NCBI GenBank assembly: GCA_031213475.1
Contig: JARUPZ010000019.1
Span: forward strand, 5,803,357 to 5,867,356
Source: Nereocystis luetkeana
Lineage: Eukaryota > Sar > Phaeophyceae > Laminariales > Laminariaceae
Direction: 5' to 3'
Length of the DNA stretch: 64,000 nt
The position numbers and the translations under genes are program-made. Below the pieces are notes generated by a model. The model was not told the DNA's origin, did no database searches, and worked only from the letters and a program-made list of their open reading frames with translations. Of the stretch, positions 1-64,000 are shown piece by piece (the first letter of the stretch is position 1; each line of letters starts with the position of its first letter).

Positions 1-2524
1 CTATGTGCGGAGTAAAGGTTCCTCACCTGGCACAAATGATCTAACTCAACAACCGGCTGTGGGCGACCACCAAAAAAAAAAACGAAAAAAAACGGTACCC
101 TGGTTGTCTAGCTCACGTAGTGAGCGGCATGTTTTACAGTGTCGTTGCCAACCGACGCCAACCCAATCTATATAAAATAGGGGTGGGGGGTGACATTGGC
201 CGGGCGCCGTCGGGAACGGGTTGAAGAGGATCCACGGACGGGTGGCGTTTCTCACTGTGGGTTTGGCTGTGCCGTATAGCTGGCCGAGGGCGCGTCCTCT
301 CAGCCGGATCGAAATATTTGAAAGGTCGCCAACGAGACAATCCGCGCCAAAGAAAGGCAATCGCGACTACCAGGTATGAAGCATGACGCCGGGACAAAAT
401 CCCGGCAACTGCACCAACGAGCTCATGCAACTGCACCAACTAGATGGAGAAATCTTAGCACGGACAGGCATTCCACCGACATGTTACATTGGGGGTGGCT
501 GTCAGAGGCGGCACGAGGGCGCGGTGAGAGGCTTTCTGCAACTCCACCTCTTGGTACCTCGCGTACTGGCTTGTCTGTACATTTTGTGTGGATTCCGTTG
601 CTATGCCGCAACAAAGGTCATTGCTCCTTTGCCGCGCCCCATCAACATCAGCCGTTCCTGCTTCACTTGCGACGGGCGACCGATCCTTTTACAGCTAACG
701 CAACACTTGAACGCATATCCTGGGAGCTTAAAGGCATAGAGCTGTGATAGGTTTGAAGCAGGGACGAGCATGAAACCGCAAAAATGTGTTACACTGACCT
801 TGGAACCGCGTGGGTCCAACTATACATTACCAGACAGTCGAACAGCAGTACCAGGTATATCAACTATTTATAGTTTTATCCTAGGACCTACGGCACAAAA
901 TAATGCTCTCGTGGCGTCAGAGTGCCCAAAATGTGGATGACCACTTGAAGACATGGTTGTGTTAGAAAAAGGGAAGATGTACAGCAATACTCACTGTAAA
1001 TCCCGCTGCTGCATCTACCTTAAGGATTTCAATATTTCAACGATCAGTTTATTGACTGAGAAACATAATCAACTAGCAGGGTACCATGTTTCTGCCCACC
1101 CCGTGCAAAGACGACGAGTGGCGCTACGATAAAAATTATCATGCCGTCAAGCCGGTGCGGCCCCAGGCGATGCAAATGCCCTCCTGATGATCCAGATGAT
1201 AGTGGTGCAGCGACCCCAGAAACAGTGCTCGGTAGTCTCAGACGATGATGCTGCAACGACCCCAGAAACGATGGTCAACAGCCCCAAACGAGGACATTGC
1301 AGCGACACCAGAAGCGATGTTTCACAGTTGTTAAACAAAGCTGACGTTCAGAGACCCCAGAGGCGATATTCCAGCAGCCCTAAACGAGCGATGATAACGC
1401 ATGAATTCCAGAAGACGTTTCCCCACGCTCATTGAAAAACATTATTTTGTGACCCGATCCCTAAAGACACTTCTCCGGCGATCGCTGCTGCGGCGACATC
1501 GGAAGCTCCGACAGCCCCAAGTTCAAAGCAGTCCTGTGACGATACCGAAAGGTGTTGCTTCGGCAACCCCAAGCGATTGCGTTTGCAGCGGTCCCGTGAA
1601 ACGTATTCCCAGCGACCTCGCGTTGAGGCGGCCTCTGGTGATGCTGATACCCGGCGGCTCCTGTATATGATGCTGATAGTGATGGTGACGATGACGACGC
1701 TGATGATAGTGATGATAATGATGATGATGGTGACGGCGATCCTAGGCAACGATATCGATCTAGCGATTCTACGTGAGTCAATGTTGCTCCTTACTGCAAG
1801 GATTACGGCGCTTTTAGAGCTGGAAGTCGCCGTCGAAGTTGTCGTAGAATTTGATGGCCAGCTTCTCGTCGTTTGTCACCCCTCTTGTCGTCGTTCTTGG
1901 ACGGCACCACGCAGCCGCTCTTCTTGCGGGGCGCCGTCTTCTAGCTCTACCCGGTTCGTCGGTCGATCGGCCTGGCCTGCTTTTCTATCACGGAATTTTT
2001 TCGCGTGGCCATGGTGATGTTGCCGGTCACGTTGGAGCCTCCGGTTCTTGCAGCCCTCTGGTGCTTAGAAATCGAACTTGTCTCGTGCAGCGGGTGCGGT
2101 CTATCGACGATGTAGTACAACGATCCTCAGAAGCTTGCAGCAGCTCCAGATAGATGCCGGCGATCTTTTGGCGGCTCTGTGGAGGAGTAGGCGTTGTTCT
2201 TCGTAAAAAAAAGCTGCACATACATGACGATAATCTCGGCTATGAACCAAGCTCAAGGTTCGTGGTACCACCTACAAATAGGTGATGGGGCCTGTCATGC
2301 AGAAGCGACAGCGTATTCCTTGACATATCATATTTCAGACTGTAGCAACACATAGATCGGGTAAAAATGAGCGGTTGATGCTGAAGAGCGGTTGCTACTG
2401 CGGACCAAGTTTCCCGCGAAGAGATGCGGCTGGTGAGACGACGTAACACCGACAGCAGTACCATCGGATCGAAGGTGAAAACCGCCACCAGAGGTGAGGG
2501 GCTCGGGCACAAATGCCGAGGCGC

Positions 2525-2705
2525 TGGTGGGGACGAGGGTTGTGCATGGCCATATAGTCGTATGACCATAGACCCTCGCATCCCTACAATGCCGGGACGG
2601 AGCACGTTAGGGCTTTCATCGACAGACACTGCTTGCATCAAGCGCGAAGCGCCGTGGGGTGTTGGGCAAGTATCATCAAGGATCAGCTGCATCCTAGACG
2701 CGTTC
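2525..2705 (-). repeat. R3 dispersed repeat
   Basis: On + it reads GTCGTATGACCATAGACC, then CTACAATGCCGGGACGGAGC and GCTGCATCCTAGA. The C-tract end of the family is missing here. Confidence 0.8.
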
Positions 2706-4191
2706 TACTATAGAGGGAGCACATTTCCGCTGAAATATTTCTGAATGACGGGTATCCTTAACCCAAAATCGTCGGAATACCAATCTAGTTTCGAAACACG
2801 ACGTTAGTGAGTACTTGGGCCATGGGATTATTCATCGGGATGCCATTTGAGTTTTTGTTGAAGTCAGTTTTCGGCTTTGGTATGGAGTTCCTCAGGCGAG
2901 GAGCCTCAGAAAAATTAGGGTGACCCTCTATTGTAGAACGCCTCCCTACTAATAATCGCTTGCGAGGCGGGTTTTTCTTACATTGGATGACAGCGTCGAA
3001 CGACAACACTATTAATATTAATAGCTCGCAAAAAAAAGACAATTTCCGAAGGGGCGAGGCAAAGAGCGGTGGGGCCGTGGACTGAAATCAATCCACCTAT
3101 CGCTGCCCATCAGTAATTATTGCGTGCTACGTACATACTAAACAAACATCGGAGAGGCAACGCATACCCACACCGCGGAGAACCGCGAGGAACCGCGATT
3201 GCTTGTCGGACGGCCGCCGGAGTTTAAAGGAGGCGAGGATGACAAACCCACACGAGGAGCTGGGAGCGGGCTTCCGCTCAGATCTATTAATAGCGGTGGC
3301 AGCACCGACTGGTATCATGCGATCCCATGCCTGAGTAAGATTTGGCGGGACCCAGGGCCCAGGAGCTAAAGCACGTAGCAAACAAACGTAGATGTAGAGA
3401 TAGAGAGAGAGAGAGAGAGCGGAAGTTCGTCCCGCTGTGGACGGCTTTTGGTGGTGAAGACACGATTAGTTAATACTCTGCTACATATACTGCAGTCACG
3501 TGACTATGTACGCTAGCCACAGTAGTCACCAGAAGCACCATCAGACCTGGAGCTATTCTGCCCCTGACAAGGCATGGGCTACGCTCTGAGAGCAGGAGCG
3601 GGGCCTCGAGGGTGGGCTCGACTGACTAAGGGAGCGACGGGGATAGGCCGCAGCCTTCGAGGCTCACCGCAGAGGGCGTTAAGGCTTTCAGGTAAGGCTC
3701 GCATTGAGGCGAAGAACCAGAGACTAGGCACGGTGTAAGGCTCAGTCATGCACGCACATCTCGTGGGGAAACTCGGGGAAATTAGAGTGAAATATTTCTT
3801 GGCGGTACCAGGTGCTTGTACTTGCCTTCACGGCGATTGTCGTGTCCAAACATGACACCTTCAGACGGGACTTCCAAAAGAAGAGGGCAAGGGCTGCTTT
3901 CGGCGCGCAGGGAGAGATATATCTTCGCGAAAGACGTGAGGGCGATTGTTTTTATGCCCCTTGATATAGAGGGTTCCAGTCTGAAGGCGTTGTTTTCGGA
4001 CATAACAAATCGCCATTTGGGCAGCGCTCAAGGATCGAAACAGCTCTTAGCTCCTTCAGGACTGCACCCCCGTCGTGGGGACTAAGCAGTTGGAATTAGA
4101 GTCATATTTTGGTTTATGTACAGCGCAGTTCTAGAAGGGGTAAGGCACCCCTCTTCGGGAAAGGGCGTCAAGTTTTATTTCAAGGCGAGCC

Positions 4192-4288
4192 TTAACCCTT
4201 TTAGGGCCGCAGTCCCGATTTAGGGACAAATTACTTAGAATTTGAGTGCTTTGTTCCCTAAACGGGACTGCGGTTCTAAAGGGGTTAA
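4192..4288. mobile_element. MITE-B copy a
   Basis: About 97 bp, nearly a perfect palindrome: TTAACCCTTTTAGGGCCGC on the left, GCGGTTCTAAAGGGGTTAA on the right. Arms contain GCAGTCCCGATTTAGGGAC. The TTAA at both ends is a likely target duplication. Confidence 0.88.
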
Positions 4289-5039
4289 AGGTCAGGGCCT
4301 ACAGTAGATGGGAACCACCTCTGCGCGGTGGTTTGCAGGTCCGTCATAAACAGTAGTATCAACTGCTATTAATAACACACTACCGTAGGTACACCGGTTG
4401 AATTTACTGCCTTCAGAGGGGAAAAAATGACGATTGTACTTTGACGATTACGGCATCGACCACATGAAGGAACATAAGGAGGCATGCTGCTGAGGTAGGG
4501 GATAGAGGATATGCGTCAGGACTGCAATGTAAGGGGCTGCCTTGGCACGCGCGCAAGCACGTTTGGCATTCGTACCGCTGCAGCAGCTTTGCGCTTTTAG
4601 TTCGACGGTTGACAAGATCACGCTCGCCATTTTCTTACTTCGGTATGCTAAAAATCAAGATACATGCGTCCCAAAATGGGCCAAATGGGATATACCGTAG
4701 AACACGCACGCCCGATGCATCACGCAGCTTGTAAAATGGAGTATCAACCCCACTCAATCGGTCGAGCTCACAGCCGACGTATGTGGAATCATTTTTTAAA
4801 AATAGTAGGTCGAAACCTCCCAACCCAGGAGAAGACCTGGATCGGCGCGTGCATGAAGCCTATACGAGTTTACAGTGAATATTGCGGCGACGGGTTGATT
4901 TCATAAATTTGCGTCGCGTGGGACGAAATGCGAAGTGCAGAATCGAGGAGAGGAGGAGGAGGCGTGAACTACGTAACCTGACCTGATCCACGCTAAGCAC
5001 ATGCGCACGGATGCACATTGGATGAGTTTTTCGTGGCAG

Positions 5040-5335
5040 TCCCCACGGCAGTGCCCGCGGCATGCCGCGTCAAGGCCCACGGGTTACCATCTGCCGCGGG
5101 ATGTGCCGCGGTGGTGCCCGCGGATATTGCCGTGGGACTTGCCGTGGCATCCCACGGCACGCTCCGTGGCAATGTCCACGGCTAATCACACAGCGAGATC
5201 CGCGGTAAGACCCACGACAAGACCCACGGAAGGACCCACGGCAAGACCCGCGGTACGACCCGCGACAAGACCCGCCGCAAGGCCCGTGGCAAGACCCGCG
5301 GCAATTCCCGCGGCAACACCCGCGGCAAGACCCCA
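5040..5335 (+). repeat. GC-rich minisatellite (10-12-bp units)
   Basis: Degenerate units of the type CAAGACCCGCGG / CACGGCAAGACC repeat for about 300 bp; a related tract lies at 5478-5540. One frame reads as Ala-Arg-Pro-Thr repeats, but the opposite strand is equally open, so I treat it as non-coding repeat. Confidence 0.8.
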
Positions 5336-5342
5336 TGCGGCA

Positions 5343-5470
5343 CCGTGTTCTCTTTTGGTACTTTGACCCCAGAGTGGGCCCATCCGATTTGACACCCTGC
5401 TCCCACCCACAAGGTTCAGAAATCTAATTAGTCCCCCGCATGAACCGCCGGAGGCCCACCCAGCACCCTT
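5343..5470 (+). repeat. R6 dispersed repeat, copy 1
   Basis: Starts TTCTCTTTTGGTACTTTGAC and contains TTTGACACCCTGCTCCCAC and AACCGCCGGAGGCCCACC. It aligns with 38285, 45474 and 45805. Confidence 0.75.
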
Positions 5471-5889
5471 CCCAGCCGTACTTGCCGCGCCACATGCCGT
5501 GGGACTTTGCCGCGGGGCTTTCCGTGGGATTTTCCGGAAATAATGGGCGTGGTGGAGCTGTGCGTTTCGTGTTGAAAGCCACAGCTATCATTCGGCGAAA
5601 TGCTGAGGGTATGCCGGCAAGCACCTCAATATCACGTTCGCGGTCCCTACCGTAATAATTTCGTCAAAGTCGTGCGTTGTGGGTGCATCGCGTCCTGCTT
5701 GAGTACTCGCATGCGCTCTTCTTGCGCGATCGCGCATCATTCAGACGAAGACGAGCTTAAAAATCGCTCAAATGCGCGTAGGGATCATTGAAAGGATTGA
5801 AAGATTGGAGATTGCTGACCTCTCGGCCATCTTCATGCAGTGAAACGCTATCACATGAGACAAACAAAAGATCAACGAACGACTGGTAT

Positions 5890-5986
5890 TTAACCCTTTT
5901 AGAACCGCAGTCCCGTTTTGGGGACGAACCACTCAAATTTCAAGTAGTTTGTCCCCAAAACGGGACTGGGGTCCTAAGAGGGTTAA
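5890..5986. mobile_element. MITE-B copy b
   Basis: TTAACCCTTTTAGAACCGC at the left and CCTAAGAGGGTTAA at the right. The loop reads CTCAAATTTCAAGTAG. Confidence 0.9.
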
Positions 5987-7801
5987 TAGCGCTATTATTG
6001 TTTTTATAAAATTATTACAATGAGTACAACCACAGCAGTGCGTTGACGTATGAAAAACTGAATGAAAAGGTGTGGCCGACGAGAAAACACCATCATCACG
6101 ATCACGACAACAACAGAAGATCACGAACGATGCCGCCGTGGAATGCACGTCAGTATAGAAGCATAACATAACAGGGTCAAAGGCCGACCGCGTGGGGTCG
6201 GTGGCGATCGAAAAAATGGAAGGCAACTCTACTCTTCTTGAGGCGGCGGCGCCGCGTCCTGGATGCTCTCAAGGATGTGGCGGGGGGGGGGGGGAGGGTC
6301 GTCCAAGAAGAGGTGCGAGAACGGAACCGCCGACCTACGCTCAGGCAGAGGTCCGGGTTGGTCCACGGATCCCTGCTGAGAGGTGTCGCTGAAAGTGTGG
6401 TATACTGTACCAGGTACCTGGTATGTAGTTAGTTACCTCCCGGTTACGTACGCCTTACGTACGAGGACATACATACTTATCGTAGCTTGTAGCTCGTACC
6501 TGGTATATAGCTGGTGGCTCGTATATAGCTCGTAGCTCGTAGCTTGCACGTGGTAGCTCGTACGTAGATCGTTCGTGTACCGCTTTTGTTGGATGGAGCT
6601 CATTCGCCCGAAGTCCGCGAGTCTGATATTAAAAGAGTGGTAATAACAAATCATCAGCGTTTTTGAAAGATATGATTACTCGTATGTATGAGAAATAGGC
6701 GAACAAAAATGCCCCTGGTGCATGCCCGGCCAACGGTGCACATACCGAAAAAAATGGAACTACGTACGTGCCCTCGATGCAGCAGTGTGGTACGTACGTG
6801 TACGGTGTACGGTATTTATTTGTGATAACTCCAGGTAGAAGGTGGTGTAAGCTCGTAAGGCAGTAGTAGTAGTACTCGGTTCATCGCAGTAAAATAAAAA
6901 CGCTTGGCGTGGTGGAGAGATCCGAGACACGAAGAGCGTTGCTGGTGTATGCCTGGTATATACCTGGTATACCTGGTACTTACATAATCATGTAACACCT
7001 GCTGCTGCTGCAGGCCTACGAATACCCACAGCGAGTAAGAGAGATCGAGATAGAACGAAAAGAAACTAAAGAAAGCACGTCGTCATCCTGTGACCAATAA
7101 ATTGTGTTTGGACTTAACATATCTTGGATCTTTCGAAATTGTACGCCAGTCACTGCAACAGACCTCATGAATCTTAAATCTTTACCTGACACTTTAAACA
7201 GTCAACGACTTTTTTTACGAAAAATAAAACAACTCGCCAGCTCGCCACTCTACTTCGTGCTGCTGTGTAGTCTATTCGCTTGCACCAGCACACCCCAGGC
7301 ATTCTTCTCTGCCCACCTATATTATTTTCTTCATAAATTATTCGAAAGAGCCTTAAATAAAAAAAATGTGTGTGTGCGACCCGGGATGCTTATTATTTGT
7401 TTCCTTCTGCTGCGTACGTACATCATACCTCGTGCCACACAGCAGGATCTCGTGCGGCTGTGCGAACAAAACGAGCTGCTGCTGCTGCTGCTGTTGCTGC
7501 TGCCGCTACTTCACAATCGACCAGGGGGCACAGACCACGTCCGCGAACTTCACAATCTTGGGGCGGGGTGCGGGTGCGTGGCGCGGATCATATCGTACGA
7601 CCGAGAAGAAAGCGAACGAACCTTTTCGTCGCCGCTGCCGGCGGTTGTTGTGTCCGGTCAAACTCTCTCGGCAGCGGCGCGTTGGAAATAGACTGGAAGC
7701 ACGTCATCAACTCAACAACGACAACAAACAGCCCTGGAATAAGCCACACCTACCTACCAAGTTACAAGTAGAGACACAGCAGTCAGTCGGTCGGGCGGAA
7801 T

Positions 7802-8047
7802 ATGGATGGGTTTCAAAATCAACACGAACAACAACAGCAACGACAATTCCAGCAGCAGCTGCTGAGCGTGCAAGCCGTCCTAGAAGGGGATGACACCGAA
7901 GAGGACTACAGCGGCGGCTGCAAGTCGCCGGCCCAAGCTCGACCCGTGCCGGACAGCGAGCGCCGCAACGCCCTTCGCGAGGCCAACCGCATCCACTGCA
8001 AGGAAACGCGAGAGAGAAAGAAGAAGAAGGAACAGCTGCTGCGAGAG
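7802..8047 (+). CDS. bZIP-PAS exon 1 (Gln-rich N-terminus and basic region)
   Basis: 82 codons from ATG to the donor GAG|GTAGAC. It ends in phase 0 just after the start of the leucine zipper. The frame continues past the donor as unrelated sequence. Confidence 0.85.
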
Positions 8048-8625
8048 GTAGACCGTGTGTGCTGCCCGTGCGGTGTTTGTTTGGAGTGGTTGGGGACTTG
8101 GACCGCTGTGAGGGTATATACTCGTCGACATCATCTATATCTATCGGGTGATGGTCCTGTGCGCGTATGCTTGCGGTGCCCGTGGGTAAAGCTACTACCA
8201 TAGATCTATAGCTATAGGCCAACCGTGTCACATCGTAACTCACCTGCTACTACGTACCAGTATGATACAGCAGCAGCTTGTTGTGTTTGAGTTGTTGTAC
8301 GAAAGTCAGTAGTAGTGCTTGTGGATTTCGTACCGATTGCTGTTGTTGGTTTTTCTTTTCAGTAGTTGTACGTACGTTTGGAACTTGGAACCCCTTCTTG
8401 TGCAACACGCAAACAGCAAGTAATACTCTTGGGCGAAGAGTTCGAACGAATTAACCAAAACAAACAATGCATACACCCAGACGAGCGTCACGCAGTCAGT
8501 GTTGCGTACAACCTCGATCGAGCTCGTACGACACGAGACAAGGGGGATACATAGCAGCAGGTAGGCGATGAGTGTGCTGCCACCTGGCTTCATCCGCCGT
8601 GTCTCCTCGCCCCCACGACAGTTAC

Positions 8626-8656
<31 letters not shown>

Positions 8657-11600
8657 TCTCTCAACACTTTTTTCATTTCGCAATTAATTTCCTGTCACAC
8701 CAAGCGTGCTGTCATGTATGTACAAATATCTGTGTGATCTACTCGTACGTACCTGGAAGACTACTAATAAGTAGTAATATGACTATCGTGGTTCTTGATT
8801 TTGACTTTTCTTCCGTTCATAATACTAATAAGTTATTTCTCACATAATTTTCTGATGGCATTTTTTTTTTAAATCTCAAATCTTAAAAGTATCCGACGCC
8901 CATGCTGCTGCGCACGGGACCGGCGACCGATTACGCTCGGCAGGAGGTGGAGATCCTACAGCTTTGCAAGATCATCGTGGAGCACGGGCCCGACCTCTTC
9001 TCCCTACACCGCATGGAGCAGCACGCGCCCTTCAGGTGGAGAGTTTACTCGAACCACACGCACGCACGCACGCACGCACGGACGCACGCACGCAAGAACG
9101 CACACGAATTAAAAAAAAAAACGAGGTATCCATCTATGATACATCTGTACGTATATCATGTCGTACCGCCGTACGTACATGCATGTGTACTCGCAGGATG
9201 ATTTTTGACCAACAACAACAACAGGCAAGTACTACTGCTGTACAGGATGCTTTTTTTTTACCGGACTTTTTTCTCGAATACCTGGTATCTTTTTTAGTTT
9301 TTTTAATTATAAAATATCTGTAAAAAAAAATGGGAAAATTCTGCTCATATGACATCCATGGTGGTTGTGGACAAATAATGCGCGACCTGTGATGGCAGTA
9401 TACATATACAACAAGTAAAAATGCAAGCATCCCGCTTTATGATGGGTGGGAGGGCGTGAAGCGGTGTGTGGTGAAAACTCCACAGCCCCCCCTCCCCCCC
9501 CGCCGCTCGCCTCCCCCACGCACCAGTTCACAACCACTAAAAAAGGTAAAGCTGACGCGCGTTTATTAATAGTTAGAAATTGTGAACAACATGTATGTAT
9601 GTAGAAGGGACAAAGGCGCAGCTCGCTGGTGTTTGTTGTGTTTTTTATTGTACGAGTATGTGTTCATCATAATACTCCGAACTTCCTCAAGAAAAAGTCC
9701 TGGAACTGGACACGATGGCGACCTGGTGCGGCACAGATACAAGTATTACTCGTACCAGGTACATATTATTTTACACCTCTGTGCAGACTATATATACATT
9801 TACTGCTGCTATAACGTCAGATCCACTTGCCTTGCGGAGAAAGCAAGCAAGCGTCAAGATGACCACGAGGCTATTTTTAGAAGAAACACCCCGTCACTCA
9901 GACCCACTTGCGGAGCAAGCAAGCTAGCAAGCGTCCTGGTGACCACGAGACTATTTTTATATAGTACCAGTAGCGGCGTGGGCTCCAGGTTCTCGACCTG
10001 TAGACCGTCGCATGGGTATTGCCCCGCACGAAGGTCCCACCATTCGCCGAGGTCGTGGATATCCGTATCTTTTATTATTGTATAACTGCTGCTGCAGCAG
10101 CTAGCTGTGGTCACCCACATTTATTTCCTGGAAAATCTGTTGTCGTCAGAATTGTTCCGTGACAAGAAGTCACTGCAGATTGATGGAATGCAAGGCCCGT
10201 CCCTCGCACACACACACTTACTTCCTCTCCATCATGATGATGCGTCGTTGATGGTCGTTTCGTGGGATCGTCCGTACCGATCCTAAAACACAAACACCTG
10301 GCGAGTCCTATTTAAATAGGGGAAAGTGCCATAGATGTCTAGTCGAACCAGGGGTCCTCCCGACATTTGGCGTCGACGGCACCCCGCAGTATACTCGTAG
10401 TATACTAGGGAATAAAAGGCCCTCCCGCCCCGACGGCGGTCGGGCCAGATTCCAGTAATAATATACCTGGTAGGAGCTATATAATAATAAATAGGTGAGC
10501 CAATACATATAGGATGCACATTAATTGCGGCCCCGAGCTTTAAATTAATGAAAACCCCTTTGTAAGTCACTTTATTATGTAGGACCTCAATACGCGTTAA
10601 TATTATGAATTGTGATATATTTATTTGATGTGCTTGCTCCCTCTCTGAAATCTCACACTGCAACTTTATTAGTCGTTGGTTGCAGCTGTACGATGCAATA
10701 CAATCTGCGGGCATTACGATAAACGCACAGCAGAGGGACCACACTCGGAGTATCGACTATTTTAATTGCCGTATCGAGCAAATTTCGTACTCTGAATGCT
10801 GACTATTAGGGCGCTTCCGGCCTGAACATCGCGAGTGACTGGGAGTGTGAGCAGTACCCAATTTCAAACCTCGAAGTACTGCCTGAACGTTGCGAGTAAG
10901 TGCGAGTGTGAGTAGTACTAAAGATCCAAATGTCACGGGTGCAAGGAGCCCGCAGGATCGGACGCCGAAATATCCGAATGAACGGTCGCCAATATTGTCA
11001 CTTTAATCGAGAGGATGAGGTGTGTTAACCCTTTTAGAACCGCAGTCCCGATTTGGGGACAAACTACTTGAAATTTGACTGGATTGTCCCCAAAATGAAA
11101 CTGCAGTTCTAAAAGGGTTAAAACCGAGGTGTCAGAGCAGAGGTCAGACGACCGTGCTGGTAGGATAATGAAATGAAAACGATGTCGTCGACGGCACCCC
11201 GCAGTATAGTATATACCTCGCTATACGTGTACGTATGTTTGTCAATTTTTCGCAATTTTGCCGAAAACATTTCTTTTTGTGCTGTTTAATAGCACTTTTC
11301 GGCAAAACACCAAGTAAGTACTCGGATACGGAAAAGCCCGGCCGGACACATTGACCTAGGTCTCGGCGCGTTCCGTGCACTCTGGAGCGCGTGGCGGGCG
11401 CTCAAAGTTTTTTTTTTTCCGGCGGGAGTGGATAAGACGATTTCTCTGGTTCCGATACGAAAGGCCTTTTTTTGTGCGTACGTATCGGTATCATGTTGTC
11501 TGTTTTCTGAACGTATGACATAATACAAGTTTTGTGATTTTACCCCCAGGGCAGAGACTTTGAGCGCGCTTACGGGGGGCGTGCGTTCATACCTCAACAT

Positions 11601-14600
11601 TGCCGGTTGATCCCAATATTTGGGAATAAAGCAAAAAATATGTTCGAGAAAATACTGCTGTCCGTACTGCGTACACTCGCAGTATGTCGGGTTTTTTGTA
11701 TTCCAGATACTGCGAGTACTCGCAATATTTTGAGATTCTTCTGTAGTGTTACGGGGGACCATAGTTAATAGGTCCAAATACTGTTAGTAAAAATAGCCAA
11801 GTATATAGGTGTCTGTATTTTTTACCGTAGGCCCTATTTAATATGGTCCCCCGGAATACTACTTCAGATACTACTGCGGATGCTTTCGGGCTCGCACTAA
11901 TTCGGGGTTCGCTACTTACTGCTGCTGTTAGTGGATACTCCCTGTTGTGCTTCAAGTATCTCGGGGTTCTGTACCGTGGGTACTGCGAGTACCATTTATT
12001 ACGGGGGACATTAGTAATTAGGACCAAATGTTGTTGTTAAAAATAGGTAAATATATAGGTTTTTGTGTGTGCCGTAGGTCCTATTTACTGTGGTCCCCCG
12101 TAATAGTCTTCTAACAGTATTTCGTCCGTTGCTATTAATATAGTGTTCGTACTGATACATACCCTCAATATGCCCAGTATACTTCGAGTATGAAGTATAC
12201 TTGGACCCCCTGTGCACCGTGTCGACAATTCTCAGGCCCATTGTTCGGCACTAAACACTCCTATTACGGGGGAACATAGTATATAGGACCAAATATTGTT
12301 AGTAAAAATTGTTAAATATATACCAGGTAAGTTTTTATGCATACCATAGGTCCTATTAACGATGGTCCCCCGTAATAGATAGTCGCACGAGTGGGAGTTG
12401 AAACAAATTACTTTCGCTGGGGACACCTCGAGTACTTCGTATTAATGGAGCACTGACAGTATTTCGAGATATGCGCTGCGAGTACTCCCAGTATCTCGAG
12501 GTTCTGTACTGCGGATATTGCCTGTACTCCAAATATTTCGTGTTTCGATACTGCGGGTACATACTTGCCTGTGCTCTCGGGGTTCGGCACTGCTCATACT
12601 CTCATTACTCTCAGTATTTGGGCCTTCTCAGTACTCGCAGTATTTTGGCCGCCAGTACTCCGATACTCTCAGTACTCGGACTACGATTTGTTGTCGAGCA
12701 TTTATCTGTGAAACCTTCATGTTACCCGGAGCACCAAGAAAGAAAACGTTCGTTTTGGGGAGCATATATTGTATGCGCTGTACCTTACTCAGTCGGTCAC
12801 AAAGTATTATGGCGCAACCTCGACCTCGCGCAACTTTTCTGTACTTATGTTCACGCCGCATACATTGAAGAAGATCGCCGCGAGTCATCTGTTCAGAACC
12901 AATACCCACTCACCGGTACCCTATTTTATATTAGTATTGTATGTAGCAATGTAGAAATGATCCCACACCTTTTATTTCCGCAAACAATATACATCTTGCC
13001 TCGAAAGTAAGTGTTTGTGTTCTTCACATTATTGGTGGGTGGATGCAGCTACCACTTCTACAGACCCAGGTGTACAGGAATTCATAAGAGTAGTAGTCCG
13101 CTCTTGCGCCACTCCCCTAGGCACCTCCCGGAGATGAACCTTGTAGTAGGTATAGAGGAACCACAATGGCAGCCACATCTCCTTGCTTTTCCTGCCTTTC
13201 TCTGTTTTGCTCCGTATTATATTGTGCTGTTCAGGCGTTTCTCATGGCGTGTTACCTGTACGCTGTGTACGTACACTACATCAATCAGTAGCCTGTACTC
13301 TCAATACCACGTCACGTCCATAGCCGTATACCGGAGGGTAAACACTCCTTAAGGGATATCATTGTATCCGAAGGGTACACTCACTGAAGGATATCATTGT
13401 AAAACAGTGAAGACCGGGTTTTTTTTTCAGTTGGTTTAACAATCTGTGAGCTCGGATCTTTGGGGGTGTTTTTGACTTCAAAGTTGCGTAGCGCGGTCTA
13501 CACTTCGGAATCGTCGTCCGCAATTGAGAAATTTCCTGGTTCGATGCAAACGCGGCGCAGCCGCGTTTATGACCCGTTTCGGCTTCGGTTTGGGGTCAGG
13601 GCTGGGGCCCATCTTAACGAGATTTTTTTTTATGATACTCCGCCAAACTTTTTTTCGTTGTATTTGATTTGCATCTGATTGGTCGAAAAGTGAATCACCC
13701 ATCAGGCATTTTGATGTTTGATTCGAATTGAAACAAAAGAAACGAATTCGACTAGAAGTCTTTGGGACTTCTTTTGCGCTTCGTGTTATTCAAATCGGGG
13801 AGTTCGTCCAACTCGACGTGGCATGTTCCTGAAACCGAAGCAAGCCACGCAAACTTGAGCCGTGTCGTCGACTGCTTCACAGGTGAGATCCACCATTCCC
13901 GAGAGACAGGGCCACCGGAGCAGCCGCAGCGCGAGGTCCGACGGTCCCTAGCACAGAGTAGACCATCGGCGGCGCCTCAAAAATTACAAGGCCGTCGCAA
14001 ACCCAGTTTTCTATCCCTCTTTGCCTCGCGAACCACACGAGCACCGACCAGGTCACGACTTCGCTCAGAAAATCGATCGCTGTATCCCCGTCGCTGCTGC
14101 CTGCGTGGGGCTTCGGGGCTGCGCCAACCACCCAAGACATCCCAAGAGCGATAGCCTCTTCGGCGGTGCCGGCAAAAACAACCGGCCGCTGCCCGCGGCG
14201 CCCCGGGGAGGACGCGGGCCGTCGCTCGCCTCGTTGGTTGCCTTCTGGTGTTTGTTGACGCTTGTGCGCTATTCGATCTCAAAAAATTATTCGCTATTCC
14301 TCGATAGGGATCCAAGGCATATTTTCACGAAATTCTGTTCGAATCAAATCTTCTTTTTTTTCCGATTCGATTGTCATGAAAAAGGTTTCTCTTTAAGATG
14401 GGCCCCTAGGGCCAAAACAGGGGTTGGGTTGGGTCTTCGTCCGTACTCTGATCCCAACAGAAAGCAAAATATTTGAACAGTCTTCCAACCTAAAGATCCG
14501 AGCTCACAGATTGTAGTACACTTGAGCTCTTTTTTTTTAATTATTATTCATTTTCTTCTACTTCGCGCACGCGGACACGACGAGCGAGTCCCCCGGTTTA

Positions 14601-17301
14601 ACGATGCACTACAGCATCGCTCGATGTCAGACGAGGGTGGAAAGCAGCGATGCAGGACTACGCATGGAGCAATGCTGCCGCGTCTATCGCCTCATGTCAT
14701 GGTGGGCATCGGCGACCTTGGTCTAAGAATAGTGGGCGTGCCTTGCGTGCCTTCTTCCCGTATAAAAAACAGGCAAATACCGTACTAGAAAGCAAGCAGT
14801 ATACTCCACCATGAGGTCGCTATACTACTTCCATGCCTTTGAAGCACTTGTACTCGCGGCAGCTGCCGCCGCATCTAACACGCAAGATGGCGGACGCACT
14901 CCTGAGATGGAACTCGTAGCCGGTTTTCTCGACGGAACGAAGGGGGGCAGCCAGCGGCAACGAAGTGGGTGGCTCTGGAATATTGTCTCGATGGGAGTTG
15001 TCCGTAGCAAGACACGTAGATACAGCGGTCGGGGCCTTTTTCCACTTTAATTGCTGTCGAGAAGATCGGCTTGCACAAATCGTTAGAGGCGGACAAGGGA
15101 AGGAGGAAGGGCTTGGCTGTGCGTTGCGATGAACGAGAAGAAGTTCCGAATATTTGGGTCTGGCGTGCGAGGGAGGGGGGGGGGGGTGTACTCGATAGGA
15201 GAGATGCACTCGATCTCATGCTTGACCGTAGTCGTATGGCCGCAGACCCCATGGCATTCCTACAATGCCGGGACGGAGCATGTCGGGTTTTCACCGACCA
15301 GACAGACATTGCTTATTGCACCAAGCTAACTAATCTCGCGTGTTTTACACCGACAGGCAATGACTAAACACGCTTTAGCGGCTGCAATAATGTTGGATAT
15401 CGTCATCATTTGGAGTGTTTCCTTTTTACAGCATTGTTTTTTGGATACACACTACTGCTGGTACAAATACGTAGCAGAGATTTTTTTGTCTCGCGGGAGA
15501 TTGTTTTTTCCTTGAACACACGCCATGATGTTGAATTATTGTGGGGTCTGTTGTGAATGCGTCCCGCTGCACAAATCTGGCGCGTGCACGTACACGGGCT
15601 GGGGGGGGCGGGCCTCCCCGCGTGCAAGTGTTGGTAGGTTGTAGAACGTCTCTCGCTCGCGCGCGCGCGCCCTCGGTGATATGGCCATGACTGACTGCAG
15701 AAAGGCGCGACAGAGAAAAAAAAATCCGGCTGGTTCCTAGCCCGTGATTTACGGAGCACAACAGCCATGCCCGTCGTTATGGGCTGCGAGACGGGCAAGG
15801 AAAAGGGGCATGAATCTTGCTTGTTGTCGTATGCCGCTCTGGACGGCATCATAAACCCCGCTTGGATTCTACTCGTACGAGTATTATCAAGAGGGGATTA
15901 TCTTATCGGCCACAGTAGTGATATACCAGTGTATATTAACCCCCTTTTAGGACTGCAGTCCCATTTTGGGAACAAAGCACTCAAATCACAAGTATTTTGT
16001 CCCCAAAACGGGACTGCAGTCCTAGAAGGGTCAACAAAAGGTCACCGGCCGATAGTTTCCGATCAACACACACGCAAGACCTGGAAAACGCCGGTCGGCT
16101 TAACGAAAGCCTTATGCAGTCGGCTGGTTTTGCGCTGGCGGCTGACGTGATACTTCTACACACGTAGAAAACAGGTGAGCCCCACCTTCCAGCTGGAACT
16201 ACGAACCGTTCATGCCCCATTTTTCCCCCTCGAGATCCCACACAGCGTCCTATGACCCCCTCCCCCCCCCCCCTCTCTGGAAATGCCTACTCCGGAAATA
16301 AAATCAACTCATTGAAGCTGTCATCCATATGCAAGTCCGCCTCAAAAGCGGTTCTTAGTAGGATGCAGCTCACCCTTCATGCGACTCGCCGGACACCTCA
16401 CGGTGCTTCGCGCTTGGTGCAAGCAATGTCTGCCAGGTCGGTGAAAACCCGACACGTTCCGTTCCAGCATTGTAGGGATGCGAGGGTCTATGGTCATACG
16501 ACTACGGCCATGCATGAGGTCGAGTACATACCTCCTATCGAGTACACCCCCCCCCCCCGCTCCCCCAGCCCGAAACATTTGTGTGTAAGACCATATGGAA
16601 AAAAGCTAACGAGCGCCCAAATGTCGGAGGTGTCTCTCCTAGAAGTAGAAACGGCTACGTACGCCGTAGCTCCGTCTCGAAAAAGGGACGCGAGGGTCTT
16701 ATGGCCATACGACTACGACCATGCATGACATCGAGTACACCCCCCCCCCCCCCCCGCGGCCAAACAGGAAGGGGATAATATTAGCAAAAAGTTTCTATGT
16801 AATATATGGAAACAACGTAAGAGCGCTCAATTGTTGGAGGTGTCTCTATTAGGAGTAGGAACGGTGCTCCGTCTCGAAAGGGATGCGTGGCTGGCCAATG
16901 GTCAAATGACTAAGGCAAGCAACAAATGAGTACGCCCCCCCGCCCCCCCACCCCCACCCCCCGCCCGCGCGCACAGGTTCCTCTGCGAAAACTTTTGCCA
17001 GCGGCTGCAAGTGGCCCCGGAGGATATCGTAGGGCAGTCGCTCGCGAGCGTCGTCGACCCTCGAGATCATGACGTGTTGAGGCACACCGTGCTTCGCGTG
17101 CTGGAGGGGAGGCCCGGGAGCATTGACGATGGCGACGGGCCGGGGGCGGGAGAAGTGGCAGACGGGGAGGCGGCAGGAGCGCCGAGCGGAACCCTTGTCC
17201 ACCTGCGCATGACGAGCCGTGGCTTGACGTGTCACGCGGGGATGACCATTTCCATCGGTAGCCAAGGGCTCATCGTTGTCACGCGCTTGTATGGCTCGTA
17301 G
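7802..17301 (+). CDS. bZIP-PAS transcription factor (3 exons: 7802-8047, 8890-9035, 16977-17301)
   Basis: Predicted nuclear DNA-binding regulator of 238 aa. Residues 1-25 are Gln-rich, a typical activation-type segment. Residues 53-82 are a basic region with the bZIP signature N-x7-R (N62 to R70, NRIHCKETR), a KKKK run and the first zipper leucine (L80, ten residues after R70). Residues about 105-235 form one PAS domain: EHGPDLFSLHR near the start, VGQSLASVVDPRDHD in the middle, and SIGSQGLIVVTRLYGS at the C-terminus. Exons join in phase: 8047/8890 in phase 0, and 9035/16977 in phase 2, rebuilding an Arg codon inside the PAS fold. The ATG at 7802 is the first one before the Gln-rich segment. 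bZIP-PAS proteins are known from stramenopiles. The PAS ligand cannot be told, and I see no LOV flavin-binding Cys motif, so it is not an aureochrome. Odd points: no further zipper heptads follow L80, and intron 2 is 7.9 kb. An exon inside intron 1 could have been missed. Confidence 0.87.
8621..8656. repeat. TAG microsatellite
   Basis: About eleven TAG/AGT units in bZIP-PAS intron 1. Confidence 0.95.
8890..9035 (+). CDS. bZIP-PAS exon 2 (linker and start of PAS)
   Basis: The acceptor is CTTAAAAG|TAT behind a T-rich tract. Frame: YPTPMLLRTG, then IIVEHGPDLFSLHRMEQHAPF. The donor is TTCAG|GTGGAG in phase 2. A CGCA-type repeat starts right after the donor. Confidence 0.85.
11025..11121. mobile_element. 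MITE-B copy c
   Basis: Both TTAA ends are present. The right arm carries ATGAAACTGC where CGGGACTGC is usual. In the bZIP-PAS intron. Confidence 0.88.
11747..11858 (+). mobile_element. MITE-A copy 1
   Basis: Inverted ends TTACGGGGGACCATAG and TATGGTCCCCCGGAA. The middle has the family core GTTAGTAAAAATAG. Empty for the TACCAGGTA motif. Inside the bZIP-PAS intron. Confidence 0.85.
11997..12105 (+). mobile_element. MITE-A copy 2
   Basis: Ends TATTACGGGGGACA and GTGGTCCCCCGTAATA. Core GGACCAAATGTTGTTGTTA. Empty for the 9-mer motif. Confidence 0.88.
12262..12377 (+). mobile_element. MITE-A copy 3 (with inserted TACCAGGTA)
   Basis: Ends TATTACGGGGGAACATAG and GATGGTCCCCCGTAATA. The middle reads AAATATATACCAGGTAAG, where most copies read AAATATATAGG. 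It is 7 bp longer at that point. Confidence 0.9.
13439..14514. mobile_element. Nested inverted-repeat element, copy 1
   Basis: The outer ends are a perfect 23-bp inverted repeat (13439-13461 and 14492-14514, key word CTGTGAGCTCGGATC). Inside sits a second inverted pair, GGGGCCCATCTTAA at 13604 and its complement ending at 14406. That inner 0.8-kb part matches the element at 31310 on the same strand. The GC-rich centre (13870-14240) keeps long open frames on both strands but no transposase motif. Confidence 0.8.
15165..15330 (-). repeat. R3 dispersed repeat with G tract
   Basis: A G run, then TGTACTCGATAGGAGAG, GTAGTCGTATGGCCGCAGACC, CTACAATGCCGGGACGGAGC and GGTTTTCACCGACCAGACAG. In the bZIP-PAS intron. 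Confidence 0.82.
15936..16034. mobile_element. MITE-B copy d
   Basis: Left TTAACCCCCTTTTAGGAC, right GCAGTCCTAGAAGGGTCAA. The arms carry the CTGCAGTCC variant. Confidence 0.85.
16276..16562 (+). repeat. R3 dispersed repeat, full length with C tract
   Basis: About 290 bp. It aligns end to end with 63436-63720: ATGCAAGTCCGCCTCA, TAGGATGCAGCTCACCCTTC, GCGCTTGGTGCAAGCAATG, GGTGAAAACCCGACA and a C run after ATCGAGTACA. Confidence 0.88.
16680..16757 (+). repeat. R3 fragment with C tract
   Basis: GACGCGAGGGTCTTATGGCC, ACTACGACCATGCATGACATC and then an 18-base C run. Only the last third of the family. Confidence 0.82.
16800..16970 (+). repeat. R4 dispersed repeat, C tail runs into the bZIP-PAS exon 3 acceptor
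   Basis: TGGAGGTGTCTCTATTAGG, CTCCGTCTCGAAAGGGATGC, TGGTCAAATGACTAAGGC, then the C-rich tail that stands 6 bases from the acceptor AG at 16975-16976. Confidence 0.78.
16977..17301 (+). CDS. bZIP-PAS exon 3 (most of PAS, stop codon)
   Basis: The acceptor GCGCACAG|G is preceded by about 45 bases of nearly pure C, the tail of an R4 repeat. The first base completes AG|G (Arg131), then FLCENFCQRLQVAPEDIVGQ. An acidic Gly-rich loop (residues about 175-200) interrupts the PAS fold before VHLRMTSRGLTCH. It stops with TAG at 17299-17301. Confidence 0.87.
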
Positions 17302-18278
17302 AGGGGGGCGGGGCGGAGCGGGGCGGGGAAAGGGGGACGAGGGGGAGGGTGAAGGTGGAGCGGCGGGCCGGCGGGGGGGGGGGGGTGAAACGGCCTTGAA
17401 GCTCCATCTACACGTTCACGTGGACGTTTCAACAAGTGTGTGAGTAGTTTTTGCAGCTCTCAAACAAGTAGATCAGCTCGCATTTTTTTCTCATTACGTA
17501 TAGTCTACTATAGCATGGGGCTCTCTATCTTTTCCCCCTCCTTTTGGACTGCTGTGCCCCCACGTTTTGGTGGACAAACAACCTGAAATTAGTATAGGAT
17601 CAAGTCTTGGCCGCGGCTAAAGGTTCGGTTAAAAGGCCAAACCAAGTAGATATTCGTGTCTGCGGTATAGATATAGATACCGGTACTTTCGTCGGCCGGT
17701 TTACATGCAAACCTTAAAAGGAATTTTCGTGTGTGTGTGTGTGTGTTTTCAAGCGTTTTTGGTGACTTGTCTTGAACCCCCCCACCCGCGACGCTACAGA
17801 GCGCACACGCCTTCCCCGGCCCGGTTGTGCACGCGCGCCCGTTCCTCCCCTCTGTAAAAGCTCGAAAGGTTCGACGATGGCATGCCTAAAACCGGTGAAA
17901 ATTCTCGGTCGGCGTTCTTTTGCAGTCGTTTGCTCGCGCGCACTGCAATGATTGCTCCTCTTTCGTGTGTGTTTGTGTGTGTGTGTGTGTGTTTTTTTTT
18001 GTCAGTCGTCAAAGTCATACCGTATTTTTTTTTATGGTAACAGTACGGACGAGTAGTTTGCGTGAAAATAGGTGGGTGTCTACTTTATTACTACTTTGTA
18101 GTCTGATGCCTGATACCAGGTACACGAGACCGTAGGGCTCCCGGTAACAGCCGGCAAGGTATTCTTGTGTCGTTTTTTGTCAGGCAGGCACTGCTGTTTT
18201 TTAAGGGTGACTAAAACCAAGCATGCATGTGCGCCTACCAGAGTATGTTGTCGACGTGATGGCCCATAGACGGTCCTG

Positions 18279-18540
18279 TGACCCTTTTTGGGACCGCAGT
18301 CGTACCGTTTTGGGGATGAACTACTCATAACTTAACAGGATTGGTCCCAAAACGGGACAAACTACTCAGGATTTGGCTGGACTGGTCCCAAAACGGGACA
18401 AACTACTCAGGATTTGGCTGGATTGGTCCCAAAACGGGACAAAGTACTCAGAATTTGGCTGGATTCGCCCCAAAACGGGACAAAGTACTCAGAATTTGGC
18501 TGGATTCGCCCCAAAACGGGGCTGCGACTAAAAAGGTCAA
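18279..18540. mobile_element. MITE-B copy e with internal 41-bp tandem expansion
   Basis: It opens with TGACCCTTTTTGGGACCGC and closes with GCGACTAAAAAGGTCAA. Inside, a 41-bp unit starting TGGTCCCAAAACGGGACAAA repeats about five times (starts near 18342, 18383, 18424, 18465, 18506). Confidence 0.85.
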
Positions 18541-19984
18541 GTCAGGCGGTTCAAGCAAGCACTGCCTATCATGTACCACGCGAAAACAGGTTGTAGCTTT
18601 TACGTGCCCTCAATAGTCCTTTTCGGTTAGAAGATTCAAGGAAGCATCAGTTGACAGCAGTGCCGTTATTATGCCAAGTGTTGTAAGGCTTGGATTGGGT
18701 AGGCGAATGGTTAGCCTTTTACCAGTAGCCCAACGGACCAAGAGCTCAACATTTTTGTGCCGAAACGGCTTTTAGTCCGGGGGTATTTAGTTAAAAGCTG
18801 TCGTTTATTAGCCCGTTCAGAAACGTTTTGTTTTTGTTTTTAAGCTGCATGACGGTTTAGCCATCCACACGGCACGGCCCCACCTTGGTTTTGGAGTGCT
18901 GCGTGGTCGGCGCCGACGAGTCGCAAGAGTCTGCAACTCAATTGCAAAATGCCAACACAACACCGATAAAAATGATATTACCTGGGTACCAGTCTCATCG
19001 TGAACTCCGGGGACGCTCAGATGGTAAAAAAAATGTCAAAAATATGCCTTAGGTTTCTGGTCAGATTGGTAGGCGTTTATGGAGAATCGTCCCTGTTTTG
19101 GCACCGCCGACTACAGCCGGGGGCGAGACAGGGGGGGGCGGGGGGGGGGGGGGGGGGTCAGAAGCACATGCATCATGTCGATTCCTCTATTTGCTGTGAA
19201 GAGCACGTAGAAGGGGGGGGGGGAGGGGGGGGAGGGGTTGGCAAAGCCCCATGATGTAGATTCCCCTGTCTGCTGTAAGCCGTACAGGACCCCACCACTA
19301 AAAATACTAGCGGTCCAGGTATGTGGGTGTGTCGTAAAAGGCCAAAAAAAACTGTACAATTTGTTGTTGCTCGAGCACCCAATTTGTTTTTGTACGTCGG
19401 TAAGCTGAACCACGAGTGGGCACAGACGCACCGTAGCTCTTTTTTTAGATGAGTCCGGCCGAGCTGATCTCTCGGCCTGCGTCTTTGCCGCCTCCCCCTC
19501 CCCCCCCCCCCCCCCCCCCGGTGTAATTCTTTTCGTCGACTTCAACCACACCATTTGTATCAATAGAACACGTCGGGTAGGTATTTAGTAGTTGTAAACA
19601 AAACACATAGCAGGCGTTGTTGTTGATGTTGTTGTTGTTGCTGTTCGTTACCTTGGTCGTTGCAACATCTCGGTTTTTCCTGCTTGGCATTTTCTATTCG
19701 TGTCTTAAGTGTCCTTATACTCCCGCCCAAAGGAGTTCTGCAGAAACTCACCCCATCTTTTTTCTGTGGGAAGTGACTCAGAGTTCGTGTGGGTCATTTT
19801 TTTTTTGCAGTAGGATAGGATAGTACGAGGTTTTTTGTCGCATGGTGAAAGGGGAGGGGGGGGGGGGGGGGGAAGCTTGTCGGTCGTGCTTTGACGATGA
19901 TGGGAGCGTCTGTTTTTGATCCCGCGACGTCGCGCCCTTGGTGAAAGCTTGTCCCAGGTCGTCCGACCTATAATTGCGACACAG

Positions 19985-20160
19985 CTCGGACAGATAGATC
20001 ATCTACAGATAGATCATGATCTAGATCATCTACTGTTGTTCCTCGTCTAGCCGTTGTGAGAGGGATTAAGCAGGATCTGCGTAGTACAGATAGATCCAAC
20101 CCAGGAAACCTGTGCTATGTTCATAGATCATGCATGCAGATTCTATCGGTTTTTAACCCG
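19985..20160 (+). repeat. R5 repeat (ATCATCTACAGAT-rich)
   Basis: AGATCATCTACAGATAGATC words, then GATCCAACCCAGGAAACC and ATAGATCATGCATGCAG. Confidence 0.72.
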
Positions 20161-20520
20161 GTAACATGTGCTGGGGGTCCACGCACAGCTGCGAGTAGAT
20201 GTTATCATCCGTATACTATCAGGTATATATACCGGTACGAGGTAGCAGTGCCAAGCGTTTTGCTTCCTAGTGGGGGGGGGACTGCAGATCGCGCACCGTC
20301 CAGCGACGTGCATGCGCCACGCAGGTACATAGGGGTTGCGCCGGGATTTTGCGACACACGTTGGCGACGTGCTTTTGTGACGAAAAGAGCGGCTGCAGCT
20401 CCACCACACGTAAGTAGAGGATATTTAGCGCATCCATCCTTTTGGCTCTGTTGGCTTTTTTGTTAGGCTGGGCCTATTGTTGTACACAGTCTAGGGTCTC
20501 GTGACACCAGACACTACTAC

Positions 20521-20526
20521 CACCAC

Positions 20527-20563
<37 letters not shown>

Positions 20564-20574
20564 GTCATCATCGT
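20521..20574. repeat. CAT microsatellite
   Basis: ACC and then about 15 CAT units with one CGT. Confidence 0.95.
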
Positions 20575-20924
20575 GGTAAATTTTTTTTTGTGTGTTCGTT
20601 TCGGGAACGAAACCCGAAACCCGTTCTTTTTTTTTTCAAATCTATTTTCAGAAGTTGCACCCCATGCTTTTTTTTTAGGGGCTACAGTAACTACAGTAAT
20701 TAGGAAATTCATAGAGTGAGGTGGCGGTCATTTTTCCATCAGTTAAAAGGATGGCACAATCCCTCAAGAAACCGCGCACCCCGTTTTGACGACTAACCGA
20801 TTTTGGAACTACAGTAGTAGTAGTAGTGCGGGATTTTGTTTTGCAGCACCAGGTGTATAGAAAAATCGGACTTGGGATATTGAAGTAGTGGCATATAAGC
20901 ACACGGCTGGTCAACGGTCATGAC

Positions 20925-21118
20925 CCGACCCCCCCGCGGGTCGGATCAGGAGGTCTTCATACCACGGGTCGGATCGGGTCGGGTCGAATCGGGTCGGGTC
21001 GTATCGGGTCAGGAGGTCTGTAAAATCTCACGCGTCGGGTCGGGGTCGGGTTGGGTGACCCGACCCGACCCGACCCGCGTGGTTTGACCCGACCCGCGCG
21101 GATTGACCCGACCCGTGA
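20925..21118. repeat. GGGTC minisatellite block
   Basis: Runs of CGGGTCGGGTC on the left half and its complement GACCCGACCCG on the right half, so the block is roughly an inverted pair around 21050. Confidence 0.85.
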
Positions 21119-21558
21119 ACAGCTTTGGTTATAACAAGCCCCCAAATATATTACACCCTATGTCTTGTTCGGGGGGGGGGGAGAGGGGGAGGGGGGGGGG
21201 TACTGCTTCGATTTTACGTACGTGCTATTAATATTGCAGTGTGAGGTATTCCCTGCAGTACGTACCTAAACTCCGGCCGGGCTGTAATAATCGCTTGGGA
21301 CTCTGGTATCAAGATCAGACACGGCTTACATTCGCGGCCAGAATGGGGATCATACCGGTAACAGGCAGTAGTAATCCCGACGAAAAGGGTGTAAAGTAGT
21401 GGTTTCTTTTTTGTGTTACCTGGTTTTCTTATTAGCCACACGTTAGGCCGGCCACGTCAAAGTCCCGAGGTCTTTATGTCCGCCACCCGGACTGAACTGT
21501 ACAAGGGCAAAGGCCGCGGGGCGCCTATTAGTAGTAGAGACCCAGAAGAGGCGTTGGG

Positions 21559-21695
21559 GGGAGGAGGGGGGGGGGGGGGGGTACTCATTATCATGCATGG
21601 CCGTAGTCGTGTTACCCCATAGACCCTCGAATCCCTACAATGCCGGAACGGAGCACGTCGGGTTTTCACCAACCAGGCAGAGATTGATTGCACCC
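21559..21695 (-). repeat. R3 fragment with G tract
   Basis: A G run, TACTCATTATCATGCATGGC, CCTACAATGCCGGAACGGAGC and GGTTTTCACCAACCAGGCAG. A 27-base G run follows at 21702. Confidence 0.82.
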
Positions 21696-22326
21696 GGGCC
21701 GGGGGGGGGGGGGGGGGGGGGGGGGGGAAGCTGTACTCGGGATGGGGGGGGGGGGGGGGGCGCGGCTACGTGGAACTTTTGATTGTACCGCATATGGAGG
21801 GGCGCTGGACGTGTAGACGCTCGCTTGAACCAAGATTTTGATTTTCTTCTTCTTCTTCTGTACTTGTAAAATGTGAACCGCTGTATACTACGAGGTACAT
21901 TATGTCGGAAAATAGCTCATTTTTTTTCTTCTTATGATTTATTAGGGCGAGGTGAGGTTATTTTATCCGGGTGCGCACAGCGATACAGACAGGGCGCCCT
22001 CTTTTCGACCAGCTCTTGGACCCACGAGTGGTTTCTGCCGGATAGCCTGCGGCACGTAAAGGGGGTGTATTTATAGTAGGACTTACCGTACGGACTTGCT
22101 CGATGTGATGTTGTGTCCCTGGACATATTATTCGAAGTACCAGGTACGATTTTAGTCGCTCGCTTGGCATAGCTGTCGTGTACGCGGACCCATTCTTTGA
22201 AGTACCAGGTACGATTTAGTTGCTCGCTTCGGCATTGATGTAGTGTATGCGGACCCAATCCGCGATAAAGTTAGGTTTAGCGTTCGGTGTTTGAGGTGAC
22301 ATTTGCCCCCAAAGGGTAGGCTGGGG

Positions 22327-22372
22327 AGGAGAGAGGAGGAGGAGGAGGAGGAGGAGGAGGAGGAGGAGGAGG
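22327..22372. repeat. GGA microsatellite
   Basis: About 13 GGA units. It creates a false poly-Glu frame. Confidence 0.95.
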
Positions 22373-23061
22373 GCGACCGTTGGGCAGCCACATACGAGGT
22401 GCACCAGCACTCTTTGCGTGTCAATAATCCAACGTTTTTTTTTTGTTTTGTCATTCTTCGTTCTACATCGAGCATCGCAGAAACAATCCTTTCCCTGATT
22501 TTTGTTTTGATCCTATCATCGTTTTTAGACTCCTCAACTCGCCAGCGGCATGCGAGTTTCCACGCCCGATGACCTCGTGGACATGCCATATATATATGCT
22601 CCTTACGACTTGTACGTACGTCAGTATATGTTCTTCGCATGTCGCGCATACTCAGCTCAGCCGTGGTCACAGGTATCTCCTCCCCTCTCTCCCCCGCCCC
22701 CCGTGTACGGATTTTACTTGCCGCGGATAGGCAGGGTGCAACGCCCCCGGTGCCGTCCTCGATTGCTATACTGCTCGTCGCTTCTCATCGAGCTTTGCTA
22801 GCTCGCGCTCTGTGAATACCACGTCCCCTTCCCCTTCCCCTTCACCTATTGATAGTACCGCCTCATTACGCCCACCACAGCGACGCAAGAGAGTGGGGGC
22901 CGACCGCAGGATTTAGTCAACCGATCAATGTATTCTCAGTTCGTAATTGTAAAAGTGGAGTCTCTATTCTGGTACTACTTCTCGCCTCTTTTTTGTTTGC
23001 CCGAAGACGGAAAATAAATAATTACCTCTATTTCCACTATATAAAAAATATATATACCTGG

Positions 23062-23064
<3 letters not shown>

Positions 23065-23094
<30 letters not shown>
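23065..23094. repeat. AT microsatellite beside a TACCTGGTA site
   Basis: AT repeat starting two bases after the 9-mer at 23055-23063. Confidence 0.9.
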
Positions 23095-23098
<4 letters not shown>

Positions 23099-23584
23099 GT
23101 ATATGTATATTCGTTTGCGATCCTCATCGTATAATATGTTTCGGTACTCGCAAAAAATAACCCGCCAGTTGAAAATACGTGTCAATCTGTCGAATGTATA
23201 TGTAACAACCCACAATTTGTTTTTTATTGGGCAAAAAAGCGTCGTCATTCGCATACTATAGCAGCAGCATAGAGCCTGTTATCAGTATAGGGCTACCCTA
23301 ATTATACCCCCTATACGATATGATATTTCCATAAAATAGTAATTAGTCATGTTTTTTGCCCGCTATTAATAGAGCATGAATCCACCTCATTTCTAATTTG
23401 GCCAACAACTGCTTCGCCAACTATAAATATAGCACAAGCAGGTATTTTACAGTACAACAAGATGAGTGGACTACTTCTTGTGCGACAACAAAATTATCTA
23501 CGAGTACTATTAAAAAAATTGCATACTATTACGTATACTAAAAAATTGCATTTGTACAGAGATATCTTGTCAATCCTGCCTTTT

Positions 23585-24030
23585 ACTTCGCTTCATGTTG
23601 CGATCCTCGTGACATACTTCGGTATTATTTACTGTAGTATAACCCCGCTGTTGGCTTGCAGCAGCACAAAAGTCAAGCAGAAGGCTCGGTAAGCTACTGG
23701 TGATCGAGTTTCGTTTTATCTCCCCAGGGGCTGGGTAAGCTACTGGCCCAGGTCTTTCATCTCTATAGTAGCCCCGCTGTTTTTAATTCGCTTTCATGTT
23801 GCGATCCTCGTGACAATTTTCGGTACTCTGTAGAAACCCCGCTGTTGGCTTGCAGCAGCACAAAGGTAAGTGTTGTAAGGATTACCTTGGGCTGGGTAAT
23901 CGATCGATCTTATACACCTATAGCTCACTGGGTAACACCTTCACATTTGGCGTCGACGGCAGGACATATCTCGTCAATCTTACTTTTTACTTCGCTTTCA
24001 TGTTGCGATCCTCGTGACATTTTGCGCAGT
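23585..24030 (+). repeat. About 205-bp direct repeats, three starts
   Basis: CATGTTGCGATCCTCGTGAC occurs at about 23594, 23799 and 24000. The first two are followed by CCCCGCTGTTGGCTTGCAGC. The copies differ by small indels. Confidence 0.8.
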
Positions 24031-24296
24031 ATGATGAGAGCCTACTTATCTATTACCAGGTATGCTACTACTATCATATTACCCTTACATATATGTCTAT
24101 TATTTTATAGTACGATCACGAGTAGTATAGTGTTGATTACTTTGTAACCGTCGTGCGTACAAGCGCAATACATCCAAGAAACCCCGCAGATCACTGCTGC
24201 TGTGTGCCCCCACCGCAGATCTGTCACTTTTCGTCATTCCCACTCTTCTAGTATAACAATATTAGGCTGTGAAAGAGTCTGGTGCATCATCACTAC

Positions 24297-24419
24297 TCTT
24301 GCGGGGGATCATATCAAATACCTGGTAGAACCTACGGTCCATGAAAAAACTTACCTGGTATATATTTCGCTATTTTTACCAACAATATTTGGTCCTATTT
24401 ACTATGCCCCCCCGTAATA
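24297..24419 (-). mobile_element. MITE-A copy 4 (reversed, degenerate, with motif)
   Basis: The right end ACTATGCCCCCCCGTAATA is intact and the left end is degraded (TTGCGGGGGATCATA). The reversed core ACCAACAATATTTGGTCC is clear. Two TACCTGGTA sites are inside (24319, 24352); the second corresponds to the insertion site used in copies 3, 7 and 13. Confidence 0.75.
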
Positions 24420-26694
24420 CTAGCAGCACGAAAAAGTCTAATTCGCATCAACTCCAAGACGAAGAGGAATTCGCTTTTACTTTCCAATCCTCTGACTGGT
24501 ACAGACATATATTATTATGACAATGTATGTTCTGTACAGACATTACATGACAAATAAATGTATGTTCTGTCTCCAGTCGTCTGTCGATCACTTTGCTATA
24601 CCGTCGTATGTTTCGTCTCTCCGAAAAATCAGAAAATAAACAAATAAATCTCTAAAAAAAAATAATGGAGGTTAATCATCCTGTCTATTTTGATGTCGGG
24701 ACCATTCAGCCTATCTATGTATATGAGTTGCTCCACTCTCGGTTTGATGGCTTCTCCTCGGGATACAGCAGGGAATGAAGCAACGACGCGTCCCCACGTT
24801 ATTGTATTATAGCTTATTATTCGTCTCCCCTATCTATGTCAGAAAAAAAATACCTATTATTTCTTGCAAGCTGTACCTACTACTACTGATCCACCACCGC
24901 CTGGACTCTGCATGACGTTATGATAGCATGCTTCGTATAATAAGAAGTGTGTGTCTTTCCGTGCGTAGGGACGGGCGGGCTTCCGGCTTCCATCGTCTCG
25001 CTCGCAGCCGGAGCCGTGAGCCGTGGGTTTTTCTTAGAGGGGAGGGGAGGCATCCTGTGATACACAGATATTGGCAGACAACGTGATTTCCCGTACCAGG
25101 TATACATTACCGCCGTATGGACCAGGCAAACCACGACCTACTGATGTCTGTTGGGGAATGGGGCGTCCTGCTCCCACCGTGCTATCGTACTGCTGTACTG
25201 GCATACCACTCTGTCCCGTAATATAGTAACCGTATTCAACAATGAGGCGCGCGAGTGCGAAGCGCGAGCATTTTGTTCTTGGTTTTCCAAGGTAAAAAAA
25301 AGCAGAAGTTCAGTCTGAGCCAAACCCCGCCTGCTGGGGTGCCGTCTGTGCCGGTGCCGACTGGTCTCCCTCCACACTCGCAACTCTCACTGCGACTTCA
25401 ACAATGAAAAAGACGAGCAAACCGAAAACAACGCTCGAATGCTTTTCATCGAGGGCGATAACAATGAATTATTCTCAGTTTGTAAAACTGAAGTCTCTAT
25501 TCTGGTAATTAATTGCAGATCTGTCTGTCTGTCTGTCCGCATCCCTTTTTTTTCGAACTTTTATTACTTCGTTTCAATGATCGATATACCAGGTATTTGT
25601 TTGTTACAGATGATATTCATAGGTTTAACTTCGCTCTACATCTCGGAGGATATGGTTGTTGTGTGGTGTTGTTCCCTGATCACCTAGATTTTGTTTTCTC
25701 CAGTTTTTGCTCCACTAAAAACGCGAGAGTACGTACGTGAGAGTAGGTACGTACGAAGGTAACATTTTTTTGTCACGTCTGACAAAGTACCCGAGAATCA
25801 TTCATGATTCATGCTCCAGATATCTATGTATGAACACGTCAAGGTATAAAGGTGTATCAGGTATTCCTCTACTCAGAGTGTGACGCAAGACCGTCCGGTA
25901 CAGGCGGTGAGAGGCATGACATCCGGTTGCCCGTCTACATACTCAAAACCCTTATTCCGGTGTGGTTGGGCGCTTTCATGCCTGCCTTCGTTCTGCGCTT
26001 GAATTTTAGGCCCGACATAGCACAAAAAAAGCTGAGATATGTACCGGCTGTACGATATCTAACAAAATAAAACTACTGTAAATCATAATTTTTCAGCAAA
26101 AAAAAAACCCGATCGCCCGGTACACGTCATTTTCATTTTTTAGTGGTCTTCTGTTTTCGGCGGCAGAGGGCCTGCCTGCTGGGCCGGCTGCGTCGGTCAT
26201 GCCGTCGCGCGGTCTTGTCTCACTTGAACTGCAAGTAGGTAAGGGTGGGGGGGGGTGGGCTCTTCCAACCGTTTTCGTTCGTGAAAAACTGCTCGTCCAA
26301 TTCACAGAAAAAGAAAGAAGATATCCGAACAGTCGAAAACGACCACCACGGAATGAAAATCATTGCCGAGCGGTCTAGTGACTGCTGTACGCAATACTAT
26401 GTACCTGGTACATCATACCTGGTAAATATCTGCATCCAAATCCGAAATCCCTGGTTTTATGATGTTTAGTCCTGTACCCTCCCCCCCCCTCCCGGATCCC
26501 GGACCACTTTTTACACAAAGGTCTTATCAAGACACCTTTTTATGACCTGTGTCACACAAAAATGCAGCAGCTTTACTCGAAGCGCAAAAGACAGAATCTC
26601 GTGTTTTGCTTCACCCAAGGTCAGTGACTGCTTTCGGCTTACCCTCTTGAACAGAAATATATCCTATATGCCGGTATGTACGTACGTACGTACG

Positions 26695-27260
26695 TACGAG
26701 ACCGCGGTTTGACCCCTTGACTGACCGCTCCCTACACTAAAACCAATACAATAAGAAAAAAAAGGTCTCGACGCGCCCGAAATGGCCGCGGTTTGACCGA
26801 CAGCCCACCCCAACATTTTTTTTTCTTTTTTTCCAAAGTATTATCACATTCGCCTTCTCTCTCCTTCCTCCATACAAACACAGTTTAGTAGTCGTAGTAA
26901 CCCAGATCCGGGGTCACATAGCAGGCTCTCCTACCCCCCTCCCACTGCGGTTCGTGCCTTTATTTTTTTTTGCGCGAGAAGACTTCAGCCATTTCTGCCC
27001 TCGCCGGCTCGCGTCTAATTTCGCCTACCCACGCTATTAATACCACGTAGGCGCTCTTGTTGTTACAAAAACGTGAAAAAAAAACGTGATGACGCGTCAA
27101 AAATGACCGCGGTTCGACCTCTTGACTGACCTGACTCCCCCCCCACTACACTAGAAATGATATAATGCAGTCAAAAAAGGTCTTGACGCGTAAAAAATGA
27201 CCGCGGTTTTGTTTGGCCCCTTGACTGACCTGACAGCCCTCTACACTAAGATTAGCACAT
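26695..27260 (+). repeat. Degenerate 93-95-bp repeat around CCGCGGTTTGACC
   Basis: Words CCGCGGTTTGACCCCTTGAC, GACCTGACAGCCC and AGGTCTTGACGCG recur near 26703, 26790, 27110 and 27200. Confidence 0.65.
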
Positions 27261-27669
27261 CAAGGCCAAAACAGGTCTGGACGTGCGCGCAAAATTCACC
27301 AGGACCGACTGCTGGACGCAAGTTCACGGGCCCCACTGCTGATTGTTGTACATCCATCGCTGTTCATCCCTCTCCCGAAGCCTCCCAGACCCCCCGGCCC
27401 AGAGCTAAGTCGGCACTACCTATTGTGAATCCGACCGCGAGTGCACCGACTTGCTGGTTACAATAGCTGCCTGCGCCCCAGAGAACGACCAACACGCGCA
27501 CATTTGGTTGCAGTTGAAACTTTGAAAAACCCCAGGCCGGAAAGCTGTACCGCCTAGTGAGCCAACTGGAGAGGCGGGCGGGGGCGGGAGGGAGGGGGGG
27601 AAGGGGGAGAGATCGAGGTTGTCAAAAAATAATCACTGCTGTTCACGGGTCAAGGGGTTTTCAAAAACT

Positions 27670-27748
27670 CACGAGTCGGGTCGGGTCGAGTCGAGTCGGC
27701 GTAGGTGACCCATTTCGACCCGACCCGTGGGTTTTGACCCGACCCGAA
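27670..27748. repeat. GGGTC block, inverted pair
   Basis: GTCGGGTCGGGTCGAGTCG, then GACCCGACCCGTGGG and its continuation. The same head-to-head layout as the block at 20925. Confidence 0.8.
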
Positions 27749-27766
27749 AACAGCCTTGAAAATATA

Positions 27767-27861
27767 AAATAGGACCAAATACTGCAATTAAAAAAAGGTA
27801 ATATACATATATAGTTTTTAGTGTGTACCGCAGGTCCTATTTACTACGGTCCGCCGTAATA
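27767..27861 (+). mobile_element. MITE-A copy 5 (left end missing)
   Basis: It starts at AATAGGACCAAATACTG directly after a GGGTC block and ends ACGGTCCGCCGTAATA. The first 14 or so bases of the element are gone. Confidence 0.75.
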
Positions 27862-28324
27862 GAGTTCCACGCTTTCATCACTTCAAAAATGAGTCTACTA
27901 TTAATATACTCCCACGTTTTCCCCGAAGCGTATATGCGTAGCTGCACTTCTACATCACGACCGGGCGCAGCATGAAAATAAAAAAGGTTGATATTCCACA
28001 TCAATACGAAACTCCTCATTACAACTTCACTCCTAGAAATTTCTCAAAGCGGTGTTCATCCCGAGAAATTTGCTCAAGGCAGTCGGGGCTATTAGAGTTT
28101 ACGTAGTGTACTTCAACAATTCCGTCTCAGCTTGAACATGGTATATACACTCCCCTTGAAAAAACGACGTCAGCTCTACTGAGCGGGGCCGTTGCGTCGG
28201 AACAGATCGCGTTGGGTGAATCGAGCGGGTATCAGGGATGCGAATGCTTGAGGCGTCACCCCCATATAGGTATGGGGCAGCCCTAGAAAACTGCGCATGC
28301 CCTTCAAGGGAAAATCGAGTGCAA

Positions 28325-28406
28325 GCATAAAGGGGGGGGGGGGGGGGCGTACCCATTAGTTGCTTGCCATAGTCATTTGACCATTGACCACGCATCTCTT
28401 TCGAGA
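28325..28406 (-). repeat. R4 dispersed repeat
   Basis: A G run, then TTGCTTGCCATAGTCATTTG, ACCATTGACCACGCATC and TTTCGAGACGGAGC. Confidence 0.78.
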
Positions 28407-28520
28407 CGGAGCAGGGGGGGGGGGGGGGAGGGGGGAGGTGTACTCGATAGGAGAGGTGTACTCTATCTCATGCATGGCCGTAGTCGTATGACCATAGACC
28501 CTCGCATCTCTACAATGGGG
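28407..28520 (-). repeat. R3 fragment with G tract
   Basis: A G run, TGTACTCGATAGGAGAGG, ATGCATGGCCGTAGTCGTATG, ACCATAGACCCTCGCATC. It abuts an R4 copy. Confidence 0.82.
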
Positions 28521-28805
28521 GGGGGGGCCGGAGGCCGAACCAACGAGAGCTCCAACGTCCTTACCTGGTGACATTTTAGAGCTTTCCTGTCATTGCCATA
28601 CGTTACTAAGTACCTCCGAACTGGCGGAGGACAATTCGACAAGACTCACCCGGAACGCTCGGCTGTTAACGCCTCCCCGGAGACTGCAAAAGAAGAGGGG
28701 GGGGGGCGCACGCAAAGTCGCCCCATGTACCCCGCGCCAGGTAGAAACACCGCCAACGATTCGGCGACGAGGCGAAAAAAACGAAGAGAGCGTTCGAAAC
28801 AGTAA

Positions 28806-28945
28806 TCATCAAACGCGCTAAATTCGACCGCGAGGGTGATGGCGATGAACTGTAACGCGAGCTTGATAACCCTCCAAGCAGCCATCAAACGCGCTCAATT
28901 CGACTGAGGGTGAACTGAAACGCGGGCTTGACCATCCTGCCGCAG
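28806..28945 (-). repeat. Tandem duplicate of the phosphatase 3' end
   Basis: The last coding bases (28885-28942 on +) and a diverged copy just downstream (28806-28875) share ATCAAACGCGCTNAATTCGAC and ACGCGNGCTTGA. Translated, the outer copy gives RVIKLALQF against RMVKPAFQF in the gene. Confidence 0.75.
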
Positions 28946-29978
28946 CTGCAGGCGGCGCCGTCCAAGCTCCACGAGCCGAGCTTGCTTTGGCACAACGCCT
29001 CCGTCCCTGCCTCCACCCCCGCCCCCCCTCTGCGTCCTTTCCTCCCGGGGCACAAAATCTTGCCGAACTTCTCGCGAGGACCCAGGCAAGCAACCCCTCG
29101 GCACACCTCCGATATTTCGACCCACCCCAAAACTTCGGTGAATACAGAGGTGCAGCAACCCGAGCCCCCCGCAGGAGAGGCGAGGCCTACGGTGGAAACC
29201 CTGCCGCCAATTTCGTCGCCGCCCCTACCACGAACCCTTCGCGAGGCCGCTGCTGCGCCTTTCCCCCCTCGAGATGTCTTCGATGCGGGTGCTCTCGCGC
29301 CGAAGGTCGACGACGAGGACAAGGAAGAGGCGGAGCCGACGGCGGCAGCGGCAGCGGCGTCTCTTGCCGCCGACCAAGAGCTCCCGTCGCCCCCGTGCCT
29401 GCTAAAGGAAGCATAGACGCTGTCGCTCGCGGCCTGGACGACGGGGTGCCGGTGATCAACCACGTTCGCCTCCGAGAAGAGCGGGGCGCGGCACGCCCTG
29501 CACCGGTACGCGGCTGCCCTAGACCTCAAAGTTGCCGCCGCCGCCGCCGCCGCCGCCGCACCACCACCACCACCACCACCACAGCCTTCTCGCACGAGAG
29601 CCGGGCCGCCGCTGTCGCTACCCGCACGCCGAGAACCTTCGCCGCCGCCGTTCAAAAACGGCAGCCGTTGGAGGGACCCCTGGTCGCCGTTCGTGACGGC
29701 GCACGCGAACAGAAACCAGCGGTAGGTCGCGTCCACCCGAAAACTCGCCGGACCACGATTATCCATCGCTGTTCCTGTCGCCTCGGAGTTAACCCTGGCT
29801 GGTGGTTCCTCGACCTCCTCGTGCCGCGTGCCCGGAAGCCTGCAGCCCATGTCTCGGTAAAGCGCCAGCTGGGCCTCGAACCCCGGGTTGATGTGGACCG
29901 TGGGCTGTGCCTTGCGCACCTCGTCCACGGCCCGGAGGTAAGGCATGGCCTTGTGCTTCATGAGGTAGGCAGCAACGA
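28885..29978 (-). CDS. DUSP12-like exon 2 (rest of phosphatase, linker, zinc domain)
   Basis: 1094 nt including TGA. The acceptor is CACCCAG|TCGTTGC, with C- and T-rich runs upstream (30020-30065 on +). The linker contains GGT and GCC trinucleotide repeats at 29532-29582. Between CP (C463) and the next Cys (C483) there is a Gly/Arg-rich insert of about 18 residues that the family normally lacks. Confidence 0.9.
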
Positions 29979-32900
29979 CTGGGTGGGTTCGTGAACGAAG
30001 CGAAAAGGGTGATGGGGGAAAAAACGGGGGGGGGGCCGGGTTTTTTTTTTCAACTTTTTTTTTTAATAAAAAATATTGGTGGGAAACAAACAAAACCCCA
30101 TTACCATGATCGTATCTATCCTTCGTACATACCACCCACTGTGAGCGGAAAATATAAGCATACTTTCCCACAAATATGAAATCGTCCTTGCAAATTTCCT
30201 GCCAGAGTGGTAGGTATTTATTTATCATCTGAAGCCGGAGGTCCGGAGTACGTACGCAAGGTCCGACCGAAAATCTCCGATCGAAAAATCTCCAATTTTG
30301 CATTTCTCGTTTATTATTTGCTACTTTCCCACCAGCGCACATAGCTACAGTTTGCGGTTGACGACAGTATATTACTACAGTAATATACAACAGGTGTAAA
30401 TATAAGTATCTAAGAAAACAATAGTACATATAATAAACAACAGGTATACAAAGCATTTAGGTATCCAAGAAAAAAATATTACAAATATGTTATTAATAAC
30501 AGGAATATACAAGTGCCCCAAGGAAAGAAAAGAAAAACTACGCGAGCTCCCATTTCGGGGGGGGGGGCATAATATTGATATTGATCGGAACCCCATGATG
30601 GACCCAAATATCTCCCCATCTTTTGCCTACGCGTACCTCATTTGGTTCGGAGTCCTACTGCTACATGCCCCCTCGTAATAGCGAGAGCTATTACGGGGGG
30701 CCATAGTTAATAGGACCTATGGTATGCATAAAAAACTATATATATACCCATTTTCACTAACAATATTTGGTCCTGTTAACTATGGTCCCGCGTAATACCC
30801 CATTTCACTGTCCAAAATCACGCTACACTTCGACGACGCATCCAACCCTGAGCCTGCAAGGCAGCAGCGACGGCAAAAGGCCTCGTCAAGCACCGCGCAG
30901 CACGTGCGTGCGGCGTTCCTCAAATATAACGGTATACGAGTAGCAGCATCGAAAATCCGCACGTCGTATATACATGTACGAAGAAGCGAAGAGCGATCGT
31001 TGCAGACTAGAAAACAAAGGTAAGCGTCTGTCCGTGAAGGCGTCGTAGGGGGTGGCTTTTGCTGTCGGAAAATTGGCGAGCTGGACGCGATTCGGCGCAC
31101 GTCATATGGATTTGCTCTCGATACCGCGAGCACACTGCTCTACCGTAGTACCTGGTAGTGCTGAAGAGCTCTGCTGCTGCTGCTGCTGCTGCAGTCTGGG
31201 GGTCACGGGCTAGTGTAGCTCTAGCTCTATCTTGGTGAGTCCATCGCTGGAGCTACCGTACGCAAGTAATGTCGTTCATGAGCCTCTACCTTCATACTTT
31301 ACCAAGTTAGGGCCCATCTTATACGACAAACGTTTTTTTACGATACTCCGCCAATATTTTTTTCGTTTGATTTGATTTGCATCTGACTGGTCGAAAAGTG
31401 CATCACCAAGCAGGCATTTTGACATTTGATTCGAATTGAAACAAAAGAAAAAAAAATCAATTCGACAACAACTTTTGGGAATTATTTTGCTCTTTCGTGC
31501 TATTCGATGTGGGGAGCACATGTCCAACTCGACATGGCATGACCCTGAAACCGAAGCAAGCCATGCAAACGTGAGCCGTTGTCGTCGACTGATTCACAGG
31601 TGACATCCACCATTCCCGAGACAGGGCCACCGGAGCAGCCGCAGCGCGAGGTCCGACGGCCCCCAGCAGAGAGTAGGCCATCCGCGGCGCCTCAAAATGT
31701 TACAAGGAAGTCGTAAACCCAGTTTTTCATCCCTCTTCTCCTCGCAAACCACACGAGAACCACACGAGCACCGACCAGGTCACGACTTCGCTCAGAAGTT
31801 CGATCGCTGTATCCCCATCGCTGCTGCCTGCGTGGGCCTTCGGGGCTGCGCCAGCCACCCAAGACATCCCCAGAGCGATAGCCTCTTCGGCGGTGCCGGC
31901 AGAAACAATCGGCCGCTGACTGTGGCGCCCCGGGGAGGACGCGGGCCGTCGCTCGCCTCGTCGGTTGCCCTCTGGTGTTCGTTGGCCCTTGTGCGTTATT
32001 CGATTTTTTTTTTCGAAAATACGCTATTCCTCGATAGGGACCCAAAGGCATATTTTTTCACCAAATTCTATTCAATTCATTTTTTTCCTACTCGATTATC
32101 ACGAAAAAGGTTTTCTCGTTAAGACGGGCCCTTGCGTAATGTTCAGGCACACCACGTGTATCATATATAGCGTTTGTTTCTTCTATCAATAGGGTACTGA
32201 TCGAACGCTTTTTGTTCCAATCAAGCTAGTATGATACGAAGTGTACCAGGTATATATATATAGTCCGGTCGTCTCCCTGTAATGAGGTCTATCTACGCTA
32301 CTTGAATGTTTTTCTTTTTCTTTCCGTGATTTTGCAATACAGGAAGGCTTGTTTGAGGGGGGATAGACACAGCCACTCTCCTCGAATTTTATCGCGAAAA
32401 AAGACAACTCTCCGAAAATCTTCGAGGCTGCGTCAGGAATCCGATTGATTGCTCTGTAAGGAAATCGTGTACCAGCTCCGGCAACAGCACCAGCACCAAG
32501 TACGTACCAGGTATATATATATATAGAAACAACCAATCGTCCGATACGCCTTCACGCCGGTGACGATGGCGCTCCCTCTGGTGTGCCGAAGACCAGCCAT
32601 CACGGGGGCCCATAGTAAATAGCCCCAAAAATAAGCCCAAAAACACCCACTTTGTTAACACGGGAGGACCAACTAGTAGCAAATAGGACCAAATATTGTC
32701 GGTAAAAAGTAGGTAAATATATACCTGGTAGGTTTTTGAGTGTACCGTTGGTCCTATTCACTATTGTGGTCCCCCGCAATAGCGTGTCCATCAAAAACGT
32801 ACCGCGTTGAAACGAAAAACGTTGTCCGTGCGAAAAAAAATTGCGGTTGATGCTACAGAGTAGGCTTCCCATCGATCCTACACGTACATTTATTTGTACT

Positions 32901-35900
32901 TCATCAACAGAAATACGTTGGGAAGCCTCTCTCCCCCCCCGTTTGGGGCCTGTATATTAAAAGCAGGAGGGGCCACCGTCAAATGTGTCAACCCCAGACC
33001 CGGGGGCGGTAGATGCCATCGACCAAGTTGTGGTCAGCCGGTCAGCAGCCGCCCAAGCCCCCCCCCCCCGTCACCAGTGAAGAGCACTGAGCTCGTACAG
33101 CAGGGGGCGCGATCGTTCTCAGCGCTCGACTTTTTCCGGCACGGGGAAAAAAAAAAAGAGGTCGTCGATACCACCGTACGTACGTACACACCGCGGTGTT
33201 TTCAGAAACAAGAAAAAAAGAAAAAGAAGAAGAAGAAGAAAACAAAAAAAACATAATCTGGTGGCGAGACCGCCCGCGCCTTGCGAAAAAATAGAAAATG
33301 TTTCGAATATTGATAATACAGTAGCTTCGAATAATGTTATTCATAGCGCCGTTGCCGTTCGTTGCCGACACAAAAAAAAAAAAACACACACACACACACA
33401 TCGAGCTGTGAAAAACGATCGTCCACCCCCCTGCGCTGTGCGCTCTCTCACTTTGCGGCAAGCGTCGAGTAGCCGCCGACGGCAGCAGCGCAGCCCCACC
33501 CACGGTTGGCCTCGGGCGAGTGCGTGCAACGTGGCGGAACAAATAATTCGCTGGACCAACCATTGCACTGAACGAACAGGCGGCGCGGGGAAACTCGCCA
33601 GACTAAAAAAATCTGTCCGTTGTTTTGGCGTTTTCTCGTTTTTATTGATTTGCTCGTTCGAACGTCAGAGTTAGTGTTGTTGCTTGGGCATAACGCGCCA
33701 CTCGGGGGTCTAAACTATTACGGGGTACCATAGTAAATAGGACCAAATATTGTTAGTAAAAATAGCAATACATGTAGGTGTTTGTGTGTACCATAGGTCC
33801 TATTTACTATGGTCCCCCGTAATAATGCATGTTCATGAACTGTCAACAACTATTGATATACTCGGATATATATAGCATATATATATTTTTTTTCGTTTTG
33901 CGTTCCTTGCGTTTGCGACATAAAATAATTAATTTCAAACCCCTCCCACATTTACAGTTACATGAATTGGTAAATGTACGTAAACAAGACATGATACCTG
34001 GTACCTTGTGATGATCATACCGATATGCACCTTATAAAATGTAAATGTATTATACTATTAACACATTAATACCAGTACTGTAGACTTAGACAAAAAAAAA
34101 ACTGGTACCACATGTAAAGACATGTACACATACATGGCTGGGATTCCACTCCCATGACACCCATGACTGGGGGCACTCGTATACCAGGTATATGCGAGTG
34201 GTGAATGTTAAAATTAATGGCTTTTCCGTTTCGACCGCGTCACGTACCATTACGGTGGGACATTACTACAGTAATCAGGACCAAATACCTTCGTAAAAAT
34301 ACTGGACTATATAGTTTTTTTGTGTGTGTGTGATGGGTCCTGATTAATATGGCCCCACGCAATAGATGTAGCCATTTGAATACGTGGGGTAAAAAGCCAC
34401 TCCTGGGTGCTGGCCCACCCCGCAAGATCCGGGTGGTCTGGGAGCACCCAACACCCTCTCCTTAACATCGAAAGGTCGGAGACAGAGAGAAGCCGCGACA
34501 GGAATGTGGTCGAGTTTACGACAGCAGACAGCCCACCGCGGAAGAACAAACAACATGCCCAGCCAAACGTGCTTTCAAAACAACATGCTCAGCAAAACGT
34601 GCTCTGTGCTTCGAGCATTCGTTCTTCCGGGGAAAGCTCTTGTAAAGCCTCGAACACGCTCCTATCGCGCCTTCCCCCCCCCCCCCCCCCCCCCTACGCT
34701 CCAAGGCAAGTACCAGGTACGCCGTAGTGTCCGACCCTCTTCACCACCGCGCTATCGACGACGAGGAAAAAAAGGCGACGGACCCCCAACCAAAACCCCA
34801 AAAAAACTTGGTGAAATGGCTCAAGCCTGGGATTGAGAAAAAATGACACCACCGCCGTGGACAGGAATGTCCCCGTAAGGACCGTTGGCGTATGCCATAT
34901 ATACGAATATCAAACGGTCCTTCCACCTGTGGCGAGGAGCGGTATATACGCAATATCGTCACTCTTGCTTTACTTTCCAGCTCAACTTGCTGCACGTATA
35001 TAGCAGGGGGTGTCCAGCTCAAACCTCCAGGAGATTTTTCTTCCGGCTCAACTCGTGTGGGCACTATTAATACTCTTTGAGCAGGAGGCTTTACCATCAG
35101 CCAGCGACCTTCTGAACAAAAAAAAGGCGTGGCTAAAGGTGTCGTCCGGTTCCCCCCCCCCCCCCCTCCTCCGCGGGTATATGTTGTTGTTCTCACACTA
35201 ACTCATCGCCACAAAACAATGCAGTCCGTGATCGCAGGACCGGCTCCAATAACTCTGGAGTGGAAGAAATACCTTGGTAAAAATAAAACGAAAGCAAAGA
35301 ATAGTACACATGATAACTGAAGCACATCTACACCTCAGACTAAAAACAAAAAATGAGATCCGCGCACGTACGTATCAGATGCATGCGGTACGCTGTACAA
35401 GTTGCCACAGAAACCGAGAAGACCACATACTACCCAGAAAAAATAGAACGGATGGAGAAAACAACTCGACGTCCAGAAATCGAAATCGAAAAAAATCACA
35501 AATCAAAAAGGGAAGGAAAAAAGAAAAAGAAAAAAAGAAGGTTCAATTCAGGAAAGAAAAGCAAGACATCGTGAAAGGAAACACACAAAATAATGCGCAT
35601 ATTTTCGCAGATTGCAGGCTCGCACGCTACGCGAGGGGTGTAGAACAGAGATAAGAACAAAAGGACAAAGATACATATATATACAATACACCAGGTACCT
35701 GGTATCATATAAACCTGCCTTCCTTTTTATCGCGGATACGTATTAATAGAGTTCGGCTTTCGCGGTCGCTCGTCGCCATGACGACAACAATTTCCATGAT
35801 TTTTGTTGTGCTTGCGGAGAAGAAACTATTGCGGGGGGCCATAGTTAACAGGACCAAATATTGTTAGTAAAAATGGTTAAACATATAGGTTTTTATGTAT

Positions 35901-38900
35901 ACCATAGGCCCTGTTAACTATGGTCCCCCGTAATAGTATTGAATATCTTTGTTCCCCCCATCGCAACGCTCGCGCTACAGCAGTAATATTGACAGTACCA
36001 AAAAGGTACGTACAGGGTTGGAACTGTAACATAGTGCGCAAGAGAGAGGGGCGCAACATCCTATTACGGGGGACCATAGTTAATAGGACCAAATATTGTT
36101 AGTAAAAATGGTTAAATATATAGATTTTTATGTGTACCATAGGTCCTGTTAACTATGGCCCTCCGTAATAGGGCTCATACAAAGCGGGCGGGGGGCTGCC
36201 GGAGGGTCAGGCGGGCGAGCGGAATTTTCCGGTAATTTTTTCGTGGCCGTTCGCTCCCCTCGCAGGTTGGTTGGTGTATGCGCGAAGAACGAACAGGCCG
36301 GTCCCAAGAGCCAGCGCTCGTTGTCCATGAGGGTCGTTCACCACAAAAGAGAAGGCTCTGGGTCCGGACCCGAGTACCCTGCCATGGAGAACAACGCTCA
36401 ACAACTGACTACGGCAGTGGGGTACCCCCGACTTCACCCTTCAGGGACTGCAGTCTCGTTTGGGGGATAACGTACTTAGAGTTTGATAGCTTTGTCCCCA
36501 GAACGGGACTGCAGTCCTAAAAGGGCCAAGAGCTTCCGACTCAAGATAATACGGAGTGAAACACGGAATAAACAGAGCGTTTTTTGTTTTTGTTTTTTCG
36601 GCTTGGAACGGAAAATGTACAGACATGTAGCGATATAGCGATTTTGCTTGTTCTCGTCCATTTGCTCTTGACCCGGGTATGTAACGCCTCTGCAATAGCG
36701 GGGAGACCCCGACGATTACGAACAGAATGGCGCGGCAATCGCTCTCTCACAGCGGTCTGCGGCATGCCCTTCGCAGCGATGAGAGCTCAAGCACAACACC
36801 CCAGGCCCTCCAACCTTCGCATCCGTGACATTGAGATTCGCTGTTCGTTTGGGCATAGCAGGGCACGTGAGCACGTGCCTTGATGGGCGACAGCAGTATC
36901 GGAAACGAGTTGACGGCAGCTGAATCAATCTGATTGTGTTGCTACGCTATTATTAACAGTGTGTAGGGCAGCCGTACATCTGCGTGTGAAGCATCAATTT
37001 TACATGTACAGCAGTACTACATGGCCCTGGTAAAAGAGGTACAGTACTGTTGTGTGCCAGGTATTGTTTTGGTATTTTACATTTTGAAACGAATAGAGAT
37101 ATAGTCGTGGTATTTTTCTTTCTTGGTTTTCTGTAAAAATCGTTCTGCTGCAGCCTGAGACCACGGACGTAAAAATGACTTTCCAATCGGTATGGAATCC
37201 GAATGTGCTGGCGTGTGAGCGGACGGAGCGTTTTTTTGTTCTTGTTTTATTGCTCCCGTTATCTAACTCACGTCAACTCGATGTAATATGGTCATGACCC
37301 ATGCACATGCCCGTAAGCCGCCGTGGGGCGCTGGAACCCACTCGAACCGAGTTCTCCCACCTTAAACCTTATGGTACTGCTGTTAGTACTGCAGTTCCGT
37401 TTTGGGGGACGAACCACTCAAAATCCAAGCAGCCCGTCCCCAAAACGGGGCTACAGCCTTGAAAGGGCTCGACAGCTTTTGCGCTCTGTGAGCAGAAACG
37501 CTCACCGGCTCGAGAGAGAGGGTTTACTCTTTATCCCGAGACAATAACAAATCGCCCTTCAGCGGAGACAAGAGCGGTATTTCTGGCCTGCTCCGAGGTG
37601 TGCCCCGCTATAAAGTATTTCTGCTGTAGCATGTAGCGCGTACTCGTACGTGTAACGAGAGGAAGTATAGTATTCTCCTCGCTTGCGGCAGTTTTTTTTT
37701 TTCTTTCTACAGTAGTATCTGTTTTTGTTTTTATGCTCCCATCAGCGCCCACGATCAAGTGTTGCTCTCTCGCACCCCGAGTTGTCGCCCTGCGCTCCCC
37801 CTCTAGTAGGCACCGTGCTCCCACCCGGACCTCAGCCCTCCACAATCGATCCTCCTGGAAATACATTGCCGTCGGCAGGACTGTGAGAGCGAAGCGATTG
37901 GTCGGTCGCAAAACATCAGAGTTCGCCACCTCAACAACCACGTGTCCCGCTGTACACTAACTGTATACACGCTAGATACTTCGAAAATAATACAGGGCAA
38001 ACCGCAAATTGCGAGTGCTATACACAGCGAGCGGTCTGGTGCTGCTGTCTGTGGTGATGAACTCAATTTTTTTGCGGCCGACCTGTCGCATTGGTTCGCT
38101 GACAGCCCTACCGGTGGCAGGCTAAACTCAGGGTCAATTGGGAGATCTCGGGTCCGGGTGGGGTCAGGTCGGCGCGGGGGCAGAGGGTGCCGAGCGGGAG
38201 CAGGGCCCCAAGCGCACCCGCGGAGAAATTGCACGTACGTGCAAGCTTCTTAGATTTGCACGCACTATGTTTTAGCACCTGTCACCCTGTTCTCATTTGG
38301 TACTTTAACCCCCCAATGGGCCTATATCCCACTTGGCACCCTGCTCCCACTTAGTGGTGCAGAAATACAATCGGCCCTCCGTAAGAGCCGCCGGAGGCCC
38401 ACCTCACACCCTGACCCCAATCTGGTACCATGTAGGCCATACATATCAACAACAACTCCTGTTGTACATACAGCCGTATAAACTGAATTTACGTGCAAAA
38501 TCTGAGGAGGCTTGCACGGACGGGCAATTCCTCCGCCTCTCTGCCAAACGGGGTGCGAAAGCAGCAGCAAATATTATGCGCGTACAAGCGCTGAGGGGAG
38601 CACGTTTTCTGTGGGTTTGCATTTTTCAGGGTTTTTCGCGGGTCATGACCCAACCCGCGGGTGTCGGGTCAGGGGGTGTTCACAAATCACGGGTCGGGTC
38701 GGGTCGGGTCAACATGGTTTCAAATACCATGGGTCGGACGAGGTCGGGTCAAGAGGTGATGAAAGCTCACGGGTCGGGTCAGGTCATGACCCGCGACATG
38801 ACCCGCGAGAAATGGGTCACTCGCGGGTCGGGCCAGCATGAACCGCAAGTTTGTTTTTTGCTCACCCGCGGGTCGGACCCGCGCATCCGGCTCGCGGATC

Positions 38901-41900
38901 CACACTTCTCGCTCTCTTACTCAAAGGCTTATCTCGTACTAATACTTAAAAACAATAAAACATCGCCAAATACATATACGCATGCCCGCATCCATCCATA
39001 CCCCCTACAGCCAGGCCACATATCGAGAGTCGACCCACGTGCCGCACCCGCGAGTCGAATCCGTGGGTCAAGATAAACGATCTCGCGGGGTCAAGGTGAC
39101 CCGACCCGCATGAAACCCGTGTCGCACGGGTCAATCGGAAGGTGGCGGGTCGGGTGGGGTCGGGTCAGGAGGTTTTGAAGTCTCGCGGGTGGGGTCGGGT
39201 CGGGTCAAGAGAGTTTCAAATCTCACGGGTCGGGTCGAGTCAAGAGGGTTTAAAAATCTCGCCCGTCGGGTCCGGTCAAGCCAACACCCCCCAAATTTTT
39301 CGCCGGTCGGGTCGGGTCAGCTGACCCGATCCGACCCTACCCGATCCGTGAGGTTTGACCTGACCCGCGAAAAGCCCCGGTAATTTTACGTTGCACGAGT
39401 ATGCGCATAGATTTACTTTCATATTTTCCCTGAGCGTGCTCGGTTGGTACACCCCTGGCCTCTCACAGAGCTCCCACTTGAACACCGCCTCCTTCTACAA
39501 CTTGCCGGCGAGAGACTTTTTTACCTTTCCGGTTTCGTGTGCGAGCGTGTACCCAGAGCACGGCAACGCGGGCGTGCACGGTGCCATCGCGGGTGTCAGC
39601 GGGCGCTGGCGGATAGAGGGGGGGGGTTGCAGGGAGCGCGGTCGCCGTTTTCGTGGCTAGGCGTCGCGTGGACATCGAGGCACGAGGGAAGCACGAATGG
39701 GCTCTGTCTGGCCCCCTGATGTTGGGTTGAATATCATCCGTATGTACTGAGTCTAAACGGGTCGTTTTTGGTTGCCAAATAATATTCAAGCGGTGCTCAT
39801 TTTTGCCAACAAGCCGCAGTTCAGAGAGAGAGAGAGAGCTCCGCGCCTGAGCACCAATAGTATCGAGCTGGCGGAAGAGGGTCGCGGTGAGCACCGTCCT
39901 TCACGCTAGACGGGGCGATAGACTTCACTGGGGCAGAGAGGGATGAAAGCTTTACCCGGACCGAATCGGTGGCGAGGTGGTCGCGAGAGGGGCGGGCAGC
40001 GTACGAGGCTTAGAGAAGCTCTGATGTTCGTTTTTTTTTAGCGGCGCAAGGTGTTCCAAAATCAGACGGGAAGTAATGATATCAGAGAGGACGGGGATTT
40101 TTTTTTTTTTTAATTCAAACTTGCGTTTTCATGTGATTATTTTATTGCGGTGCTAACACTGCTGTGCCGTGCTTTTTCTTTCGTACATATCAAAAGAAGT
40201 ATGTGGAAGTATGTACGTACACGCCGCGTCCGGGTTGTTTTCTTGGATGGAGCATGGAGCTCTTGGCATTTTTTGCAAGTCGCCTGTTTGCACCTTTTTT
40301 TCTGCACCCTCTGTTCCGTTTCTGTTCTGTTCCGTTACATTCTTCCTCCTGAGCGAGTCTAGCGGGCGGAACCGCCCGCTACGCGGTGCGCCTTATATCT
40401 CGATATAATACGAACAAATGCTGAGGACCCTGAGAGACGACCGGAGGGTTACGGGTTACATAAAGGCATAAAGGCCACTCAAGCAGAGATAAACACAGGC
40501 ATCATATTACGTGACACTTGGAAACTGGAAACATCAGACTTGCCGTCTGAACGTGATGCATGCGGAATAAGTTATCCCTTTTAGGACTGCAGCCCCCTTA
40601 TCGGAACAAACTACTCAAATTTCAAGTAGTTTGTCTCCAAAACGGGACTGCGGTTCTCAAAGGGTTTTGATCTGCTGTGTGGGGTGGGGAGACACATGAT
40701 ACTGCCTGTAGAATAGAGGAAATATGTGTCATTCGGTACCGGTACCTGGTACTTGGTGAACTTGAGAAGTGAACGATTTCCACACATTGGACAGATAGAT
40801 TATCTAAAGATACATCATCTACAGATATATCATCTACAGACAGATCATCTACGTAGATCCTAACCCGCCGTTAGGATATACCTGGTATCGTACAGGAGCC
40901 GTAGTACAGGTGCAACCCAGGACGACTTGTGCTACTACTGCTGTAGATCACGGAGTTTTACGGCTCCCACCCGGCAACATGGGCTACTACTGCTGTACAT
41001 ACAGGCCATACAGATCATAAATCTACCTGCCCTGAAGGATCTAGCTCATGCATCAAGTGGGAATGGTCTATCTGATCTGTCCGACTCAGGTAGGTTTATT
41101 TAGACAGAAGTCTACTGGCCACCGGGCATAAATACAATACGTACCGGGTTCACAACTAAGTAGTAGTCTCCGCCATGCCACGGGTCGACGGGACTCCGAC
41201 AAAGGGATACGTACGATACACCTGGTAGCCATGGCCAGTGATAGCCGATAGTCTGAACTGCTGCAGGAAGGCAAAGCCCGCTCTGCACTGCTGTACAGGA
41301 TCGTGGTCAGATTGGAGATTGAGGTGTTGCCTGCGTATCATTTCTGTCCGACGATGTAAGGACTGTTTTTGATATTAACATGAAGATATAACGGTCATTA
41401 CATTTCCGGACACAGCAGTGGTATATATCGCCGCGCAGGTACGATATGCCAAAGCGAACAGCATTACTGCTGTCCAGGTATTGGCTGCCAGTCGCCCTAC
41501 CCCTTGGTTTGTAGTAGAAAGATAGTCGAAGGGTGGAGGGTAGAGGAGTATGATGAGATGATAAGAGGGGGTGCCTATAATAGTACGTGTCCACCCTTGT
41601 CGCACCTGCGACGCTTCTGCTCTGCGCGAAGACACAATTGACGAACACTCCCTGCCCGCGACGCATGCCACCCTCGATGAAAGAAGTGCACTCGTCCAAC
41701 CGCACCAACAAGTTTTCCGAGGGGAGGTCTAGAACAGGCACTTCCAGATAGGTGAACCCGCTTCCGTTGTTGTTGCCGATAGTGTTGCAGCTGTCGCCTT
41801 CTTCGCCGTCATTATCACGCCCCTCTAGAGGCTCCTCCCCTCCAACCTTGTCCCGATGAAACGCAGGAGTGCCGACGCAAACGATTCTTGAGACACCGTG

Positions 41901-42065
41901 TCTTCGCAAGAGCTGCCGGTTTTGAGCAGCCCTCTGAGTGCCAAGAAACAGCCTAGCGCGTGTTTCCTTCAGCACACAGTAAATTCCTTGGTCTAGCTCT
42001 TTGTGCTGCGAGCTATCGATGGCACCAGCGCCGAGAGAATTGGCTGTAGTCGTATTTGCCATCAT
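28885..42065 (-). CDS. YVH1/DUSP12-type dual-specificity phosphatase (2 exons: 42065-41606, 29978-28885)
   Basis: Predicted 517 aa. Residues 26-200 are a dual-specificity phosphatase domain: RLFLGTQRAAQN at 39-49, IVCVG, an acidic insert at about 70-103, FTYLEVPVLDLPSENL, the CX5R loop (C144 to R150), then VVAAYLMKHKAMPYLRAVDEVRK and INPGFEAQLALY. The C-terminus is the DUSP12/YVH1 zinc domain: YRCRACRAPLF (C313, C316), CCTSVFTEVLGWVE, GKILCPG, LGSWSLDGAACSCGRMVKPAFQFTLSRIE. Known YVH1 proteins act in late 60S ribosome maturation through the zinc domain, so that role is inferred here. Residues 260-425 are low complexity (poly-Gly, poly-Ala). The exons join in phase 1 exactly inside the helix after the active site, across an 11.6-kb intron. 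Odd points: the His before the catalytic Cys is Asn, and the loop Gly is Ala. The start is the ATG at 42065; the next codon is also ATG. Confidence 0.9.
30689..30797 (-). mobile_element. MITE-A copy 6 (reversed)
   Basis: Ends TATTACGGGGGGCCATAG and ATGGTCCCGCGTAATA with the core in reverse (CACTAACAATATTTGGTCC). A bare family end (GCCCCCTCGTAATAG) stands immediately upstream at 30640-30681. Confidence 0.85.
31310..32131. mobile_element. 0.8-kb inverted-repeat element, copy 2
   Basis: The ends GGGCCCATCTTA and GTTAAGACGGGCCC are inverted. The body aligns along its whole length with 13604-14406, including TGATTTGCATCTGACTGG and the GC-rich centre around GAGCGATAGCCTCTTCGG. It has no transposase and is non-autonomous. 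It lies in the phosphatase intron and lacks the outer 23-bp ends of copy 1. Confidence 0.82.
32598..32781 (+). mobile_element. MITE-A copy 7 (with motif and about 70 bp of extra sequence)
   Basis: The left end CACGGGGGCCCATAGTA is followed by extra sequence, then a repeated left end (CACGGGAGGACC) leading into a normal body. The middle reads AAATATATACCTGGTAGG: the inserted motif is in the opposite orientation to copies 3 and 13. Confidence 0.75.
33716..33824 (+). mobile_element. MITE-A copy 8
   Basis: Ends TATTACGGGGTACCATAG and CTATGGTCCCCCGTAATA, 109 bp, well preserved. In the phosphatase intron. Empty for the motif. Confidence 0.9.
34249..34364 (+). mobile_element. MITE-A copy 9 (diverged)
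   Basis: Ends ATTACGGTGGGACATTAC and ATATGGCCCCACGCAATA. Core AGGACCAAATACCTTCG. More diverged than its neighbours, with a GT run inside. Confidence 0.75.
35827..35935 (+). mobile_element. MITE-A copy 10
   Basis: Ends TATTGCGGGGGGCCATAG and CTATGGTCCCCCGTAATA. It differs from copy 11 at only a handful of positions, so both are recent. Confidence 0.92.
36062..36170 (+). mobile_element. MITE-A copy 11 (near consensus)
   Basis: 109 bp. Ends TATTACGGGGGACCATAG and ACTATGGCCCTCCGTAATA. The flanking TA on both sides suggests a TA target duplication, as in Tc1/mariner-type MITEs (inference). Confidence 0.92.
36433..36529. mobile_element. MITE-B copy f
   Basis: Left TTCACCCTTCAGGGACTGC, right GCAGTCCTAAAAGGGCCAA. 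The TTAA borders are mutated. Confidence 0.82.
37362..37472. mobile_element. MITE-B copy g (with small left-arm insert)
   Basis: Left TTAAACCTTATGGTACTGC followed by a short extra repeat, then GCAGTTCCGTTTTGGGGG. The right arm is GGGGCTACAGCCTTGAAAGG. Confidence 0.75.
38285..38490 (+). repeat. R6 dispersed repeat, copy 2 (longest)
   Basis: TTCTCATTTGGTACTTTAAC, then TTGGCACCCTGCTCCCAC, GCCGCCGGAGGCCCACC and CATATCAACAACAACTCC. It begins in the same kind of setting as copy 1, after a GC-rich tract. Confidence 0.75.
38640..38895. repeat. GGGTC minisatellite block
   Basis: CACGGGTCGGGTCGGGTC and similar, spaced by short T/A-rich words (TTTCAAATACCATGGG), changing to GACCCGCG orientation near 38790. 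Confidence 0.82.
39020..39370. repeat. GGGTC minisatellite with 55-60-bp higher-order units
   Basis: Units of GGGTC runs followed by AGGAGGTTTTGAAGTCTCGC or AGAGGGTTTAAAAATCTCGC repeat about four times, then flip to GACCC orientation at about 39320. Confidence 0.82.
40572..40668. mobile_element. MITE-B copy h
   Basis: Left TTATCCCTTTTAGGACTGC, right GCGGTTCTCAAAGGGTTT. The loop AAATTTCAAGTAGTTTG is identical to copy b. Confidence 0.82.
40790..41090 (+). repeat. R5 repeat
   Basis: Repeated CATCTACAGATATATCATC words, AACCCAGGACGACTTGTGC and ATACAGATCATAAATCTACC. In the phosphatase intron. Confidence 0.72.
41606..42065 (-). CDS. DUSP12-like exon 1 (start to phosphatase loop)
   Basis: 460 nt. 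It carries residues 1-153 with the FVNCVFAQSRS loop and ends at GCAG|GTGCGA in phase 1. A TTG-initiated extension upstream to 42152 is open but unnecessary, because two ATGs stand in tandem at 42065 and 42062. Confidence 0.88.
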
Positions 42066-42416
42066 TTGTGGTAGAGTTCGTTCACCCCACTTCACTCTGC
42101 AGTCTGCACTAACTTCTTGACATGCAGGACTCTCAAGACTTGTGCACGACAAACGACAAAGCTTTTTTCTTTTTTACTAAATTTTTGAAAAGCAAGAGTT
42201 CATATAGAGTTATGGCGGTTATGAGGCGGGGAGTTTCAGATCTCCAGATCCTCGGCACCCGCGCTGCGCACACACACCTCGCCTGGCCTTGGCACAGATG
42301 CAGCGGTAGTGGTACAGTCTATCACCATTGGGGGAGAACTACGATATTCCAGGTTGCAAAGCGCCCCAGTCCGTTTCCTGTTCGTTTTGTCTTCGCTGAG
42401 TTCGCCAACAGCGACG
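42066..42416. promoter_or_regulatory. Shared 351-bp divergent promoter region
   Basis: It lies between the start codons of the phosphatase (-) and the TMEM220-like gene (+). An inverted CCAAT box (ACCATTGGGGG) is at about 42323. No convincing TATA box is seen. The block is free of the repeat families that fill the surroundings, which fits a conserved bidirectional promoter. Confidence 0.5.
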
Positions 42417-55522
<13,106 letters not shown>

Positions 55523-55638
55523 GTCAACCCGGAAGTACGACTGACTGCAGGGTAATTGTAATTCATAGATGGAGTTCACACAGCGGAAGGTTGGTTATCA
55601 TGCGAAGTAGACCCGCAACCTGAAAAAAACTGCCGTCG

Positions 55639-55683
55639 CTGCTCCTGCTGCTGCTGCTGCTGCTGCTGATGCGGCTGCTGCTG
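55639..55683. repeat. CTG microsatellite
   Basis: About ten CTG units plus imperfect ones. Confidence 0.93.
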
Positions 55684-56284
55684 TGCGCACTTTACCGGGA
55701 CAGGCCTGCCGAAAGCCGTCTCGCCAAAGCCCGTCTGTTGCAGCCGCCGTTTGGCGGCCGGGGGCTGGCCTCTTGCCCCGGTACCGGACCCCCCAAAAAA
55801 TAGTTACGAGGTTTATTTTTCATCACGAGAGAGATCCTACTACGGTCGTTGGTGCATCGCTGCTTTGTTGTCGCCTCGTGGAAGAAGAAAGAGAGATCGC
55901 GATCGGTACGCTGGGTGGCGCCAATGTTCGCGCGAAGAACAGCAGAGGAAAGCCAGCAGCGCTGATATCGTGCGCGTCGCGCTGCCGTGCCGTGTTGGGC
56001 CTGGCGCATCGTGGTACTGACTACTGCTGCTTCGCGTGGATACCAATATTTACGGAAGGTCGTCGCCTGTGTCGAACGTAGATCTGTGTTCCATGTACCA
56101 GGTGCATGCCTTCTTGCTGATCTCCTTCCTCTTCGAGCTGAGGTTGCCCTGTTCCTCTCGTCAACATTACCCCCAACGTTTTTTTTTATAAATGAGCTAT
56201 TCATACTTGAAATCTCGGAGGGTGGGATAATTTTTGCACACTGTAGCAGGGCATATTAAGCCCTTGCTCCCATTCGGTGGCGCT

Positions 56285-56385
56285 TAGGTATGGGCTGGGA
56301 GGGGGGGGGGGCATTTGTTGCTCGCCTTAGTCATTTGACCGTTGATCACGCATGCCTTTCGAGACGGCTGGCGGGGGGGTTGGAG
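56285..56385 (-). repeat. R4 dispersed repeat
   Basis: A G run, then TTGTTGCTCGCCTTAGTC, GACCGTTGATCACGCATGCC and TTTCGAGACGGC. Confidence 0.78.
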
Positions 56386-56767
56386 TTGGGTTGGTGACCA
56401 CGACGCCCGCACGAGGCCTTGACGGCGTGTGTGTTGTGTGTGTTGTGTACGTGTGTGTGCCGCCGCCGCTGCACGTGGCGCGCTTGGCGGCTGAACGAGG
56501 TGCGCAACCCGTTTTTTTCTGCTTGTTTTTGTGTTGTGGATGTTGAGCGGTGACGTGTGGGGCGAGAGTGTTTATTTTTTTTTATTTTTTTTCGTTTTTC
56601 TTTGTGATACGTTTTTTTTTGCTTGTATATAATTCGGCGGTTGCTATGATGCGTAGAGCCCGATCTGGAGCTGTGGTGGTGACATTTTATGCTAAAAAGG
56701 GCACTTTGGCACCTCGTTGTTGTACGAGTAGGGAGGCTGTCGTTTTTTGTACCCTTTCCCCCCGCCC

Positions 56768-56880
56768 CTCCCACCCCGTATGGTCATGCGACTACGGCTA
56801 TGCATGACATGAGTGCACCCCCCCCCCCCCACCACCTATTGGTCATACGACTATGGCCATGGATGGCATTAGTACGACCC
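56768..56880 (+). repeat. R3 end pieces in tandem, each with a C run
   Basis: TATGGTCATGCGACTACGGC...GACATGAGTGCACC plus a C run, then a second TTGGTCATACGACTATGGCC...GCATTAGTACGACC plus C runs. Two ends side by side. Confidence 0.78.
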
Positions 56881-57044
56881 CCCTACCCCCCCTCCCCCCC
56901 TCCCCTCTCGGTGTACGACGCGCATGGTTGCACTCGGCCAAGACGGCGACGCCTGCTGTTGGCGTTTCCCCCAGTCATTGTCGCGTACGCTTGAGCAGGG
57001 AAAGAGTGTCTCGCCGTCAACGCGCCGTAACCTTGTACACAAAC

Positions 57045-57190
57045 GGACAGATCACGATGTACTATACGGATCATCATCTAGGTCCTTCACCTGCCGCTAT
57101 GGGGTGCTGTGCAGGATCTGTACAGTGCAGATCCAACCCGGGAAACCTGCACTGTAGGTCGTGCAGGTTGTACAACTCCCAGCCGGCAGC
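57045..57190 (+). repeat. R5 repeat
   Basis: CAGATCACGATGTACTATAC, GATCTGTACAGTGCAGATCC, AACCCGGGAAACCTGCAC. A second piece lies at 57470-57540. Confidence 0.68.
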
Positions 57191-58272
57191 ACTCGGCCTA
57201 TGTGCAGGAGCGTCCTGCACAAGAGTTTGTGCGGGATACAGGTCTTATTATTGGTCAAGGCAGGTATTTCAGCCGCCCGGCGTTTTTTTGGAAAAACGCC
57301 TCCAAAACACGCGGCGGAGCCGCTTGACTGTCCCTGCCGACCTCAAGCCCCCCAAAGGGTTCGGGTTAGGGTTAGGGTCAGGCTCAGGCCTGGGGTTGGG
57401 TTGGTCTGGGCTGACGTGCAGAGTTGAAATTGACGACACACGTCCTCAGCAAAGTGACGCTCCTGCACATAGCGGGAGCCACCCGGCAGCATGAGCTCCT
57501 TACTGTAGGCCATACTAGTACAGATCAGGAAGGTATCTGCCCGTGGAAGACGTGGACCGTGAAAGTGAGACTCGAGGATGTGCCCGACGCGCGAAGAACT
57601 TGTTTCCGGAAGGAGAGAAAAGAGGGAAAAGGGAGGGGCGGGTGTCCACTCGGTACCTGTTTTCGCTGTTCTTCGGGCCTGTCACGCACAGCTTATTTGT
57701 TTTTTTTAAGGTTGAGACGCCGCCTGCGAACGCACGGGAGTTAGTTCCTATAGTGCCGGTTGAGTAGTGCCGTTTGCCCGCTATAGTACTGATAGTGCCT
57801 GTGGAATCGCTTGCCACAGATGTGGGTGTGACCAATGTTGGTAGTGTGCGGAGTAGTAGTGTCGGCTGCCGCTATGATTGTCCCGGTATTTTTCGGCTGG
57901 CGCATATGCTTCTATATACAGTGCCGGCATCGTTGGCTGGCGCATAGCGGGCACCCTAGAAACTGCTGCACTCTTTCCTCGGAAAGGATGACAGCACGAC
58001 TCTTTGCTTGGAAAGACAATGTCCGTTTTTATATTGATACAGCAGTGGGCAATATCGATACAGCAGTTGGTAAATTGATACAGTTGGTACGTTCGCAATG
58101 AGGCGGCCATTGTCAAGGCCAGACGTAAGGATATGGCAGGCCAAATCGGTTCGTCCCGAATATACGCTCAACACACATACCAGTATAAATATATATTATA
58201 TATATATATAATATATATATGCATACGGTGTCCGAGCGATTGCTTTCGCTTTGAGACCGGTTTCGACCTTAA

Positions 58273-58369
58273 TTAACCCTTTTAGAACCGCAGTCCCGTT
58301 TGGGGACAAAACTACTTGAAATTTGACTGGTTTGTCCCCAGAACGGGACTGCGGTTCTAAAAGGGTTAA
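58273..58369. mobile_element. MITE-B copy j (near consensus)
   Basis: Both arms pair almost completely, with TTAACCCTTTTAGAACCGC and its complement at the ends. The first member of a five-copy cluster. Confidence 0.92.
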
Positions 58370-58405
58370 CCCCGAGGGGGCGATTTCTCTCGGTACTCCC
58401 GCCTT

Positions 58406-58519
58406 TTAACCCCTTTTCGTAGTACTATTTAATACTGCAGTCCCGTTTTGGGATCAAATCACTTGGAATTTGGCTGGTGTGTCCCCAAAACGGGACTGCG
58501 ATTCTAAAAAGGGGTTCAA
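58406..58519. mobile_element. MITE-B copy k
   Basis: Left TTAACCCCTTTTCGTAG with a short extra TACTATTTAATA, right GCGATTCTAAAAAGGGGTTC. Only about 35 bp from copy j. Confidence 0.82.
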
Positions 58520-58574
58520 GGCCGGTTTCGGCCTTTTCCCGAGCGATTCCTCCCGGTTTCGGCGTTGTCCCGAG

Positions 58575-58691
58575 TCAACCCTTTCAGGGCAAAGTGCAGC
58601 AGTCAGTCCCGTTTTGGGGACAAACCAGTCAAATTCCAAGTAATTTGTTCCCAAAACGGGACTGACTGCAGTGCGTACTGAAAAGGCTTAA
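58575..58691. mobile_element. MITE-B copy l
   Basis: Left TCAACCCTTTCAGGGC, right TACTGAAAAGGCTTAA. The arms are lengthened by a symmetrical GCAGTCAGTCCC / GGGACTGACTGC, so the palindrome was kept while it grew. Confidence 0.8.
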
Positions 58692-59314
58692 GGCGCGTGT
58701 GGTCTCAAATGGAGACGAGGCAAAAGTAGCTATAAGGCAGAGGCTCGACTGCCTTGTTGCGGGGTACCTACCCACCGCTGTACGAACAATCAGATTCTAA
58801 ACCGGGATTGTGGACCTGACCAGAGTGCTGCGAGGTACTAGTGGGCACGTGGCGGTGCGTACTTTGCGCGAAGCAGCCTAGGCACACGACTGCCGCAGGC
58901 GGTATCATCGTGCCGTTATTTTTCGTCTGCTAAGAGGGGTAGTAGTAGACCAGGCGTAGTATCATGTTGTTGTAGTCAGTCGTAGTCCTACTACTGTAGC
59001 ACCGTGTTGGTCGGTGTACCATGCGTGTGTAGTTTGTTTCGTGTGACATTTTTTTCATATACGGAGTACTACATAGGATGGGATGGGAAATCTATTTCAC
59101 GTGTATTAGCCGTGTCCGCTCCTTCTTCTGCTGCGCTGAAGGAGCTTGCTTTTTGTTGCTGCGTCGTGAGGGTCAATATACCGTGCCTTTTGCGTAGTAT
59201 ACTGGTCGCATTGCTTCGTTCGCCATTCTTGTTTCTTGTTTCGTACCGGTAGTTTTTCGCCTGTGTTTCTGTTTGCTCATCCTCCGGCGGAGCCAGCGGT
59301 GAAAACAAAGCCTA

Positions 59315-59413
59315 ATAAACCCTTTTTTGTTTGATCCGCAGCCCCCTTTTGGGTTGGGGACGAAATCACTCGAATTTCAAACAGGTTGTTCCCAAGACGG
59401 GACTGCAGCCTCC
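59315..59413. mobile_element. MITE-B copy m (cut by MITE-A copy 13)
   Basis: The left arm TAAACCCTTTTTTGTTTG and the loop are present. The right arm runs to GACTGCAGCCTCC and is then interrupted by MITE-A. A possible remnant of its end (ATAATAAGGGT) follows MITE-A. Confidence 0.72.
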
Positions 59414-59530
59414 TATTGCGGGGGGACCATAGTTAATAGGACCAAATATTTTTAGTAAAAATGGTTAAATATATACCAGGTAGGTGTTTATGTATACCAT
59501 AGGTCCTATTGACTATGGCCCCCCGTTATA
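59414..59530 (+). mobile_element. MITE-A copy 13 (with motif; inserted in a MITE-B)
   Basis: Ends TATTGCGGGGGGACCATAG and TATGGCCCCCCGTTATA. The middle reads AAATATATACCAGGTAGG. It breaks into the right arm of the MITE-B copy at 59315. Confidence 0.88.
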
Positions 59531-59544
59531 GTATAATAAGGGTG

Positions 59545-59642
59545 TATCCCTATTAGAACTGCAGTCTCATTTTGGGGACAAACCACATGAAAAATTTCAA
59601 GTAGTTTGTGCCCACAACGGGAATGAATGCGGTTTCAAAGCT
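59545..59642. mobile_element. MITE-B copy n (diverged)
   Basis: CCCTATTAGAACTGCAGTC at the left and TGCGGTTTCAAAGCTC at the right, with the loop TTTCAAGTAGTTTGTGCCC. Confidence 0.75.
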
Positions 59643-60442
59643 CACCACATTTCCACCTTCGAAGTTCGTGTGAAGTGCGTATCGTTGTTGTGTGTGTGTG
59701 TTTTTTTTGTTTGCGTTGCTCCCGTTGCAATGCGTAGCAGAACGAGCTGCTGCTGTTGCTGCTGCTACATACCTCAGCCGCGTGAGCACGTTGACCCGGC
59801 CTGACTGACCCCCGAGAGCATCGGCTGCGCTGGGAGATAGCCTAACTCAAACTGATCTTAGGTAAAGAGAGCGCCAGAGCGGGAAGAAAGTACGGTATCC
59901 TTGAAACTGTCGACTTGAAAAATCTACGGAGATCTGCGGTGTAGACCACTCTATAATTAAGGTCGCTTTTTCGCGCCGCACAGCAGTAGTGACAGAGGAA
60001 AGGGGGGCGGCTTTTTTCGGGGGGGGGGGGGGGGGGTCGCTTTGCGGTGTATCGGCAGCAGGTGGGGGGGGGGGGGTTCTTCCACGATTGCAGCATCGAC
60101 ACACGGAATTGAAAACACAAATACGTGTACTTGGTTCGCGTGGTCGTTCGTGTGTGTTTTCACCATTAGTAAACGTTAAATAGATGCGGTGCACAGCAGT
60201 CAACACGTGACAAACCGAACGTTGTTTTATACCACTCTGCTCGGGAGAAATAACCCCGTTTGATCGTACAGAGTTGTGTTGGATGGCTTGAAGTCGCCAG
60301 CGAGGTATTTAGTTGGCTATATATATAGGTTATATGGTTAAGTTGCAGCGGTGCCAACTATCCCACTAGTTGGGTTCCTTGTTCGTGGAAGGCTTCTTGC
60401 TACGGAGTGTGCACATTTCCCCGTAAGACCACTTGCCCAGAA

Positions 60443-60513
60443 AGGGGGAGGGAGAGAGAGAGAGAGAGAAGAGAGAGAAGGAGAGAGACTGAGAGAGAGA
60501 GAGAGAGAGAGAA
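60443..60513. repeat. GA-rich microsatellite
   Basis: Two GA runs separated by AAGGAGAGAGACT. Confidence 0.93.
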
Positions 60514-60949
60514 TTGTTTGTAAAATGAAGCTGAATAGCAGCCCAGTCGATTGCGCAACTATACCCACTCACAGCCCTACCGTTTGATGCTCACCCATCA
60601 GAGTCCAAACGGGGCATACATTTCCGGCCAAGAGTGTTAGTAAGCTACGACTAATACGCAAGTCTTGGAAAATACCAAACAATTTGTGTGCCGAGCCTCT
60701 TGCCTTCGACGCGCCGCGTGACTGGTCTCCCCCCTCTACCCTTTTTTGTTATTGTTTTGCCTTTCGCGGGGGGGGGGGAAAGAGCCCCCAAATGCGTGTT
60801 TGTTTCAAAGCCCCAGCTTTCTCCTCCTTGTCGAGCTCTAAACAGATGAGCCGATACACGTTTGATACGGTGGTAATTGAATATACAATCAAGTTTGCGC
60901 AGCACCCACACCGCCGACAAAAAAAAAAAAAAAACGCCGGCCGGCCGGC

Positions 60950-61049
60950 NNNNNNNNNNNNNNNNNNNNNNNNNNNNNNNNNNNNNNNNNNNNNNNNNNN
61001 NNNNNNNNNNNNNNNNNNNNNNNNNNNNNNNNNNNNNNNNNNNNNNNNN
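60950..61049. other. Assembly gap (100 N)
   Basis: Exactly 100 N, the usual placeholder for a gap of unknown size. The left flank is an A run followed by CCGGCCGGC. Order and distance across it are not proven by the sequence. Confidence 0.99.
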
Positions 61050-61794
61050 GATCTGTCTTCCGACATGTGAAAGTATTACTGTAGTTAGGGTGTCCAGCGA
61101 TATTAGGTAAATCCTCAGATTAGGAGCCCCCCATCGGCCACATTTTTTTTTTTCCCCTCCAAAAAGTGCCACGACCAGTGTTGTTGAGAACCGGTAACCG
61201 ATAAGACGTTTTTTTTCGGTATTTTTTGTTTTAATAACGGTTTTTCAAGACCGGAAACCGCTTTTTCAAAGATCACATATTATCGGTTTATTTGCCAACA
61301 CAAAAGTTTGTCCGAAACTGACCGATATTTTTCGGTTTTTCACCGGAAAACCGTTCGGTTTCGGCTTCGCTTCGGTTTGCTTTATATTTTTATAAACCGA
61401 AACGGAAACCGACTTTTTCGGAAAAAAAAACGAAAACCGATCGAGGCCATTTCCATTTTCGATTCCCAATGCTGGCTACGACATACCGCTATCCTGGCAC
61501 GCGTAAATTCCGAAAAAAAAAAAAAAAAAAAAAAAACATACCAAGGGGGGGGGGACAAAAAAAAGAAGAAATCTGGGCAATTATAAATATATATGGTATG
61601 AACCCCATTCTGTACATACTTGCCGGGTTGACATTGATCCACATTCCACCTACCAGCCATTGGTGTTGGGCCAGGCGGTAGTCATTCTGCGGCCAGTATA
61701 AAAGAGAGAGCGTCCCTTTCAAGGTCTTAAGATAGGGAGAGGTCTCCGTTTTGTCACGAAAAAAAAATGACCTTGAGAAAACGTTCACACGTCT

Positions 61795-61945
61795 GACAGA
61801 TCAGATGGATCATCTACAGATCAGACAGATCATCTGCAGATGGATCGTCTAGATCATAGGCCTGCCGTTTGGATCTGCCGTTTGGATCTGCCGTTTGGAT
61901 CTGCAAAGCACAGATAAGATACACCCAGGAAACATGTGCCAGGAG
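61795..61945 (+). repeat. R5 repeat with triplicated 14-bp word
   Basis: CAGATCATCTGCAGATGGATC, then three tandem TTTGGATCTGCCG units and ACACCCAGGAAACATGTGCC. Confidence 0.72.
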
Positions 61946-62284
61946 ACCATGCACCTTGTGGAAGACATCTCATAGAAGTTTGCAAATAGTCGCGCGAACG
62001 TCTGATGTATTTTGACTGGCCGATGGTGTGATTCGTGTAGCTTCAAACCCACCACTATATCTCGGAGATAGACATCGCATATCTCTCCCAGATGGAAATG
62101 GTTTTCCTGGTAGTTATTTGGTGGACGACTTCGAAGGGTCCGGGAAGGCGATGCGAAGCGCTCTACCTCGCACTTACATATACTTCACGATGGACTTCGG
62201 CACGGAAAACATGTATTGATACCGTCGTACACTTTTTCTACTTCTCCTCCCCTCACCCTGCACGGCTTCCACTGGGCAACAAGA

Positions 62285-62385
62285 GCTGTACATCATACAG
62301 ATCATACAGGTCAGGGACATCTCTCGCCTGAAATATCTAGATCACTAGTTAGGTGGGGATGATCTGCAGATGATCTGTCTGATGT
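62285..62385 (+). repeat. R5 repeat fragment
   Basis: GTACATCATACAGATCATAC and GATGATCTGCAGATGATCTG, the latter palindromic. Confidence 0.6.
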
Positions 62386-63435
62386 GTACCGTAGTGTAAA
62401 AGTTGTGCGCGCGAACCGGGTGGAGACTTCTCCATCGGTCACAGAATAGGCCCGAAAGATAACGAGCAAAATTATTTTCGCTAGCAAGAACACCAATGTT
62501 TCCGAGGTTTTCTTCTTTCGGAAAGATATGAGTGATCGATGTGAAGATCATGCTGCACATTGTCGGATGGCCAGGGAAATAGTAGTAATAAATGACACTG
62601 CGAAACACGCCTATTAATAACACGCACAAAACTGCCCACTGGTGTGCTTACTGCATACTGGTACGTGGCAACGTGGTATCTCTGTGGTGTAGCTTTGTGA
62701 CCACAGAACTTGTATCTCTTCTAGGATTGAAGAATCGGCACGGACACTAGTTGTGCTGGATGTCGACGGGTAGAAAGAACGGTTTAACGTGAAGAACACA
62801 CACACACACACACAAACGCCACACCAAAGAGAGGCTTGACAAAAAAAACAAGGGACTGTGAAAATATGACTGCGTAAACAACAAACAAAATAAATGAGTC
62901 TGCAAAGAAAGGGCTGTTGTTTTCTTGTCGCCACACGTCAATGAGGAGCGTGCCGAGCGTTCAAGCACCAAACAAATTCGAAGGCCACCGTAAAAAAACA
63001 TACTGGCTATACACACAGTAGTTCCTTATTTAGTGGCCCGTCATCTGCCAGAAAAACGTCGGACCCATTTCCTCCCTCCCCCCAAAAACAAACAAAAACT
63101 ACCCCCCTTCCCCCCCCTCCCCCCCCCCCCCCCCGCCTTCTCCCTCCCCCCCTCCCCTAATCCCTTCCCCCCCAGGAATAGATGGGTTGGGTTGGCGTCG
63201 GTTGGCAACGACACTGCAAAACATACCGCTCACTACTTGAGCTAGACAACTAGGATACCGTTTTTTTTGTTTTGGGGGGGGGGGGGGGGGGGTCGGTCAC
63301 AGCTGGTTGTCGAGTTAAATCGTTAGTGCGAGGTAAAAAACCTTTACTCCGCACAACAAGCGGAGTGATCGTATCACGTAGCGTTCAAGGTAAGGCACCC
63401 AAGAGGCAGTTACACAGCACTCCCATTGCTGTCTC

Positions 63436-63720
63436 TAGAAGTGCCTACACCGGAAATCAAATCAACTCATCGAAGTTGTCACCCATATGCAAGTCCGCCT
63501 CACAAGCGGTTCTTAGTAGTAGGATGCAACTCACCCTTCACGCGACTCGCCGGACACCTCACGGCGCATCGCGCTTGGTGCAAGCAAATGTCTGCCTGGT
63601 CGGTGAAAACCCGACATTCTCCGTCCCGACATTGTAGGGATGCGAGGGTCTACGGCCGGCCATACAACTACGGCCATGCATGGGATCGAGCACATACCTC
63701 CTACCGAGTACACCCCCCTC
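63436..63720 (+). repeat. R3 dispersed repeat, full length
   Basis: Close match to 16276-16562 over its whole length, ending in ACCGAGTACACCCCCC and a C-rich tail. Confidence 0.88.
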
Positions 63721-63824
63721 CCCCCCTCCCCTAATCCTAACCCCCTCCCCGCAGCCGCATTCACCGCTGCTCACCATGCGGGGGCTTGTGTACTTCCAGG
63801 TGTAGACACCGACACGGTACGAGA

Positions 63825-63880
63825 TTCCTCCTCCTCCTCCTCCTCGTCCCTCCTCCTCCTCGTTCCTCCTCCTCCTTCCG
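63825..63880. repeat. CTC microsatellite
   Basis: CCTCCTCCT units with interruptions. Confidence 0.9.
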
Positions 63881-64000
63881 CCTGATATCCCCTCAATATA
63901 CCCAGAGAACAGGAGGCGAAACAGCGTGCGCGGGGTAATTGCTGACCGTGGATAGTGAGTAGGTACGGGTGGTTGGAGCACGCGACCGGGGAGGGGAGGT

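Follow-up and report, generated by a model that had tools for sequence, protein, structure and literature searches.

Dispersed TACC(A/T)GGTA words in a brown-alga genome are probably excision footprints of a TA-targeting transposon

Why should one 9-bp word, TACC(A/T)GGTA, recur throughout a stretch of brown-alga DNA? The stretch analysed here, called the window, is 64,000 nucleotides long. A sequence-only reading of it had noticed the word and suggested a small insertion unit, a recognition site for a protein, or the scar of repair or excision. We conclude that the word (TACCWGGTA, with W for A or T) is probably the excision footprint of a TA-targeting, IS630-Tc1-mariner-like cut-and-paste transposon, with the MITE4 family as best candidate parent and CCA as the proposed overhang.

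Abundance and setting of the word

The 41 copies claimed for the window are all exact matches at the right starts, and none had been missed (Table 1). Markov models (orders 0-3) predict 0.42-0.62 copies, so the reported excess of about 80 times chance is borne out. A count over the whole 465 Mb gave 182,395 copies; the reversed word, used as control, gave 1,744. Simple repeats aside, TACCWGGTA is apparently the commonest 9-base word in the window. The claim that no copy lies in an exon was checked lightly, and the two ORFs of the sole recognised gene contain no word.

The copies had also been said to lie outside any one larger repeat. This is true of most, but not of five words in four copies of the MITE1 repeat, nor of two words in a tandem duplication. 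One larger repeat as the source of the words was rejected by the flank test, in which the contexts of 32 of the 41 copies were mutually unrelated.

Table 1. Positions of the words, of MITE copies and of the recognised gene in the window
Feature	Position	Strand	Basis or remark
Word 1, TACCAGGTA	368..376		exact match
Word 2, TACCAGGTA	849..857		exact match
Words 3-4, TACCAGGTACCTGGTA, one TA common to both	6408..6423		exact match
Word 5, TACCTGGTA	6497..6505		exact match
One-base variant TGCCTGGTA near words 6-7	6950		variant count
Words 6-7, adjoining, starts 6961 and 6970	6961..6978		exact match
Word 8	9279..9287		exact match
Word 9	9753..9761		exact match
Word 10	10464..10472		exact match
Word 11, at the MITE1 central site (copy 12261-12378)	12321..12329		MITE1 alignment
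Word 12	18114..18122		exact match
Word 13, first unit of 65-bp tandem duplication	22138..22146		exact match
Word 14, second unit of 65-bp tandem duplication	22203..22211		exact match
Word 15	23055..23063		exact match
Word 16	24054..24062		exact match
Word 17, MITE1 copy 24419(-), second of its two words	24319..24327		MITE1 alignment
Word 18, central site of MITE1 copy 24419(-)	24352..24360		MITE1 alignment
Word 19	25094..25102		two G000:C1 relatives shorter by exactly 7 bp
Word 20	25587..25595		exact match
Word 21	26402..26410		exact match
Word 22	26416..26424		exact match
Word 23	31149..31157		exact match
Word 24	32244..32252		exact match
Word 25	32505..32513		exact match
Word 26, at the MITE1 central site (copy 32662-32782)	32722..32730		MITE1 alignment
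Word 27	33995..34003		exact match
Word 28	34182..34190		exact match
Word 29	34711..34719		exact match
Word 30, TA common with one-base variant at 35689	35696..35704		exact match
Word 31, TA common with TACCGGTA at 40737	40743..40751		exact match
Word 32	40879..40887		exact match
Word 33	42860..42868		exact match
Word 34	44811..44819		exact match
Word 35	45358..45366		exact match
Word 36	46335..46343		exact match
Words 37-39, cluster, starts 50001, 50015, 50030	50001..50038		exact match
Word 40	50563..50571		exact match
Word 41, at the MITE1 central site (copy 59413-59531)	59474..59482		MITE1 alignment
Second word TATTAATA, example	4367..4374		15 copies in window
MITE1 copy, TIR TA-TTACGGGGGACC (ending TA-TTACGG)	12261..12378	+	one of 12 aligned copies
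Other aligned MITE1 copies	11749, 11997, 24419(-), 27758, 30797(-), 32662		alignment
Other aligned MITE1 copies, continued	33715, 35826, 36055, 51713, 59413		alignment
MITE4 copy (TIR TA-CCACTCTGTCCGGAAAT)	30130..30216	-	TIR pair
MITE4-like copy	41336..41423	-	far end read by eye
MITE4-like copy	53222..53303	-	far end read by eye
MITE4-like copy, first TA altered	54927..55005	+	ends read by eye
ORFs carrying one recognised gene	28885-30456 and 41307-42173	-	no word inside

A 7-bp gain at TA

Among the 27 words with a repeat relative spanning the site, 14 had a relative shorter by exactly 7 bp, some of the 14 being one common event, compared with 7 of 167 control TA-N5-TA sites. One double word in this test had a relative shorter by 14 bp. 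The pairs of occupied and empty sites show TA becoming TA-CCWGG-TA, with TA as the target that is duplicated. The 12 aligned copies of MITE1 served as a test bed for such pairs: at the central site eight are shorter by 7 bp, at the site of word 17 the 11 others are empty, and the occupied copies fall on either side of a split with 94% support. In another repeat, of which nine copies were aligned, two private 7-bp gains belong to a single copy, L163. In one copy a 6-bp gain, CCGGTA, adjoins a word.

The gap test also argues against point mutation as the main route to the word, which we rejected: ungapped relatives without the word were found for 1 of the 27 words (C1:93507, relatives TACCACGTA) and for 5 of 60 in a larger set. 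A further idea is a putative recognition site, arisen by point mutation and kept by selection, for a protein that binds DNA or methylates CCWGG. The word is a near-perfect palindrome with W at its centre (G in 2 of 102 words in 264 kb) and symmetric flanks, as such a site might be, and words stay intact in some diverged repeats. In one such family, that of C1:61224, five of the six copies keep an intact word and one has none. This is more constancy than simple decay would lead one to expect and counts, like the ungapped relatives and the central G, against the footprint reading. However, exact 7-bp gaps are far commoner than at control sites, and neutral decay predicts what the one-base variants show: more of them than expected, with part of the word's flank signature around them. 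With selection contradicted at most tested sites, we regard a selected site as extremely unlikely.

The many single-base variants that the sequence-only reading described are only weakly evident in the window (19, where the 27 possible forms, at some 0.5 apiece, come to about 14 by arithmetic), but the excess is clear over 260 kb (93 observed, 51.3 expected). The copies decay like neutral scars, and since they decay they are inherited. A scar of programmed DNA elimination, made anew in each generation, was rejected as at odds with such decay.

The words also have a target profile. A palindromic preference around the target TA is present both in the window and in an independent 200 kb. With sides treated as independent, W stands at -7 in 72 of 82 word sides in the window (P 5e-11), in 41 of 46 sides of isolated non-MITE words (P 3e-7) and in 102 of 118 sides in the independent 200 kb (P 4e-15), where A at -6 (P 3e-7) and R at -1 (P 5e-6) are also preferred. 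When the MITE words are left out in building the profile, the occupied MITE sites lie at the 93rd-95th percentile of TAs. The profile was not found around TACWGTA, TACGAGTA or TATTAATA, and R at -1 is the sole feature that the flanks of TACCGGTA have in common with it. The suggestion of a repair or excision scar gains support from related copies that differ by an exact 7-bp gain at TA, from a target profile common to a TIR element family and from neutral-looking decay.

Candidate parents and the cut at the element end

The element family in question is MITE4, a family of short MITEs. Its terminal inverted repeat, TA followed by CCACTCTGTCCGGAAAT, has 1,790 ends genome-wide (907+883, against 7+8 for the control), inverted pairs are present, and MITE4 copies have TA at both ends, the first TA being altered in one MITE4-like copy (Table 1). 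The 60 ends that we fetched (42 distinct flanks) start TA-CC, the TA being part of the search pattern. Their flanks match the profile of TACCWGGTA (P 0.003) but do not match that of TATTAATA (P 0.56), and the fit persists without three ends that abut words (P 0.003-0.011). It is a fit only in part, as R at -1 (26 of 42) and A at -6 (13 of 42) are not significant alone. MITE4 is the best candidate parent of TACCWGGTA.

For a second word, TATTAATA, 13 loci have relatives: 5 of them show a gain of 6 bp at TA, two of these being one site of one repeat, and 4 have ungapped relatives without the word. This second word has the flanks T-3, A-2 and C-1 in common with MITE1 ends, and MITE1 flanks fit its profile (P below 5e-5) and not the CCWGG profile (P 0.37). 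MITE1 is the likely source of the TATTAATA scars, and two pairs of word and element in one genome provide an internal control. No exact match to MITE1 DNA was present in viral and prokaryote collections. Two weak Rfam matches on MITE copies lie under the curators' cut-offs. A further word, ACAGCAGT, is dispersed too, with no clear insertion pattern.

We propose that the element would insert at TA and duplicate it. Its transposase would later cut three bases inside each element end, so that 3' overhangs with CCA as their last bases remain. Joined tip to tip, these would face each other with A opposite A, and fill-in followed by repair of this mismatch to A or T would yield TA-CC(A/T)GG-TA, 7 bp longer than the empty TA site. 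Such scars would preserve a record of earlier transpositions in the genome. The half-word TACCWGG adjoining TA would itself be a good target, and scars may seed neighbouring scars. By-products counted in about 260 kb bear on the tip: TACCATGGTA is present (4, expected 0.32), TACCTAGGTA is absent (0) and TACCGGTA is in excess (16, expected 3.6), as an overhang tip A predicts. Judged from these counts, the series agrees with a putative staggered cut at the element end.

In place of MITE4, the footprints might stem from another TA-targeting element, with CCWGG ends and a 5-base overhang, that has since become rare or been lost. CCAGG overhangs would pair over four bases around a single mismatch, which would explain the uniform product. 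The 83 half-words in 264 kb (about 64 expected by arithmetic; decayed words could account for the surplus) have no common extension, so no parent element end was caught beside the words, which favours this reading over MITE4. Half-words and facing pairs in the 264 kb also yielded no convincing TIR element beginning CCWGG. Against this, CCAGGCCTGG between TAs occurs 0 times in 264 kb, and the fit of MITE4 flanks to the scar profile and the presence of TACCATGGTA are both as a CCA overhang predicts. We think a lost parent of this kind unlikely.

Pairs of words were scanned as possible element ends. TACCWGGN{30,60}CCWGGTA occurs at 11,679 places genome-wide (458 for the control), which we read as mainly pairs of words. 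A 69-bp unit recurring among the matches listed for this pattern proved part of a longer repeat, and a palindrome at C1:84707 was rejected as an element boundary as it runs on past the word. A 29-bp TACCTGG...CCAGGTA was seen once, at C1:28357. Among the matches listed, close word pairs in viral contigs appear near chance by arithmetic.

The scans made of 264 kb found no full element beside the words, and the insertions are copy-specific among similar repeats. Both observations would suit a minute 7-bp unit spreading alone, or transposon-free repair that adds CCWGG at broken TAs. However, the target profile is common to a TIR element family, and the second word pairs likewise with a second TIR family. 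We know of no enzyme that spreads 7 bp or adds CCWGG at TA, and we judge such an origin very unlikely.

Excision of a MITE4-like element would require a transposase, and the scans made tied none to the family. The Tc1-type DDE_3 model had 0 matches in this genome (controls positive in 3 of 14), the mariner model Transposase_1 also had 0 with controls silent throughout, and the pogo-type DDE_1 model had 28 with controls likewise silent. No MITE4 end was found in 3.4 kb around each of 2 of the 28 DDE_1 loci.

The surprise is that scars (182,395) are about 100 times as many as the element ends recognised (1,790), an imbalance that counts against the proposal. It may be that this is a hit-and-run transposon whose copies are almost always cut out, leaving some two hundred scars per recognised copy, with half-words seeding neighbours and with TA-flanked elements cleared from the germ line by a system of the host that might be a domesticated transposase of pogo type. 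We offer this tentatively and consider it rather doubtful. If true, the genome would be a dated log of landings.

Comparison with known footprints

Excision footprints are usually met singly. If TACCWGGTA is one, transposon landings and departures could be counted along a lineage, target preference could be read without seeing the element, and the outcome of repair at about 10^5 natural breaks would be measurable; why so few elements remain would become the question. Among the matches listed in a search of titles and abstract openings outside subscription journals and preprints, there was no description of the word, of the MITE ends, or of brown-algal or genome-wide excision footprints.

In Paramecium, IES excision removes TA-bounded segments in great numbers and leaves a single TA, in contrast to the 9-bp word left here. 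Minos targets TA and has an overhang-derived footprint, but with other bases than TACCWGGTA. TACGAGTA, also common in this genome and with no parent tied to it, resembles the Minos footprint. Sleeping Beauty/Tc1 elements prefer ANNTANNT-like targets and leave TAC(A/T)GTA, with W at the centre as in TACCWGGTA, but with three bases between the TAs and not five; the lack of DDE_3 matches is a further difference. The likeness lies in the TA target and in a footprint identical to the overhang, as proposed here: one account has Sleeping Beauty/Tc1 cutting three bases inside the element to give 3' overhangs that become the footprint (PMC7827188).

For the IS630-Tc1-mariner superfamily, one account gives footprints of typically 2-4 bp between TAs, not as a defining feature (PMC7913693). 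The 5 bp of TACCWGGTA lie outside that quoted range, and TACCGGTA and TATTAATA have 4 bp. Grass Stowaway MITEs are short and TA-flanked, and their loss leaves 1-4 bp TIR fragments between duplicated TAs, described as several distinct footprints at single loci (PMC1925063). Here, in contrast, there is one product, in 182,395 copies.

Abundance of the word and its gain at TA sites

The sequence-only reading had counted 41 exact copies of TACC(A/T)GGTA (TACCWGGTA, here "the word") in the window; all 41 are exact, and the window holds no others. Markov models of order 0-3 predict 0.42-0.62. None of the 41 has C or G at its centre, and G stands there in two of 102 words in 264 kb (the window plus an independent 200 kb of the same genome). 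The whole genome of 465,085,209 bp, in which the window is contig 19, 5803357-5867356, contains 182,395 words, compared with 1,744 matches to a reversed control pattern. A density of about one copy per 2.5 kb is therefore a property of the whole genome.

The word is an insertion. In MITE1, a family of about 110 bp with terminal inverted repeats, 12 window copies were aligned: one particular TA holds the word in four of them and is empty in the other eight, a difference of 7 bp. A second word lies elsewhere in one copy, where the 11 others are empty. In another 200 kb the word is absent from all of seven further near-complete copies and a fragment. The four word-bearing copies are divided by a 94%-supported split, so this short alignment suggests that there were likely at least two gains.

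Of 100 words in the 264 kb, 27 have a spanning relative (an alignment across the site of 80 bp or more at 75% identity or better). For 14 of these 27 a relative lacks exactly 7 bp, and a further one, a double word, has a relative lacking 14 bp. Of 530 control TA-N5-TA sites, 167 have spanning relatives and seven of the 167 show a 7-bp gap. The 14 represent about eight independent loci, because several (the C1:61224 family; MITE1) are one event in related copies. Four of the other words have word-sharing relatives only, and eight are other or mixed. One of the 27, at C1:93507, has ungapped relatives that read TACCACGTA. The 117 ungapped control sites include identical relatives and so are not the counterpart of ungapped word-less relatives. 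When a high-copy repeat was included, 18 of 60 words with relatives had a 7-bp gap and five had a differing ungapped relative. Within that repeat nine copies were aligned, and copy L163 alone has gained 7 bp, at two sites; one of the nine is diverged at the second of these. The early suggestion that the word could be the scar of a repair or excision process is supported by these 7-bp gains and by the target profile and decay described below; a transposon excision footprint is the very probable reading.

Target sites, clustering and decay

The symmetrised flanks of the window's words favour W at -7 (72/82), R at -1 (70/82) and A at both -6 and -3 (44/82 each). With a word's two sides taken as independent, and MITE and clustered words removed, the preference persists for W at -7 in 41/46 sides (P 3e-7) and for R at -1 in 40/46 (P 3e-4); that for A at -6 weakens (P 0.02), and that for A at -3 falls short of significance (P 0.07). 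The independent 200 kb gave the same profile (W 102/118, A at -6 53/118, R 92/118; A at -3 40/118, P 0.02 on the same basis). No clear strand link was found between the central A/T and the flanks. Scored with a profile trained without MITE words, the MITE TAs that carry a word came out at the 93rd-95th percentile; inside the MITE they ranked 2-4 of 13-19, not top.

Neighbouring words no more than 15 bp apart numbered five, against 0.85 with random placement at RTAY sites (P 0.0025). The half-word TACCWGG next to its TA has a target score at the 84th-90th percentile, and this target quality could account for scars beside scars.

One-base variants are also in excess (93 against 51.3 expected in 260 kb) and as a group retain part of the word's flank signature. 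Words therefore age much as inherited neutral scars would. We estimate that some 42 decayed words for every 100 intact ones correspond, very roughly, to a mean divergence of 4-5% per site. Counter to decay, however, one diverged family has the word intact in five of six copies, the sixth being empty.

Other short words, repeats and the window's gene

A second word, TATTAATA, tells the same story as TACCWGGTA. It occurs 45 times in 264 kb (about 4.6 expected). Thirteen loci have spanning relatives: five show a 6-bp gain at TA, two of these being one site of one repeat, and four have a differing ungapped relative. T at -3, A at -2 and C at -1 are preferred both in its flanks and at MITE1 insertion sites, where the ends read TA followed by TTACGGGGG. 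C at -1 is found in 48/90 flanks of the second word and 14/26 MITE1 ends, related copies included (background 0.21). A TTA overhang would self-pair as TTAA.

TACGAGTA/TACTCGTA occurs 14 times in the window (2.7 expected, about five-fold) and 66 times in all sequence analysed; 6-bp gaps at two of 21 loci with relatives mark it as a possible third type of scar. ACAGCAGT, a dispersed 8-base word, has 33 window copies (3.7 expected) in 31 unrelated contexts, in which no clear insertion pattern was found. Another palindromic MITE, with ends TTAA followed by CCCTTTTAG, looks piggyBac-like from its TTAA. The start of one contig (L141) has long, very low-complexity open frames, which we read as telomere repeats.

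The only recognised gene in the window encodes a dual-specificity phosphatase, apparently interrupted by an intron some 11 kb long that contains MITEs and words. In a protein search a hand-spliced query matched brown algae: Laminaria digitata (58% over half its length) and several Ectocarpus (about 45%). From its C-terminal zinc motif we take it to be of the YVH1/DUSP12 type.

Coordinates of the gene, repeats and other features
Feature	Position	Strand	Details
Phosphatase gene	28885-42173	minus	
Phosphatase ORF	41307-42173	minus	part of Pfam domain, E 9e-6, under curated cut-off
Phosphatase ORF	28885-30456	minus	different part of same domain, E 2e-4, under curated cut-off
ACAGCAGT (examples)	842, 2452, 44819, 47062		
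TTAA-ended MITE	4193-4286, 5891-5985, 11027-11120, 58274-58372, and others		
Tandem repeat	43041-43974		230-bp unit, 4.1 copies, 97% alike
Low-complexity frames (L141)	G000:C1:51-3779		

A candidate parent family and a proposed origin of the word

A facing-pair scan turned up a short family, MITE4, with ends TA followed by CCACTC. Genome-wide, TACCACTCYGTGCGGAAAT has 907+883 matches within two mismatches (control 7+8). Sixty ends were retrieved from among the matches listed, 42 with distinct flanks. These are no proof of the TA because the search pattern included it; MITE4 copies inspected individually are flanked by TA at each end. When 36 flanks kept under a stricter criterion of distinctness were compared with the target profiles, MITE4 ends matched that of TACCWGGTA (P 0.003) and not that of TATTAATA (P 0.56). 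MITE1 ends do the opposite (P 0.37 and below 5e-5, respectively). The profiles correlate at 0.40 and 0.44 in the matched pairs, against 0.00 and -0.01 in the crossed ones. The MITE4 fit holds without the three word-abutting ends (L183, L185, L195; P 0.003-0.011); position by position, the family reaches significance for A at -3 and W at -7 alone. For every MITE4 end found there are about 100 scars; the search misses diverged ends, so its count of them is a minimum.

For Sleeping Beauty, the first cut is described as falling three bases inside the element, with a footprint identical to the 3' overhang (PMC7827188). We infer a similar overhang chemistry here. CCA overhangs joined tip-to-tip would set A opposite A; repair would yield TACC(A/T)GGTA, trimming TACCGGTA, and full fill-in TACCATGGTA. 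Their counts in about 260 kb are 100 (expected 2.2), 16 (3.6) and 4 (0.32), with no TACCTAGGTA.

Searches with three transposase domains linked no transposase to MITE4. The genome had no match to DDE_3 (Tc1 type), which was matched in three of 14 control genomes, and none to Transposase_1, which found nothing in the controls either. DDE_1 (pogo type) had 28 matches, 15 without an internal stop. No MITE4 end lies in the 3.4 kb around each of two of these; ends could be farther out.

We are highly confident that the word is the excision footprint of some TA-targeting element, and it seems probable that this element is the CCACTC family. Transposon footprints as such are already known; the present case stands apart in its scale, in the uniformity of its five-base product, in its clusters and in how few parents there are.
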